Below, piece after piece: positions 1-56,934 of a stretch of DNA of 56,934 bases. Position numbers and translations under genes: made by a program. Below the pieces are notes generated by a model. That model saw only the letters and a program-made list of their open reading frames with translations, searched no databases and had not been told where the DNA came from. Within the stretch, counting starts at the first letter, position 1. Every line of letters starts with the position of its first letter. The DNA comes from Rhodocyclaceae bacterium (lineage in GTDB: Bacteria > Pseudomonadota > Gammaproteobacteria > Burkholderiales > Usitatibacteraceae): assembly GCA_020247395.1 (NCBI GenBank), contig JADCJC010000013.1, positions 1 to 56,934 of the forward strand, in the 5' to 3' direction.

Positions 1-7
1 AAAAAAA

Positions 8-49
8 CGCCCGGAACCCCAGCGTCAAGGCAGTGGGTTCCGGGCGTTT
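8..49. terminator. Bidirectional hairpin terminator at window edge
   Basis: A perfect 12-bp inverted repeat (CGCCCGGAACCC at 8-19, its complement at 35-46) encloses a 15-nt loop. It is followed by TTT on the plus strand and by a run of seven T on the minus strand (the A tract at 1-7). It probably ends a gene lying to the left of the window. An 11-bp direct repeat, CCATCGGCGGG, lies at 50-60 and again at 111-121. Confidence 0.7.
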
Positions 50-161
50 CCATCGGCGGGCCTGACGGCGTCTTTAATCATTAGCGGCTGTCACGTTTCA
101 CGAAAAAAATCCATCGGCGGGAATGCCGACTGCTTAGCAGTCACTTATCTCGTGTGCTGTT

Positions 162-191
162 TTGCTAATCCGCCTAACAAGGTGATATAAC
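162..191 (+). promoter_or_regulatory. Putative sigma70 promoter of the M16 peptidase gene
   Basis: TTGCTA (162-167), an 18-bp spacer and TATAAC (186-191) fit a sigma70 promoter and would give a short leader before the ATG at 229. A perfect 6-bp hairpin, GACTGC-TTA-GCAGTC (128-142), lies just upstream. Called by eye only. Confidence 0.4.
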
Positions 192-228
192 ACTCGTTGT
201 GACCACCACTGACTTTTAGCGAGCCAAG

Positions 229-3000
229 ATGAGACTAATAGACTGTTTTTTTAGACGTGCGTCGAAGTTTGTGATGATCGGCATGGTGGCGTTGCATTAC
301 GCTGCTTCATCCGATGCGCAAGACCCTGCCAGCGCGTTCATTCCGAAAGACGTAACCCGAGTCCAGACAGTCGAGGGCATTACCGAGTATCGGCTCAGCA
401 ACGGCATGAAGGTATTGCTAGCACCAGATGCATCAGACGACAAGGTGACCGTGAACATGACCTATATGGTCGGCTCACGACATGAAGGGCAAGGTGAAGG
501 CGGCATGGCGCACCTGCTTGAACATTTGGTCTTCAAGGGCACGCCGAAAACGCCCGACCCCAAGCAAGAGTTTCGCAAGCGCGGCTTTACGTTTAACGGC
601 ACTACGACGTCTGATCGGACCAACTATTTCGCCACCTTTACCTCAAGCCAAGAAGCGCTTGATTGGTACATCGGCTGGCAGGCCGATGCGATGGTGAACA
701 GCTATATCGCAAAAAAAGACCTCGATAGCGAGATGACTGTCGTGCGCAATGAGTTTGAAATTGCCGGCAACAATCCGTTTCAATTACTGGGCCAAAAGTT
801 GGCTCATGCCGCATATGAAACACATGCCTACGGCAAACCGACCGTGGGCAACAGAGAGGATATCGAAAACGTCGACATCGAAAAGCTGCAGGCCTTTTAC
901 AAGCGCTACTATCGCCCTGACAATGCGGTGCTGATTGTGGCCGGCAAGTTTGAGGTGGCAAAAACACTCGCCGCGATGCAACTTTCACTCGGACAGCTGA
1001 AGAATCCGGAATCAACGGTTCCAGCGGTACATGCGCGGGAAGCGCCTCAGGACGGCGAACGCACCGTGATCGTGCGACGGCCGGCACCGACACAGGTGAT
1101 CATCGCCAACTATCACGCACCTGGTGCCATGCACCCCGATTCGCCCGCGCTAAATGTGCTCGCCACTGCGCTGGGTGACGTGCCTGCGGGACGGCTCCAC
1201 AAGGCGCTCGTTGAATCGAAACTCACGCTCGGCGTCTTCGCCGCAAGTGTTCCCAGACGCGAGGCAGGCACCATCAGTTTTGTTACCGGTCTGGCACCGA
1301 CGGAGGACGGCGCGAAGAGCCAAAAGATACTAATCGACACCGTGGAAGGTGTTGGCAGCGAGGCGATTCGACACGACGAATTTGAACGCGCCAAGACCAA
1401 GATTCTCAAGAGCTTGGAGCTCGCATTTGCCAATGCGGCGGCGGTGGCCGCCGGCGCAATGGAGTTTGAGGTTACCGGCGACTGGCGCGGCGTCTTCGTC
1501 AACCGTGAGCGGCTAAAGGCAGTGACGCTCGACGACGTGAATCGCGTAGCGCGCACTTATTTGCTGCAAAGTAATCGCACATTGGGACAGCTCATTCCTA
1601 CACCGTCGCCAGTTCGTGCGCCCGCGCTGAAAAAGCCAGACGCGGCCGCGTTCCTAAGCGGATTTCCGCTGAGCGAAAAGGGCTTGGAGTCGGTTGCCTT
1701 CGACTACAATCCCACGTTGCTTTACGACAAACTCCTGATTTCCCAAACACCGTCGGCCATCAAGATGGCTGCGCTGGTGAAGCCAGTGCGTGGTGACTTG
1801 GTGAAACTGAACATTGCGTTTAGGTTCGGCACCGTTGAGTCGCTCCGCGATATGGAGGTGCCAGCATCGATGGCAGGTTCGATGCTCTATATGGGCACGA
1901 ATAAGATGTCGCGCCAACAAATTCAGGACGAGCTGGTCAAACTGGGCGCCTCGCTAAGCTTGGGCTTTTCCGTTTCGGGTGGTAACCTGTCTCTCACGGC
2001 GAAGAAAGAAAATGCATTACCCGCGTTTCAAATCGCGCTCCATCTGCTGAAGGACTCAACCTTCCCGGAAAAGGAGTTTGAAGAAGTGCGTGCCACGTCC
2101 CTCAAGGCGCTTGAAGGGTCAATCAAGGATAAGTCCGCTCAAGCCAATAATGCGTGGCAGCGTTATGGCAATCCGTATCCGACAGGCGATCCGCGCTACG
2201 CGGCAACGTTAGAAGAAGCCGAAGCGCGCGTGAAGAGCGTCTCCCGCAAGGAGACGTATGAGTTCTATCGTCGTTTCTATGGCGCGGCAAACGCGCAAGT
2301 TACCGTGCTTGGGCCAATCGATGTGAAAGCCTATGAGCAAAACGTGTTGGCGGAATTGGAAAAATGGCAAGCAAAAGAGCCTTGGAAGCGGATTGAAAAT
2401 CCAATGATCGATTTGAAGCCTGCCCGTCTTACCTTCGACACGCCTGACAAGTCAAACGCCAGCATTCGTGCCGCTCACAACTTGCCCGTTTCATGGCGAG
2501 AAATGCCGACGGAAGATTTTGCCCTCAGCCTCGCTACGCGAATCTTCGGTGGGGGGCCCGGTTCACGTCTATGGAGCCGTCTCCGCGAAAAAGGCGGCCT
2601 CAGTTATACCGTGGGTGCCAACTTCAGCGCGAGCGGTTACGAACGCAGTGCCAGGTTTTCGATGTCCGCTGAAGTCGCGCCAGAGAATGTCAGCGTTGCT
2701 GAGAACGCGCTAAAGGAGGAGTTACGTCGTTCCTTGAAAGACGGTTTCAGCGATAAGGAAGTCGAAACCTTTAAAGCACAGTACCTGGCGGATCGTGTTC
2801 GCAACCGGTCCGGCGATGGCTTTGCGATGAGTTTTATGTCTACCCAACTCGAATACGACCATCCGAGAGGGCGCGCAGAAATGAACGATGCGTTGATTGC
2901 CTCTCTCACAACCGAACAGATCAATGAAGCTTGGCGCAAATACATCGATATCGACAAGCTGGTATGGGGTGTTTTCGGCGATCAATCAAAGATCAAGTAG
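229..3000 (+). CDS. Exported M16-family zinc metallopeptidase (pitrilysin/insulinase type), double-domain
   Basis: A 923-residue protein with an N-terminal export signal: positive residues near R9-K13, then a hydrophobic core to about residue 27. The inverted zinc motif HLLEH is at residues 95-99, and the third ligand is probably E175 in the RNEFE segment. The C-terminal half carries the second M16 domain, with the conserved SRLWSRLREKGGLSYTVGA substrate-binding stretch, so one polypeptide supplies both halves of the clam-shell that two-subunit M16B enzymes build from two genes. It probably degrades peptides in the periplasm. It is monocistronic and convergent with the next gene (23 bp apart). 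The start is the only ATG ahead of the signal; the ribosome-binding site is weak. Confidence 0.9.
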   Translation: MRLIDCFFRRASKFVMIGMVALHYAASSDAQDPASAFIPKDVTRVQTVEGITEYRLSNGMKVLLAPDASDDKVTVNMTYMVGSRHEGQGEGGMAHLLEHLVFKGTPKTPDPKQEFRKRGFTFNGTTTSDRTNYFATFTSSQEALDWYIGWQADAMVNSYIAKKDLDSEMTVVRNEFEIAGNNPFQLLGQKLAHAAYETHAYGKPTVGNREDIENVDIEKLQAFYKRYYRPDNAVLIVAGKFEVAKTLAAMQLSLGQLKNPESTVPAVHAREAPQDGERTVIVRRPAPTQVIIANYHAPGAMHPDSPALNVLATALGDVPAGRLHKALVESKLTLGVFAASVPRREAGTISFVTGLAPTEDGAKSQKILIDTVEGVGSEAIRHDEFERAKTKILKSLELAFANAAAVAAGAMEFEVTGDWRGVFVNRERLKAVTLDDVNRVARTYLLQSNRTLGQLIPTPSPVRAPALKKPDAAAFLSGFPLSEKGLESVAFDYNPTLLYDKLLISQTPSAIKMAALVKPVRGDLVKLNIAFRFGTVESLRDMEVPASMAGSMLYMGTNKMSRQQIQDELVKLGASLSLGFSVSGGNLSLTAKKENALPAFQIALHLLKDSTFPEKEFEEVRATSLKALEGSIKDKSAQANNAWQRYGNPYPTGDPRYAATLEEAEARVKSVSRKETYEFYRRFYGAANAQVTVLGPIDVKAYEQNVLAELEKWQAKEPWKRIENPMIDLKPARLTFDTPDKSNASIRAAHNLPVSWREMPTEDFALSLATRIFGGGPGSRLWSRLREKGGLSYTVGANFSASGYERSARFSMSAEVAPENVSVAENALKEELRRSLKDGFSDKEVETFKAQYLADRVRNRSGDGFAMSFMSTQLEYDHPRGRAEMNDALIASLTTEQINEAWRKYIDIDKLVWGVFGDQSKIK

Positions 3001-3023
3001 CGATCACAACGCATTCGCCCGTT

Positions 3024-4283
3024 TCAAAACCGCGAGATACGGAATGCCTCTAGTGTCCGGGGGGTGACATCGCTACGCAGCAGCTCACTGATAAGTCGCG
3101 CCGTCACCCCCGCTAGCGTCACCCCCAAGTGCTGGTGACCAAAGGCGAAGTAAATCTCGCGGCCATCGGGTGCTTTGCCGATGACAGGCAGGTGGTCGGG
3201 TAACGACGGGCGAAAGCCCATCCAAGTGCTGACACCAGCTTTATCTGCGTCCGGCAGCAGAGCGTGCATGTGTTTGTGCAATAAGTCAAAGCGCCGCTCG
3301 TCCGGTGGTAAATCAAGGCCGCCAAACTCCACCGTACCGGTCATGCGCAATCCGCACGACATTGGCGTCATGATAACTTTGCGTTCATAGGAGGCGACGG
3401 GAATGCGGAAAGCCGGTTGCGCACGCGGAAGCGTGAGATGGTATCCCCTCTCAGTGTCCAGCGGCACCGTATAACCAAACTGCGCGGCTATTGGTGCCGA
3501 CCATGCACCCGCCGCCAGCAACACTCGTTTGGCGGTGATGCGGACACCCCCCGCACCATGCGCGGTGAACTGTTGCGCGCTATGCGTCACACGTTCAATT
3601 TGGCTGCACGAAAATTGGCCGCCGGCTTTTAAGAGTGCCGCGAACAATGCCTGACAGACCGCGAGTGGGTCTTCTACATGGCCAGTGCCGCGGTAGAGAT
3701 ACGCGCCTTGTATCGGTGTTGCAATATCGGGCGCGATTTGCCTGACTTGATCGGCGTCCAACCAATCGGCGTGAACACCATACTTGGCGAGCTCCTCCGT
3801 CTCGCGCCTAGCGGAAACTAGTGAAGACTCTCGCTCGACAATGACCAGGTGGCCGTCCATGCGCAGCAGTTGGGCGGCGTTGGCCCCGGCCAATAATGCG
3901 TTGAGATCGGCAGCAGCAGTTGATTGCAACGTCGACAAGGCGACGATGCCGCGTGAGAAGGCCGATGGCCGCGACGCCCAGAGAAATCGCGCGAGCCAGG
4001 GCAAGATGTGAAGGATATATTGCGGCCGAATGCGAAGCGCACCTTCGGCATCCATAAGCGTCGATAACGCGCCACGCACTACCTGCGGCGAGGCAAGCGG
4101 ATAAATTTGCTCGGTCGCGATATGGCCGGCGTTGCCGAACGACGCGCCGTGTCCCGCGCCAGCGCGGTCAACCAGCGCAACCTTCAGGCCGTCATGCTGC
4201 AACCGGAGCGCGCAAGCGAGCCCGATGATGCCCGCGCCAATCACAACGATGTCGGCTTGCCCTGTTTGTGTCTGTGCGGCCAA
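3024..4283 (-). CDS. FAD-dependent D-amino-acid dehydrogenase, probably cis-4-hydroxy-D-proline dehydrogenase
   Basis: A 419-residue DadA-type flavoprotein. The N-terminal dinucleotide-binding motif GAGIIG is at residues 16-21, and the second strand ends in D39. The gene lies 8 bp downstream of the DHDPS-family deaminase and is the third gene of an epimerase-deaminase-dehydrogenase operon. That context points to oxidation of cis-4-hydroxy-D-proline to delta1-pyrroline-4-hydroxy-2-carboxylate, passing electrons to the respiratory chain, rather than general D-alanine oxidation. Family membership is clear from the sequence; the substrate is inferred from the neighbours. Confidence 0.85.
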   Translation of the reverse strand: MAAQTQTGQADIVVIGAGIIGLACALRLQHDGLKVALVDRAGAGHGASFGNAGHIATEQIYPLASPQVVRGALSTLMDAEGALRIRPQYILHILPWLARFLWASRPSAFSRGIVALSTLQSTAAADLNALLAGANAAQLLRMDGHLVIVERESSLVSARRETEELAKYGVHADWLDADQVRQIAPDIATPIQGAYLYRGTGHVEDPLAVCQALFAALLKAGGQFSCSQIERVTHSAQQFTAHGAGGVRITAKRVLLAAGAWSAPIAAQFGYTVPLDTERGYHLTLPRAQPAFRIPVASYERKVIMTPMSCGLRMTGTVEFGGLDLPPDERRFDLLHKHMHALLPDADKAGVSTWMGFRPSLPDHLPVIGKAPDGREIYFAFGHQHLGVTLAGVTARLISELLRSDVTPRTLEAFRISRF

Positions 4284-4291
4284 TTCTGCAG

Positions 4292-5212
4292 TCAGGCGGG
4301 GAATTTCGGCATGGTCGAAATGGCATGTTTGATGATGCGTTCAGCGTCCGCTAATTCATCGCCCACCAGCACCATCCGAGGCGCGCGTACCGCCGCGCTC
4401 CCCATGCCGACGTGTTGCTGCACCAGTTTGATGAGCTGCACAAACTTTGGCACCGTGTCGAGCTTCAGGAGCGGCAAGAACCAGTGGTACAGCGGCTCGA
4501 GTTCATGCCATTTGCCCGCGCGGGCCATGTCGAACAACACCACCGATTCACGCGGGAAGGCATTGACTAAACCGGCCACCCAGCCCGTTGCGCCTGCCGC
4601 GATACCTTCTACGATGATGTCGTCCACACCGACCAAGATATGCAGACGCGAGCCGATGAGCGATTTGATCGCTGCAATGCGGCGGATGTCTGCGCTCGAT
4701 TCTTTGATTGCGACGAGGTTCGGATATTCACGCGCCAGCTCGGCGACTTGTGGCGGAAGAAAATCCGTCTTGTAGGCGATTGGATTGTTGTAGAGCATAC
4801 AAGGTAGATCAGTGGCGGCGATCACTTGTGAGACGTGGTGCTTCATCTCGCGCCAATCGCTGGTGTAGACGTAAGGCGGTAACACCATCAAGCCACCGCA
4901 GCCAACCTGTTTTGCCATTTTGGCGAAATCGACGGCCTCGGCAGTGGAGAGTGCGGCAACGCCTGGAACCACGGCGGCGTCTTGGTTACCGGATGCTCTG
5001 AGTGTCTTTACCAGCGTCTGCAAGATAGCTTTCTTTTCGTCTCGTGTAAGCGTCGCGGTTTCGCCGAGCGAGCCGAGCGGGACAATGCCGCTGCTGCCGG
5101 CTTCGATCATCAGGCCAACGTGTTTGTCGAGGAAGGCGTGATCGACGCTGCCGTCTGCGTTGAACGGTGTAGTGATGGCGGGAAGTACACCGTTCCAGAA
5201 TGTTTTTCTCAT
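4292..5212 (-). CDS. lhpC: Delta1-pyrroline-4-hydroxy-2-carboxylate deaminase (DHDPS/NAL family)
   Basis: A 306-residue (beta/alpha)8 aldolase-superfamily protein with the Schiff-base lysine K170 (in LVAIKESS) and the helper tyrosine Y141 (in YNNP). Family members in hydroxyproline clusters deaminate pyrroline-4-hydroxy-2-carboxylate to alpha-ketoglutarate semialdehyde. The reading frame stays open for 180 codons upstream, but those overlap the epimerase gene antisense to conserved sequence. The ATG at 5212, preceded by GGAAAG, gives the usual family N-terminus and length. It lies between the epimerase (73 bp upstream) and the dehydrogenase (8 bp downstream). Dihydrodipicolinate synthase is the alternative, but the neighbours argue against it. 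Confidence 0.85.
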   Translation of the reverse strand: MRKTFWNGVLPAITTPFNADGSVDHAFLDKHVGLMIEAGSSGIVPLGSLGETATLTRDEKKAILQTLVKTLRASGNQDAAVVPGVAALSTAEAVDFAKMAKQVGCGGLMVLPPYVYTSDWREMKHHVSQVIAATDLPCMLYNNPIAYKTDFLPPQVAELAREYPNLVAIKESSADIRRIAAIKSLIGSRLHILVGVDDIIVEGIAAGATGWVAGLVNAFPRESVVLFDMARAGKWHELEPLYHWFLPLLKLDTVPKFVQLIKLVQQHVGMGSAAVRAPRMVLVGDELADAERIIKHAISTMPKFPA

Positions 5213-5285
5213 CAATGACTTTCCATACGTGAAGGGGTGAGATGGATCAACGATTGCAAAACAGGGAGCTACCCAGGGTGAGTGA

Positions 5286-6221
5286 TTACTGGATACCAAA
5301 TTTGAATGGGTCATCCGCATCAAGCAGTAGCGATCCCTCGCCACATACGTAGGCGCGACCGCTGATGATGGGAACGATGCCGTTGGCAGCGCGACGGTAG
5401 CTTGCCTCAAAACAGCTACCGACGATGCTCTCTTGACGCCACCGTTGGCCTTCGAGCAATTTCGCGTCATCGGCGAGACAGGCAACCTTGGCACTGGTGC
5501 CAGTGCCGCATGGCGATCGGTCATAATCGCCGCCCGGGCAGAGGACGAAGTTGCGGCTGTCGAAATTTGCTGATGACGGTGTACCAAACAACTCGATATG
5601 GTCAATGGCGGCACCGTCCTGTCCGGTGATGCCTTGTTTGCCGAGCGCATCACGGATGGAGCGGGCGAAATTGCGAAGGTCAGGGATGTCGCTGCGGCCA
5701 AACGGCAGGTGATTGGCGTCGACCAAAAAAAACCAATTGCCGCCCCACGCAACGTCGCCGACCACCTCGCCGTAACCTTCCACAGCGACCGTCACAGCCT
5801 GTTGGTGGCGGTATGAGGGCACGTTCTCGATTGTCACCATACCATCATCGGCAAGTGTGCAGGCGACGGTGCCGACGGGCGTGTCCAATCGATGCACGCC
5901 GGGCTGGATTCGCCGCAGATAGCGCAGCGTGGCGATTACGCCGATGGTGCCGTGGCCGCACATGCCAAGATAGCCGACGTTGTTAAAGAAAATCACCGCT
6001 GCAACCGACCCGACTTTGACGGGCGGTAGCAGCAGCGCACCGACTGTGATCTCCGAAGCACGAGGTTCGGTGCATACCGCTGCCCGATACTGATCGTGTT
6101 GCTCGCGTAATGCCGCAAGCTTTTCGGCGAGGGTCGAGTGCGGTAGGTCGGGGAATCCGCCCAAGACCACACGCGTGGGCTCGCCGCCGGTATGCGAATC
6201 AATGATGGGTATTTTTTTCAT
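5286..6221 (-). CDS. lhpA: 4-hydroxyproline 2-epimerase (proline racemase family)
   Basis: A 311-residue proline-racemase-family protein. The substrate loop DSHTGGEPTRV is at residues 8-18, and both catalytic cysteines are present: C88 in MCGHGTIG and C238 in SPCGTGTSA. A Cys/Cys pair indicates a racemase or epimerase rather than the trans-3-hydroxyproline dehydratase branch, which lacks one of them. As first gene of the operon it would convert trans-4-hydroxy-L-proline to cis-4-hydroxy-D-proline, the substrate of the dehydrogenase two genes downstream. The reading starts at the ATG at 6221; only AAGGG directly abutting it resembles a ribosome-binding site. Confidence 0.9.
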   Translation of the reverse strand: MKKIPIIDSHTGGEPTRVVLGGFPDLPHSTLAEKLAALREQHDQYRAAVCTEPRASEITVGALLLPPVKVGSVAAVIFFNNVGYLGMCGHGTIGVIATLRYLRRIQPGVHRLDTPVGTVACTLADDGMVTIENVPSYRHQQAVTVAVEGYGEVVGDVAWGGNWFFLVDANHLPFGRSDIPDLRNFARSIRDALGKQGITGQDGAAIDHIELFGTPSSANFDSRNFVLCPGGDYDRSPCGTGTSAKVACLADDAKLLEGQRWRQESIVGSCFEASYRRAANGIVPIISGRAYVCGEGSLLLDADDPFKFGIQ

Positions 6222-6412
6222 CCCTTGATTTTGCAGGGATTATGGTGCTTCGGGGAAAAGCAGCGCGAATACTGGTCGCAATGCCAATTTTGTGCGGGGC
6301 GGTGGATACCGATGTTGGCGAGCGGATATGCCACCGCCCGCTGGTCGGTCAGCGCATAGCAACGTCGCGTGTATCGCTGGTGCGTCGTTTACAGCGACGT
6401 GGACGCCATGTG

Positions 6413-7354
6413 TCACTTGCGACGAAGTTTTTGCACGGCGAAGACGATCGCTAAACAGACTGTGCCCGCGATCACCCCAAACACGCCATCCAAAATTGTC
6501 GGGATGATCGCATCGAGAAACAATCCGATGAAGGGGACACCGCCAGACACTAAGCCCACACTGTCAAATATGTGCTGGAGTGCCGGCCAACCATGCACCA
6601 AAATACTGCCACCGACCAAGAACATTGCGGCGGTACCGGCGACGGAGAGCAGCTTCATCAGCCAAGGAGCCGCCAGCAGAGTTTGCCGTCCGAACCCGCG
6701 AATAAATGTATCGAGGCTTCCAGAGCCGGTGCGTTTCATCAGGTGCAGCCCAGCATCGTCAAGTTTGACGATGGCCGCGACCAGTCCGTAAACACCGATG
6801 GTCATGGCGATTGCCACCACCACTAGCACTGCCAGCTTTTGCATGAAGGGTGCGCTGGCCGCCGTACCCAGCGTGATGACGATGATCTCGGCCGACAAAA
6901 TGAAGTCGGTGCGAACGGCACCTTTGACTTTTTCTTTTTCCAACGCGAGCAGATCGGCCTCTGGATTCAAAAGAGCCGCAGTTAACGCCCGCCGATGGGT
7001 GTCCGTTTCTTCGACCGTAGGTAAAAACTGATGGGCGAGTTTCTCGACTCCTTCGTAGCAAAGAAACGCGCCACCGAGCATCAGCAGCGGGGTAATCGCC
7101 CAAGGCGCGACGAGACTGATGGCAAGCGCGGCTGGAACCAAGATCGCCTTGTTCCACATCGAGCCTTTGGCTACCGCCCACACTACTGGCAACTCTCGTT
7201 CGGCCCTCACTCCCGCCACCTGCTGGGCATTCAGCGCGAGGTCGTCACCGAGCACCCCTGCGGTCTTCTTGGCGGCAACCTTGGTGAGCATGGCGACATC
7301 ATCGAGGATGGCGGCGATATCGTCGATGAGTAACAGAAGACTGGATGCGGCCAT
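6413..7354 (-). CDS. DUF808 (YedI-like) inner-membrane protein
   Basis: A 313-residue protein that matches the DUF808/YedI family from its beginning (LLLLIDDIAAILDDVA, then a KKTAGVLGDDLALN segment). Several hydrophobic helices follow, including two near the C-terminus, and the tail is basic (QKLRRK). Members are predicted multi-pass inner-membrane proteins with no established biochemical role. The gene stands alone, oriented away from the tRNA-Val/thrS transcript, with about 190 bp to the hydroxyproline operon. I see no functional link to either neighbour. Confidence 0.85.
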   Translation of the reverse strand: MAASSLLLLIDDIAAILDDVAMLTKVAAKKTAGVLGDDLALNAQQVAGVRAERELPVVWAVAKGSMWNKAILVPAALAISLVAPWAITPLLMLGGAFLCYEGVEKLAHQFLPTVEETDTHRRALTAALLNPEADLLALEKEKVKGAVRTDFILSAEIIVITLGTAASAPFMQKLAVLVVVAIAMTIGVYGLVAAIVKLDDAGLHLMKRTGSGSLDTFIRGFGRQTLLAAPWLMKLLSVAGTAAMFLVGGSILVHGWPALQHIFDSVGLVSGGVPFIGLFLDAIIPTILDGVFGVIAGTVCLAIVFAVQKLRRK

Positions 7355-7483
7355 GTGCGTGCGACTTTCAAAGTATGTTGCGGGGAAGCCGCAGAGGGTT
7401 ATCTATGCGGCAGGGGAATTGTATGTGAGGGAAGCGACCGCATACAATTAGTCTCACTTGCCCGCCGCTCACTCGCATGCAAA

Positions 7484-7513
7484 TTGCTGAGCCCGCGTCT
7501 TTTCGGCTAAACT
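7484..7513 (+). promoter_or_regulatory. Putative promoter of tRNA-Val (and probably thrS)
   Basis: TTGCTG (7484-7489), an 18-bp spacer and TAAACT (7508-7513) end 10 bp before the mature tRNA 5' end at 7524, a typical spacing for a tRNA promoter. No room exists for another promoter between the attenuator hairpin and thrS, so thrS may depend on this transcript or on a start inside 7601-7698. Confidence 0.4.
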
Positions 7514-7523
7514 ACGTTTTTTC

Positions 7524-7600
7524 AGGCGCATAGCTCAGCTGGTTAGAGCACCACCTTGACATGGTGGGGGTCGTTGGTTCGAGTCCAATTGCGCCTACCA
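7524..7600 (+). tRNA. tRNA-Val (anticodon GAC)
   Basis: A 77-nt cloverleaf with acceptor arms AGGCGCA / TGCGCCT, anticodon stem CCACC/GGTGG around loop TTGACAT (anticodon GAC, reading GTC and GTT), T-loop TTCGAGT, discriminator A and an encoded CCA end at 7598-7600. It precedes the thrS leader on the same strand. Confidence 0.97.
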
Positions 7601-7621
7601 ATTCTGATAGACGAGACAAAG

Positions 7622-7666
7622 ATGGTTATGACACCGCTGACTACGCCGAAAGGATTTATTCGCTAG
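7622..7666 (+). CDS. Putative thrS attenuator leader peptide (14 aa)
   Basis: ATG at 7622 opens a 14-codon frame, [14 protein letters not shown], closed by TAG at 7664-7666. Three of the fourteen codons are threonine (ACA, ACT, ACG), all in codons 4-8. It lies between tRNA-Val and a terminator hairpin directly ahead of the threonyl-tRNA synthetase gene. The frame stops at the edge of a segment that can pair with the terminator's left arm, as expected for ribosome-mediated attenuation. The upstream ribosome-binding site is weak (a GAG about 8 nt before the ATG). Expression is inferred, not shown. Confidence 0.5.
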
Positions 7667-7730
7667 CCGCGCGGCATCGTTTTGTCTTGTTCATTCCTAA
7701 AAAGCGCGGTGTCAGCCGCGCTTTTTTTTT
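7667..7730 (+). terminator. thrS leader: antiterminator segment and intrinsic terminator
   Basis: The terminator is an 11-bp stem, AAAAAGCGCGG (7699-7709) with CCGCGCTTTTT (7716-7726), loop TGTCAG, continuing in T to 7730. It ends 22 bp before the thrS start codon. The alternative fold pairs CCGCGC (7667-7672, directly after the leader-peptide stop) with GCGCGG (7704-7709), which removes the left arm. A second exclusive pairing is GCGCGGC (7669-7675) with GCCGCGC (7715-7721). A ribosome waiting at the threonine codons would leave 7667-7675 free and favour read-through into thrS; a ribosome at the stop codon would cover it. Confidence 0.65.
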
Positions 7731-7752
7731 ACTTGGTTTCTTCGAGGTCCCC

Positions 7753-9672
7753 ATGGTTTCAATCACGCTCCCTGATAAGTCCGTCCGACAATTTGATGCG
7801 CCTGTCACTGTTGCCGACGTCGCCGCAAGCATCGGCGCGGGGCTCGAGAAAGCGGCACTCGCCGGCAAAGTCGACGGGAAAGTGGTCGATACCAGCTACT
7901 TGATTGATCGCGACGCTTCGCTTGCCATTGTGACGGACAAAGATGCAGACGGGCTCGAAGTCATCCGTCACTCGACCGCGCATTTGCTGGCTTACGCGGT
8001 CAAAGAGCTTTTCCCCGAAGCGCAGGTGACCATCGGCCCGGTGATCGACAACGGCTTCTATTATGATTTTTCGTACAAGCGGCCGTTTACGCCTGAAGAC
8101 CTCGCCGCCATCGAAAAGAAAATGGGTGAGCTCGCGAGAAAAGACGAAAAAGTCACGCGCAAGGTATTGCCGCGCGACCAGGCAGTAGCCTACTTCAAAG
8201 GGATCGGCGAGGCCTATAAGGCGGAGATTATCGAATCGATTCCTGCTGATCAGGATGTTTCGCTCTACACCGAGGGTAATTTCACCGACCTGTGTCGTGG
8301 TCCGCACGTGCCGTCTACGGGCAAGTTGAAGGTCTTCAAGATCATGAAAGTCGCCGGGGCGTATTGGCGCGGCGATTCCAAGAACGAGATGCTCCAGCGC
8401 ATTTATGGTACAGCATGGGCGAAGAAAGAGGACCAAGAGCAGTACCTGCACATGCTTGAGGAGGCCGAGAAACGCGATCACCGCAAGCTCGGCAAGTTGC
8501 TTGACCTGTTTCATATGCAGGAAGAGGCGCCCGGTATGGTGTTTTGGCACCCGAAAGGCTGGGTAATCTGGCAGCAAGTTGAGCAGTACATGCGCCGCGT
8601 CTACCAAAACAACGGCTACCAAGAAATTCGCTGCCCACAGATTTTGAACCGCTCGTTATGGGAGCGCACCGGTCACTGGGATAACTACCAGGACAACATG
8701 TTCACCACCGAGTCGGAAAAGCACGACTACGGCATCAAGCCGATGAATTGCCCCGGCCACGTGCTGGTGTTCAACTCTGACTTGCGTTCCTATCGCGACC
8801 TGCCGTTGCGTTATGGTGAGTTCGGCTCGTGCCACCGCAACGAGCCGTCGGGTGCGCTACACGGCATCATGCGTGTCCGTGGCTTTGTACAGGACGATGG
8901 CCATATTTTCTGTACTGAAGAGCAAATCCAACAGGAGTGTACCGACTTCAATCGGCTGGCACTTTCGGTCTATAAAGACTTTGGGTTCAAGGACATAGCA
9001 ATCAAAATCGCGCTCCGCCCGGAAAAGCGGGTGGGTTCCGACGAAACTTGGGACCGCGCCGAAAATGCGCTGCGTAACGCCCTGACGTCCTGCGGTGTGG
9101 GCTGGGAAGAATTGCCGGGTGAGGGGGCCTTTTACGGCCCGAAAATCGAATATCACTTGAAGGATTCGATCGGCCGCTCATGGCAGTGCGGCACCATGCA
9201 GGTGGACTACAACACCGCCGACCGCTTGGGCGGGGAATATGTCGACGCCCATAGCAACCGGGTCGCGCCCGTGATGCTCCACCGGGCGATCGTGGGCTCC
9301 CTGGAGCGCTTTATCGGAATCCTGATCGAAAACCACGCCGGGGCATTGCCGCTTTGGCTGGCACCGGTCCAGGTGGTTGCGATGAACGTGACCGAACACC
9401 AAGCCGCGTATGTTTCTGAGGTTGTCGACGCCCTAAAAGTGGCGGGAATCCGGGTCCATGCCGATTTGCGGAATGAGAAAATTTCCTATAAAATACGGGA
9501 ACATAGCTTGCAAAAAGTTCCCTACCAGTTGATTTTGGGCGATAAAGAAATGCAGGCTAGAACCGTGACTGCACGGCTCCGAGATGGCAAAGGCGGTGGC
9601 GAAAATCTCCCCCCGATGTCTTTGGAAGAATTCGTTTCCCGCTTAAAGGACGAAGTGTCGGCCAAGCAATAG
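7753..9672 (+). CDS. thrS: Threonyl-tRNA synthetase
   Basis: A 639-residue class II synthetase. The N-terminal TGS domain (about 1-60) is followed by the editing domain with H73 and H77 (HSTAHLL) and C181 (DLCRGPH). Then comes the catalytic core with MNCPGHV and the [16 protein letters not shown] motif 2 region, and the anticodon-binding domain fills the last 100 residues. The ATG at 7753, preceded by GAGG at 7744-7747, gives the standard N-terminus. The frame is open further upstream only because it runs through the tRNA. It heads the infC-rpmI-rplT-pheST-ihfA cluster and is probably controlled by the attenuator just upstream. Confidence 0.98.
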
Positions 9673-9763
9673 TCGGCGTTTAACTCTTTTACGCTGTAAG
9701 TTTCGTCCTTGAGGCGGCCTTCCCCAGCTGCCCAAGACTGTCGTTAATTGTCAGGAGAGTTCT

Positions 9764-10288
9764 ATCGCTACCGAAAAAGAAGTTCGAATCAATTCGGAAA
9801 TCAGAGGTATTCCGGAGGTTCGATTGCTTGGCCCAGACGGCGAGCAAATTGGCATTGTGAGTCTGATGGACGCACAACAGCGTGCTGAAACAGCTGAGTT
9901 GGATTTGGTGGAGATCGCGCCAACGGCGAAACCACCGGTTTGTCGAATCATGGATTACGGCAAATTCAAATACCACGAGGCGAAGAAGGCGCACGAGGCC
10001 AAACTGAAGCAGAAGCAAATTCAGGTCAAAGAGGTGAAGTTCCGCCCGGGCACTGATGATGGTGACTACAACATCAAAGTCCGTAACTTGAAACGCTTTC
10101 TGGAAGACGGCGATAAAACCAAAATCACGTTGCGGTTTAGGGGACGTGAAATGGCGCACCAAGAGTTGGGCTTGCAACTTTTGAAGCGTGTGGAAGCAGA
10201 TTTAGCGGAGCTGGGGCAGGTTGAACAGTTTCCAAAAATGGAAGGCCGTCAGATGGTGATGATGGTCGGTCCGCGCAAGAAAGCATAA
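9764..10288 (+). CDS. infC: Translation initiation factor IF-3, non-canonical ATC start
   Basis: A 174-residue IF-3: N-domain ([24 protein letters not shown]), a linker rich in K/Q and a C-domain ending [15 protein letters not shown]. The first ATG-initiated reading (9824) would cut away conserved N-terminal residues. The frame has no ATG, GTG or TTG at the right place, but ATC at 9764 sits 6 nt after AGGAG (9753-9757) and gives the family's full length. E. coli infC starts at AUU, which lets IF-3 repress its own synthesis by rejecting unusual start codons. ATC here would serve the same purpose. Cotranscribed with rpmI and rplT. Confidence 0.93.
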
Positions 10289-10554
10289 GTTTGAGAGGCG
10301 CGTCTCCTCGGTATCACGAAGACGCTCGGTAGTAGTACCAAACAAGCCGACTTCAGGTACAAAGTGTGGAATGGTTCCACCACCTGCTGCGGTAACGTAA
10401 AGATGGGCTGGGCGAGTCCAGAGTGCAGGCATGACGAGGCGCGCTGAGCAAAAAAATCCGGAATTGCCTTAAGCGCGATGAGGAATTTTGAGCGAAAGCG
10501 CAACAACGTCAGGTCAAGCGAAGACGAGCACGGTTCAGAAGAGAGGTAAAGTAA
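10289..10554 (+). promoter_or_regulatory. Long infC-rpmI spacer, probable L20 autoregulatory leader
   Basis: 266 bp without a convincing gene separates infC from rpmI. The known E. coli mechanism has L20 bind the rpmI leader and repress rpmI-rplT translation. The spacer here contains small hairpins (for example GAGA-GGCGCG-TCTC at 10292-10305) and a purine-rich end with GAGAGG before the rpmI ATG. The L20 site itself cannot be located by eye. Confidence 0.35.
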
Positions 10555-10752
10555 ATGCCAAAAATGAAGACCAAGAGCGGAGCAGCCAAGCGCTTTAAAG
10601 CGCGTGGATCAGGCTCGATCAAGCGCTCACAGGCGTTCAAGCGCCACATCCTCACCAAAAAAACGACCAAGTCCAAGCGCCAGTTGCGTGGGACAACGGA
10701 GATTCATGCAACCAATATGGGCCATGTCCGTGACATGCTGCCCTACGCGTAA
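10555..10752 (+). CDS. rpmI: 50S ribosomal protein L35
   Basis: A 65-residue highly basic protein starting [14 protein letters not shown], with the typical L35 segment [15 protein letters not shown], at full family length. It is a component of the large ribosomal subunit. The ATG follows a purine-rich GAGAGGTAAAGTAA ribosome-binding region. It lies 11 bp before rplT and is expected to be cotranslated with it under L20 control. Confidence 0.97.
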
Positions 10753-10763
10753 AGGAGACCGCC

Positions 10764-11123
10764 ATGCCTAGAGTTAAACGTGGTGTCATCGCGCGCGCCC
10801 GGCACAAAAAAGTTCTAGACCAAGCCAAGGGTTACCGCGGCCGTCGTTCCTCGGTCTATCGCATCGCCAAAGAAGCGGTGATGAAGGCGGGTCAATATGC
10901 CTATCGTGACCGCCGCGCGAAGAAGCGTGTTTTCCGCGCGCTGTGGATTGCACGTATCAATGCTGCGGTTCGTGATGGCGGCATGACCTACTCGGCGTTC
11001 ATGAACGGCCTGAAGAAAGCCGCGATTGAGGTCGATCGCAAAGTCTTGGCGGACTTGGCGGTGATGGACAAACCCGCGTTTGCACGATTTATCGAGCAAG
11101 CCAAAGCCGGGCTTGCCGCGTAA
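10764..11123 (+). CDS. rplT: 50S ribosomal protein L20
   Basis: A 119-residue L20: [20 protein letters not shown] at the start, the very basic N-terminal extension [17 protein letters not shown], and the globular C-terminal half beginning [20 protein letters not shown]. It is an early assembly protein of the large subunit that binds 23S rRNA. In relatives it also represses its own operon. AAAGGAG lies just upstream of the ATG, and an intrinsic terminator follows 20 bp after the stop. Confidence 0.98.
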
Positions 11124-11142
11124 TCGCAAAGTAACGCAACGC

Positions 11143-11169
11143 AAAAGGCCCGCAGCAGCGGGCCTTTTT
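11143..11169 (+). terminator. Intrinsic terminator after rplT
   Basis: AAAAGGCCCGC (11143-11153), loop AGCA, GCGGGCC and five T to 11169. It separates infC-rpmI-rplT from pheST, so pheS needs read-through or its own promoter within 11170-11270. Confidence 0.9.
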
Positions 11170-11173
11170 GTTT

Positions 11174-11281
11174 ATGTTCTTTTTGTTTAGGCATTACCCG
11201 TTTCTGTCTCACCCGCTTCTCATTCGCCGAAGCCGCCGCATCATAGCGGTTACGCGACAGGATCCAGACCATGACTCTTGA
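11174..11281 (+). CDS. Possible short upstream ORF of pheS, Phe-rich at its start
   Basis: ATG at 11174 opens a 35-codon frame beginning [10 protein letters not shown], with four phenylalanine codons in the first ten. It ends with TGA at 11279-11281, overlapping the pheS start at 11271. A phenylalanine-rich leader is known upstream of enterobacterial pheST. However, there is no ribosome-binding site here, the only terminator lies before the ORF rather than after it, and the AT-rich start could be chance. Low confidence. Confidence 0.2.
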
Positions 11282-12281
11282 TGAAATTCTTGCCGAAGCC
11301 ACTACTGCGATGAATGTGGTGACGACCATCCCAGACCTTGAGCAGGCGAAGGCACGCTTTCTCGGCAAGACCGGATCGCTCACCGAGCAACTGAAGGCGA
11401 TGGCTAAGTTGCCGCCGGAAGAAAAGAAGGCAGCGGGAGCCGCGATCAACGTCGTCAAGACGCAGGTGGAGGTGCTGATCAATGGCGCAAAGGCACGTAT
11501 CTTGGATGCCGAACTTCAAGCAAAGCTGGCGGCAGAATCGATCGACGTCACCCTGCCGGGGCGTCGCATTGGCTCCGGAGGACTGCATCCCGTGACGCGC
11601 ACGCAGGAGCGCATTGAAGCCCTGTTCGCAAGCATGGGATTCAGTGTTGCCGACGGCCCTGAAATTGAAGACGATTACTTCAATTTCCAGGCCCTCAACA
11701 CGCCGGAGAATCATCCCGCGCGTTCGATGCAGGATACCTTCTACATTGAAGGCTCAAAGAACTTGTTGCGCACGCAAACGTCGCCAGTCCAAATCCGGCA
11801 CATGCAGTCACATAAACCGCCGATCCGAATCATCTGCCCGGGACGCGTGTATCGATGCGACCACGATGCGACGCACTCGCCGATGTTTCATCAAGTCGAA
11901 GGCTTGTGGGTGGAGGAGGGTATCAGCCTCGCCGATCTCAAAGGCACGCTCACACAGTTCCTCAACGCGTTTTTTGAGCGCGACGACATGCAGATTCGAT
12001 TCCGTCCGTCGTACTTCCCGTTCGTGGAGCCGGGTGTTGAGGTAGACATGGAATGGGGAAAAGTAAAAGACAGCAAAGGCGGAAAAATCAAGTGGTTGGA
12101 AATTGGCGGTGCGGGGGTGGTGCATCCGCAAGTCCTGAGAAACGGCGGAATCGATCCGGAGAAATATTCGGGCTTTGCATTTGGTATGGGGCTCGATCGT
12201 CTCGCGATGTTGAAGTACGGTGTCAATGATTTGCGCTTGTTCTTCGAGAACGACCTTAAGTTTCTTTCCCAATTTCGCTAA
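11271..12281 (+). CDS. pheS: Phenylalanyl-tRNA synthetase alpha subunit
   Basis: A 336-residue class II catalytic subunit. An N-terminal coiled-coil arm (about 1-100, binds tRNA-Phe) precedes the core, which begins [19 protein letters not shown]. Motif 2 region [19 protein letters not shown] and motif 3 [21 protein letters not shown] are intact. It forms the alpha2-beta2 enzyme with pheT, whose gene starts 11 bp downstream. The start has AGGATC 8 nt upstream. Length is close to the 327 residues of the E. coli protein. Confidence 0.98.
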
Positions 12282-12292
12282 GAGTTGATGAC

Positions 12293-14665
12293 ATGAAAGT
12301 ATCGATAAATTGGTTGAAAGAACTGGTGCCCGTCGATCTGTCGGTAGACGAGATCGCGCACAAACTCACTATGGCGGGCCTTGAAGTTGAAGAGCAATCC
12401 CCAGTCGCCGCCGCATTTCACGACATTGTTGTGGCCGAAATCAAATCGGTCGCCCCGCATCCGAATGCAGACAAGTTGCGTGTCACCGAGGTCGATGCGG
12501 GGACGGGCGCGCTGCTTCAAATTGTGTGTGGTGCGCCGAACGTTGCCGTTGGCATGCGCGTGCCTTGTGCAAAGGTTGGTGCAGAGTTGCCCGGGCTGGC
12601 GATCAAGCAGGCGAAGCTGCGTGGCGTTGAATCGAACGGCATGCTTTGCTCGGCGCGCGAACTCGGGCTGTCTGACGACCACGGCGGCTTGTTGCCATTG
12701 CCCGCAGATGCACCGATCGGTACAGATATCCGTGAGTACTTGGATCTCGATGACGTCATCGTCACGCTAAAGATGACACCCAACCGCGGTGATTGTTTGT
12801 CGATGATTGGTGTTGCGCGCGATTTGGCGGCAGTGACTGGCGTCGCGCTCAAGCTGCCTGCGATTGAACCACTGGCGGCTAATTCATCCGAGCAGCGCAC
12901 GGTTTCAATTGACGCGACAAAGGCGTGTGGGCATTACCTCGGTCGCGTAATTTCGGGAATCAACGCCAAGGCGCTGACGCCGGAGTGGATGAAGCGCCGC
13001 CTTGAGCGCGCTGGCTTTCGCAGCATTTCGCCGCTGGTGGATATCACCAACTACCTGACACTAGAGCGCGGGCGTCCGATGCATGCGTTTGACCAAGACA
13101 AACTTTCCGGCGGTATCAACGTTCGCTTCCCGAAAGCGGGCGAGGAGATGAATCTGCTGAATGAACAGCACGTGGTACTTGCCCCCGATATGCTGCTCAT
13201 CACCGATGAAGCCGGTCCGGTTGCCATTGGCGGCGTGATGGGCGGCCTTGAGTCGTCAGTCACTGATTCGACGACAAGCATCTTCTTTGAGGCTGCTTAT
13301 TTTGATCCGGACGCGGTGCAAGGCAAGACGCGGGTACTCGGCATCAACTCCGACGCCGCGTATCGTTTTGAGCGCGGAGTGGATCCACAGTCTGCGCGAG
13401 ACGGCCTCGAACTTGCAACCCGCTTAGCGGTGGAGATTTGTGGCACCTCGGAAACCAAGGTGGGCCCCGTGACCGAAGCCAAAGGTGAGTTGCCTATCCG
13501 CAAACCGGTAAACGTTCGTCCAGCGCGGGTCTGTGCTCTTATCGGTATGCCGATTGAGACCGGTGCGATGACGGATATTTTGGGGCGACTCAATTGTCAG
13601 GTTGCAGAATCAGGCGGTGTACTGCAGGTGACCGCACCGAGCTACCGCTTCGATCTGAATTTGGAAGAAGACTTCGCCGAAGAAATCGCGCGAATTCACG
13701 GCTATGAGAACGTCCCCGCGACGCCCCCCATAGCGACCGTGCCAATCACGCCGATTCCTGAAGCGGCGCGCACCCGAAGCAGCCTGCGTCATGCTTGTGC
13801 GAGCCTCGGCTACCAAGAAGTCATCAACTACAGTTTCGTCCCTGAAGAGTCTGAAACCAAACTAATGGGTAACACCACGCCGGTGCGGTTAGCCAATCCG
13901 ATCGCATCGCAAATGAGCGTCATGCGAACCAGCTTGCTCGGTGGTTTGATTCAATCCCTGCAACACAACCTTAATCGCGGCGAGACGCGTGCCAAGTTGT
14001 TCGAGATCGGCCGGTGCTTCACTGGCTCGGACGTGGACATCGCCAATCAACCCGAACGTTTGGCCGGTCTGGTTTACGGTGCGAGGTTTCCCGAGCAGTG
14101 GGGCGAGAGCAAATCTGAGCGATTTGACTTTTTCACGCTAAAAGGTGACGTTGAGCATCTCCTCAGCTTCACTGGGTGTGACTTTGTCGCAGCGCCTCAT
14201 CCGGCGCTTCACCCGGGACGAAGCGCTCAGATTTGGCTCTCCGACCGCAAAGTGGGCTGGATCGGAGAAATTCACCCGCGCTGGCAGCAGGAGTTTGAGC
14301 TGCCCGCTGCGCCACTGGCATTTGAGCTTGAGCTTGGCTTAATCCAAACAGTGCCACAGGTTTGGTATACCCCCATCTCGCGGATGCAGGCTGTCCGGCG
14401 AGACGTGGCTGTTTTAGTCGATGATGGCGTCACAATCGGCGCGATTGCTGCGGCCTTCAATAGCCTAAAGTTGCCGAACATTGTAGATTTTGGGCTGTTC
14501 GATGTTTACCGCGGTCAAAACTTGGATTCTGGGAAAAAAAGCCTTGCGTTTCGGATAGTTATGCAAGATACTGAGAGAACTTTGACAGATGTGGAATGCG
14601 ATGCAGTCGTTGCCCGGTTTATTGAGGTAATTTCTCATAAATTCGGTGCAACTCTCAGAAAATAA
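12293..14665 (+). CDS. pheT: Phenylalanyl-tRNA synthetase beta subunit
   Basis: A 790-residue beta subunit. It has an N-terminal B1 domain (KVSINWLKELV), an EMAP/tRNA-binding domain (about 40-150), B3/B4 editing domain, B5 segment, the catalytic-like core (RSSLRHACASLGYQEVINYSF), and a C-terminal anticodon-binding fold (FDVYRGQNLDSGKKSLAFR). It pairs with PheS to charge tRNA-Phe and hydrolyse mischarged Tyr-tRNA-Phe. It sits 11 bp after pheS and 13 bp before ihfA, in the usual order. No anomalies seen. Confidence 0.98.
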   Translation: MKVSINWLKELVPVDLSVDEIAHKLTMAGLEVEEQSPVAAAFHDIVVAEIKSVAPHPNADKLRVTEVDAGTGALLQIVCGAPNVAVGMRVPCAKVGAELPGLAIKQAKLRGVESNGMLCSARELGLSDDHGGLLPLPADAPIGTDIREYLDLDDVIVTLKMTPNRGDCLSMIGVARDLAAVTGVALKLPAIEPLAANSSEQRTVSIDATKACGHYLGRVISGINAKALTPEWMKRRLERAGFRSISPLVDITNYLTLERGRPMHAFDQDKLSGGINVRFPKAGEEMNLLNEQHVVLAPDMLLITDEAGPVAIGGVMGGLESSVTDSTTSIFFEAAYFDPDAVQGKTRVLGINSDAAYRFERGVDPQSARDGLELATRLAVEICGTSETKVGPVTEAKGELPIRKPVNVRPARVCALIGMPIETGAMTDILGRLNCQVAESGGVLQVTAPSYRFDLNLEEDFAEEIARIHGYENVPATPPIATVPITPIPEAARTRSSLRHACASLGYQEVINYSFVPEESETKLMGNTTPVRLANPIASQMSVMRTSLLGGLIQSLQHNLNRGETRAKLFEIGRCFTGSDVDIANQPERLAGLVYGARFPEQWGESKSERFDFFTLKGDVEHLLSFTGCDFVAAPHPALHPGRSAQIWLSDRKVGWIGEIHPRWQQEFELPAAPLAFELELGLIQTVPQVWYTPISRMQAVRRDVAVLVDDGVTIGAIAAAFNSLKLPNIVDFGLFDVYRGQNLDSGKKSLAFRIVMQDTERTLTDVECDAVVARFIEVISHKFGATLRK

Positions 14666-14678
14666 AGAGAAAAGTTAG

Positions 14679-14987
14679 ATGACATTGACAAAAGCAGAGC
14701 TTGCCGATCTGATGTTCGAAAAAGTCGGGTTGAACAAGCGCGAAGCCAAAGATATGGTTGAATCTTTTTTCGAAGAAATCCGTATGGCGCTGCAACGAGG
14801 GGAGAGTGTCAAGCTGTCTGGTTTTGGTAATTTTCAGCTTCGCAATAAGCCGCAACGCCCGGGTCGCAACCCGAAGACCGGAGAAGAAATTCCGATTACG
14901 GCGCGTCGGGTTGTGACATTTCATGCCAGCCAAAAATTGAAGACCCTCGTGGAGAAGTCCTTTAATGGAAACGCTGCCGTCCAGTAG
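14679..14987 (+). CDS. ihfA: Integration host factor alpha subunit
   Basis: A 102-residue DNABII protein: [20 protein letters not shown] at the N-terminus, the beta-arm region with [11 protein letters not shown], and the [15 protein letters not shown]-terminal segment that distinguishes IHF-alpha from HU. It bends DNA as a heterodimer with IHF-beta, whose gene is not in this window. Following pheT directly is its standard location. The last 23 bp overlap the next gene. Confidence 0.97.
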
Positions 14988-15345
14988 TCTCCCCACCATT
15001 CCCGCCAAGCGCTACTTTACGATTGGCGAAGTCAGCGACCTGTGCGGTGTCAAGCCGCACGTGTTGCGGTACTGGGAACAAGAATTTACGCAATTGAAGC
15101 CACTGAAACGTCGTGGCAACCGTCGCTACTATCAGCACCATGAAGTTCTTCTGATCCGCCGCATCCGCGAGTTACTCTACGAGCATGGGTTTACCATCAA
15201 CGGTGCACGTAACCGTCTTGATGCCGTGGAAGCACCCGTGGCCCCACCAAGGTCGAGCGTGCCTCGGGGCTCGTCCAGAGTACTAGAGATGCGTGAAGTC
15301 CGAAGTGAGCTGAAGAGTATCCTTAAGATGCTAGGGGCGCCCTAG
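14965..15345 (+). CDS. MerR-family transcriptional regulator
   Basis: A 126-residue MerR-type winged-helix protein: [20 protein letters not shown] recognition region at about residues 16-35, the wing [19 protein letters not shown], then a short helix and a low-complexity S/P/R tail. There is no cysteine-bearing effector domain, so it is not a metal sensor. The gene overlaps ihfA by 23 bp and precedes tRNA-Pro, the conserved position of this uncharacterised regulator in Beta- and Gammaproteobacteria. Its targets are unknown. Confidence 0.93.
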
Positions 15346-15349
15346 TCGT

Positions 15350-15355
15350 TATAAT
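15350..15355 (+). promoter_or_regulatory. -10 element of tRNA-Pro promoter
   Basis: A perfect TATAAT lies 11 nt before the mature 5' end of tRNA-Pro and 4 nt after the merR-type stop. No good -35 match is visible at 17 bp, so tRNA-Pro may be served both by this element and by read-through. Confidence 0.5.
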
Positions 15356-15365
15356 TGCAGTCAGT

Positions 15366-15442
15366 CGGAGCGTGGCGCAGCCTGGTAGCGCACTTGCATG
15401 GGGTGCAAGGGGTCGCAAGTTCGAATCTTGTCGCTCCGACCA
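15366..15442 (+). tRNA. tRNA-Pro (anticodon GGG)
   Basis: A 77-nt cloverleaf with acceptor CGGAGCG / CGCTCCG, anticodon stem CTTGC/GCAAG around ATGGGGT (anticodon GGG, reading CCC and CCT), T-loop TTCGAAT, discriminator A and encoded CCA. It closes the thrS-pheST cluster and marks the boundary to the accessory catabolic region, but no attachment-site duplication of its 3' end is seen nearby. Confidence 0.97.
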
Positions 15443-15548
15443 ATAATCAATGACTTAATTGTCAAGAATGCCCAAGCCACTCGGTCGGGCAATGATTTGT
15501 TTGCCCCGCCCTTGCGTTCAGCGAGGCTCTCAAACATTTACGGCTGGC

Positions 15549-17150
15549 CTAGACTAGCGCCTCCAACAACACCAGCAGCAGTAACGTCACCACCAGATAG
15601 ACGACTAACCACCAGGCTTGTTTATCGACATCGCCGGGCACGGTGTTCCAATTGCCTTCGACGGTCGTACGGCGCTTGGCAAAACGCGCACGTTGCCCGG
15701 GGATCGAGTAAGCCGACCATTCGGCCTGTTTACCGTCCAAGATTCTGCTCAAGCTCCAGCCGACAATGATAGTGACGGCACCGCCGATCAGACAGAACCA
15801 AGGCCAAGCAACGCGCGTTCCCGTAGCCACATACCAGATGACGGCAAAGCCCGCTATCACACCCACCATTAAGCCGCGTTCGGTGGTGTGTTTCGAAAAA
15901 AAGCCGAGTGCGTACATCCCCAACTTTGCCCCGACAAAGTAACTGCCGATTTTACTAATGACTTCCAGAATTGAGCCGTCGCTACGGGTGTACAGCATCG
16001 CCGGGAAGATGATGAGGATCGCCCACATAACCGTCGCACAACGCGTCGCAAACAAGTAATGTGCGTCGGATTCGTCACGCTTGAAGTAACGTTGGTAGAA
16101 GTCGACCACACTTGCGGTCGCCATGGAATTGAATGCTGAACTAAGGGTAGACATGGAGGCCGCTAGCACTGCGGCGGCCAATATGCCAAGCAATCCAGGC
16201 ACACCCGAATCAGCGGCAAATTGCAGAATGATTTCGTTGTTGTTGGCGAACGGCTTGCCGCCGTAGTAGCCGTAGGCGAGCACGCCGATAAAAAAGAACA
16301 AGAAATAAATCGGGAACCCCATGTACCCCATCAACAAATAGGCTTTTTTGGCGTCGCCGATGGTGGCAGCACCCAGTGTGCGTTGCACCATCATTTGGTT
16401 TGCGCCATAGACGGTGATATGAAACAAGGTCATACCGATCAAACCTGACCAAATCGTGGTCGAGATTGTGATGTCAGGTGTCGGGTTTATCGCATTGAGC
16501 CGACCGGACGCTTTCAGATTTGCCAGCACTTCAAGAATGGGTACTGGCATGGCAATAATCAACGCCACCATGATCACGATGGCACCACCAAACAACACCA
16601 CGGCCTGAAAGACGTCAGTCCAAATCACTGCCAACATACCTCCCATCGTGGTGTAGATGAGAGCCAATACGGTAATAAGCACAATGCTCACCGGTACTGA
16701 GATCCCGGTGATGAATTGCAACACCAGCGCTGTAGCATACAAAATCGCGCCGGTTGAAAGCCCTTGGGTGACGAGGAAAATGGTCGACATCACCGCGCGT
16801 GAGGTCGGACCGAAGCGCCGTTCTTGGTAATCGTAAATTGATGCCACGCCACTCGCGTAAAAGAACGGCAGGAAAAAACTCGTCACCAGCAATATCACAA
16901 TCGGGTAATTAAGATGGATCGCCAGTGCGGCCAAGCCGTCCCGGTATGCCCACGCCGGCGCACCGAGGAACGACAACGCGCTGATGTAGGTTGCAATCAC
17001 CGATAAGCCAATTGCCCACCACGGCGTACGACCGTTGCCAATGTTAAATTCACGCGCGGTGCTGACCTTCCCGCCGACGATGTAGCCGAGCACCAAATTG
17101 CCCGCCAAAAAAGCGACAAGAATAGACCAGTCGAGCGCATCAAATTTCAT
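15549..17150 (-). CDS. Sodium:solute symporter (SSS family)
   Basis: A 533-residue protein with about 13 hydrophobic helices. It has SSS hallmarks: the N-terminal LDWSILVAFLAGNLVLGY helix, GLSVIATYISALSFLGAPAW in the sodium-site region, and the central helices GLSTGAILYATALVLQF. It would import a small organic solute with Na+. It is the last gene of the operon that starts with the HisD-like enzyme, 112 bp after the hydrolase gene, so it probably carries that pathway's substrate across the inner membrane. GAGGGG lies 9 nt ahead of the ATG. The substrate cannot be read from the sequence. Confidence 0.9.
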   Translation of the reverse strand: MKFDALDWSILVAFLAGNLVLGYIVGGKVSTAREFNIGNGRTPWWAIGLSVIATYISALSFLGAPAWAYRDGLAALAIHLNYPIVILLVTSFFLPFFYASGVASIYDYQERRFGPTSRAVMSTIFLVTQGLSTGAILYATALVLQFITGISVPVSIVLITVLALIYTTMGGMLAVIWTDVFQAVVLFGGAIVIMVALIIAMPVPILEVLANLKASGRLNAINPTPDITISTTIWSGLIGMTLFHITVYGANQMMVQRTLGAATIGDAKKAYLLMGYMGFPIYFLFFFIGVLAYGYYGGKPFANNNEIILQFAADSGVPGLLGILAAAVLAASMSTLSSAFNSMATASVVDFYQRYFKRDESDAHYLFATRCATVMWAILIIFPAMLYTRSDGSILEVISKIGSYFVGAKLGMYALGFFSKHTTERGLMVGVIAGFAVIWYVATGTRVAWPWFCLIGGAVTIIVGWSLSRILDGKQAEWSAYSIPGQRARFAKRRTTVEGNWNTVPGDVDKQAWWLVVYLVVTLLLLVLLEALV

Positions 17151-17262
17151 ATTGGCTAACCCCTCGGTGGCGCACAGTCACTGCTGGTGACCAATTATCA
17201 GCTCGACCATAGTCCACTGGTATGTCTGTCGCGCATTGTGTTCGTTCAGAAGCAAAAGTCCT

Positions 17263-18018
17263 TTATACGCGGGCATCTTCAGCCGCTTGTGCCTGAAAAC
17301 GCCCGCCGATACTGGCGATCCAATCTTGGAGAATCGCCGCCGTCTGTGATGGTTGTTCGAGCGGCGCGAGATGTCCGGCCTCACCGATTAACCGGAACTG
17401 CGCTTGTGCCAGCTGTGCGGCCATCTGTCTATGTTGCGCTGGTGGACACAACGTGTCGAATTCTCCACACGCTACGAGCACTGGTTTCTGAATACACGAG
17501 AGCAGCGGCCAATAGTCGATTCGCGACGCCAGCGCTGCAGACTGCTTGAAAAATGTTGTTAGGCCGGCATCCGCCGCCATGGCCAACACGGTTGCCTCGA
17601 CGGCTGGTGACACCGCCAGCGGAAAGTAGCTGGGCAATAAGTGTGACCGCACCACGGCCTGGAGGCCGTTGTCACCCGCAAGGCGTGCTTGGTCTAGTTG
17701 CTGCTTGCGTGCACGACGTTTAGCCTCGGTATCGGCGCGGGGATTGGTGTCAAACAACGCTAACCCCACGATACGCTCCGGCGCTAATCGCCACATCTCA
17801 AGGGCTACCATGCCACCCATCGAGACACCAGTCGGCAACAACAATCCGGTGGTGACCGATAACGCGCGTTCGGCCATCGCCTCCACGCAATCTAGCGCGC
17901 CAAAATCGACAAATTGCTTCCGCCATTGCGGATCAAGACGCTCGGCAACGGGCTGCCAGACGCGCATGTCGCACAATGTTCCAGGAAGCAGGACCAGTGT
18001 CGGTGTTGACACATTCAT
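17263..18018 (-). CDS. Alpha/beta hydrolase
   Basis: A 251-residue single-domain alpha/beta hydrolase. The oxyanion-hole segment is LLPGTLCD near the start, the nucleophile S66 is in GVSMGGM, an aspartate follows in CGEFDTLCPP, and H is in EAGHLAPLE. This is the MhpC/enol-lactonase type of esterase, likely cytoplasmic. It starts 9 bp after the cupin gene in the five-gene operon. Its last 16 residues and stop are encoded by a copy of the dispersed palindromic repeat (17264-17318), so the natural C-terminus has probably been replaced or extended. The substrate is unknown; opening of a lactone made by the dehydrogenases is one possibility. Confidence 0.85.
   Translation of the reverse strand: MNVSTPTLVLLPGTLCDMRVWQPVAERLDPQWRKQFVDFGALDCVEAMAERALSVTTGLLLPTGVSMGGMVALEMWRLAPERIVGLALFDTNPRADTEAKRRARKQQLDQARLAGDNGLQAVVRSHLLPSYFPLAVSPAVEATVLAMAADAGLTTFFKQSAALASRIDYWPLLSCIQKPVLVACGEFDTLCPPAQHRQMAAQLAQAQFRLIGEAGHLAPLEQPSQTAAILQDWIASIGGRFQAQAAEDARV
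17264..17318 (-). repeat. Dispersed palindromic repeat, copy A
   Basis: Inverted arms CGGGCATCTTCAG and CTGAAAACGCCCG around a 9-nt centre. It matches copies at 39827-39880, 43688-43746 and 51098-51149. This copy lies inside the 3' end of the hydrolase gene and encodes SIGGRFQAQAAEDARV. Confidence 0.7.
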
Positions 18019-18027
18019 CGGACGGGT

Positions 18028-19059
18028 TCAGGCTAACGAAGCGGTAGCGACCACCGCCGCCTGCGGGCGCACTATAAACACTTCAGCGTCGTCACTCGCC
18101 TCTAGCCATCTTGCCGTATTGGCAGGCGCGCTAAAGGTGTCGCCGGCCGCGAGCGCCACACATGCTTCGTTACCCATACCCAAGGCAACGGCAGTCTTTG
18201 CGTGCCAATCGAGGCGCCCACGATGGACTAACAACACTTCGCTCACGTTAACTGAATATGCGGCGCTGCGCGCACCAGCTTTTATGGTCAGTCGTCGAAC
18301 GGTGAATCCATGCGCGCTACTGATGGGTGCCGTCCCGTGAGCATCGGCAAGAATTACTGCTGCATCATCGACACCCTCGGCGATAAGGGGCGAGGTGTGG
18401 TCGGTAACCAGACTTGTACGGCGGGCCACGTTGGCAAACATTTCTGCGGCCGTGGGTACCCTAATGTACGCAATCTCATCAGCTCGCGAAGGGCGCACCG
18501 CCGCCTCGTCAACAGGAATGCTCTCTCCCAGGGTGGTGTCGACCAAGCGCCCGCTTTCTAGCAGCACCAAGCCGTGGTCGCGCGCCTTTTCGATCACATG
18601 TGGTGCCCAATGCACACGACCAGGGTCGTCGCCGCCGAGAACCGCAAACATGAAGCCGACGTCCTCACCGACGTTCTCAAATCCGCGAAAGACATGAATC
18701 GGAATCGAGATGGTGTCGCCCGGGTACAATACAACCTCTCCCGCGTCGCCGTGTTCACCCCAAAAAAATCGCCATGTGCCCGTGTGGATGATGAACACTT
18801 CGGCACTGTCGTGGCTGTGCAGCGAGTTGGTGCAACCCGGTGGTTGTCGTGCCGCTCCGATGTTGAAGCCGTGCGGCTCACGGATATGTACATGTTGCCT
18901 TGGGTTTTCTGCCACCCCCGGGCCGATGATGGTGAAGTTTTCTTTCTGATCGCTGCCGGGGCTACGAGCATCAATGAAGGCGTTGGTACACGGAATCAAC
19001 TCAGCGTAACGGACCAGCCGTTCTGCCAGCGGAGTCGACAACCGGGGCACGCTGTTCAT
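18028..19059 (-). CDS. Two-domain cupin protein
   Basis: A 343-residue protein. The first cupin (about 60-150) has the metal motif HSHDSAEVFIIHTG and a downstream PGDTISIPIHVFRGFEN. The second (about 250-330) is degenerate, with VSEVLLVHRG and GDTFSAPANTARWLEA but without the full histidine set. A metal-binding dioxygenase, isomerase or sugar-sensing role is possible; the family fold does not decide. The start overlaps the SDR stop by 4 bp (ATGA) and the stop lies 9 bp before the hydrolase, so it is translated with the operon. No specific function is assigned. Confidence 0.82.
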   Translation of the reverse strand: MNSVPRLSTPLAERLVRYAELIPCTNAFIDARSPGSDQKENFTIIGPGVAENPRQHVHIREPHGFNIGAARQPPGCTNSLHSHDSAEVFIIHTGTWRFFWGEHGDAGEVVLYPGDTISIPIHVFRGFENVGEDVGFMFAVLGGDDPGRVHWAPHVIEKARDHGLVLLESGRLVDTTLGESIPVDEAAVRPSRADEIAYIRVPTAAEMFANVARRTSLVTDHTSPLIAEGVDDAAVILADAHGTAPISSAHGFTVRRLTIKAGARSAAYSVNVSEVLLVHRGRLDWHAKTAVALGMGNEACVALAAGDTFSAPANTARWLEASDDAEVFIVRPQAAVVATASLA

Positions 19060-19844
19060 AACAAGGCCCGCCCGCCATCGACATCAAACACCACGCCAGT
19101 GGAAAACACAAAATGGGTAGCGCATGCCACCACCGCTTGCCCGACCTCTGTTGGTGTACACAAGCGGCTCAACGGTGTGCGCGTCACCTGTTCGTCGCGC
19201 CAACGGACATCAAGTTGCTTTACGAACTCGGTGTCCACCAAACCAGGTGCAACAGAGACCACGCGAATGTCGGGCGCCAATGCGCGCGCGAGCGATTTGG
19301 TGAGGTTATCTAGGGCAGCTTTTGAGGCGCAGTAGGCAATATTGCTGCCCATCGCCGACTTTGCGGCAATCGACGAGACGTTTACCACCAAGCCGTCAGC
19401 GTGGCGTTGTAGCAGCGATTTCATCGCGCGAACGAGCGCGATTGGCCCGCGCACGTTAGTCGAAAAGATTTCGTCGATCAGCTTGTCGTCAAGTTCAGCC
19501 AAGTTTGCATGTGCCACGAATCGTGTCACCCCCGCGCAATTGACCAGCACATCGAGCCTGCCAAAGCGCTGCTCGATTTCTTGTGCCAGACCTGCCAGTG
19601 CAATACTATCGGTGACCGGCGCGGCCAACGCGATGTGGGGACTTTCAGCAGAGGTGGCGCAACTTGACATGGCAGTTACCAGCGCTTTCGCTGCGGCCGC
19701 AGACTGGTGATAACCGACTACAACGGTTACCCCTTCTTCGGCCAAGGCACGGCAAATGGCCGAACCAATGCCTCCAGCACCGCCTGTCACTAGGGCTACT
19801 TTGCCTACTAACTTGCCGGGCACGGTGACGTTTGAATCATGCAT
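19056..19844 (-). CDS. Short-chain dehydrogenase/reductase
   Basis: A 262-residue classical SDR: cofactor motif TGGAGGIG at residues 20-27, NCAG at 102-105, catalytic S158, Y171 and K175 (YCASK), and the PGLVDTEF loop. No acidic residue clearly follows the second strand (VVVGYHQS), so NADP preference is possible. It overlaps the HisD-like gene by 8 bp and the cupin by 4 bp, indicating tight translational coupling. It probably performs a second oxidation or reduction on the operon's substrate. FabG is ruled out by context rather than sequence. Confidence 0.9.
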
Positions 19845-21132
19845 TCAAAGCCGCAACTGGAGAAAGTCGGCGAACACGGATGTCAGCTTGCTCTTGGTGA
19901 CCGGCAAAATGTTCCAGTCCGCAGAGCCGTGAGCAGTACTCACCGATCGTGACGGAAGCTTCATCGGTCAGCACCCGCTGATAGGTGTGGGTTTTGATGA
20001 ACTTGCCGACCCAGAGCCCGCCGGTGTAGCGCCCAGCTCGATTGGTCGGCAACGTATGGTTGGTGCCGATCACCTTGTCGCCATACGACACGTTGGTACG
20101 GTGGCCGAGAAAAAGCGCGCCGTAGTTACGCATATGTTGCAGAAACCAATCCGGATTTTTGGTCATTACTTGGACGTGCTCAGAACAGATGCGCTCCGCT
20201 TCTTCGAGCATTTCCGCGTCCGTGTCACACAAAATAATTTGCCCGTAGTCGCGCCATGCCACGCTCGCGACGTCACGTGTGGCTAGGCGCTTTAGCACGG
20301 CGTCAATTTGCGACGGCAATTCATCGGCGATCTTTCGGCTTGTAGTGATACAAACCGCAGGTGAGTTGGGGCCGTGCTCGGCTTGACCCAACAAATCGAC
20401 GGCCACCAGTTCCGCATCGACCGTATCGTCACAGATCACCAGCGTCTCGGTCGGGCCCGCAAACAAATCAATGCCCACCCGTCCATACAACTGACGCTTG
20501 GCTTCCGCGACATAGGCGTTGCCGGGGCCGACCAACATGTCAACGGGTTTAACGTGTTCGGTACCCAAGGCCATCATTGCCACAGCTTGCACACCGCCAA
20601 CCACATAAATTTCATCTGCCCCGGCCAACGCCATCGCGGCCACGATCGCATCTGCTGGTTTGCCCTCGTACGGAGGGGCGCAGGCAATCACGCGTTCGAC
20701 CCCCGCGACCTTCGCGGTCAACACTCCCATATGGGCGGACGCCAGCAGCGGATATTTGCCGCCGGGGACGTAGCAGCCGACCGAACGAATCGGAATGTTT
20801 TTATGGCCTAGGATGACGCCAGGCAGAGTTTCGACCTCGACATCGCGCAGCGACAACATCTGCACCTGCGCAAATCGTTTAATCTGGGCTTGCGCAAACT
20901 TGATGTCGTCTATGGCCTGTTTCGGCAAACGACCGATGCAATCGTCAATTTGGCCAGCCGTCAATCGAAGTGAGTCCGGTACCCATTTGTCGAACTTTGC
21001 CGAGTACTCACGCACCGCCGCATCGCCACGTGCCTCAATATTGGCGAGGATGGTTTCGACAGTCGCGCGAACATTGGCGTCAATTTCCGCCTTTTGACTA
21101 GCGGTCTTGCCGTGTTTGAGTATTTTGATCAT
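19837..21132 (-). CDS. Histidinol-dehydrogenase-family alcohol dehydrogenase, not a histidine-biosynthesis enzyme
   Basis: A 431-residue zinc dehydrogenase of the HisD fold. By alignment with HisD, the zinc ligands are Q250, H253, D352 and H412, and the catalytic pair is E318-H319 (CSEHV). Segments such as [17 protein letters not shown] and GTNHTLPT followed by [14 protein letters not shown] resemble the catabolic branch that includes sulfopropanediol 3-dehydrogenase (HpsN) more than true HisD. There are no other his genes. It would oxidise a primary alcohol to an acid in two NAD-dependent steps. First gene of the leftward operon; two LacI-type operator-like motifs lie upstream. Confidence 0.85.
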
Positions 21133-21203
21133 TGGGCCGACCTTGAAATAGAAAAAAAACAGGCGAGCAAAACAAAATCACCCATCTATTTTGACTCAAG
21201 TTG

Positions 21204-21218
21204 TACTGCGAATGCAAA
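21204..21218 (-). promoter_or_regulatory. Operator-like motif 1 (putative LacI site)
   Basis: Reads TTTGCATTCGCAGTA on the minus strand. It lies 72 bp upstream of the HisD-like start. Three near-copies occur at 21291-21305, 25794-25808 and 25904-25918, each in a divergent promoter region of the same locus. Core inverted repeat TGC-N4-GCA. Confidence 0.55.
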
Positions 21219-21290
21219 CAGATGACATACTTATATTCAGAAATCTAGCAATCGTGGCCAACTGCCAGACGAAATAGCATCGATTTTTGG

Positions 21291-21305
21291 CTTGAATTCG
21301 CAGTA
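21291..21305 (+). promoter_or_regulatory. Operator-like motif 2 (putative LacI site)
   Basis: CTTGAATTCGCAGTA, 13 of 15 positions identical to motif 1 and in opposite orientation, 87 bp from it and 105 bp upstream of the SnoaL/NTF2-like start. Confidence 0.5.
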
Positions 21306-21409
21306 GTGAATACAATGCCATCAGCGGATGACGTAGCGTTTCATGGGGCGCGGCACGAATCCCGCAGCAAGAATTCAGCAATTAGTCGGCAAAAGGAGTG
21401 GAAGCCGCA

Positions 21410-22423
21410 ATGACTAACCAAGACCGCAACAACAGTAACTCGCCGTTGGTCGGCTTTGATCCAGAGTTTCGCGATCTAGATCACTATATTCGCGTGATTA
21501 CGGAGCGTATCTGGGAAGGGCGACGCATTGACGACATCCATAAGTACTATAGCGACCCCTGCGTGGTAGAAACGCCCGCGAGTGTGACCACCACGGTTGC
21601 GGACGTGGTTGATGGCACCAAACGCACACTTGCCCAGTTCCCTGACCGGCGATTGTTAGCCGAGGACATCATTCAATCGGGCGACGCCGTCGGTGGTTTT
21701 CTCAGTTCACACCGCATCATTTCGACCATGACTCATCTGGGCGAGGGCGACTTTGGGGCGGCCACCGGCAAACGCATCCATGTGCGCACCATCGCTGACT
21801 GTGTGTGCAAACAAAATCGCATCATTCATGAGTGGTTAGTGCGGGATCAATCTGCGATTGCGTTACAAATCGGCGTCTCGCCGCAGACGCTTGCACAACG
21901 CTGGTTAGATACCAAGCCGGGATGGTCGAAGCCCAGAATACCCGATTCACCAGCAGGTTACCGCTCGGCGTTAACCGATGACCCTGTTGCCTGCGCCTAC
22001 GCCAGCGCGCTGACGCAATTTGCGACGCAGAAGTTGACACCTGCTGGCATGGCGCGTACCTACGACGATGCGGTTCACCAGCTCGGCCCAGGTGGTGTTA
22101 CCCGATACGGCCACGCTGAAGTCGGACACTACTGGCAAACTTTGTTTGCGATTTTTGCGCCGCGTCAATTTGATATTGAACACCTTGCCGTAAATCGGGG
22201 TGACGGTCGCGCCGATCGGGTAGCCGTGCGGTGGCGCGCACAAACGCGACACATCGGCCAGCCGACCTCGCAGTTTGGTCGCGCCAGCGGTAACGCCGTT
22301 GAAATCATGGGTATTAACCACGTTGAGTGCTGGCGAGGCAGGGTGCTACGCGAGTGGGTATTGACCGACGAGATCGCGCTATGGATGCAGGTGTTAGGCG
22401 GCAGACCGGAAAACCACCCATAG
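21410..22423 (+). CDS. Tandem SnoaL/NTF2-like protein (first of two)
   Basis: A 337-residue protein made of two NTF2-fold halves. The first (about 15-160) has YYSDPCVVETPASV and a W-rich IIHEWLVRDQSAIALQIG end. The second (about 185-330) ends in HVECWRGRVLREWVLTDEIALWMQ. SnoaL-like proteins include polyketide cyclases and hydratases; a specific reaction cannot be assigned. The ATG at 21410, 11 nt after AGGAG, is preferred over the GTG at 21398, which overlaps that ribosome-binding site. It is divergent from the HisD-like operon over 277 bp holding two operator-like motifs. A related gene lies at 28809-29798. Confidence 0.8.
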   Translation: MTNQDRNNSNSPLVGFDPEFRDLDHYIRVITERIWEGRRIDDIHKYYSDPCVVETPASVTTTVADVVDGTKRTLAQFPDRRLLAEDIIQSGDAVGGFLSSHRIISTMTHLGEGDFGAATGKRIHVRTIADCVCKQNRIIHEWLVRDQSAIALQIGVSPQTLAQRWLDTKPGWSKPRIPDSPAGYRSALTDDPVACAYASALTQFATQKLTPAGMARTYDDAVHQLGPGGVTRYGHAEVGHYWQTLFAIFAPRQFDIEHLAVNRGDGRADRVAVRWRAQTRHIGQPTSQFGRASGNAVEIMGINHVECWRGRVLREWVLTDEIALWMQVLGGRPENHP

Positions 22424-22437
22424 TCAAAATGCCGACC

Positions 22438-22487
22438 TGACGGGCAGTGTCAGGAGTGATTTGCCCGAAGACGTTTACCCGCTAAGG
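22438..22487 (-). repeat. Possible degenerate copy of the dispersed palindromic repeat
   Basis: Between the convergent SnoaL-like and aldolase genes, the minus strand reads GCGGGTAAACGTCTTCGGGC and ends CTGCCCGTC, which resembles copies C and D in outline with insertions. Weak match, and it could instead be a factor-independent hairpin for the convergent genes. Confidence 0.25.
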
Positions 22488-22509
22488 AGTTTTGTTGCTT
22501 TCTTGTTGG

Positions 22510-23298
22510 CTACGCTGACATACTGCCAAGTCTTGCGGCCAGTGCGCGTGCGCCATCCAGCAAAAACTGCTGATCTGAGGCCAGCATAAAAAACGATGCG
22601 CCAGCACTTTGCCAACGTTCGCAAGTCTCCGTCGGTGGAAAAAACATGCCGACCGTTTTTTGGTGACGTTTGCCCGCCGCGCAGATTTTTTCAACCGCGT
22701 TGACGACCACCGCATCCATCGGGCTACTGGCACCGAGCGAGACGGTGAGATCCATACGACCGACGAACAGACAGTCGATACCTGTAACCTGCGCAATGTC
22801 GTCGAGATTGGCAAGCGCTTCCGCGTCTTCGATCTGGGCAATCAAGGTCGTTGTCATGGCACTAGAGGCAATGTGCGCCGCCATTGATTTAGTCGTATAA
22901 CGCGCCGAACGGCTGGAGCCGGCATAACCTCGTCCGCCGGGGCCGTAGTGGGAGGCTTTCGCAAGCTCGTGCGCTTGTTCACCCGCAACAATGTGTGGCA
23001 GTACGATGCCGGTCGCTCCACAATCAAGGGCGCTCAGAATTTCGCCCGCACAGCTCGACTGCACCCGAACCAGGGACGGCATGTCTGAAGCGCGCAGGGC
23101 GGCAATGCATTGATCTAATTCGAGCCGACCGAACGGAGCGTGTTCAGCATCGATGCAAACACAGTCCAGCGCCGACAGCCCCAACACTTCGCAGACAATT
23201 GGCGATGGCGTCTTCAAAAACGTTCCCATCATGGCAGCTTGTCGGCGCAGCCGGGCACGGAAGCCGGTGATACGGTCAATGTGGTTGATTTCGTTCAT
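22510..23298 (-). CDS. HpcH/HpaI-type class II pyruvate aldolase
   Basis: A 262-residue TIM-barrel aldolase of the 4-hydroxy-2-oxo-acid aldolase family. Alignment with HpaI gives catalytic H53 (IDAEHAPF) and R78, and divalent-metal ligands E157 (QIED) and D183 (GRMDL), all present. It would split a 2-oxo-4-hydroxy acid into pyruvate (or glyoxylate/oxaloacetate-type product) and an aldehyde. Third gene of the LacI operon, 10 bp after the MetE-like gene. Its presence says the pathway makes an oxo-acid intermediate; which one is unknown. Confidence 0.87.
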   Translation of the reverse strand: MNEINHIDRITGFRARLRRQAAMMGTFLKTPSPIVCEVLGLSALDCVCIDAEHAPFGRLELDQCIAALRASDMPSLVRVQSSCAGEILSALDCGATGIVLPHIVAGEQAHELAKASHYGPGGRGYAGSSRSARYTTKSMAAHIASSAMTTTLIAQIEDAEALANLDDIAQVTGIDCLFVGRMDLTVSLGASSPMDAVVVNAVEKICAAGKRHQKTVGMFFPPTETCERWQSAGASFFMLASDQQFLLDGARALAARLGSMSA

Positions 23299-23308
23299 AC
23301 TGGCATGC

Positions 23309-24448
23309 TCACCCTGCGCGCCACAAACGTTTTGTCGCGATGGCAGCGCCTTCGGCGAGTGCCGCTAATTTTGCGTAGACAATTTCAGGATCGACGTTGC
23401 CAAATCCGGCAAACGTGGAGAAGCCGCAATCGGTGCCGGCAATCACCCGGTCTCGGCCAACGATATTGGCAAAACGCTCAATCCGTTCGGCCACCAACAG
23501 GGGATGCTCGATGAAATTTGTCACTGAATCGAGCACCCCTGGAACCAAAATTTTGTCGTCTGGAATCGGTTGATCACGAAACACCGTCCATTCGTGCGCA
23601 TGGCGCGGATTGGCAGACTCAAACAATAACGCCTGCGGTTTTGCACGCAAGGCAATCGGCAGCACTACATCCATCGGTGCATCACAGTGGTGTGGTCCTT
23701 CGTAGTTGCCCCAACAAATGTGCATGCGCACTTTTTCGGCTGGGATATTACGTAACGCTAGGTTGGTGGCCTCAACATGCTGATGAGCGAGACGGACGTA
23801 TTCGGCCTCGGTTTTGTCCTTAAACATCATGTGTCGGCCTAGGCCTAAGTCTGGACAGTCGAGTTGAAGTGTGTGGCCTGCTGAGACAATGGCTTCGTAC
23901 TCAGGACGCATGGCTTCTGCCAGCGCTTCCAGATACGCCTCGTGGGTGGGATAAAACTCATTCGGCTGAAACAACGCGATCACGCCAGGGGAGGCCGCGT
24001 TCATAAACCCGCCCGTCGGCGGTGTGGCGGTCAATGCCGCTCGAAAGTTGGCGAGATCGACGTTCAAGGGCTCTAACGTTTTTGGCGCAATAGGGCCCAC
24101 GCAGCGCGGTCGGCGATAGCTCGGTGTGCCGCCGGATGAGGCCAGACGTTTCATAAAAGACGGAAATGCTTCAAGGTCTTGAGGCGTGCGCCGCGGGCTG
24201 TCGCCAGCAAAGCCAGTGATACGATCCTTGATATAAGTGGCATAGCTAATTTTTGACTGCTCGCCGTCGCTCACTAGATCGATGCCGACTGCAACTTGGC
24301 GCGCCACCACATCGCGAACTGCGGCAGCCATGGTGGACTCAAACTCGGCGACTGCATAACCGCTACCGAGCTCGTGTGCAAAAATTAGCTCTGCGACCCG
24401 CGCAGAGCGCGGGAGACTGCCGACGTGGGTGGTCAGAATACGATCCAA
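23309..24448 (-). CDS. MetE-like zinc-dependent alkyl/thiol transferase (cobalamin-independent methionine synthase II family)
   Basis: A 379-residue single-barrel relative of the MetE C-terminal half. It begins MDRILTTHVGSLPR, and by alignment the zinc ligands H243, C245 (MHICWGNYEG), E277 and C341 (GTDCGFST) are all kept. The N-terminal half of true MetE is missing, so it is unlikely to be a methionine synthase. Family relatives include epoxyalkane:CoM transferase and uncharacterised catabolic proteins. The start is TTG at 24448, behind a strong AGGAGGAGAAGG. It sits between the LacI gene (12 bp) and the aldolase (10 bp), implying alkyl or methyl transfer or thiol chemistry in the pathway. 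Confidence 0.8.
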   Translation of the reverse strand: MDRILTTHVGSLPRSARVAELIFAHELGSGYAVAEFESTMAAAVRDVVARQVAVGIDLVSDGEQSKISYATYIKDRITGFAGDSPRRTPQDLEAFPSFMKRLASSGGTPSYRRPRCVGPIAPKTLEPLNVDLANFRAALTATPPTGGFMNAASPGVIALFQPNEFYPTHEAYLEALAEAMRPEYEAIVSAGHTLQLDCPDLGLGRHMMFKDKTEAEYVRLAHQHVEATNLALRNIPAEKVRMHICWGNYEGPHHCDAPMDVVLPIALRAKPQALLFESANPRHAHEWTVFRDQPIPDDKILVPGVLDSVTNFIEHPLLVAERIERFANIVGRDRVIAGTDCGFSTFAGFGNVDPEIVYAKLAALAEGAAIATKRLWRAG

Positions 24449-24460
24449 TTCCTTCTCCTC

Positions 24461-25573
24461 CTATTGATGCGCGATTTTGCCGAGCCGCGCGGTGCCACCT
24501 TCGACAAATTGTGCGGCGAACACACGCCTCTCTGGCGCTGCCGCGGGATGATTAATAATCGAGGTCACCATCTCAGCGGCCGCCTGCGCCATCTGGTGCA
24601 TCGGCTGACGCAGGGTGGTGAGGTTGTAGCTCAACCACGTCGATGGTTCGACCCCGTCGAAGCCCGCAATCGACAGCTTTTTCGGTACGTCGAGACCAAA
24701 CTCATGGCGCGCGGTGTCGACACAGCCAATCGCCATCACGTCGTTGCCGCAAATAACTGCATCCGGTGTCCGCCCGCGCGTTTGCAGAATCTGTCGCAAC
24801 CCCCGTGCGCCGCTGTCGTAGTCGTAGTTGCCTTGGACCACCACCGGCTCAGGCAGACCAAGTTCGGCCAGCCGCTCGCGCGCGCCGCGAGTGCGTTCCT
24901 GTCCGACAAATGAATCTTTAGGACCGCTGATAATGGCGAAACGCTTGTGGCCAGCTGCCGCAAGACGCGAGACTAATATCCGCGCGCCTTCAATTTGATC
25001 GCAAACTACCGCATTGACGGCGCGCTCCCGCAGCGTTCGATTAAAGAGTACAAACGGGATATGACGGCGCTCGAACTCGGCGACTTGTTTTGGGTTCAGG
25101 CGCGCGGCGGCGATGACGCCGTCGACTTGATATTCCCAGACTTGGGCAACCATTTTATCCGCGTCGCCCTCGTGCGGTAGCGTGAACAACAGCACCCGCA
25201 AGCCATGACGCGCGAACTGTTGGCTGAGTTCGGATAACACTTCCGGGTAATAAAGATTGGTCAGATTCGAGATCAATACCGCGACTAAATTTGAGCGGCG
25301 GGTAATCAGGCTGCGGGCGATCGCGTTCGGCGTATAGGCCAGTTCGTTGGCTGCGGTCATCACACGTACCCGCATCGCCTCCGAGACGCTGGCACCGGGC
25401 TTAAAACAACGCGACACCGCCGACTGCGACACCCCTGCACGTCGAGCGACATCATAAGAAGTCACCAGCGGTGGGCGGCCGGGCGTCTGCGATGATTGGC
25501 CTGATGCCTCTTGTCTCGGGGGCTGCAGTTTGGCAGGTGATTTACGCGTCGAGCGGCTGGTTTTCAATGACAT
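24461..25573 (-). CDS. LacI-family transcriptional regulator
   Basis: A 370-residue LacI/GalR protein. The helix-turn-helix TSYDVARRAGVSQSAVSRCF is at about residues 38-57, the hinge helix is YTPNAIARSL, and the periplasmic-binding-protein-like effector domain follows. About 30 extra residues rich in S/T/K/R precede the usual N-terminus. The frame is open to 25828, but the ATG at 25573 has GGGAAAG in front and is chosen. It is the first gene of a leftward operon with the MetE-like enzyme and aldolase, divergent from the TonB receptor. It likely represses both sides through the 15-bp motifs until a pathway sugar or acid binds. Confidence 0.9.
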   Translation of the reverse strand: MSLKTSRSTRKSPAKLQPPRQEASGQSSQTPGRPPLVTSYDVARRAGVSQSAVSRCFKPGASVSEAMRVRVMTAANELAYTPNAIARSLITRRSNLVAVLISNLTNLYYPEVLSELSQQFARHGLRVLLFTLPHEGDADKMVAQVWEYQVDGVIAAARLNPKQVAEFERRHIPFVLFNRTLRERAVNAVVCDQIEGARILVSRLAAAGHKRFAIISGPKDSFVGQERTRGARERLAELGLPEPVVVQGNYDYDSGARGLRQILQTRGRTPDAVICGNDVMAIGCVDTARHEFGLDVPKKLSIAGFDGVEPSTWLSYNLTTLRQPMHQMAQAAAEMVTSIINHPAAAPERRVFAAQFVEGGTARLGKIAHQ

Positions 25574-25793
25574 TCTTTCCCAGAATGAGACAAACTGATA
25601 AGCGCGAGATGCCGCAGAGCGCATTGCGGGATGGCCGAAACGCCTTTTGGCAACCACCGGCGGTCTGCATGCGTCGTCAAACCATTTTGCCAGATCATAG
25701 CGGCTGGTGCCGCCACAGCCAAATACAAACCCATCCTGGATGCGTCGCGAAGAGGGTAAATCTACAACAGTGCGGAAAAAACGACAAATAGTA

Positions 25794-25808
25794 GACTGCG
25801 AATGCAAA
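25794..25808 (-). promoter_or_regulatory. Operator-like motif 3 (putative LacI site)
   Basis: Reads TTTGCATTCGCAGTC on the minus strand, 14 of 15 positions as in motif 1. It lies 220 bp upstream of the LacI start. Confidence 0.55.
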
Positions 25809-25903
25809 ATTTCTGCTAAATTATTCATGACATGATTATGAGAAGAGCATCACTGCGCCGAATATATGCCTCCAGTCGTGTCGACGAAGCAACAATGAGT
25901 TTT

Positions 25904-25918
25904 TTTGCATGCGAAGTA
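25904..25918 (+). promoter_or_regulatory. Operator-like motif 4 (putative LacI site)
   Basis: TTTGCATGCGAAGTA, 13 of 15 positions as in motif 1 and nearly a perfect palindrome (TTTGCATGCGAA). It is opposite in orientation to motif 3, 110 bp away, and 110 bp upstream of the TonB-receptor start. Confidence 0.5.
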
Positions 25919-26027
25919 CAGAAAGAGTCAGCGATTGCGTGGTCGCGCCCCCTGCATGGGGCGACTTACGGGTGAAGTTGATTGGCCCTTTCGTTAGCAA
26001 TCACAACAATTTTCTTTGGAGGCACGG

Positions 26028-28709
26028 ATGAAAACATGGCCACGTAAGACGCTCGCACTACAGGTTGCAATCGCCATCAGCAGCGCTGGCACAATGAGCG
26101 TAGCTGCCTTTGCCCAAACCTCGGCGGTGCCAGCAGCTCCTGCATCGTCGGCACCCAAGCCAGCAGGAATCGAGACCATCACCGTAACCGCGCAGCGGCG
26201 TGCGGAGAACCCACAAGAGGTGCCGGTATCGGTTTCGGTAGTCGGCGGCGACCAGTTAGCCGAACGTAACATCACCGACTTGTCGCAAATGGAATCCATG
26301 TCGCCGGGCTTTACGTTTGGCCGCTCTGGTACCGATGCGCGGCCCGCGATTCGTGGCGTGCGCACCGAAAACGTCGCAATTAACGGCGACACTACCATTG
26401 GCTTTTTTGTCGACAGCATTTACAAGTCGCGCGCGCAGCAAGCGTTGGCTAGTTTCATCGATGTCGATCGGGTCGAAATCCAACGCGGACCACAGGGAAC
26501 CCTATATGGCCGCAACACCTTTGGCGGCAATGTCTCGATTGTGACTAATGCGCCCAATCTCAATAAGTTCGAGGGTAGTGTTAGCCTGCTTGGCGGTGCG
26601 TTTAATCGTGTCCGCACTGAGGGGGTGGTCAATATTCCATTGAGCGATGCCTGGGCAATTCGATTTGCCGGTGCCGTTGATCGTGCCGACGGATACGTTA
26701 AAAACGACTTTAGTTCCTCTGCAGATTTGTTTGACCAGGATCTCAAGTTTGGCCGTGTCGCGCTTCGCTTTAAACCTAATGCACGCTTTGATGCGGTACT
26801 CCGTGTAGAGGGCACCGACCAAGGTGGCAATGGCGGCTCGGCTTTTGGCTACAAACAAAAGGGCACCTACTATGACCCGGCGTCCTGCCAACAACTCTTT
26901 AACGCCACAGAGTTGCGCATGAACGTTCGCCCCGGCAATCGGGATGGCGTTAATGATTGTGTGCGCACCGTCGGCGCAGGCGCTGGCACTGCCGCCAACG
27001 CGGTTGGCTCTGGCGTTGACCTTGGCATTCCGCTCTATCGTGCGGGTGACGGGTATCGAGTAGATAACGACTATAAGAGCTTCCTAAAGTTGAAGGACAC
27101 CAGCGCGTCGTTGGACTTGAGCTATCGCCTCGACGCTTTTTCTGTGCGCTCCATCACCGGCTACACAGACTTTGACACCGAGCGCACCTCGGACAGCGAC
27201 TTTTCCGCATCGACCATTGCCATCGACTACCAGCGCACCACAGCAAAAACGTTTTCCCAAGAGTTGCAGTTGATATCTGAAGGCAAAGGCCCATTTGGCT
27301 ACGTCGCGGGCTATTACTACTTCAAGGACAAAATGCGCGGTACGTTTATCAACCAACAGTTGCCGCGCACAATTCGTTCTACTGCGATCACAAGCCCGTT
27401 GTCATTGCCGCAAAACGGTGCCGGTTTTTTTGATGATCCGTTTGCAGAAACCGAATCGAACGCGATTTATGCGCAGTTCTCGTGGAAGGCAACCGATCAA
27501 CTGACGTTGACGTTGGGTGGCCGTAGCACACAGGACAAAAAGGACTTCCGTTTTGCAAGCGCCAACGCCACACTTCCTCGCAATGCGGCCGGCCAACCGG
27601 ATGGCAACTTAATCACGCTAGCAACGCCGGCTCCGCCTAGGTCGGCCTATGGAACAGCGGGTGCCTCCAACTGCAATCCGGTTCGCGGGCCGGGCTTTTA
27701 CTGCGACCCGACCAACCCCAGCATCTTGTTCGGCGGCACCTACGACAAAAAAACGTTTAGTAAATCGACTGGCAGATTTGCCGCTGATTACAAGCTTTCG
27801 AAACACAACTTGCTCTACGTCGCTTACTCAACGGGGTTCAGGTCTGGCGGGTTTAACTCTGGACAAGCCGTCGAGTCAGTGCGCACCTTCTTGCCGGAGG
27901 AAGTCAAAGCGGTTGAAGTTGGCTCAAAGAATCGATTCTTTGACAACACGTTGCAGATTAACGTCGCCGCATTTAGCAATAAGTACACCAACCTGCAAGA
28001 GCAGCGCCAAGTGCCCGTCGGTGCGACGACAATCTCGACGATCTTCAACGCGGCTAAGGCCAAGGCGGAGGGGGTGGAACTTGAAGTCGAGTGGCGCGGA
28101 GTAGAGCGTCTCTCCGTCGCTGCAGGCCTGTCGTTATTGGATGCAAAGTACACCAGCTTCCCGGATGTCGCCCTGCCGTTTGGCACATCAATTTTGGTCA
28201 CTGACGCCAGTAACGTCGCCGGTACAACGGTCAACGGCATTGTAATTGCTCCCCCAGGACAGCGCCGTGTTTTTGCCCCTGGGTATTCGTGCGGTGTGCT
28301 ACCGGGCACAGGCGGCGCGGGACAACCGCCTGTTGCGTTCGGCTGCGATCTGTCCGGCAAACGGGTGCCATACGCGTCGCGTTATCAAGGCTCAATTTCG
28401 GGGGCGTATGAGTTTGACATGCCCAACGGCGGACGTTTAACACCGATGATTGTCGCGACCTTCAACAGTGGTTTTTATGGCCAGCCAACAAATGCCGAGA
28501 TCGAAAAGCAGGGTGCGTACACGAAATTCGATATCAAACTCAATTGGGAAGTGAATCGCAACCTGACCGCATTGCTCTATTTGGATAACGTGACCGACAA
28601 AGAAACCATCAACCGCTTTGTGTGGGGTGGCGGAGGTGCATTGCAGGTGAGCTCGGCACCACCACGCACGTTTGGTTTGCGCGTGAACTACAACTTTAAG
28701 TCGCTGTAA
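26028..28709 (+). CDS. TonB-dependent outer-membrane receptor
   Basis: An 893-residue receptor. The signal peptide ends near residue 30 (SVAAFAQ), followed by an A/P-rich linker, a TonB box at IETITVTAQRR, the plug domain (PVSVSVVGGDQL to VEIQRGPQGTLYGRNTFGG), and a 22-strand barrel ending in an aromatic-rich strand (TFGLRVNYNFKSL). Such receptors take up bulky or scarce nutrients across the outer membrane with TonB-ExbBD energy. No siderophore-biosynthesis or iron genes are near. Its place opposite the LacI gene suggests the ligand is the locus's carbon substrate. The ATG at 26028 follows TTGGAGG; an upstream TTG in frame is part of that ribosome-binding site. Confidence 0.93.
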   Translation: MKTWPRKTLALQVAIAISSAGTMSVAAFAQTSAVPAAPASSAPKPAGIETITVTAQRRAENPQEVPVSVSVVGGDQLAERNITDLSQMESMSPGFTFGRSGTDARPAIRGVRTENVAINGDTTIGFFVDSIYKSRAQQALASFIDVDRVEIQRGPQGTLYGRNTFGGNVSIVTNAPNLNKFEGSVSLLGGAFNRVRTEGVVNIPLSDAWAIRFAGAVDRADGYVKNDFSSSADLFDQDLKFGRVALRFKPNARFDAVLRVEGTDQGGNGGSAFGYKQKGTYYDPASCQQLFNATELRMNVRPGNRDGVNDCVRTVGAGAGTAANAVGSGVDLGIPLYRAGDGYRVDNDYKSFLKLKDTSASLDLSYRLDAFSVRSITGYTDFDTERTSDSDFSASTIAIDYQRTTAKTFSQELQLISEGKGPFGYVAGYYYFKDKMRGTFINQQLPRTIRSTAITSPLSLPQNGAGFFDDPFAETESNAIYAQFSWKATDQLTLTLGGRSTQDKKDFRFASANATLPRNAAGQPDGNLITLATPAPPRSAYGTAGASNCNPVRGPGFYCDPTNPSILFGGTYDKKTFSKSTGRFAADYKLSKHNLLYVAYSTGFRSGGFNSGQAVESVRTFLPEEVKAVEVGSKNRFFDNTLQINVAAFSNKYTNLQEQRQVPVGATTISTIFNAAKAKAEGVELEVEWRGVERLSVAAGLSLLDAKYTSFPDVALPFGTSILVTDASNVAGTTVNGIVIAPPGQRRVFAPGYSCGVLPGTGGAGQPPVAFGCDLSGKRVPYASRYQGSISGAYEFDMPNGGRLTPMIVATFNSGFYGQPTNAEIEKQGAYTKFDIKLNWEVNRNLTALLYLDNVTDKETINRFVWGGGGALQVSSAPPRTFGLRVNYNFKSL

Positions 28710-28745
28710 GCGACGCATTGGGTCGCGCCGTTCCGGCCGATTTGG

Positions 28746-28778
28746 GCCGTCTTACCCGCGAGGGTTAGACGGCTTTTT
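28746..28778 (+). terminator. Intrinsic terminator after the TonB receptor
   Basis: Stem GCCGTCTTACCC (28746-28757) with GGGTTAGACGGC (28762-28773), one mismatch, loop GCGA, then five T. It separates the receptor from the second SnoaL-like gene, which starts 30 bp later, so the latter needs partial read-through or its own promoter. Confidence 0.88.
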
Positions 28779-28808
28779 CATTATTGACTGAACCCCGACA
28801 TTAAAGCG

Positions 28809-29798
28809 ATGCACACAGTCATTTCACAGAAACAGCACTACCTAGATGCGCTAGCCAAGATCGGCGAGTTATCAGCAGTTGCGCGGCTAGGTGCAATACG
28901 GCAACTCTACCGTGCAGATGTGGAATGGCACGGCCCGCACCCGGTCAACGCGCTGTCAGGCGCGAACACCTTGATCGAACAGTTTTGGCAGCCGCTGTTT
29001 ACCGCGTTTCCTGATCTCGAGCGCCGAGACGACATCGTTATCGCCAATACATTTGGAGGCGCGACTTGGATCGGCGCGACTGGGCACTACACCGGGACAT
29101 TTGCCGCAGATTGGTTGGGGCTGCCAGCGAGCGGTGGCGTGGTCAACATTCGCTATGGAGAATTCAGCCGGATGGAGGCAGGACAAGTCGGCGAAGCTTA
29201 TGTCATCTTGGACCTGCTCGATGTAATGCGCCAAATCGAATGCTGGCCACCTCATCTGCCAAAGGGGCGCGGTCTTACCGATCGTATTCCTGGGCCGGCA
29301 ACGCGAAACGGTGTGTCGCTATCGCTCGCTCCCGCGACTGAAAGCGAAAAGTCACTCAGGCTGGTTGAGTCCATGATCGCTGGCCTGATGCGGTACGATC
29401 AGAAATCGCTCGACAGCATGGGCATGCAACGCTTTTGGCACCCACAGATGATGTGGTACGGCCCGGCCGCCATTGGCACCAGCCGCAGATTAGAGGGATT
29501 TCAGGACGTACATCAGCGCGCCTTTTTGGCGGCATTCCCGGATAGGGTCGGCGGCAATCACAAGGCGCGAATCGCTGACGGGGCGTATGTTGGCTCGTGT
29601 GGTTGGCCGTCGATCAACGCGACCCACCTAGGTCCTTGGCTGGGAGTCCCCGCCACCAATCGGCGCATCACTATGCGGGTCATGGATTTTTGGCGACGAG
29701 AAGGCGATTTTCTGCGGGAAAACTGGGTGTTTATTGATCAGGTTGATTTGCTGTTGCAGATGGATGTTGATGCATTTGCGCATCTGCTTTATCGCTAA
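28809..29798 (+). CDS. Tandem SnoaL/NTF2-like protein (second of two)
   Basis: A 329-residue protein with two NTF2-fold halves of the SnoaL/ester-cyclase kind. The first has LYRADVEWHGPHPVNALSG and IGATGHYTGTFAADWLGLPA; the second has FWHPQMMWYGPAAIGTSRR and THLGPWLGVPATNRRITMRV, ending in LRENWVFIDQVDLLLQM. Both halves keep the GHYTGT/THLGPWLGVPA pattern usual for the family, better than the paralogue at 21410-22423. It follows the TonB receptor behind a terminator. It may perform hydration, cyclisation or isomerisation in the same pathway; the reaction is unknown. Confidence 0.8.
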   Translation: MHTVISQKQHYLDALAKIGELSAVARLGAIRQLYRADVEWHGPHPVNALSGANTLIEQFWQPLFTAFPDLERRDDIVIANTFGGATWIGATGHYTGTFAADWLGLPASGGVVNIRYGEFSRMEAGQVGEAYVILDLLDVMRQIECWPPHLPKGRGLTDRIPGPATRNGVSLSLAPATESEKSLRLVESMIAGLMRYDQKSLDSMGMQRFWHPQMMWYGPAAIGTSRRLEGFQDVHQRAFLAAFPDRVGGNHKARIADGAYVGSCGWPSINATHLGPWLGVPATNRRITMRVMDFWRREGDFLRENWVFIDQVDLLLQMDVDAFAHLLYR

Positions 29799-29996
29799 CC
29801 GCGGCGTGGCACAGCTCTCAGTTGCAAACGCCTAGCCAACCCAAGCAAAACAAGACGAGCGCCTTAACCCGGCTGGATGATGCATTGATCAACTGCATAT
29901 TGCGCCTTTGTAAGTCACCAAGACAACGTTGGTAGTAAACATGCCCCGCACTGTCTTCGCGTCCTACGATTGGCCCCGTTCACCGGCGGTGAGGCT

Positions 29997-31370
29997 TTAG
30001 CGCCGCGAGTAACGTACCACGTTCGACGATTGCCCAACTTGGTTGGTACGAATTCCGCGACCGTCTCGCGCGACTTCAAAGCGTTCGGTTCCCAGAAATA
30101 GAATCCCATTCCTGAAATAGCCGTTCACGCGTAACGAGCCATCCACGATGGCCTCAACATCACCCGCTTCGTGAATCGTTAGCTCGACATTGCTGCGGTA
30201 GATCGGGTTGTAGCCGCGCCAAGTACCAATTGCAAAAACCGGTGCCGAATCGGCATAGCGCGATTCTGCACCCAAGCCACCCGGTCGATAGTTTCGCCAG
30301 CCAGTGCCATGACCTACTACTTCGATGCGCCATTGTTGGTTTTCGCGCCCGTGGCAATCCCATTGCTGCACATTGACACCATCGTCACCGCCGGCATTGT
30401 CGAGGTCAATACATTTGTTGCTGGCAACGCTTACGATGCGGAAGAAACCGCGCCCGGCCTGCTCAACTCGCCAACGCTGATTGTTACCGCCGTTCCAGGT
30501 GTACTGCGCGATATTGCTGCCATTGGTAGCCTGGGCACCCACCACATCCATCACCTTGCCACTGGCACGGGAAACGATCACCGTTTCGCCACGCGCGACT
30601 TCGATGAAATCCCAAAGCTGCGCCGGTGTGCCGTTGCACGTCCACTGTCGGATGTTCGTGCCATCGTTTCGCAGTGCTTTTTCAACATCGATACATTTCG
30701 ACGTAGCACGGCTGACAATCATGCCGGCATATACCAATCTGCCGATGGGGCCCCCACCAGTGGCATTTGGCATGGTCGGGTACGGTCTGGCCGGGTTCAA
30801 TGGCTCGCCTCCAACCCATGGACGGTTGGGTGAGGATGAGACCGTACGGAGTTGCCAGCGTTGATTGTCACCGCCATGACATCGGAACTGCGCGATGTTA
30901 GCACCGGAGTGGGTCGCACTGTTGGAAACGTCAAGACACTTGCCGCTATTTACGTTTACCAGCCGGGTGCGGCTGCTCGAGCCCTCGGTACGCCAGCGCT
31001 GTGCGCCGGTGCCGTTCCAAGACCATCCCCGTACGTTGGCACCATCGTCCTGCGAGGCACCACTTACATCTAGCGCTTTGCCCGTCGCGCGGTTTACCAC
31101 CGCAACTTCCCTGTTGCCTAGATCGATCAAGTGCCATATGGCGGTATCGTCGCTGCAACTGCCTTGCTCAACATTGATGCCATCGCCTACATTACGCGAC
31201 GTCAATGCGACACAGAGCCGACTACCGAAACTAACAAAATTCACCGTTTGTAGAATCCGACCGGGGGGTAGTTGTGCAAATGCAGAAACTCCGCAAATAA
31301 ATGCGACGCTACCCAATAACAGTTTTGCGCAAGTTTTGGATTGGGGCACTGAACGGGGTGGGGTATTCAA
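29997..31370 (-). CDS. Secreted ricin-type beta-trefoil lectin protein with two lectin domains
   Basis: A 457-residue protein. The signal peptide runs to about residue 33 (LLLGSVAFICGVSAFA). Two ricin-B-like trefoils follow (about 38-178 and 205-350), showing the QxW signature as QRW, QRW, QLW, QRW and QQW plus one altered copy, with the matching CIDV/CLDV and GANV/GTNI strands. A proline-rich linker separates them. The last 100 residues are an unrecognised beta-rich domain. It probably binds polysaccharide outside the cell; no catalytic domain is seen. The start is TTG at 31370, 8 nt behind AGGAG. It stands alone. Confidence 0.82.
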   Translation of the reverse strand: MNTPPRSVPQSKTCAKLLLGSVAFICGVSAFAQLPPGRILQTVNFVSFGSRLCVALTSRNVGDGINVEQGSCSDDTAIWHLIDLGNREVAVVNRATGKALDVSGASQDDGANVRGWSWNGTGAQRWRTEGSSSRTRLVNVNSGKCLDVSNSATHSGANIAQFRCHGGDNQRWQLRTVSSSPNRPWVGGEPLNPARPYPTMPNATGGGPIGRLVYAGMIVSRATSKCIDVEKALRNDGTNIRQWTCNGTPAQLWDFIEVARGETVIVSRASGKVMDVVGAQATNGSNIAQYTWNGGNNQRWRVEQAGRGFFRIVSVASNKCIDLDNAGGDDGVNVQQWDCHGRENQQWRIEVVGHGTGWRNYRPGGLGAESRYADSAPVFAIGTWRGYNPIYRSNVELTIHEAGDVEAIVDGSLRVNGYFRNGILFLGTERFEVARDGRGIRTNQVGQSSNVVRYSRR

Positions 31371-31472
31371 CTGAGTCTCCTAGCGCGTTGATGCCTTGAA
31401 CATTGTTGCTAATGCCAACTACAACGCATTACTTTCGGACTCGGATGGCAGACCAGCACGCGGCGAAGCCAG

Positions 31473-31560
31473 TTACTGCATTTGCTGCCAAACATCGGTT
31501 CACCCAAGCCAGAAGGCCAAGTGGAGTTTGATCACAGCAGCATAAGGCTGCCCATGGGCT
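31473..31560 (-). pseudogene. Decayed 3' fragment of a CHASE2-protein gene
   Basis: Bases 31473-31532 match the 3' end of the CHASE2 gene at 36941-37777 at about 50 of 60 positions. In the matching frame the minus strand reads IKLHLAFWLG, a TGA stop, TDVWQQMQ and then the same TAA; the intact gene has IKLHLAFWLGLNDVWKQIQ. Upstream resemblance fades after a short HGQP segment. The in-frame stop and missing body mark it as a remnant. The rest of the gene-free stretch 31371-31832 shows nothing I can identify beyond promoter space for the flanking divergent genes. Confidence 0.6.
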
Positions 31561-31832
31561 CACACCATTGAGCAAGACAGGTTCGTCGCTACCGCTTGGT
31601 AGCCGCGAGTCGATGAGGCGGCGAATCCGATCCAATTCGGGAGCGACACCCGCTACCCTGCTACAGTATAGCAATCACGATATTGCGCCCGCGATCTTAA
31701 AACTGTGTGGCCGTGGCCGCTCAAACTGTCCGGGTTACGGGCTCTCCAACGGCTAATCTACATGCCTAAATGCAGTAGTCTATCCAATATAGTGAAATAT
31801 CCTACCCCACCTATCCATGAGAGAGTCCGGTC

Positions 31833-32588
31833 ATGCCCAAACCATCTATCGTTTCCCCGACAGCAGGAGCTGGGGGCTTACTCGCTTGTGTTTGCTTTCT
31901 CCTAGGTGCCGCCCTGTCGGCTTGCGGCGGCGGCAGTGGCAGCGGGGGCAGTTCGCCCGAGCCAGTGGTCAAGCGTTTGGTGGATTTCTCCACTAGCCCC
32001 GTATGCATCGGTGCCGACGCCGACTATACCGCCGCCACCGCTCCGCCTGACACGATTTCAACGATGGCACCTGCGCCTGCGCCGTTTCAGGGGCAGGGCT
32101 GGCGGCTTTCTGGTACGAACCGAAGCGACGATTTGTTTATCTATGCGAAGTGTCGGCTGGTCGGCCTCAAGCCGCAGCAGAGCTACCGAGTGGAGTTCGC
32201 CGTTGATTTTCTGACCAGTGCTCCCTCAGGTTGCGCCGGCGTGGGCGGTGCGCCCGGCGAGGGAGTGACGGTCCATGCGGGTGCCACCGCGCAAGAGCCG
32301 ATGACGCAACTTAACGGTAACGGGTATTTCCGGGTCAACCTAGACCGCGGTAACCAGACGCTAGGCGGCACTCAATCGCAGGCGCTGGGGCATATTGGCA
32401 ATTCGGTCAGCAGCTGCACGCAGCAGCAGTTCGCGGCCAAAACATTGGCACCAGCTGCACTGCTACAAACTCAGGCCGATGCGCTGGGCGGCATCTGGCT
32501 GCACGTGGGCATTGACTCGGGTTTCGAGGCCTACAGCGAGGTCTACTTGCGATCAGTGGCGGCGACCTTCACACCACTCGCTCGCTGA
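31833..32588 (+). CDS. Predicted lipoprotein of unknown function
   Basis: A 251-residue protein with a lipoprotein signal: a hydrophobic stretch LLACVCFLLGAALSACG with the lipobox LSAC, then a G/S-rich tether GGGSGSGGSS. The mature part (about 45-250) is a beta-rich globular domain with paired cysteines, including FAVDFLTSAPSGCAGVGG and GIWLHVGIDSGFEAYSEVY, without a family I recognise. The weak ribosome-binding site GAGAG precedes the ATG. It is divergent from the lectin gene and followed by about 650 bp of gene-poor DNA. Confidence 0.75.
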   Translation: MPKPSIVSPTAGAGGLLACVCFLLGAALSACGGGSGSGGSSPEPVVKRLVDFSTSPVCIGADADYTAATAPPDTISTMAPAPAPFQGQGWRLSGTNRSDDLFIYAKCRLVGLKPQQSYRVEFAVDFLTSAPSGCAGVGGAPGEGVTVHAGATAQEPMTQLNGNGYFRVNLDRGNQTLGGTQSQALGHIGNSVSSCTQQQFAAKTLAPAALLQTQADALGGIWLHVGIDSGFEAYSEVYLRSVAATFTPLAR

Positions 32589-33237
32589 TTGTGTTGAGGG
32601 AAGCGTGGGGCAGGACGACTGCGGTACATTGTTTGCCGAAGGCACGGCTGCACGATTGATCCGGTCGCTGCGTTCTAGCCTGAATATTTCACCGGTCGTC
32701 AGTTCTTCGCGGCAAATTGTCTCTTAACGATCGGCAAACCAAGTTGGATTGTTCCTCCTTCGCCGCAGACGCGGGCCGCACGTTCGCTCTCGCGCCGTTG
32801 GCAGGTACCATGCTTGACAAATAGGCCTCGTTCTTCCACACGGATCTGACAAACACGGCTCGCTGCGCTGTGTCGCTCAGGCGAAAAATCGCGCGCCCAC
32901 TATGCCGCTCTCCAACGCGCGCTCATGAAATGTTCAGGTTCGAGCAAAATTTGCCGAAATAGACTGCAAAGCGCAATGGCGTAAGGCTTGCTGGGATCGT
33001 TGGCGAACTGCCAGGTATTGCTGCGATGTTTCCGTGGGCACGATAGAATCTCGGTTTTGTTGCGGAGCACCGCCGCTATCTTTCTGCCCGGCCGCTGAAG
33101 AAATAGGCAGTGTTGTTCGGCTAAGCGGCGCTGCTTCTCCCCAGATACCTCGAATTCGCTTGCGGTAGGCGATTGGTAGCCGGTACTGCTAACTTCAAGA
33201 CCCAACTTAGTCATCGCTGAAAATCAAGAATGCACAG
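32589..33237. other. Gene-poor 649-bp stretch
   Basis: Only one low-confidence minus-strand ORF (32900-33214) is open here. The left 300 bp show no ORF, terminator or repeat that I can support. The base sequence looks less codon-structured than its neighbours. Confidence 0.5.
32900..33214 (-). CDS. Hypothetical protein, doubtful
   Basis: A 104-codon frame starting with ATG at 33214, 23 bp from the divergent kinase start. The product is basic, with several cysteines and no recognised motif. There is no clear ribosome-binding site. It could be a decayed gene or chance; it is listed because nothing else explains this stretch. Confidence 0.2.
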   Translation of the reverse strand: MTKLGLEVSSTGYQSPTASEFEVSGEKQRRLAEQHCLFLQRPGRKIAAVLRNKTEILSCPRKHRSNTWQFANDPSKPYAIALCSLFRQILLEPEHFMSARWRAA

Positions 33238-36200
33238 ATGCTAAACCGCCACCAATCCGCGCTTAGCGTTCCGGTCGAAATCATCAATCGCATCGACCAA
33301 GGCATCATATTGGCGGATGCAGACGGGCGGGTTCAGTTTGTGAATGCTGCCTTTTCCGACTTGGCCGGTCTGGATCTTGAGAGTTTAACTGGTCTGGCGG
33401 CGGAAGACGTTTTTGCATTGGCGTATCGGTCCAAGCTTAAGGAGCAACGCCAGCAGAGGCAGGCGGGACAAACGGCGACTTACGAGTCTTCGCTAATCAG
33501 CGTGAGCGGCTCGGAAATCGCTGTATCCATCACAGAGTCACCTCGATGGAAAGACGGCAAGTGTGATGGTTCCGCGATGATCGTGACACGTTTAGCCCAA
33601 TGCCGACTCGGACCAGGGGCTTTGCCAGATAGTGGGGTGAGTTTTCCCAAATTAGCCGATTCGTTTCTTAGCGGGTTTGTGGTTCATCGGGACGGCGGGA
33701 TTATCTATGTTAATCCGACTGCCCTTAGGCAATTTGGTGTCGACAACGCTCGTGACATGGTGGGGCGGTCCTTGATTGCGTTCATCGCTCCGTCTTCGCG
33801 AGCATTTGCCGCACTTTGCATTCATCCAGCTGCGCATGCTGCAGTGGCCTTGCCTGTCGCCGAGATACAGGGTCTTCGCCCCGACGGCACGGTCTTTGAT
33901 TTGGCGGTGCAGAGCATACAGATCACCTATAAAGGTGAGCCCGCAACCTGCACAAGTATCCGAAACATTAGGCAAGGCCAGCAAGCTGAACCAGCCTTGC
34001 GCCAGACAGAGGAGAGACTACGGCTGGCACAGGAGGCAATGATTGGCGTTGTTTATGATCAGGATATCGCTGCCGGAACCATCTGGTGGAGCGACCGGGT
34101 CACGCAGCTTTATGGTTGGGATGATCCCGCAATGCTGAATAGTCCGACGTTTTGGAGAAAATGCTTGCACCCAGATGACCGTGAGCGTGTGATTGGCGAG
34201 TTCGGCTGGGTTAGTGCCACGAGCGTCAACTCATACTCAGGGCGATATCGCTTCCTACGCAAAGACGGTCAGTATGCCCATGTTGAAGAGCGTTGTTGCC
34301 TAGTCCGCGATGAAGATGGCGGGGTCGTCCGCATTGTCGGGGTGTTACAGGACGTGACAGAGCACCGGTTGGCAGAGATCGTAACCAACCGCAACTTGCA
34401 AGACCTCAGGCTGATCCTAAACAAAACTGGGGGATTGTTCGCCCGGCTTGACCGGGATCTGCGGTTTACCTTTATGAATGATCGCTATGTGGATGTATTT
34501 GGTAAACCACTAAGTGAAGGTCTCGGACGCTCCCTGCTTGAATTCCACGGCGAGGAGTTCTTTGCACGCATGGTGCCCTACGTCACTCGCATGTTCACAG
34601 GCGAGACCGTTACATTTGAGAACTATTTTGAGAGTCCCATCGGTCGGCGCTACGGCTTATGCAGTCTTATTCCGGACCGCGACGAAAGTGGGGTGATCGT
34701 CGGATGTTTTGCGGTCGTTGTGGACATTACCCGGATCAAGCGAACCGAGGCAAAGTTAATTGCCAGTGAAGAGCGTTTTAAATTCGCCATTAACGCAACC
34801 GAGGAAGGGCTTTGGGATTGGAACATCACAACCGGAGATCTCTTCCTCGCGCCGCAGTGGGCACGCTTGCTTGGATATGAACATGGCATGGTTCCGCAGG
34901 AGCTATCTTTCTTTATCTCTATCATCCATCCCGATTACGTAAGCGTACACCGCGAATCCTTGGAGGCTCATCTGGCTGGCAAGACGCGCGCTATGTACAC
35001 CGAATTGCGCTTAAGAACAAAGTCTGGTGAGTATCGATGGTTCGCTAATCGCGGTCGTATTGTCGCGACCGATGACGCGGGAAAGCCGACTCGAATGGTC
35101 GGTACGATCTCTGACATCTCTGCGCAAAAGAAGGCAGCCGTTGCGCTGCGGGATAGTGAAGAGCGTTATCGCGGGTTGGTTGAGTGGGCGCCTGACCCTG
35201 CAATCGTGCACCGCAGCGGTAAGTTGATCTACATTAACCGTGCCTTTGTCGACCTAATTGGTGCGCGAAGTGTCGATGAGGCGATGCAGTGCAGTCTGTT
35301 AGATATTGTGGCTCCCGAGTTTCACGCTGTGGTCATCGAGCGGATGCAACTGCTTGCATCGGGCGCCGAGTTTGCACCGTTAATGGAAATGCGCGGTATC
35401 AGACTCGACGGGAAGGAAATTTTTGTCGAGACGCATGGTAGAAGAGTGAGTTACGACGGCTTGCCTGCATCACACGTGACGATACGCGACATCAGTGATC
35501 GCAAATTCGCTGAGCGGGCCCGCGCCGAACTCGAAGGCCAGCTACGTGAGGCCCAAAAAATGCAAGCGATTGGCACCTTGGCGGGTGGGATTGCGCATGA
35601 CTTCAACAATATCCTCACCATTATTCTTGGCAACGTTGAGCTGGCGCGGGAAGACGCCAAAGATAACGCGCCGGAACAGGAAAGTCTTGAGGAAATTCGT
35701 AGGGCGGCGACACGTGCTCGCGACCTCGTCAAGCAAATTTTGTCGTTTAGCCGTCGGCAGCCAACGGATCTTAAGCCTACCCCGCTGCGCCCAGTCGTTG
35801 ATGAGGCAGCAAGACTCCTACGGTCAACGTTGCCTGCACGATTATCCCTAACGACTCAAGTTGAAGCCGATCTGCCGCCGGTGATGGCGGATTCCACGCA
35901 GATTCAGCAAGTCATCATCAATCTTTGTACCAATGCAATGCAGGCTATAGACCGGCAGAGTGGGGCAATCGAAATTGCTGTCGAGTCCATCGTGCTAGAT
36001 GACTCACTGGCTTCGACCCATCCTGACTTGGCGGCACTCAAGCAGAAGCAGCGCGGCCCGCTGCAGAGGCTGTCCGTTCGCGATAACGGCTCAGGCATGT
36101 CTGGCGAAACTCTTGTGCGTATTTTTGAGCCGTTTTTCACGACTAAATCGGTTGATGAGGGTACCGGGCTAGGGCTATCGGTGGTGCATGGTATTGTCCA

Positions 36201-36756
36201 AGGACACGGCGGCGCGATTACCGTTGAAAGCGAGTTGGGCGTGGGCACAGCCTTCTCAGTCTATTTGCCGCTTGCCGTTCCGCACCAGTTGTCAGCCATC
36301 GACGATCGGTCGAGAGCGCCGGAGGTCGTAGCCGTGTCCGCACCGACTTCGCTACGTCTGCTCTATCTTGACGACGACGAGTCACTGGCCTTTCTAGTAG
36401 AACGCTACCTGCGGCGCCGCGGGGTTCAGGTCACGGTGTTTACTGAACAGGTGGCGGCGCTCCACGCGCTGAAGGAGAACCCATCGGAGTTCGACTTAGT
36501 CTTCACCGACTACAATATGCCTGGCATGTCCGGGCTGGAGGTGACTCACGCTGTTCGGTTGATAAGCCCCGCGCTACCTGTTGTTATCGTCTCAGGGTTC
36601 GTTGATGAAATCCTGCATACCGAAGCGCAGAGTGCGGGCGTTACAGAAGTCGTGTTCAAGGCCAGTGGGGTCGAAGAGTTCTGCGAAACATTGGTGCGGA
36701 TGTCCAAAGATATGCGGGCTGTGACGCGACTAGCGCACGACCCGTCAAATGTCTAG
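33238..36756 (+). CDS. Cytoplasmic hybrid histidine kinase with six PAS domains and a receiver
   Basis: A 1172-residue protein with no membrane segment. PAS-like sensor domains lie at about 12-125, 130-245, 255-380, 385-500, 505-635 and 640-760, several closed by a PAC-type motif (for example VGVLQDVTEHR and VGTISDISAQKK). The dimerisation box has H787 (GGIAHDFNNILT). The ATP-binding domain has an N box near 893 (INLCTNAMQAI), DNGSGM near 949 and GTGLGLSVVHGI near 975. The C-terminal receiver (1040-1165) has acceptor D1091 (FTDYNMPGM) and K1141. There is no response-regulator gene beside it, so its output target is not in the window. Confidence 0.93.
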   Translation: MLNRHQSALSVPVEIINRIDQGIILADADGRVQFVNAAFSDLAGLDLESLTGLAAEDVFALAYRSKLKEQRQQRQAGQTATYESSLISVSGSEIAVSITESPRWKDGKCDGSAMIVTRLAQCRLGPGALPDSGVSFPKLADSFLSGFVVHRDGGIIYVNPTALRQFGVDNARDMVGRSLIAFIAPSSRAFAALCIHPAAHAAVALPVAEIQGLRPDGTVFDLAVQSIQITYKGEPATCTSIRNIRQGQQAEPALRQTEERLRLAQEAMIGVVYDQDIAAGTIWWSDRVTQLYGWDDPAMLNSPTFWRKCLHPDDRERVIGEFGWVSATSVNSYSGRYRFLRKDGQYAHVEERCCLVRDEDGGVVRIVGVLQDVTEHRLAEIVTNRNLQDLRLILNKTGGLFARLDRDLRFTFMNDRYVDVFGKPLSEGLGRSLLEFHGEEFFARMVPYVTRMFTGETVTFENYFESPIGRRYGLCSLIPDRDESGVIVGCFAVVVDITRIKRTEAKLIASEERFKFAINATEEGLWDWNITTGDLFLAPQWARLLGYEHGMVPQELSFFISIIHPDYVSVHRESLEAHLAGKTRAMYTELRLRTKSGEYRWFANRGRIVATDDAGKPTRMVGTISDISAQKKAAVALRDSEERYRGLVEWAPDPAIVHRSGKLIYINRAFVDLIGARSVDEAMQCSLLDIVAPEFHAVVIERMQLLASGAEFAPLMEMRGIRLDGKEIFVETHGRRVSYDGLPASHVTIRDISDRKFAERARAELEGQLREAQKMQAIGTLAGGIAHDFNNILTIILGNVELAREDAKDNAPEQESLEEIRRAATRARDLVKQILSFSRRQPTDLKPTPLRPVVDEAARLLRSTLPARLSLTTQVEADLPPVMADSTQIQQVIINLCTNAMQAIDRQSGAIEIAVESIVLDDSLASTHPDLAALKQKQRGPLQRLSVRDNGSGMSGETLVRIFEPFFTTKSVDEGTGLGLSVVHGIVQGHGGAITVESELGVGTAFSVYLPLAVPHQLSAIDDRSRAPEVVAVSAPTSLRLLYLDDDESLAFLVERYLRRRGVQVTVFTEQVAALHALKENPSEFDLVFTDYNMPGMSGLEVTHAVRLISPALPVVIVSGFVDEILHTEAQSAGVTEVVFKASGVEEFCETLVRMSKDMRAVTRLAHDPSNV

Positions 36757-36836
36757 TTCCGAAGACGTGAGTTTGCCAATCGTTTGTCGTTAATGTCCTT
36801 TGAACTAATTTCAGCCGCACCGATAAATGCAACGTA

Positions 36837-36877
36837 GGCAGCATTGTCGTCTGTTTACTGAGTCGAACAATGCTGCC
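36837..36877. terminator. Inverted repeat between convergent genes
   Basis: A perfect 11-bp inverted repeat, GGCAGCATTGT (36837-36847) and ACAATGCTGCC (36867-36877), with a 19-nt loop, lies between the convergent kinase and CHASE2 genes. No T run follows on either strand, so termination is a guess from position. Confidence 0.4.
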
Positions 36878-36940
36878 GACTCCTGCTACAAGGTATCGCC
36901 TTGAGCTTCGGTCGGCTGCCCGCAGCAGCTTGGCGGCAAT

Positions 36941-37777
36941 TTACTGAATCTGCTTCCAAACATCGTTTAACCCAAGCCAGAAGGCCAGATGTAGCTTTAT
37001 CGCCCCGGCATTGGTGCGAATGGTCGGCATCTGATTGCCGTGATAACCAATGACCACGACCGTGCCGCTTAATGCGGATAGCGAGGTTTTGCCTTCGACA
37101 ACATCGGCAAATGAAAAGTACGCGGTATCGTGTGCGCCGCGAAATGCGTTCGCCGATAACTTGATCTGGCTTTTGGCGTCTAGCGAGATTGTTTTTCCGC
37201 CGAGTTGCAGATGCTTTCCCGGCTCGATGTTGAGCGCAGGATCGCCAAGTGCCAATGAAATGGCGGCGACGGTGAGGGAGGGGTAGCTGTGATCGCCAAG
37301 GCGCTCAAAGGCCGGCACGCGGTCAGGGCTGGTGATGTCGACAAAGCCGACGCGGTGGGCGCGATTGCTCAACACCGGGAGCGGCAACCAGGCCGAAACA
37401 CCGCTCACTGCCACCGGGCCGGCGGGTACCGTCAGTGCAAATCGATCTGGCAAGCGATTGGGTTTGGCTTCGCTGTCGTCGATGCGTGCTTGCAAAATAA
37501 CTTTCGTTTTGCTCATGGCGCTCGCTAACGCGACATCGCTTGCCGTATTACTAGGTGCATCATAAAAAAACTTCAGCACTACGCCACGCACACCCGCGGC
37601 GGCGAGTTTATTGATCGCCTGCGCCGTTACCGCCCGATCAACGGGGAAGCCGCCGTACTTTGCCGCGCTGGCGTCATCGATCATCACCAGTGCAAACGGG
37701 GATGGTGCCGCTGCAGTTATAGGTATCGGAATCGCTGCGGCGAGGCCGACGCACAGAGCAACACAAAGATGTTTCAT
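36941..37777 (-). CDS. Free-standing periplasmic CHASE2-domain protein
   Basis: A 278-residue protein. A signal peptide (KHLCVALCVGLAAAIPIPITAAA) is followed directly by one CHASE2 sensor domain: VMIDDASAAKYGGFPVDR, then AAGVRGVVLKFFYD, VGFVDITSPDRV and DVVEGKTSLSALSGTVVVIG. CHASE2 is normally the extracellular sensor of adenylate cyclases, kinases or diguanylate cyclases and is followed by three membrane helices. Here there is no anchor and no output domain. The ATG at 37777 overlaps the stop of the FAH gene (TGATG); the GTG at 37780 is less likely. It is the last gene of the valine operon. A decayed copy of its 3' end lies at 31473-31560. Confidence 0.75.
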   Translation of the reverse strand: MKHLCVALCVGLAAAIPIPITAAAPSPFALVMIDDASAAKYGGFPVDRAVTAQAINKLAAAGVRGVVLKFFYDAPSNTASDVALASAMSKTKVILQARIDDSEAKPNRLPDRFALTVPAGPVAVSGVSAWLPLPVLSNRAHRVGFVDITSPDRVPAFERLGDHSYPSLTVAAISLALGDPALNIEPGKHLQLGGKTISLDAKSQIKLSANAFRGAHDTAYFSFADVVEGKTSLSALSGTVVVIGYHGNQMPTIRTNAGAIKLHLAFWLGLNDVWKQIQ

Positions 37778-38682
37778 CACATCTGTCCCACCGGGTTTCG
37801 CATCACACCAATACCTCGAATTTCAGTTTCCAGCAGGTCACCAGGCCGCATCCACTCCGGCGGCTTGCGCGCGAACCCGACGCCTTCGGGCGTACCGGTT
37901 GAGATGATATCGCCGGCCTCAAGCGTCTGCCCGAGCGAAAGATCACGGATTAGGCGCGGTATCTTGAAGTAAAGATGTTTGGTGTTCGATTGCTGTTTGA
38001 CGACGTTCGATACTCGACATTCAACGTGTAGGTCATTGGGATCAAGTGCATCAGCCGTGACGATACAAGGCCCCATAGGACAGGTTCCGTCGAGCGATTT
38101 GCCTTTGTCCCACTGTCCGCCGTGACGACGCTGAATATCGCGCCACGTGACGTCGTTGATGACGGTGTAGCCAAATACGTGCGACATTGCATCGGCTTCA
38201 GTAATGTTTTTGCCGGCCTTGCCCAATACCACACCCAACTCTACTTCCCAATCCAGTTGGGTTGAGACATTGGCATTAAATGGAATTGCGTCATAGGGCC
38301 CCGTCACCGCCGTTGATGCCTTTGAGAAAAATACCGGCCACTGCGGCAACTCGCGAGAGTCTTGCATCGACGCGGCACCTTCGGAAAAGTGGTCGAGGTA
38401 GTTCCAGCCGACACAGAACACGTTCTTGCGCGGCCGCGGAATGGGGGCCTTTAACAGCGCACTGTTGAGCAGTACTGGTGTTGTCTTGGGCGAGTTCTTG
38501 ATCTCGGCGAGAAGAGCCAACGTTTCTGCCCCCCCATCGATGACGTCGAGCATCGTTGTTACGTTGAGCTGCGACTGGCGAGCGGCGGCTTCGGCTGCCA
38601 CGTCGATTACCTCGTACTTGCTTACCCAGATCCCGGTTCGGAGTTCATGACTATTGAGCATCTGATAAGTGACAAGTTTCAT
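37777..38682 (-). CDS. Fumarylacetoacetate hydrolase (FAH) family protein
   Basis: A 301-residue FAH-fold enzyme: VFCVGWNYLDHFSE, metal-binding WEVELGVVLGK, a GYTVINDVTWRDIQ segment, KSLDGTCPMGPCIV, and GDIISTGTPEGVGFARKPPEWMRPGD. Members hydrolyse or decarboxylate C-C bonds in 2-oxo or 1,3-dicarbonyl acids with Mg2+. It lies 3 bp after the 3-hydroxyisobutyryl-CoA hydrolase and overlaps the CHASE2 gene. A valine-pathway role is not established; the substrate is unknown. Confidence 0.9.
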   Translation of the reverse strand: MKLVTYQMLNSHELRTGIWVSKYEVIDVAAEAAARQSQLNVTTMLDVIDGGAETLALLAEIKNSPKTTPVLLNSALLKAPIPRPRKNVFCVGWNYLDHFSEGAASMQDSRELPQWPVFFSKASTAVTGPYDAIPFNANVSTQLDWEVELGVVLGKAGKNITEADAMSHVFGYTVINDVTWRDIQRRHGGQWDKGKSLDGTCPMGPCIVTADALDPNDLHVECRVSNVVKQQSNTKHLYFKIPRLIRDLSLGQTLEAGDIISTGTPEGVGFARKPPEWMRPGDLLETEIRGIGVMRNPVGQM

Positions 38683-38685
38683 GGC

Positions 38686-39807
38686 TTATCCAAAATGTTC
38701 TTCGAGTTTCGCCAGTGGATGTTCTGCTGGTGACCAACGTGGTGCAAAAAACGATTCCACCATGTCACAACTTACCTCGGCCAGCGTGGCAGGCTGCCAA
38801 CGCGGCTGGTTATCCTTATCGATGGCCAGTGCTCGAATACCTTCCACCACGTCGGGGTGTTCAAAGGCGCGGTACATCATGCCAAGTTCGAGCCGCAAAC
38901 AATCGGCCACAGGCAGCTTATGCCCGGCCTCAAGCTGCCGCTTGGTCACTTCCAGCAGGGTCGGCGAGCGCTTCAACAAATCTGCCGCCGTTTTCTGCGC
39001 CCAATCGGCCTGTGAGGGCTCGGTTTCGCCCAACAGCGAGGTGATGATCTGCTGCACGTTGCGTTTACCCGCAAAGTGTTTTTCTATCGCAAGGTTTAAC
39101 GCGGCGAGAGCGGACGCAGGGGGCGTTGTTGCGTGGGCAGTGACCAATCGAACGACGTCATTCACCGGCGCAGCGCTCCAAGTCCACGCCTCTAGCTGCC
39201 GCAAGAGAGCCTGTTGTGCATTAACGCTCATATACGTGTCCGCAAGTTTTGCGGCAAGCGCGTCTGTACCGTTAATCATATTGGATGTCAGACCCAAATA
39301 AAGTCCCATCGCGCCGGTGGCGCGAGACAAGAAGTAGGTGCCTGCAACATCGGGAAACAACCCAATCTTTGTTTCGGGCATTGCCATCTTGGTGCGATCG
39401 CCGACGATACGAAACGTGGCACCTTGCGAAATGCCCATACCGCCACCCATGACGATGCCATCCATCATCGCGATGTAGGGTTTGCCAGTCGACTTCAAAA
39501 ACCGATGCAGCTGGTAGTTGAGTGTGTATTCGGTGATGAAGAAGTCTTCATGCACAAGTGGGCCAAGGCCGGTGATACTGTTGTAGAGGCCGCGTACGTC
39601 GCCGCCCGCGCAGAAGGCTTTTTCGCCACTGCCGCGTGCAACAACGGCATAAACGTTTGCATCATGCGCCCATTGGTCAAACAGTTCACGCATGCGCTTC
39701 AGCATATCAAGCGACAACGCATTAAGCGCCTGTGGGCGATTTAGCGTGAGGTATGCGACGTGGTTCCGGACGTCAAAGAGAATTTCCTCGTTGGCTGAGT
39801 TATACAT
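38686..39807 (-). CDS. 3-hydroxyisobutyryl-CoA hydrolase
   Basis: A 373-residue crotonase-fold protein, longer than an enoyl-CoA hydratase and with HIBCH hallmarks: AFCAGGDVRGLY oxyanion region, GIVMGGGMGIS, MPETKIGLFPDVAGTYFLSR, and the C-terminal extension ending in ALAIDKDNQPRWQP. It would free 3-hydroxyisobutyrate from its CoA ester in valine degradation, supplying the dehydrogenase encoded three genes upstream in the same operon. It follows the enoyl-CoA hydratase by 76 bp, which contain a repeat copy. Confidence 0.92.
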   Translation of the reverse strand: MYNSANEEILFDVRNHVAYLTLNRPQALNALSLDMLKRMRELFDQWAHDANVYAVVARGSGEKAFCAGGDVRGLYNSITGLGPLVHEDFFITEYTLNYQLHRFLKSTGKPYIAMMDGIVMGGGMGISQGATFRIVGDRTKMAMPETKIGLFPDVAGTYFLSRATGAMGLYLGLTSNMINGTDALAAKLADTYMSVNAQQALLRQLEAWTWSAAPVNDVVRLVTAHATTPPASALAALNLAIEKHFAGKRNVQQIITSLLGETEPSQADWAQKTAADLLKRSPTLLEVTKRQLEAGHKLPVADCLRLELGMMYRAFEHPDVVEGIRALAIDKDNQPRWQPATLAEVSCDMVESFFAPRWSPAEHPLAKLEEHFG

Positions 39808-39826
39808 GAATTAAAAACGAAAGTCG

Positions 39827-39880
39827 TTTATTGGCGGGCGTTTTCACCCACTTATGTCTGAAAACACCCGTGGATGTTAG
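39827..39880 (+). repeat. Dispersed palindromic repeat, copy B
   Basis: Plus strand TTTATTGGCGGGCGTTTTCA, then a 10-nt centre, then TGAAAACACCCGTGGATGTT. The arms CGGGCGTTTTCA and TGAAAACACCCG are inverted. It fills most of the gap between the enoyl-CoA hydratase and 3-hydroxyisobutyryl-CoA hydrolase genes. Confidence 0.7.
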
Positions 39881-39883
39881 GGG

Positions 39884-40663
39884 TCACTTGTTTTTCCAGT
39901 TGGGTTTGCGCTTTTCTAAAAACGCGTTCACACCTTCTCGCTGGTCTTCAAACGTGAATAGGTCCATGAAGCGCTCGCGCTCCAACGCCAGCCCGGCCGA
40001 TCGTGGTATGCCGTTGCGCGCATTGTGGATAAGCGACTTGCAGAATGAGACCGACTTCGGTGAGAGCCCGGCAACACGCTCGGCCATTGTTATCGCGGCA
40101 CCGAGTGACGCACCTTTCTCAACCACTTCCTCAACCAAACCGATGCGTAGCGCCGTTTCCGCGCTGACGCGTTCGTTGGTGAGAATCATGCGTTTGGCCC
40201 AACCTTCCCCCACCAGCCAAGGCAGGTTTTGTGTTCCGCAGCCGCCGGGCAGTAAGCCCACTGCCGGTTCGGGCATAGCCATTTGTGCGTGAGTTTCGGC
40301 AATGCGAATGTCACACGCCAGCGCGCCTTCGAGTCCGCCACCCATGCAGTAACCATTGATTGCGGCAATGGTGACAAAGCGCGCGTTCATCCAAACCTCA
40401 AACGCTGCTCCAAACGTGTGGATGAAATGGCGCGCCGCCATGATTTTTTTTTCATCACCACCTTGGAAACGATTCAAGTCTGCGCCAGCGGAGAAAAACT
40501 TCTCGCCTTTACCGGTTAACACGGCAGCGTAGATACTGTCGTCGGCTTCGAGCTTGTGCGCAAGGTCTTTGAGTTCGCCGAGCGATTCAGGCGTCCAAGT
40601 ATTGGCGGGCGGGTTGTTAAGCGTAACTACGCAGGTGTGGCCGATGATTTCGTGACTGATCAT
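39884..40663 (-). CDS. Enoyl-CoA hydratase
   Basis: A 259-residue crotonase-family enzyme. The oxyanion-hole glycines are in FFSAGADLN and NGYCMGGGLEG, and both catalytic glutamates of hydratases are present: E112 (GGLEGALACD) and E132 (MPEPAVGLLPGG). Between the 3-hydroxyisobutyrate dehydrogenase and 3-hydroxyisobutyryl-CoA hydrolase genes it most likely hydrates methacrylyl-CoA. It lies 153 bp downstream of mmsB; that gap shows no promoter or terminator I can defend. Confidence 0.92.
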   Translation of the reverse strand: MISHEIIGHTCVVTLNNPPANTWTPESLGELKDLAHKLEADDSIYAAVLTGKGEKFFSAGADLNRFQGGDEKKIMAARHFIHTFGAAFEVWMNARFVTIAAINGYCMGGGLEGALACDIRIAETHAQMAMPEPAVGLLPGGCGTQNLPWLVGEGWAKRMILTNERVSAETALRIGLVEEVVEKGASLGAAITMAERVAGLSPKSVSFCKSLIHNARNGIPRSAGLALERERFMDLFTFEDQREGVNAFLEKRKPNWKNK

Positions 40664-40816
40664 ATTGTTTTCAAAGAGATGTAGCTTGTACGAGCGATAC
40701 GATTTGAATTGTCATTCCGGCTTTGTTTTGAAACCGCGCCGAAATCCAAGTTACTCCGCGCGAGATACGAGCAATACTTGGTTGCCGAACTGCGTCGGGA
40801 CGACCCCTTTAGCACA

Positions 40817-41701
40817 CTACTTCTGCAGGTATAACTTAATGATGCTCGAAAAATCCAACGCCCCATTGCCCATCGCCGAATGCATTTGGTAGAGCTGCTG
40901 TGCTGCAGCGCCGAGCATCACGGGTTGTTTCGCGGCCTTCGCTGCCTCAGTCACCAAGGTCAAGTCCTTAAGCATCAGATCCGAGCCAAACCCACCCATG
41001 TAGCCACGATTCGCCGGTGCCGTCGGCACCACGCCGGGGTAGGGGTTGTATGTGTCGGAAGACCAGCAGCGCCCGCTAGACGTATTCGCAATACTGGCGA
41101 ACACGTGTGGGTCCATACCGAGCTTAGTTGCTAATGCCATGCCTTCAGCGGTGGCGATCATTTCGATGGCGAGCATCATGTTGTTGCAGATCTTTGCCAC
41201 TTGGCCGTTGCCATCACCACCGCAGTGGACGATGTTCTTGCCCATGCAGTGCAGAATTGGTTTGCTACGTTCGACATCTGCTGCGTCGCCGCCAACCATG
41301 AACGTGAGCGTGCCTGCCTCGGCACCTCCCGTGCCACCCGAGACCGGCGCATCGACCATCGCCAATCCCCTGCCACGTGCATCGAGGGCGACTTCGCGGC
41401 TGGTTTGCGGGTCAATCGTCGAGGAATCAATGAGCAGCGTGCCCGGCGCGGCTGAAGCGAGCACGCCATAGGCATCTTGATACACGCGGCGCACGTGTGG
41501 CGAAGATGGCAGCATGGTGATGACCACATCAACGTCCTGCGCGCACTTGCCGGCAGAGGTTGCGGCTTCGCAACCGATTGCAGTCAGCTTCTCGACCAAC
41601 TCGGGCACCAGATCAAACACTTTGACCGTGTGGCCATGTTTTAGGAGATTCCTCACCATGGGATTGCCCATGTGGCCTAGTCCTATAAAGCCAATCCTCA
41701 T
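40817..41701 (-). CDS. mmsB: 3-hydroxyisobutyrate dehydrogenase
   Basis: A 294-residue beta-hydroxyacid dehydrogenase. The NAD motif GFIGLGHMG is at residues 4-12, the substrate loop is DAPVSGGTGGAEAGTL, and catalytic K170 is in GQVAKICNNM. The frame is open 19 codons further upstream, but the ATG at 41701 directly before the Rossmann strand gives the family N-terminus and length. It oxidises 3-hydroxyisobutyrate to methylmalonate semialdehyde, the substrate of MmsA encoded two genes upstream. Confidence 0.94.
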   Translation of the reverse strand: MRIGFIGLGHMGNPMVRNLLKHGHTVKVFDLVPELVEKLTAIGCEAATSAGKCAQDVDVVITMLPSSPHVRRVYQDAYGVLASAAPGTLLIDSSTIDPQTSREVALDARGRGLAMVDAPVSGGTGGAEAGTLTFMVGGDAADVERSKPILHCMGKNIVHCGGDGNGQVAKICNNMMLAIEMIATAEGMALATKLGMDPHVFASIANTSSGRCWSSDTYNPYPGVVPTAPANRGYMGGFGSDLMLKDLTLVTEAAKAAKQPVMLGAAAQQLYQMHSAMGNGALDFSSIIKLYLQK

Positions 41702-41732
41702 AAATCGCTCACTTTCTTGCAAGTCGACGGCG

Positions 41733-42053
41733 CTACCCAGCTGGCAGAAACGAAGCAATGGTCGCGCTCATCGCAAGGAGAAAGCCAAAGAGTGCAACGG
41801 CCGTCAGCAATGCGCGCGAAGTCGATCCTTCCTTCGCTTCGAAAACTTTCCAGCACTGAGGCCCGAGCATGTAAGGCGTCAGGAACGCGATATATCCAAC
41901 ATTCATCGCTACGCGAAATACGTCCGTTGCAACGATTCCGCGCAGCAATGCTACACAGCACACCACCCAGAAGAAGGTGCTGATCCATTTCATGTAGTCG
42001 AGCTGGCTATCAGTAGTGTTCGCATCCCACCAGGTAGACAATAGTGGCTTCAT
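41733..42053 (-). CDS. Small three-helix membrane protein between mmsA and mmsB
   Basis: A 106-residue protein with about three membrane helices: WISTFFWVVCCVALLRGIVA, VAMNVGYIAFLTPYMLG and LLTAVALFGFLLAMSATIAS. There is a short conserved-looking N-terminus and no known motif. A strong AGGAG lies 7 nt before the ATG. It starts 10 bp after mmsA and ends 31 bp before mmsB, so it is cotranscribed with valine catabolism. A plus-strand frame over the same bases (41514-42044) is a shadow. Function unknown; transport of a pathway acid is conceivable but it is very small. Confidence 0.75.
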   Translation of the reverse strand: MKPLLSTWWDANTTDSQLDYMKWISTFFWVVCCVALLRGIVATDVFRVAMNVGYIAFLTPYMLGPQCWKVFEAKEGSTSRALLTAVALFGFLLAMSATIASFLPAG

Positions 42054-42063
42054 GTTTAGCTCC

Positions 42064-43596
42064 TCATTTCAGAGAAATCGTCGTATTCACGCCGCCGCTT
42101 TTGCCACCATCGACAGCGGCATCATCAAACCACCGCGCAGTCACGGTCTTGACCTGCGTATAGAAATGCACCGCCTGCTTGCCGTAGGGGCCGAGGTCGC
42201 CGAGCTTGGAGCCACGTGAACCGGTAAAGCTGAAGTAGGGCACGGGCACGGGGATCGGTACATTGATGCCGACTTGGCCAACGTCAATTTCGTTTTGGAA
42301 CTTGCGCGCAACTGCACCCGATTGGGTGAAGATGCCCGTGCCGTTGCCGTACGGGTTGGCGTTGGTCAGCGCGATGGCTTCGTCAAGCGTATCAACAGAA
42401 ACGATAACCAGCACTGGCCCAAAGATTTCTTCCTTGTACACACTGTGGTGCGGCTTCACGCCAGAGAGGATCGTCGGCGCGATGAAGTTGCCGCTGGGGT
42501 AGCCGTCGACGTTTGGGTTGCGACCGTCGAGGTCGAGTATGCAGCCCTCGGCAACCCCTTTGGCAATCAAACCTTCGATACGCGCCTTGGCTTGTTTGGA
42601 AATCACCGGCCCGACGTCCGTGCCGACGACGGTGCCAGCGTTGACCTTGAGCGTTTTGGCTTTGGCAACAATATCCGGTACCCAATTAGCGGCTTCGCCA
42701 ACCAGCACCGCTACAGAGGTCGCCATGCAACGTTGTCCGGCTGCGCCAAACGCCGCGCCAACCAAAGCGTTGAGAGCTTGATCTTTGTTCGCGTCTGGCA
42801 TGACAATCGCATGGTTCTTTGCACCCATCATGCACTGCGCGCGTTTGCCGTGAGTAGAGGCCAAGTTGTAAACATGTTCCCCGACGTGGCACGAGCCAAC
42901 AAACGAAACAGCCTTGACCGCGGGGTGCGTACACAAACGGTCCACCGCCTGTTTGCCGCCGTGTACGATATTCAGCACGCCGGGTGGCACACCGGCTTCA
43001 ATCGCCAACTGCGCAAGCAGGACGGTTGTCATCGGATCTTGCTCGGACGGTTTGAGTACGAATGTATTGCCGCTGACAATGGCCATTGGGAACATCCACA
43101 GCGGGATCATCGCTGGAAAATTAAACGGCGTGATGCCTACACACACCCCGATCGGCTGACGGATGAAATAAGTATCGACACCTGAGGCAACGTTCTCAGC
43201 CATCTCGCCCAGCGACAATGTGCCGATGCTCGCGGCGTGTTCGACGACTTCGAGGCCACGAAACACATCTCCCTCCGCGTCGGGCAATGTTTTACCCTGT
43301 TCCGCAGTAAGACAGGCCGCGAGTTTTTTCATGTCGCGACGGATCAACTCTTGAAGTTTGAGCATGATGCGGGCGCGTTGACCGATCGGCGTGTTTTTCC
43401 AAGTCTTGAATGCCTCGGCAGCCGATGCGATTGCCTCGTCAATCTCACCGCCAGCACACATTGGCACACGCGCCAGCACTTCCTGTGTTGCCGGGTTGAC
43501 GATATCACGCCAGTCGGAGGAGTTTGAGTCGCGCCAAACGCCATTGATCAGTAGCTTGACAGTAGGAATCGCGTTGGGTTGAAGCACGGCAGCCAT
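42064..43596 (-). CDS. mmsA: Methylmalonate-semialdehyde dehydrogenase (CoA-acylating)
   Basis: A 510-residue aldehyde dehydrogenase of the MmsA class: [15 protein letters not shown], the nucleotide region [12 protein letters not shown], and catalytic C290 in [11 protein letters not shown], with MmsA-type [13 protein letters not shown] in place of the usual glutamate segment and [17 protein letters not shown] near the end. It converts methylmalonate semialdehyde to propionyl-CoA, NADH and CO2. The ATG at 43596 has AGGAG 8 nt upstream; the TTG at 43611 is part of that site. First gene of the leftward valine operon. Confidence 0.96.
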
Positions 43597-43687
43597 GAGG
43601 CGTCTCCTCAAATTACTTAGAAAATTATACGCTTCGGGCTGTTTTCGATTTGAGTTGGACGCCTTACGCTAAAAGCGCAATATGCCC

Positions 43688-43746
43688 GATTGGCGGTCAT
43701 TGCCAGGCCGAAACGCTTGGAAATACCCGTCGTTATTAGACTTTAG
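43688..43746 (+). repeat. Dispersed palindromic repeat, copy D
   Basis: Plus strand GATTGGCGGTCATTGCCAGG, then GCTTGGAAATACCCGTCGTT and ATTAGACTTTAG. It follows the reverse complement of copy C at 51098-51149 closely at both ends, including the start of the adjoining CTTTA segment. It lies in the 261-bp gap between mmsA and the carboxylase alpha gene. Confidence 0.6.
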
Positions 43747-43857
43747 TCTCGCCTTCGAACACAAAACAAGCTCGATCTGCCGATGTGTGGCGAAGCGATA
43801 GAGCAAAGGCCGCGCAACGCTACGGATGCGACCCCAAGCAAGTGCTTATTGCCGAGG

Positions 43858-45855
43858 CTACTCAGCAAAGGCAAAAAGAACGGCATCCGCTGGCACCATC
43901 TCCCCCACTTGAAACGCTACGCGTTCGACCACACCGTCGCGCGGACTAACAATGGTGTGCTCCATCTTCATCGCTTCCATGATGATAAGTGGCTGACCTT
44001 TGCTGACCTTGTGGCCTTCGGCTGCCATGAGTTTCACGACGCGTCCGGGCATCATTGCGGTTAAACGACCGTCATTGACGCTGTTGTCACCTTCAAAATG
44101 GTACGGATCAAACAGTGTGAGCGCCACCCGTCCGCTCTCGGCCAAAATCGTGATGCTATCGCCGGCATGAACAAAACGAAAAGTTTTTGCACTGCCGTCC
44201 AGGCGAATTTGTAATGAGCCATCTGCGTGCTCAGTCCACGAAAAACGACGAGCGATATCGCCGTGTTTGAAGCGCAAACCATCCCGGTTTCGTTCAACAT
44301 GGCAGACGATTTCTTCTTCTCCGGCCCTAAATTCGATCAAACGTGACGCGACGCTGTTTAGCCGCCAGCCAGCGGTGTTGTCCCATACATCGGGCGAAAG
44401 CGGGCGGTCGGATTGTTCCGACTGCAAAATCCCCGCGCACGCGGCTGCTAATATGTAGTCATCAATGGCCGTGGAGAGCAGCAACGCCGTTTTATGTTTG
44501 GCGATAAAACTTGTATCGGTGTCGCCGGCGAGAAACGCCGTGTGCCGCACCAACGATTGCAGAAAGCCAAGATTGGTCTTGACGCCGATCACCTCTGTCT
44601 GTGCCAGCGCCGCCTGCATGCGACGGATGGCTTCGGGGCGGTCACCACCCCAGGTAATGAGTTTGGCAATCATCGGATCATAAAAGATGCTGACCTCATT
44701 ACCCGTTGCTCTCCCCACCGCCACACCCGTGTCAAGGCGAACGTCTTCCCCGTCGATCAGTTTCGGTGTGGCGAACAAGTGTATCGGGCCGACTTCCGGC
44801 AAGAAATCGTTTTCAGGATTTTCTGCACAGATCCGCACTTCAATGGCGTGCCCGCCGGTAATGATCTCGCTTTGGCGCAGCGGTAGCTCTTCTCCAGCCG
44901 CCACCAGCAATTGCCACTCAACCAAATCCTCTCCGGTAATCATTTCGGTGATCGGATGCTCCACCTGCAACCGCGTGTTCATCTCCATAAAGTAGAACTC
45001 GCGGCGCTCGCCGGCAATAAACTCAATTGTTCCGGCACCACGATAGTTGATGGCGCGGGCCGCAGCAACGGCCGCTGCTCCCATCGTCTCACGCATCAAG
45101 TCGTCGACTTGATCAAGAAAGGGGGACGGAGTTTCTTCCAAGATCTTCTGGTGGCGACGCTGAATCGAGCATTCGCGTTCAAACAGGTGTACCACGTTGC
45201 CGTGGCTATCGCCAAACACCTGAAACTCGATATGGTGCGGGCCTTTGATGAAGCGTTCGATAAGAACATCGTCGTTACCAAACGCATTCTTGGCTTCCCG
45301 CTTTGCGGCATCCAGTTGCGCCATAAACTCATCAGCCGTCTCTACCAAACGCATGCCTTTACCACCGCCGCCGGATACCGCCTTGATCAGTTGCGGATAT
45401 CCAATAGTCTTCGACTGCTTGGCAAGAAATGTCGGATCCTGATTGTCGCCGTGATAACCCGGAACCACCGGCACGCCAGCAGCTTCCATCAACGCCTTTG
45501 CGGCGCTTTTCGATCCCATTTTTTGAATCGAGTCGGGCGTTGGGCCGATGAACGCAATCCCGGCGTCTTCACATGCCTTTGAGAATTGTTCGTTCTCAGA
45601 CAGGAAACCATAACCTGGATGTACCGCCTCGGCACCGCACTGTTTGGCCGCCGCGAGGATGACATCTGCCTTCAGGTAAGAGTCGGCCGGTCGAGGCCCG
45701 CCGATATTGACGGCTTGGTCTGCCAACAGCACATGCTGCGCCATGGCGTCTGCATCGGAGTATACGGCCACCGTTTGGATGCCGAGTCGCTTGCACGTGC
45801 GGATGATTCTGCAGGCAATTTCGCCACGATTGGCGATGAGGATCTTATTGAACAT
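43858..45855 (-). CDS. liuD: 3-methylcrotonyl-CoA carboxylase alpha subunit (biotin carboxylase/biotin carrier)
   Basis: A 665-residue biotin-dependent carboxylase subunit. The biotin carboxylase part (1-450) starts MFNKILIANRGEIACRIIRT, with ATP-grasp loop KAVSGGGGKGMR and catalytic EMNTRLQVEHPITE. A middle BT-type domain follows, then the carrier domain with biotinyl lysine K630 in EAMKMEHT. The GTG at 45885 would add ten residues; the ATG at 45855 is the family start. Its partner liuB is encoded three genes upstream, and liuC two genes upstream, so this is the leucine enzyme rather than acetyl- or propionyl-CoA carboxylase. Confidence 0.93.
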   Translation of the reverse strand: MFNKILIANRGEIACRIIRTCKRLGIQTVAVYSDADAMAQHVLLADQAVNIGGPRPADSYLKADVILAAAKQCGAEAVHPGYGFLSENEQFSKACEDAGIAFIGPTPDSIQKMGSKSAAKALMEAAGVPVVPGYHGDNQDPTFLAKQSKTIGYPQLIKAVSGGGGKGMRLVETADEFMAQLDAAKREAKNAFGNDDVLIERFIKGPHHIEFQVFGDSHGNVVHLFERECSIQRRHQKILEETPSPFLDQVDDLMRETMGAAAVAAARAINYRGAGTIEFIAGERREFYFMEMNTRLQVEHPITEMITGEDLVEWQLLVAAGEELPLRQSEIITGGHAIEVRICAENPENDFLPEVGPIHLFATPKLIDGEDVRLDTGVAVGRATGNEVSIFYDPMIAKLITWGGDRPEAIRRMQAALAQTEVIGVKTNLGFLQSLVRHTAFLAGDTDTSFIAKHKTALLLSTAIDDYILAAACAGILQSEQSDRPLSPDVWDNTAGWRLNSVASRLIEFRAGEEEIVCHVERNRDGLRFKHGDIARRFSWTEHADGSLQIRLDGSAKTFRFVHAGDSITILAESGRVALTLFDPYHFEGDNSVNDGRLTAMMPGRVVKLMAAEGHKVSKGQPLIIMEAMKMEHTIVSPRDGVVERVAFQVGEMVPADAVLFAFAE

Positions 45856-46001
45856 GGCAATCGATTGGGGGATGCAATTTGGCACTGACCGCTCGCAGAT
45901 GCGGGCGTAAGCTATGCTGGGCGCAGTCAGCCTTAGCTGAAACGGTGTCGCTCAGCATGTTGTTTTCACCTCGCTCGACGATGAGGGTCTGACGAAACAC
46001 G

Positions 46002-46433
46002 TTACACTTTTGCTGTCGTCGCAAGTTGATAGGCAAACATTCCCCAACCAGCAAGCAGCATTAAACCACTCGCTGCAAACGCGTAAAAGCGCAGCATCAC
46101 CTTGTTACTGGTGAGCTGAATGTAGCTATGTGCATAACGTGCCGCGACATAGGCCCAGGCGAATACCAGTTGCGGCAGGCTGGTCAATCCCGTCACCACT
46201 AAGGCTAGGCATAGCACATAAAACATGACCGGCAGTTCAAATAAATTCCGAAAGTTATCGGGCGCGCGTGAATCGGGCATTGTTGCCGCCATTTGTGCCG
46301 AAGTCGCGGTCTGCTGCGGATGCACACGGTTGGTCTTGTAGAAGGCGACGCGGCGGCGGAGCATCGTTACCGCAACGATGACGACCAGCACGAACATTGC
46401 GAGCACAGGATAGAGGATGAGTTTAGCGTCCAT
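46002..46433 (-). CDS. MAPEG-family membrane protein
   Basis: A 143-residue four-helix membrane protein of the eicosanoid/glutathione-metabolism (MAPEG) family. Its core is RRVAFYKTNR, then APDNFRNLFELPVMFYVLC and the helix with AWAYVAARYAHSYIQLTSNK. The start is the ATG at 46433, behind GGAGG; its upstream frame is only liuC antisense-overlap space. It begins 1 bp after the liuC stop, so translation is coupled to the leucine genes. Members include glutathione-dependent transferases; this bacterial branch is uncharacterised. Confidence 0.85.
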   Translation of the reverse strand: MDAKLILYPVLAMFVLVVIVAVTMLRRRVAFYKTNRVHPQQTATSAQMAATMPDSRAPDNFRNLFELPVMFYVLCLALVVTGLTSLPQLVFAWAYVAARYAHSYIQLTSNKVMLRFYAFAASGLMLLAGWGMFAYQLATTAKV

Positions 46434-46434
46434 G

Positions 46435-47262
46435 TTAGTCCTCCGTTGGTTCAGTAGCTTCACTGGTAGATAAGGGGGGTGGCGGCACCCAGGCAGCGTC
46501 GCGCTTAGCCAAGAAAGCGCGCAAGCCTTCTTGTCCTTCCGCGCCGACGCGAATCCTAGCGATGCGCGCCGCAGTTTCAACGATAAGGGAATCGTCGATC
46601 ACGCGGTTGGCGACCGTGCTAATGAGCTGTTTGGCTTCGTAAATTGATTCTGGTCCGGCGACCAGCAGTGTATTGATAAGGCGTTCGATTGTTTCATCCA
46701 ATTCATCTTCCGAATTGGCGATATCTGTGAGCAAGCCCAAACGAAACGCCTCACCGGCATCGAAACGCTCGGCGGTCAGGAAATAGCGGCTTGCCGCGCG
46801 TTGACCGATCGCGGCGATGACATACGGCGAGATCACCGCCGGTATCAAGCCGAGTTTAACCTCCGACAAACAAAACGCCGCGGCTTGGGTGCCAACCGCC
46901 ATATCGCAGCAGGCGACAAGTCCGACGCCGCCACCATATGCGGGCCCCTGCACACGCGCGATGGTGGGTTTGGAGAGGCCATGCAACGTTTTCATCAGCC
47001 GGGCCAAGCGCATGGCGTCATGTTCGTTTTCAGCATGACTATATGCCGCGACACGTTTCATCCAATCAAGATCCGCACCGGCAGAAAACGATTTTCCAGT
47101 CGCCGAGATGACCACCACTCGGACATCAAGCTGGATGTCGACGGCCTCGAGGTGACTCGTCAGTTCGGCGATAAATGTATCGTCAAACGCATTGTGTTTT
47201 TCCGGGCGGTTTAGCGTAATGATGGCCAGTGGGCCATCGATTTCGGTTAAGACGTAACTCAT
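46435..47262 (-). CDS. liuC: 3-methylglutaconyl-CoA hydratase (enoyl-CoA hydratase family)
   Basis: A 275-residue crotonase-fold protein: LNRPEKHNAFDDTFI, FSAGADLDWMKR, GPAYGGGVGLVACCDM and EVKLGLIPAVISPYV, a pattern usual for the leucine-pathway hydratase. It would hydrate 3-methylglutaconyl-CoA to HMG-CoA. It sits 17 bp downstream of liuB and 1 bp before the MAPEG gene. The HMG-CoA lyase needed next is not in the window. Confidence 0.9.
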   Translation of the reverse strand: MSYVLTEIDGPLAIITLNRPEKHNAFDDTFIAELTSHLEAVDIQLDVRVVVISATGKSFSAGADLDWMKRVAAYSHAENEHDAMRLARLMKTLHGLSKPTIARVQGPAYGGGVGLVACCDMAVGTQAAAFCLSEVKLGLIPAVISPYVIAAIGQRAASRYFLTAERFDAGEAFRLGLLTDIANSEDELDETIERLINTLLVAGPESIYEAKQLISTVANRVIDDSLIVETAARIARIRVGAEGQEGLRAFLAKRDAAWVPPPPLSTSEATEPTED

Positions 47263-47279
47263 GGCATTTTCCTTACATC

Positions 47280-48908
47280 CTACATTCGGAAGACGCCGTA
47301 TTCGGTCTTCTCAATCGGCGCGTTCATCGACGCCGAAAGTCCGAGGCCTAGCACCATACGCGTCTGCGCAGGGTCGATGACACCGTCGTCCCATAGCCGT
47401 GCGGTGGCGTAGTAAGGGTTGCCCTGGCGTTCGTATTGGTCGCGGATCGGCGCTTTGAATGCCTCTTCTTCGGTCATCGACCAGGCACCACCCTTGGCCT
47501 CGATGCCGTCGCGCTTCACGGTAGAAAGTACAGAAGCCGCTTGTTCACCACCCATGACGGAGATGCGTGCGTTGGGCCAAGACCATACGAAGCGCGGGTT
47601 AAATGCGCGGCCACACATGCCGTAGTTCCCTGCGCCGAACGATCCGCCGATGATGACCGTGAATTTCGGCACTTTTGCGCACGACACCGCCGTCACCATT
47701 TTTGCCCCATCTTTGGCGATGCCGCCGGTTTCATATTTTTTGCCCACCATGAAGCCGGTGATGTTCTGCAAAAACACCAGCGGCACACCGCGCTGGTTAC
47801 ACAGTTCGATGAAGTGCGCGCCTTTAAGCGCGGCCTCCGAAAACAAAATGCCGTTGTTGGCAACGATTCCAATCGGATACCCGTGCAAATGCGCAAAGCC
47901 ACATACCAGCGTCGTGCCGTACAATGCTTTGAACTCATGGAGCTCCGACCCGTCCACAATCCGGGCAATCACTTCGCGGATGTCGAATGGCTGCTTGGTG
48001 TCTTTCGGAATAATGCCGTAGAGCTCTTCCGCCGGGTACGCCGGCTCCCTTGGTTCTCGTTTGGCGACGGGTAAAACTTTTTTACAATTCAGATGCGAGA
48101 CGATTTCCCGCGTGATTCCGAGCGCGTGTTTGTCGTTTTCGGCCAGATGATCTGTGACACCCGAGTGGCGACTATGTACCTCACCGCCACCAAGCTCTTC
48201 TGCCGTTACGACTTCGCCCGTTGCCGCTTTGACCAGCGGCGGGCCGCCGAGAAAAATCGTACCTTGATTCTTCACGATGATGGATTCATCACACATCGCA
48301 GGAACATAGGCACCGCCGGCGGTACATGAGCCCATCACGCAGGCGATTTGCGGAATGCCGTTAGCGGACAGATTAGCTTGGTTGTAAAAAATCCGACCGA
48401 AATGTTCTTTATCGGGAAACACTTCGTCTTGTAGCGGCAAAAACGCACCACCCGAATCGACCAAATAAACACACGGCAGCTTATTTTGCATCGCCACTTC
48501 TTGCGCGCGCAGGTGCTTCTTCACCGTCATCGGGTAGTACGTACCACCTTTCACGGTGGCATCGTTTGCGACAATGACGCACTCAACACCACAGATGCGC
48601 CCAATGCCGGTGATGACACCGGCGGCGGGGGCATCACCCGGTTGGCTAGCATCGGTTTTCCCATACATTGCCCATGCGGCGAGAGGCGAGAGCTCGAGGA
48701 AAGGAGAGCCGGCGTCAAGTAACGCGGCAACACGATCTCGAGGCAGCAACTTTCCGCGGGCAGCGTGTTTTGCATTGGCCTCCGCGCCGCCACCTTGCGC
48801 GACCAGTTTTGAACGAGCGATTAATTCATTCACCAGCGAACGCATTTGCGTTGCGTTGGCTTGGAATGCGTGCGAACTGGTATCGATACGCGATGAAAGT
48901 TTAGGCAT
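47280..48908 (-). CDS. liuB: 3-methylcrotonyl-CoA carboxylase beta subunit (carboxyltransferase)
   Basis: A 542-residue carboxyltransferase: [40 protein letters not shown], the acyl-CoA oxyanion region [32 protein letters not shown], and the second-half [15 protein letters not shown]. The DSGGAFLP and [10 protein letters not shown] signatures mark the methylcrotonyl type over propionyl-CoA carboxylase. The ATG at 48908 follows GGTAAG. It transfers CO2 from the biotin of the liuD product to 3-methylcrotonyl-CoA. Confidence 0.94.
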
Positions 48909-48982
48909 TATGTTCTTACCGCAACAATGACGTCTTGGGCGGCCTTGCAACAGACGAGCGAAGCATGGAAAGTCCCTCCGAA

Positions 48983-50131
48983 TTAGTCTTTTGCCAGTTC
49001 ACGCGCGATGACCATACGCTGGACTTCACTGGTGCCTTCATAGATCTGGGTGATTCTGGCGTCCCGATAAAATCGCGCGACCGGATAGTCCTCAAGATAG
49101 CCGTACCCGCCGTGGATCTGGATGGCTCTGCTGCATACCCACTCGGCCAGCTCTGAGGCATACAACTTCGCTTGAGAGGCCTCTGACAAACACGGAAGTC
49201 CGGCGTCACGCATCTTTGCAGCATGCAGGATCAACATTCGAGCAGCATTGATGCGCGTGTGCATATCGGCCAGCATGTTGCCGACGGATTGATGCTCCAC
49301 AATCTTCTTGCCGAATTGATTGCGTTCTTTTGCGTAAGCAAGCGCGGCATCGAGAGCGGCGCGGGCGATGCCTAGCGCCTGTGCGGCAATGCCGATCCGA
49401 CCGCCTTCAAGGTTAGAGAGGGCAATCGCCAGCCCCTTGCCGCGCGGGCCGAGCATATGGTCTTCCGGCACAGCGCAATCAACAAAGCTGATGGGGCAGG
49501 TGTCAGATGCGCGGATGCCAAGCTTTTTCTCCATCGGACCGACATTGAATCCGGGGGTATTGGTCGGCACGATGAAACACGAGATGCCCTTTTTGCCGAG
49601 GTCGGGGTCGGTCACCGCGAAGACGATGGCGATGCTCGCGCGTTTGCCGTTGGTGATGAACTGTTTCGTGCCGTTGATGATCCACTTGCCGTTGTTCAAT
49701 TCCGCTTTGGTTTTTAGGTTGTTGGCCTCTGAACCTGCTTGGGGCTCGGTCAAACAAAAACAGCCAATTTTCTTGCCTGTCGCAAGGTCGCGTAGGTAAG
49801 TCTGCTTTTGCACGACCGTTCCCCATGCGTCCACCGGCGCGCAGCCGACGGAATTATGCACACTCATCAGTGTTGAGGTTGAAGCGTCGCCAGCGGCAAT
49901 TTCTTCAATCGCCAACGCATACGCGACGTGATCCGAAAACGAGCCACCCCATTCATCGCCGACGGTCATGCCGAGCAGACCAAGCTCCCCCATCTGGCTG
50001 ACAACCGCATCGGGAATCCATTTGTCTTGCTCCCATTGCGCGGCGTGTGGTGCAAGTTCGTTGCGCGCAAATTCACGCGCCATGTCGCGAATCGCACGCT
50101 GCTCATCCGTCAAAAAATCGTGCGTGACCAT
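48983..50131 (-). CDS. Acyl-CoA dehydrogenase (short/branched-chain type)
   Basis: A 382-residue acyl-CoA dehydrogenase: [24 protein letters not shown] and the catalytic base E365 in [18 protein letters not shown]. The base in this C-terminal position is that of short-chain, isobutyryl and 2-methylbutyryl enzymes, in contrast to the isovaleryl enzyme encoded at 52506. It would oxidise isobutyryl-CoA or 2-methylbutyryl-CoA and reduce ETF. The ATG at 50131 is behind GAGG; a GTG at 50143 is possible. It starts 8 bp after a small lipoprotein gene. Confidence 0.93.
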
Positions 50132-50139
50132 GGTTAGCC

Positions 50140-50379
50140 TCACTGGTCAGCTTTTTTCGCTCGGTCAGCGGCGACCTTCGCCGCTTCGTCAGCCGTGGCT
50201 TTAGCTTTGTCGAGAGCCTGTACCTGGGTGCCAAACACCGCAGACTCTTTGGCTTTTTCGCGGCTCTCCGCGCGCTGTTTCTCGGTGGGCTCAGCCGTTG
50301 TCGGTTGCTTGCCGCAGCTGGCGACGAGCAGCAAGATGCAGCCGACGGCGGCCACGGCCAGCATCTGTTTGCCTACCAT
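50140..50379 (-). CDS. Small predicted lipoprotein
   Basis: A 79-residue protein with signal [17 protein letters not shown] ending in the lipobox VASC (C22). It is followed by a charged, alanine-rich region ([22 protein letters not shown]) likely to form a helix or coiled coil. It overlaps the end of the SDR gene by 7 bp and ends 8 bp before the acyl-CoA dehydrogenase, so it is cotranslated with a catabolic operon. No family is recognised; a cell-envelope role is likely from the anchor alone. Confidence 0.75.
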
Positions 50380-51047
50380 GTGAGTTCAGCTCCGTCATAG
50401 TTGAAGAATTTGCCGTTTGATTCAGCTGTAGCAGCGGCGATGACACGGCGCATGCCGGCGATACTTACGGCCGGTTCGATATCGGCATCAGCGCCACCCA
50501 TATCAGTTTTAACCCAGCCCGGATGCATCACAAAGGCGGTGATGCCCTGTGGCCCGTAATTGATGGAAGCCGCCTTCACAACAGCGTTGAGTGCGGCCTT
50601 GCTGGCGCGGTAGGTTGGAGCGGCTGCGCTCGCCATCAATCCAATCGAACCCATGCGGCTGGAGATGAAAACAAATTTCCCTTTGGACTTGAGCAGGGCT
50701 GGTGCCACCACCGGGATCGCCTGCATCGCGCCGAACACATTGGCATGCATGACTTGGTCAAACACCTCTTTGCTCGGCGCAACTGACGGCCCCTCTCGGC
50801 AGCCAAAAGCGCCGGCGTTGTAGATACAGACATCAATACTGGTGCCGACCAGCGCACGGCTGAGCCCGGCAAAACTATCAGGGTCGGAAACGTCCAAGCG
50901 GATGGCAGTAGCGCCCTCCGCATTCAGGAGCGCGTCCTGCTCTGGTGAACGGCAGGTACCTAGGGTCAACCACCCCGCTTTGCGGTATTGCCGGACAAAC
51001 TCCAAACCGAGGCCACGTGACGCGCCGATGATCAATACCGATTGCAT
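50373..51047 (-). CDS. Short-chain dehydrogenase/reductase (C-factor/sniffer-like)
   Basis: A 224-residue SDR: cofactor motif GASRGLGLEF at residues 8-17, YNAGAFG, SSRMGSIG, active site Y-RASK (TYRASKAALN), and HPGWVKTDMGG. The MHPGWVKTDMGG end and lack of a long C-terminus suit the CsgA/sniffer-like group rather than FabG. The ATG at 51047 is chosen because the open frame further upstream runs through a repeat array. The substrate is unknown; it may act on an acyl-CoA intermediate or be unrelated. Confidence 0.87.
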   Translation of the reverse strand: MQSVLIIGASRGLGLEFVRQYRKAGWLTLGTCRSPEQDALLNAEGATAIRLDVSDPDSFAGLSRALVGTSIDVCIYNAGAFGCREGPSVAPSKEVFDQVMHANVFGAMQAIPVVAPALLKSKGKFVFISSRMGSIGLMASAAAPTYRASKAALNAVVKAASINYGPQGITAFVMHPGWVKTDMGGADADIEPAVSIAGMRRVIAAATAESNGKFFNYDGAELTW

Positions 51048-51060
51048 AGAATGCTCGAAG

Positions 51061-51149
51061 TCCAATAAGGTCCTATAAATCCCTATAAAGCCCAATAAGG
51101 ACGGGCATTTTCAAGCATAAATGCCTGAAGATGACCGCCAATACTAGGG
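51061..51149 (-). repeat. Dispersed palindromic repeat copy C with a four-unit 10-bp array
   Basis: 51061-51100 is four 10-bp units: TCCAATAAGG, TCCTATAAAT, CCCTATAAAG, CCCAATAAGG. Next to it, 51098-51149 is the palindromic repeat with inverted arms CGGGCATTTTCA and TGAAGATGACCG. The whole block lies between the thiolase gene (stop at 51154) and the SDR start (51047). Translated, its minus strand would give an in-frame extension of the SDR. Confidence 0.7.
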
Positions 51150-51153
51150 TTTA

Positions 51154-52332
51154 CTAAACTAATTCAACAGCAATTGCCGTCGCTTCACCGCCACCAATAC
51201 AAAGGGATGCAATGCCGCGCTTACCGCTGCGGGCTTTCAGTGCATGCAACAGCGTGACGATCAAGCGTGCGCCGGACGCACCGATCGGGTGGCCGAGCGC
51301 GCACGCGCCGCCGTTGACGTTCACTTTGGCATGCGGCAGATCGAGGTCCTTCATCGCCGCCATCGCCACCACCGCGAAGGCTTCGTTGATTTCGTACAGA
51401 TCTACGTTGTCCGGGCCCCAGCCAAGTTTCTTCTGCAGCTTGTCGATGGCACCAACCGGGGCGGTGGTGAACCATTCCGGTTCGTGCGCATTTTGTGCGT
51501 GGCCGACGATACGTGCGATGGGCTTGATACCCTTGGCAATCGCGTCGGATTCTTTCATCAAAATCAGCGCCGCCGCGCCATCTGAAATGGAGGAGGAGGA
51601 CGCGGCGGTGACGGTGCCATCTTTGTTGAAGGCGGGCTTGAGTGACGGAATTTTTTCCGGTTTGCAGAGGCCCGGTGGCTCGTCGGTTGCGAGCACGGTA
51701 TCGGCACCTTTAACGGTAACGGTCACACCGGCGATTTCATCTTTGAACGCGCCCGAGGCAACCGCACCTTGCGCGCGCTTCACACTCTCGGCGGCAAATG
51801 CGTCTTGGTCTTGACGCGTGAAGCCGTACTTGGCGGCGGTGGCATCGGCAAAGATACCCATCGATTTACCATCGTAGGCATTCTCTAAGCCGTCAAACGC
51901 CATATGGTCCAGCGCTTTGAAGTGTCCGTAACGATAACCTTGACGCGCTTTGGGCAGCATGTGCGGGGCATTGCTCATACTTTCCATACCGCCGACCAGA
52001 ACCGTTGATGCCGAGCCTGCCATGATCGCGTCGTAACCCATCATGGTGGTCTTCATGCCGGAGCCGCACACCTTGTTCACGGTGGTACACGCGGTCGTCT
52101 TCAACAAATCTGCACCCAGCACGGCTTGGCGTGCAGGCGCTTGGCCTAGGGCTGCGGGCAATACACAGCCGATGATCGCTTCGGTGATGTCTTCGGCTTT
52201 GACGCCCGACGACGCGACGGCAGCTTTGATGGCAGTGGACATCAACTGCGGAGCGGTGAGCCCAACCAGCTGGCCGTTCATGGAACCAATCGGGGTACGT
52301 TTTGCGGCGACGATGACAACGGAATCAGACAT
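51154..52332 (-). CDS. atoB: Acetyl-CoA acetyltransferase (thiolase)
   Basis: A 392-residue thiolase: nucleophile C89 in NKVCGSGMK, H348 in ALGHPIGASG and C378 in LCIGGGEA. It would cleave acetoacetyl-CoA from leucine breakdown or 2-methylacetoacetyl-CoA from isoleucine to acetyl-CoA. It stands between liuA and the SDR/lipoprotein/acyl-CoA dehydrogenase set. The ATG at 52332 has a usual ribosome-binding site (AGGAG). A biosynthetic PhaA role cannot be excluded from sequence alone, but no pha genes are near. Confidence 0.93.
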   Translation of the reverse strand: MSDSVVIVAAKRTPIGSMNGQLVGLTAPQLMSTAIKAAVASSGVKAEDITEAIIGCVLPAALGQAPARQAVLGADLLKTTACTTVNKVCGSGMKTTMMGYDAIMAGSASTVLVGGMESMSNAPHMLPKARQGYRYGHFKALDHMAFDGLENAYDGKSMGIFADATAAKYGFTRQDQDAFAAESVKRAQGAVASGAFKDEIAGVTVTVKGADTVLATDEPPGLCKPEKIPSLKPAFNKDGTVTAASSSSISDGAAALILMKESDAIAKGIKPIARIVGHAQNAHEPEWFTTAPVGAIDKLQKKLGWGPDNVDLYEINEAFAVVAMAAMKDLDLPHAKVNVNGGACALGHPIGASGARLIVTLLHALKARSGKRGIASLCIGGGEATAIAVELV

Positions 52333-52354
52333 TTTTTACTCCTAGGTAATTTAC

Positions 52355-52411
52355 TTATGCGCTTTCGACAAACAACTCGCGACCGATCAACATTCTGCGA
52401 TTCTCGTTTGT
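52355..52411 (-). pseudogene. Duplicated 3' tail of an isovaleryl-CoA dehydrogenase gene
   Basis: On the minus strand these 57 bases read TNENRRMLIGRELFVESA and then TAA. The intact liuA gene next door ends TNEIRRMLIGRELFGESA and then TGA. Nothing upstream of the T matches. It is the leftover of a second liuA-type gene or of a tail duplication, lying in the thiolase leader. Confidence 0.75.
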
Positions 52412-52505
52412 GCATTGAAAATGTGCTCTCGACCGAGCTTCGCGCTTAGCGCACCAGTTGCGCGTTAGCCTCGGCCAATTTTGGCAGGAACTCAGCGTCG
52501 CGTGC

Positions 52506-53672
52506 TCACGCGGATTCACCGAACAACTCTCGCCCGATTAGCATCCTTCTGATCTCGTTGGTTCCTGCCCCAATATCGTAAAGCTTAGCATCACGCAACA
52601 ATCGTCCGGTCGGGTATTCGTTAATGTAGCCGTTGCCGCCTAAACACTGGATGGCTTCGAGGGTCACCCGCACCGCAGATTCGGCTGCATACAAAATACA
52701 CGCAGCGGCATCTTTGCGCGCGGCACGACCGCGGCCTTGGTCAAGCATGTTGGCAACTTTGTATGTGAAAGCGCGCGAGGTTTGTAATGCCACATACATG
52801 TCCGCGACCTTGCCCTGCAGCAGGCCAAAAGTCCCAATGGCGGCACCAAATTGCTTGCGTTCGTGAATGTAGGGCAGCACTACGTCCATCGCCGCTTGCA
52901 TGATACCGATCGGACCGGCTGAGAGTACGGTGCGCTCGGTATCGAGACCCTTCATCAACACTGTGGTGCCGCCGTTGACTTGGCCCAGAACGTTCTCGTC
53001 GGGAATTTCACAGTCTTCAAACACCAGTTCGCAAGTGTCCGACCCACGCATGCCGAGTTTGTCGAGTTTCTGTGCGGTGTGAAAACCCTTGAATCCTTTT
53101 TCTATGATGAATGCGGTCATCGCTTTGGAGCCCATCTCTTTTGGTGCCGTACGCATATAGACAATCAGCGTATCGGCGTGTGGGCCATTGGTGATCCACA
53201 TCTTGTTGCCGTTGGCGATCCAGCGATCCCCTTTCTTTTCCGCGCGACACGCCATCGAACCCACCACGTCGGAACCAGCGCCGGGTTCGGACATGGCCAA
53301 CGCCCCAACATGTTCGCCAGAACAAAGTTTGGGCAGGTACTTGGAACGCTGCGCGTCGGTGCCATTAAGGTACAGATTGTTCACGCAAAGATTCGAATGG
53401 GCACCGTAGGCTAAACCGACTGAGCCGGATGCCCGGGATATCTCCTCCATCGCCACGGTGTGTGCAACGTAACCCATGCCGGCACCACCAAAGTCCTCCG
53501 GGATAGACGCACCAAGCAGGCCCATCTCGCCAAACTTCTTCCACATGTCCATCGGGAAGGCGTTGTCGCGGTCGATCTGTGCGGCACGAGGTTTGAGTTC
53601 GTCGTCACACAGGCGCTTGACAGTATCGCGTAGCGCGTCGGTTTCGTCGGAGATGTGGGTGTCAAATATCAA
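52506..53672 (-). CDS. liuA: Isovaleryl-CoA dehydrogenase
   Basis: A 388-residue acyl-CoA dehydrogenase: ALAMSEPGAGSDVVG, WIANGNKMWITNG, and catalytic E246 in KGLDTERTVLSAGP, the glutamate position peculiar to isovaleryl-CoA dehydrogenase. The usual C-terminal base is replaced by glycine (IGAGTNEIRR). It makes 3-methylcrotonyl-CoA for the liuBD carboxylase. No ATG fits; TTG at 53672, 7 nt after AAGGA, gives the family length, and an upstream TTG at 53699 lacks such a site. After the TGA stop, 19 more in-frame sense codons run to a TAA at 52446. Confidence 0.93.
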   Translation of the reverse strand: MIFDTHISDETDALRDTVKRLCDDELKPRAAQIDRDNAFPMDMWKKFGEMGLLGASIPEDFGGAGMGYVAHTVAMEEISRASGSVGLAYGAHSNLCVNNLYLNGTDAQRSKYLPKLCSGEHVGALAMSEPGAGSDVVGSMACRAEKKGDRWIANGNKMWITNGPHADTLIVYMRTAPKEMGSKAMTAFIIEKGFKGFHTAQKLDKLGMRGSDTCELVFEDCEIPDENVLGQVNGGTTVLMKGLDTERTVLSAGPIGIMQAAMDVVLPYIHERKQFGAAIGTFGLLQGKVADMYVALQTSRAFTYKVANMLDQGRGRAARKDAAACILYAAESAVRVTLEAIQCLGGNGYINEYPTGRLLRDAKLYDIGAGTNEIRRMLIGRELFGESA

Positions 53673-53707
53673 GGTCAATTCCTTATTTGAACGCAGCAAG
53701 AACTTGT

Positions 53708-53727
53708 ATCCCGGCCTGCGCCGGGAT
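53708..53727. repeat. REP-like palindrome
   Basis: ATCCCGGC-CTGC-GCCGGGAT is a perfect 8-bp stem with a 4-nt loop, followed by GACGA. Palindromes of this CCCGGC-type composition are commonly dispersed in proteobacterial intergenic DNA. It lies between liuA and the next SDR. Only this copy was found in the window. Confidence 0.55.
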
Positions 53728-53783
53728 GACGAAGTTGTTTCCCATCGTGGCGCGCTGGTGCCGCTGGTTCTTGCACATTTTCG

Positions 53784-54551
53784 TCATTTGGCCCCCATAC
53801 GAATGGCACCATCCAAGCGGATGACTGTACCGTTCAAGACTTCATTTTCGACAATGTGTTTCGCCAGCGCGGCGTACTCCTCAGGCGTACCAAGGCGCGG
53901 CGGGAAGGGCACTTGTGCGCCGAGGGATGCGCGCACCTCCTCGGACATGCCTTGCAGCATTGGGGTATCAAAAATGCCGGGGGCAATTGTTACCACGCGA
54001 ATGCCAAACTTGGCCAGCTCACGTGCGATAGGCAGCGTCATTCCATTCACACCAGCCTTGGAAGCCGCGTAACCTGCCTGACCGATTTGGCCTTCAAACG
54101 AGGCCACCGACGAGGTATTGATGATAATGCCGCGCGTGCCATTGACATCAGGTGTTTGGGCGCTCATTGCGTGCGCGGCCAAACGGATCACATTGAACGT
54201 GCCTATCAAATTGATATTGATTGTGCGGGCAAAATTGGCAAGAGAATGCGGCCCAGTCTTGCCAACGACGCGCTCACCGGGTGCGACACCTGCGCAGTTG
54301 ACCACGCCGTGAATACCGCCAAATGCAGACACGCATAAATCAACTGCCGCTTGTACACTGGATTCATCGGTCACATCGGTGCGGACAAAGCGTGCTCGCT
54401 CTCCGATTGCTGCGACAGCGTTTTGACCAGTCGCCACATTGACATCAGCCAGTACGATATTGGCACCGAGTGAGGCGAATAGTTTGGCGGTTGCGGCACC
54501 GAGCCCGGAGCCACCGCCTGTGATGAGGAATGTGTGTTGTGGAAATTGCAT
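53784..54551 (-). CDS. 3-hydroxyacyl-CoA dehydrogenase type II (SDR, HSD10-like)
   Basis: A 255-residue [14 protein letters not shown] at residues 11-21, a D after the second strand (LADVN) for [34 protein letters not shown] with catalytic Y and K, and [17 protein letters not shown]. This set is that of mammalian HSD17B10 and bacterial 3-hydroxy-2-methylbutyryl-CoA dehydrogenases. It would act on isoleucine- or fatty-acid-derived 3-hydroxyacyl-CoA ahead of the thiolase. Upstream of liuA by 111 bp, same strand. Confidence 0.92.
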
Positions 54552-54676
54552 CCGGGAAGCCGTGATCGGAAAGAAGGGTTATGCCAAGCAAGCCAAAAAT
54601 TATAGTCGTTCGTCTTCGGTAGAAACGGATCAAATCAATTTGGCACCCATGCGGTCGGGGTGTAGCTATATTCGCC

Positions 54677-55471
54677 CTATTCGTCGAGCAAAAAATCGTG
54701 ATGGAGATGCCGTCTTTGCCGCCATAGAAGCCACGCACCCCACCAAACCGAGACCAGCAAAGTCAACGCGCCGAGCAGGTAAAAGAAATAGCCAACGCCA
54801 TGGGCGCGCCCGAGCAGTCCAAATTTGGCCAACAGGTATATCCAATCGTGTGGCCCGCCATCGTCGCCAGTGCGACCACCGAGTAATGTGAGCTGGGGTT
54901 GCAATGCATCGTAGGCATAGGGCGCGATATCAAGAAACGAAACGCCGACCAGCCATAGTCCGATTGCTGCACCAAATGGGTCGCGATTTTTGATCAACAG
55001 CGCACCGCACAGCACCGCAGGCATGATGAGCTGGCCAAGCGTACCACCAGCGATGGACATCAATTCTCCGAACGGCATAAAGACGACGTGCCCCGCTTCG
55101 TGGAACACCAGCAACGGGCCGTGCAGGAAACTCGCCCCAATCTCACCGTTGCGGATGTCGAGGAGCAGCAATCGTCCCGCCCAAATGGCTAGCGCCGCCC
55201 AGAGTGCGACGCGAAACCAAAAAGACACCCTGTCGACGCGGACCGGAACAAAAGTGAGCAACGCCCAAAACTCCTCGGGTTGGTTGGGCCGCGAGGGCGT
55301 GCGCTCAGTCAGTTGTCGCATTGGAGCGACGCCATATTTAGCCAATATCAATCCGCAAGCCGGGCACGCCGCAGGCAGGGACTGATCTGCCGGCAGCGGC
55401 GTATGACGACATTTCGGACATGCTTGGTAGGCGCGCGAGGGGCCGCGCGGCGTCTGCTGACTGGAATTCAC
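54677..55471 (-). CDS. Zinc-ribbon membrane protein with HExxH motif (M50-like candidate)
   Basis: A 264-residue protein. A cytoplasmic zinc ribbon has C18/C21 (CPKC) and C36/C39 (CPAC). Five or six membrane helices follow, the second with HEAGHVV (H124, E125, H128) placed as in site-2-type membrane metallopeptidases. A later aspartate-bearing region (GVSFLDIAPYAYDALQ, and GGPHDWIY) could supply the third metal ligand. The last helix ends in a basic, histidine-rich tail. It is unlinked in function to its neighbours. Peptidase activity is inferred from the motif only; the zinc-ribbon plus HExxH arrangement is not one I can name. Confidence 0.75.
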   Translation of the reverse strand: MNSSQQTPRGPSRAYQACPKCRHTPLPADQSLPAACPACGLILAKYGVAPMRQLTERTPSRPNQPEEFWALLTFVPVRVDRVSFWFRVALWAALAIWAGRLLLLDIRNGEIGASFLHGPLLVFHEAGHVVFMPFGELMSIAGGTLGQLIMPAVLCGALLIKNRDPFGAAIGLWLVGVSFLDIAPYAYDALQPQLTLLGGRTGDDGGPHDWIYLLAKFGLLGRAHGVGYFFYLLGALTLLVSVWWGAWLLWRQRRHLHHDFLLDE

Positions 55472-55511
55472 CGGCGTAATGCTACCAAGTTACCCTGCGC
55501 CGACGCGAATC

Positions 55512-56934
55512 CTAGTGCAAGCCAAGGGGCTGAGATTGGTGTAGTTCTGGCTTGTTTGCCTTTCCTAGGAGGCGCAACAACAACTTTTCGGCGTCATCGA
55601 CGAAGGTATAAACTGCGGGTATCACAATCAGCGACAGCAGAGTCGAAGTCACCAAGCCCCCAATAACGGCAATGGCCATCGGTGAACGGAAGGACGGGTC
55701 CGCCCCCAGACCCAAGGCGATTGGCAACATGCCGAAACCCATGGCAAGAGTGGTCATGACAATCGGCTGCGCGCGCTTGTGGCAGGCGTCCAGCAGCGCG
55801 TCTATCCGGGAAAGACCCAAGTCGCGTTGTGCCATGATGGCGTATTCGACCAACAGGATTGAGTTCTTGGTGACCACGCCCATCAGCATTAGCAAGCCGA
55901 TGAGAGATGGCATCGAAAAGCTTTTGCCGGTCAGCAACAGCAGGATAAACGCGCCTCCGATGGAAAGTGGTAGCGCGGCTAGAATAGTGATTGGTTGCAG
56001 GAAATCCCTAAACAATAAAACCAACACGGCGAAAATACACAAAATTCCGATGATCATCGCCAGACCAAAACTGGCGAATAGTTCGGCCATCATTTGTGCG
56101 TCACCCAAGTTTGCTTCGGTGACACCGGGCGGCAGCGCCCGCATGGCAGGCAGGGCGTTGACCTCATCCGTGACGGCGCCCAACTCTCGACTGCCAAGCT
56201 CAATTTCGATGGTGATTTGGCGATTGCGGTTCAAGCGATCAATCTGTGAAGGACCACTGCCAACCTCGACACGCGCGACTTGTGCCAGCATCACCGGGCC
56301 ATTTTTACCCATGACCTGCAGGCGCTTGATGGCTTCCAGGTCTGCCCGGGTCGACAATGGCAGCCGAACATTGATGGGAATCTGGCGCTCGCTGACGTTG
56401 AATTTCGGCAGGTTCTGACTGTAGTCACCGACAGTGGCCACGCGGATGGTTTCTCCGATGGCGGATGCGCTAACACCCAAATCTGCCGCAAGGGCAAAAT
56501 CCGGTCGCACAATTATTTCTGGTCGCACCAAACTTGCCGATGAGGTGACATTGCCGATCCCATTGATCGTTCGCGCCTCTCTTTCTACCGCCTGCGCGGC
56601 AGCCGCGAGGGCCACTGGGTCCTCTGATTGCAATACCAGCAGCTTTTTAGAGCCAGTGTCTTGTGGGCCGACGGTGATGCGGACACCGGGTTGATCGGCG
56701 AGTTTTTGGCGGATCTCCATTTCAACGCCGGTCTGATTTCTTGACCGCTCACTGCGATGCACCATTTCGACCGTCAATGCGGCCTTGCGCGCTTCCGCAG
56801 CGACTCCCGCTGCGAAGGCGTCACCAGAAACACCACCGCCGACGGAGCTAAACACATGTTTTACGTCCTTGACGGTCATAACCGCCAGTCGTGCGCGTTC
56901 GGCCGCAGCAAGTGTTTCCGCCAGCGTGCTGCCG
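55512..56934 (-). CDS. RND-family efflux transporter, C-terminal part (cut by window edge)
   Basis: The last 474 residues of an AcrB/MexF-type HAE1 transporter; the frame is open through the window end, so its start lies beyond 56934. It shows the end of the porter/docking region (MQVMGKNGPVMLAQVARVEVG is near residue 216 of the segment) and then membrane helices 7-12: GLAMIIGILCIFAVLVLLF, LPLSIGGAFILLLLTG, KNSILLVEYAIMAQ and the final LLSLIVIPAVYTFVDDAEK. It would pump drugs or other amphiphiles with proton-motive force through a tripartite complex; the adaptor gene should lie to the right. Confidence 0.93.
   Translation of the reverse strand, partial: GSTLAETLAAAERARLAVMTVKDVKHVFSSVGGGVSGDAFAAGVAAEARKAALTVEMVHRSERSRNQTGVEMEIRQKLADQPGVRITVGPQDTGSKKLLVLQSEDPVALAAAAQAVEREARTINGIGNVTSSASLVRPEIIVRPDFALAADLGVSASAIGETIRVATVGDYSQNLPKFNVSERQIPINVRLPLSTRADLEAIKRLQVMGKNGPVMLAQVARVEVGSGPSQIDRLNRNRQITIEIELGSRELGAVTDEVNALPAMRALPPGVTEANLGDAQMMAELFASFGLAMIIGILCIFAVLVLLFRDFLQPITILAALPLSIGGAFILLLLTGKSFSMPSLIGLLMLMGVVTKNSILLVEYAIMAQRDLGLSRIDALLDACHKRAQPIVMTTLAMGFGMLPIALGLGADPSFRSPMAIAVIGGLVTSTLLSLIVIPAVYTFVDDAEKLLLRLLGKANKPELHQSQPLGLH

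Follow-up and report, generated by a model that had tools for sequence, protein, structure and literature searches.

A putative LacI regulon for the oxidative breakdown of a methylated polyhydroxylated compound in a Rhodocyclaceae bacterium

The locus at positions 15549–29798 of the window, by which we mean the whole analysed stretch of 56,934 nucleotides from a Rhodocyclaceae bacterium, raises the question of whether its genes serve a single catabolic pathway and, if so, which kind of compound that pathway consumes. ORF and profile checks recovered eleven ORFs in two divergent groups, and the curated Pfam cut-off was passed by 11 of the 11 proteins; the genes, families and arrangement are those described in an earlier, sequence-only reading. 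That reading had also noted that the set matches no textbook pathway known to its author, and in open-licence PMC papers we likewise found no pathway to which it has been assigned. The interpretation that we favour, with a probability of about 0.4, is a LacI regulon whose products would import a methylated small polyhydroxylated compound and degrade it oxidatively, without a kinase; an O-methyl sugar, a cyclitol or a cyclohexenone is the likeliest substrate.

The regulator is encoded on the reverse strand (listed ORF, 24461–25828), and Pfam profiles identified both a LacI HTH and a periplasmic-binding-like domain (Peripla_BP_3), each over its cut-off. Its putative target, the LacI-type operator ACTKCGMATGCAAA, recognised from sequence alone, occurs in three exact copies in the 3.9-Mb genome (zero in the backward control), all of them at the two divergent promoter regions of the locus. 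One copy, ACTGCGAATGCAAA at 21205–21218 (+), lies between the HisD-like gene and the first tandem-NTF2 gene; another copy of the same sequence, at 25795–25808 (+), falls just inside the listed LacI ORF, probably upstream of the true start; and ACTTCGCATGCAAA at 25904–25917 (−) separates the LacI and TonB receptor genes. A weaker operator-like site in the HisD-like/NTF2 intergenic region (21291–21304, −) carries two mismatches, a level at which chance matches are expected. Because the HTH begins only near residue 122–125 of the listed ORF, ending at 168, and an operator copy lies inside that ORF, the latter probably extends too far in the 5′ direction, with the true start well inside it. Since exact operators are confined to the two divergent promoter regions, both halves probably belong to one regulon, and the LacI protein may bind this shared site.

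Co-conservation in other genomes points the same way. Among 18 genome-contig loci drawn by the MetE-like protein alone, a HisD-like protein of the same subfamily (at least 58% identity) was present in 13, the cupin in 12, an aldolase in 13, and LacI and tandem-NTF2 proteins in 14 each; in the four Pseudonocardia loci of this sample (L025–L028) no matches to the window's HisD, cupin, aldolase or NTF2 proteins were found. A draw by cupin profile reached 24 of 398 genomes, our own included, at 28 places, and the 20 regions fetched contained HisD-like genes (14/20), pyruvate aldolase, LacI and tandem-NTF2 genes (16/20 each), SDR and alpha/beta hydrolase genes (13/20 each) and MetE-like genes (8/20). 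In 40 MetE-seeded regions hand-picked from 105 places, the HisD-like gene appeared in 15, the MetE-like family being common outside such clusters. The core consists of the cupin and a pyruvate aldolase, either HpcH or, in relatives, RraA. HisD-like, SDR, alpha/beta hydrolase and LacI genes usually accompany it, and tandem-NTF2 and MetE-like genes do so often but not always. Other bacterial classes also have the operator and most of the gene set, and MAGs labelled Acidobacteria and Anaerolineales also hold such loci. At one mismatch or fewer, 12 of 43 loci scanned carry the operator, with 1–5 sites each against 0–0.15 expected per locus; a Hyphomonadaceae locus (L016) has five, upstream of its TonB, SSS, MetE-like, cupin and NTF2 genes. 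In L015, L019 and L021, the LacI proteins are 50–56% identical, yet no operator was found at that threshold, and other versions of the gene set have ABC transporters instead and lack the ACTKCGMATGCAAA operator. Sugar-type ABC genes occur in 11 of the 20 cupin-seeded and 14 of the 40 MetE-seeded regions, and an L-fuconolactonase-like amidohydrolase (below its cut-off) and SMP-30 in some relatives. The locus host is a relative of a bacterium from a lake cyanobacterium culture, and UKL13-2 came from an Aphanizomenon co-culture (PMC5248499). Transporter genes and layout do differ from lineage to lineage, as might be expected of two independent units that are neighbours by chance; the operator that the two divergent promoter regions have in common, together with co-conservation across classes, makes such an explanation extremely improbable, and the eleven genes form more than a chance grouping. 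The proposal of a single catabolic regulon under LacI is thereby strengthened, HisD-like, MetE-like and tandem-NTF2 genes co-occurring across classes.

The HisD-like protein (19837–21132, −; PF00815, 449 bits), a probable four-electron alcohol dehydrogenase encoded next to an SDR dehydrogenase (19056–19844, −; PF00106, 159 bits), has HpsN as its closest solved relative (1.2e-115, against 3.9e-75 for the best histidinol dehydrogenase). It passes the TIGR00069 cut-off, its context here is catabolic, and another HisD-type gene, at a different place in the genome (35% identity), has one TGA in its open frame. DHPS catabolism (HpsN and companion dehydrogenases; Cupriavidus, roseobacters) likewise sets a HisD-fold enzyme for four-electron alcohol oxidation beside an SDR, and the catalytic Glu-His and zinc Asp align with E318, H319 and D352 of the window protein, invariant in 13 rows. 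However, PMC11382572 gives the HpsN signature as G-R-Y-A/S-H, the final His binding zinc/sulfonate, whereas the window protein reads G-K-Y-P-L at this position, and none of the 13 aligned rows, 11 from the subfamily and two from paralogues, has the signature His; on this motif, identity with HpsN is rejected. Moreover, no sulfolytic family occurs among the eleven genes (Pfam and NCBIfam profiles), a genome search for sulfolytic enzymes, confined to Xsc, gave no match over cut-off, and the locus adds MetE-like, cupin, NTF2 and aldolase genes. An organosulfonate pathway related to DHPS catabolism, which the HpsN-type relatives might suggest, is therefore very improbable, and the earlier sulfonate hint lapses with it. 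HisD-like and SDR pairs also occur among aromatic genes, which counts against the reading that we favour. The predicted oxidation of an alcohol to an acid retains its support from the HisD-like enzyme.

The core MetE-like zinc protein (23309–24448, −; PF01717, 43 bits) has 379 residues, lacks full MetE length and scores 23.4 bits with TIGR01371 against a cut-off of 929.95. Its H243, C245, E277, C341, S11, E63 and D197 are invariant in 16 rows, and all except D197 align to MetE 1u1h (647, 649, 671, 733, 439 and 490, respectively), positions which we take to be the zinc ligands His, Cys, Glu and Cys and the homocysteine-site Ser and Glu; in a wider 18-row alignment the Glu is missing from one distant row. 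As the genome holds MetH over cut-off and no other MetE match, the gene would not be needed as a housekeeping methionine synthase. The conserved residues argue for the zinc-thiol transfer step foreseen earlier, probably methyl transfer to homocysteine, and give no support to the accompanying CoM-transferase hint. In the epoxyalkane:CoM transferase pathway, too, zinc thiol transfer by a MetE fold is accompanied by SDR enzymes; the locus differs from it in keeping the homocysteine-site residues, and a ComA match was not found in the genome.

For an O-methylated substrate, unlike these sulfur hints, the genomic surroundings do offer support. MetE-like relatives with 49–52% identity lie beside a LigM/DesA-like aminomethyltransferase and MetF in the two sphingomonad plasmid loci examined, of six listed, and in 2 of the 40 MetE-seeded regions; these four form one clade. 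Sphingomonad aromatic O-demethylation clusters (LigM/DesA-like, MetF, FolD, PurU) combine extradiol ring cleavage with a demethylase that depends on folate, whereas this locus has neither. Both plasmid loci resemble it in having a MetE-like relative with a small NTF2 gene directly behind, and BLAST showed no significant similarity between that NTF2 protein and the tandem proteins. Pfam finds no LigM-type demethylase among the eleven proteins, so that an unusual donor would have to pass its methyl directly to the MetE-like protein. Its gene is absent from 12 of the 20 cupin-seeded regions and from otherwise similar clusters in S. medicae (L034), Klebsiella (L036) and Roseibium (L043), so the methyl group would not be a property of every version.

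The bicupin (18028–19059, −; Pfam Cupin_2 and Cupin_1) has an N-terminal site of H81, H83 and E87, with Arg125 where the second-motif His is usual; the site columns are invariant, and the Arg is found in 12 of 12 aligned rows. Gentisate-type cupin dioxygenases need a His in the second cupin motif, and assignment to the gentisate/salicylate type was rejected on this replacement. The AlphaFold model (mean pLDDT 81; residues 34–55 under 50) has bicupins as fold neighbours, including oxalate decarboxylases and seed globulins; these fold matches do not distinguish dioxygenase from decarboxylase or storage protein. The aldolase, a GarL-like class II pyruvate aldolase of the HpcH/HpaI family (22510–23298, −; PF03328, 95.2 vs 25 bits), is closest among solved structures to 2-dehydro-3-deoxyglucarate aldolase (2.6e-29); a GarL equivalog was rejected (TIGR03239, 129.9 vs 406.75 bits). 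HpcH and RraA replace each other between relatives, an interchange that makes the pyruvate-type aldolase step robust, and the retro-aldol cleavage proposed earlier is supported. The aldarate and non-phosphorylative sugar-acid pathways share with the locus a GarL-type aldolase and, through its relatives, sugar-type uptake and lactonase-like proteins. They differ in that no IlvD or enolase-superfamily dehydratase is among the eleven, which have HisD-like, cupin, NTF2 and MetE-like proteins instead.

The route that we infer, in its activities, step order and substrate class, draws on the gene set, its families and conserved sites, the shared operator and co-conservation, all of which are present in the sequence itself. 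Uptake would proceed through the TonB-dependent receptor (26016–28709, +; PF00593 and PF07715 over cut-offs) and the SSS-family sodium:solute symporter (15549–17150, −; PF00474, 155.8 bits; TIGR00813, 225.8 vs cut-off 184), whose solved relatives include SMVT, SMCT1, NIS and SGLT, or through sugar-type ABC systems in many relatives. Through two NAD-dependent steps the HisD-like enzyme would convert HOCH2-C(OH)- to a carboxylate, while the SDR would produce a ketone, and the PcaD/MenH-like alpha/beta hydrolase (17263–18018, −; over its Pfam cut-off, far below those of NCBIfam PcaDC/PcaD) may open a lactone or 1,3-diketone. The MetE-like protein would pass the methyl to homocysteine, giving methionine. 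The bicupin and the tandem NTF2/SnoaL proteins, the first at 21398–22423 (+; PF07366 and PF12680, two stretches) and the second at 28809–29798 (+; PF07366, 86.6 bits; PF12680; 8ysb, 'Predicted ester cyclase', its single solved relative at 1.2e-7), could yield a 4-hydroxy-2-oxo acid by dioxygenation, dehydration or isomerisation, which HpcH (RraA elsewhere) would split into pyruvate plus either an aldehyde or an oxo acid. LacI would repress both divergent units and release them on binding the substrate or an intermediate. Overall, the regulon, oxidation, zinc-thiol transfer, aldolase and O-methyl parts of the sequence-only reading find support, whereas its HpsN-based sulfur and CoM parts do not. 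Of the two outcomes that it named as refuting, neither emerged from the operator, co-conservation and literature comparisons.

Other substrates must be weighed against this regulon for a methylated polyhydroxylated compound. An aromatic or lignin-type polyol, whose phenylglycerol side chain the HisD-like and SDR enzymes would oxidise before the cupin, as ring-cleaving dioxygenase, the hydrolase and the aldolase act as in meta-cleavage pathways, is doubtful: Pfam finds no aromatic genes of that kind among the eleven, Arg replaces the second-motif His in 12 of 12 cupins, sugar-type ABC systems occur in many relatives, and oxalate decarboxylases and seed globulins match the cupin fold equally well. 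A sugar-acid pathway that yields tetronate, starting perhaps from ascorbate or some other C6/C7 acid, in which cupin and HpcH/RraA would deliver a four-carbon acid to an Otn/Ltn route, finds favour in two loci: in L091, cupin, HpcH and alpha/beta hydrolase genes are followed by OtnK and OtnC over cut-off and OtnI under it (291.7 vs 325), and in L150 the MetE-like gene is followed by LtnD, OtnK, OtnC and OtnI, all over cut-off. It is nonetheless unlikely, as Otn genes occur in only one of the 20 cupin-seeded regions and are absent from the 40 MetE-seeded regions, the 18 genome-contig loci and the eleven genes here.

Comparably unlikely is a dedicated bacterial pathway mineralising sunscreens of the mycosporine type, or some other C7 cyclohexenone or cyclitol that is O-methylated, with the 4-deoxygadusol ring of cyanobacterial or algal mycosporine-like amino acids as substrate. 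Here the HisD-like enzyme would oxidise the CH2OH on the tertiary carbinol, the core-MetE enzyme would remove the 2-O-methyl directly onto homocysteine, the cupin would cleave the C1-C2 bond of the resulting reductone to 4-carboxy-4-hydroxy-2-oxoadipate, and RraA or HpcH would split this into pyruvate and oxaloacetate, hence central metabolites. Besides this chemical fit, which is our inference, the S. medicae RraA is weakly similar to LigK/PcmE, the aldolase for that intermediate (34.9 bits vs cut-off 304.5). Two Hyphomonadaceae clusters enclose an L-serine dehydratase and a Gly_transporter-family gene, and in a further region, L202, a serine dehydratase gene comes directly behind a MetE-like gene, as serine release from shinorine would want. 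The Aphanizomenon co-culture origin of UKL13-2 (PMC5248499) would suit the idea, as would the sea ice waters, coral and sea water from which some plasmid hosts with the MetE-like gene come. However, serine dehydratase appears in only 2/18 MetE-drawn, 0/20 cupin-seeded and 1/40 MetE-seeded regions, plant-associated Sinorhizobium has similar clusters without the MetE-like gene, relatives have sugar-type transporters, and tetronate genes beside MetE-like (L150) or cupin-aldolase (L091) genes are superfluous to such a route. Furthermore, no methyl donor of this kind is known, and we found no literature on such a pathway. If true, the MetE fold would itself be the catabolic demethylase, a use not met in the literature searched.

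The recurrence of the set across several classes, in part with a conserved operator, suggests that the compound is common enough for a dedicated pathway. Naming the substrate would annotate together several families that are poorly described, namely the tandem SnoaL/NTF2 proteins, the bicupin with its HHE-Arg site, the HisD-like subfamily marked by GKYPL and the core-MetE subfamily, and may reveal how methyl ethers can be stripped with no P450, Rieske or folate-dependent demethylase involved.

All eleven ORFs of the candidate catabolic locus at 15549-29798 were found exactly where the sequence-only reading had placed them, every family being backed by Pfam, in a host genome of 3.9 Mb that comprises 133 contigs and is 100% complete. 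In the window, leftward genes for a sodium:solute symporter (SSS), an alpha/beta hydrolase (ABH), a cupin, an SDR and a HisD-like enzyme diverge from a rightward tandem NTF2/SnoaL gene (NTF2-1), and leftward HpcH, MetE-like and LacI genes diverge from a rightward TonB receptor gene and NTF2-2. The region directly flanking the locus (12293-15442) holds PheT, tRNA-Pro and, judged by eye, a MerR-like ORF; the adjoining ORF at 29997-31370 scores above cut-off for PF14200 and PF00652, both ricin-type beta-trefoil lectin domains. The loci nearest to the window's MetE-like protein, each at 88% identity, belong to a MAG labelled Rhodocyclaceae and to Betaproteobacteria bacterium UKL13-2, which the abstract of PMC5248499 describes as an assembly from an Aphanizomenon co-culture from Upper Klamath Lake. 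In the UKL13-2 record (L012), the TonB receptor and LacI are each read as several pieces, probably owing to assembly indels. A pheT-like ORF lies on the same side of the UKL13-2 cluster (by eye); the flanks differ in the sister loci L013 and L029, a difference that may reflect movement of the cluster within the genus.

Comparison of the intergenic regions yielded a common sequence, ACTKCGMATGCAAA, as a predicted operator. It was derived from the window, spotted by eye in the output of a palindrome search that returned no palindrome common to two of the window's intergenic regions, and then tested; as independent evidence for it, therefore, only its frequency in relatives and elsewhere in the host genome can be used. 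Exact copies occur at 21205, 25795 and 25904 and at no other place in the host genome, where the sequence read backwards has 0 matches; at two mismatches in the window alone, 5 matches against 2.62 expected, a value reached in 8 of 100 shuffles, are not significant. The copy at 25795-25808 falls within the LacI ORF (24461-25828), whose HTH starts only near residue 122, so that this ORF is probably over-extended upstream, with a listed start that is too early.

All four sister loci carry the operator at both divergent regions, with three exact sites each in L012 and L023, three one-mismatch sites in L013, and one exact and two one-mismatch sites in L029. It also lies beside the same genes in other groups (L014, L016, L017, L018, L020, L073, L074 and L044), giving 12 of 43 scanned loci with at most one mismatch, versus 0 to 0.15 expected per locus, and in the genomes behind L016, L018, L020 and L074 the cluster holds most of the operator matches. 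At the same threshold it is missing from 31 of the 43 loci, including L022, L024, L030, L031, L034 (S. medicae), L036 (a Klebsiella plasmid), L041, L043 (Roseibium) and all of L075-L092, as well as L015, L019 and L021, although the LacI of these last three is 50-56% identical to that of the window; two-mismatch sites do occur in L015 and L021. The 31 also comprise the scanned roseobacter and rhizobial clusters of the ABC type, whose LacI is 32-41% identical to the window's. Away from the cluster, single exact sites occur in three genomes (G009, G004 and G149) and none in G011, the backward control giving one match each in G003 and G149. With a 15-base form at one mismatch, G535 and G531 each have one site outside the clusters and G424 has two; the backward control matches G156 twice and G531 once. 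A second cluster copy with operators (L146/L147, G533:C8:297-313 kb) was observed in G533, the Hyphomonadaceae genome behind L016, which may be a real duplication or a mixed MAG. Given the distribution of this predicted operator in the host genome and its relatives, both halves of the locus are very probably co-regulated, in line with the single LacI-controlled locus originally proposed.

The proposed check, co-occurrence of the HisD-like, MetE-like and tandem-NTF2 families, shows the set to recur in relatives, with MetE-like and tandem-NTF2 genes common in it but not universal. With the MetE-like protein as sole query, 18 loci were retrieved, titled as Beta-, Alpha- and Gammaproteobacteria or as MAGs labelled Acidobacteria and Anaerolineales; the HisD-like subfamily (at least 58% identity) is present in 13/18, the cupin in 12, an aldolase in 13, ABH in 12, LacI in 14, and tandem NTF2 in 14; 10 loci have HisD, cupin, aldolase, ABH and LacI together (the five-part core). 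The four Pseudonocardia loci match the window only in the MetE-like protein, plus the SDR in one. Among 398 genomes from the phylum, 24 (own included) matched a cupin profile, at 28 places. Family f95 accounts for 15 of the 24; it is probably the roseobacter family, since three of these genomes were met again when the class of G533 was surveyed, and since Ruegeria and Octadecabacter are the named plasmid loci that share the gene order. Twenty of these 28 places contained HisD in 14, an aldolase in 16, LacI in 16, the MetE-like gene in 8 and the five-part core in 11 regions. In the class of G533, a MetE profile matched 67 of 385 genomes at 105 places, and 40 regions contained HisD in 15, the cupin in 17, tandem NTF2 in 16, LacI in 13 and the five-part core in 4; where MetE identity was at least 57.5% (n=19), HisD and cupin occurred in 12 and 14 regions, versus 3 and 3 of the remaining 21. 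These 20 and 40 regions were hand-picked, favouring strong matches and long contigs; several end at contig edges, all being counted, and the samples overlap, as L194, L195 and L196 come from the same genomes as three cupin-seeded regions (identical MetE rows) and L202 belongs to a genome with a contig exactly as long as that of L021. Within the window's genus, the MetE-like gene is found in 5 of 13 genomes (own included), which are 99-100% complete, the eight genomes without it being 73-88% complete.

Versions of the cluster differ in content. RraA, a pyruvate aldolase of another family, replaces HpcH in Ruegeria, Octadecabacter, S. medicae and Roseibium, and sugar-type ABC, TRAP, TTT or MFS systems serve as alternatives to the TonB receptor and SSS. 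The smallest versions are L088, with TRAP genes beside cupin-HpcH-ABH, and L036, with LacI and HisD-SDR-MFS-ABH-HpcH-cupin. From this variation, the core consists of a cupin and a pyruvate aldolase, to which a hydrolase, HisD and SDR are usually joined; the MetE-like and NTF2 genes are accessory to it. The Ruegeria solute-binding protein resembles many sugar-binding proteins, including SmoF, none closely, and an MGH1-like glycoside hydrolase (PF22422) lies upstream of one cluster (L016:288-1613).

On the MetE-like tree, one branch, whose support of 93/91 falls short of the starred level, holds 44 of 45 cluster-linked rows plus 8 others. A tentative grouping (89/97) places the beta sequences among those of alpha, gamma and acidobacterial-MAG origin, as expected if the set moved between classes. 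The cluster label requires 7 changes, with labels set by hand and L006 scored as 'other' despite the cluster being present in the wider region L149, and there is hence no single clean origin of the cluster on this tree.

The MetE-like protein is a 379-residue core protein. Four of its residues, His243, Cys245, Glu277 and Cys341, do not vary across 16 rows and correspond in alignment to the zinc ligands 647, 649, 671 and 733 of MetE 1u1h; Ser11 and Glu63 align to positions 439 and 490, which are homocysteine contacts, and Asp197 fits by motif only. The host genome has MetH over the cut-off and no further MetE match; given MetH, the MetE-like gene is dispensable for methionine synthesis as such, and a housekeeping role is unlikely. 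The suggested relation to CoM transferases is weakened, as far as a comparison with MetE goes, by the homocysteine-site alignment and by the lack of a ComA match in the genome. In the two plasmid loci inspected out of six such rows, one from Novosphingobium US6-1 and one from Croceicoccus, MetE-like relatives accompany a LigM/DesA-like aminomethyltransferase, MetF, PurU and FolD, and the same O-demethylation neighbours occur in 2 of 40 regions (L209 and L213), the four forming one clade (100/100). These neighbours point to a MetE-like family that handles methyl groups from ethers; a search of the open-licence PMC literature on MetE and demethylation found nothing relevant. A small NTF2 gene was also seen with the MetE-like relative within the sphingomonad O-demethylation/C1 clusters (L094, L095). 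Haloarchaeal plasmids carry the same family at about 41-44% identity, with none of the cluster genes annotated in the one inspected (L096), and one genome in the class of G533 has a tandem pair of MetE-like genes (L208:8833-11200).

Among solved proteins, the HisD-like enzyme is closest to HpsN dehydrogenases (1.2e-115; best histidinol dehydrogenase 3.9e-75). The host genome contains another HisD-type gene at a different site. According to PMC11382572, HpsN has the signature G-R-Y-A/S-H, whose His binds zinc and sulfonate. The HisD-like rows instead read G-[KR]-[YF]-P-[LM], with His in 0/13, and share with HpsN the conserved Glu318-His319 and Asp352. The enzyme thus probably works like HpsN and yet, by this signature, is not HpsN; on the same basis we reject the sulfonate reading, and the sulfur hint drawn from the HpsN relation is not supported.

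Fold alignment of the cupin returned bicupins of unlike function, and its sequence alone returned no solved structure at E 0.01. An RraA motif with spacing 20 matched 0/4 sequences; by eye, RD-x2-D is present at spacing 21.

The pathway would include an aldolase step, as the unrelated HpcH and RraA occupy one place, and a hydrolysis step, as suggested by the frequent ABH (12/18 loci, 13/20 regions) and by the SMP-30 and L-fuconolactonase-like proteins that certain relatives encode; the order of steps we infer. In L091, OtnK-OtnC-OtnI come after cupin-HpcH-ABH, and in L150:10926-19503 a MetE-like gene precedes LtnD-OtnK-OtnC-OtnI, the full tetronate set; both arrangements suggest a four-carbon acid product in some versions. 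For other versions serine is suggested by L-serine dehydratase, which is present within two Hyphomonadaceae clusters (2/18 loci) and, in one of 40 regions (L202:7177-10577, with a YadS-like gene adjoining), follows a MetE-like gene. Were the substrate the 4-deoxygadusol ring of mycosporine-type compounds, which seems improbable to us, HisD oxidation of C7, 2-O-methyl removal and C1-C2 cleavage would lead precisely to 4-carboxy-4-hydroxy-2-oxoadipate, which LigK-type aldolases split. The scheme is elegant, but the tetronate neighbours would then be superfluous and clusters without a MetE-like gene would have no need of such a route. Nothing relevant on mycosporine breakdown, or on the gene set as a whole, was found in the open-licence PMC literature.

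The locus is real, very probably co-regulated and has many relatives; as a candidate catabolic locus it is apparently undescribed in the open-licence literature searched. Its enzymes belong to known superfamilies, in an apparently new combination.
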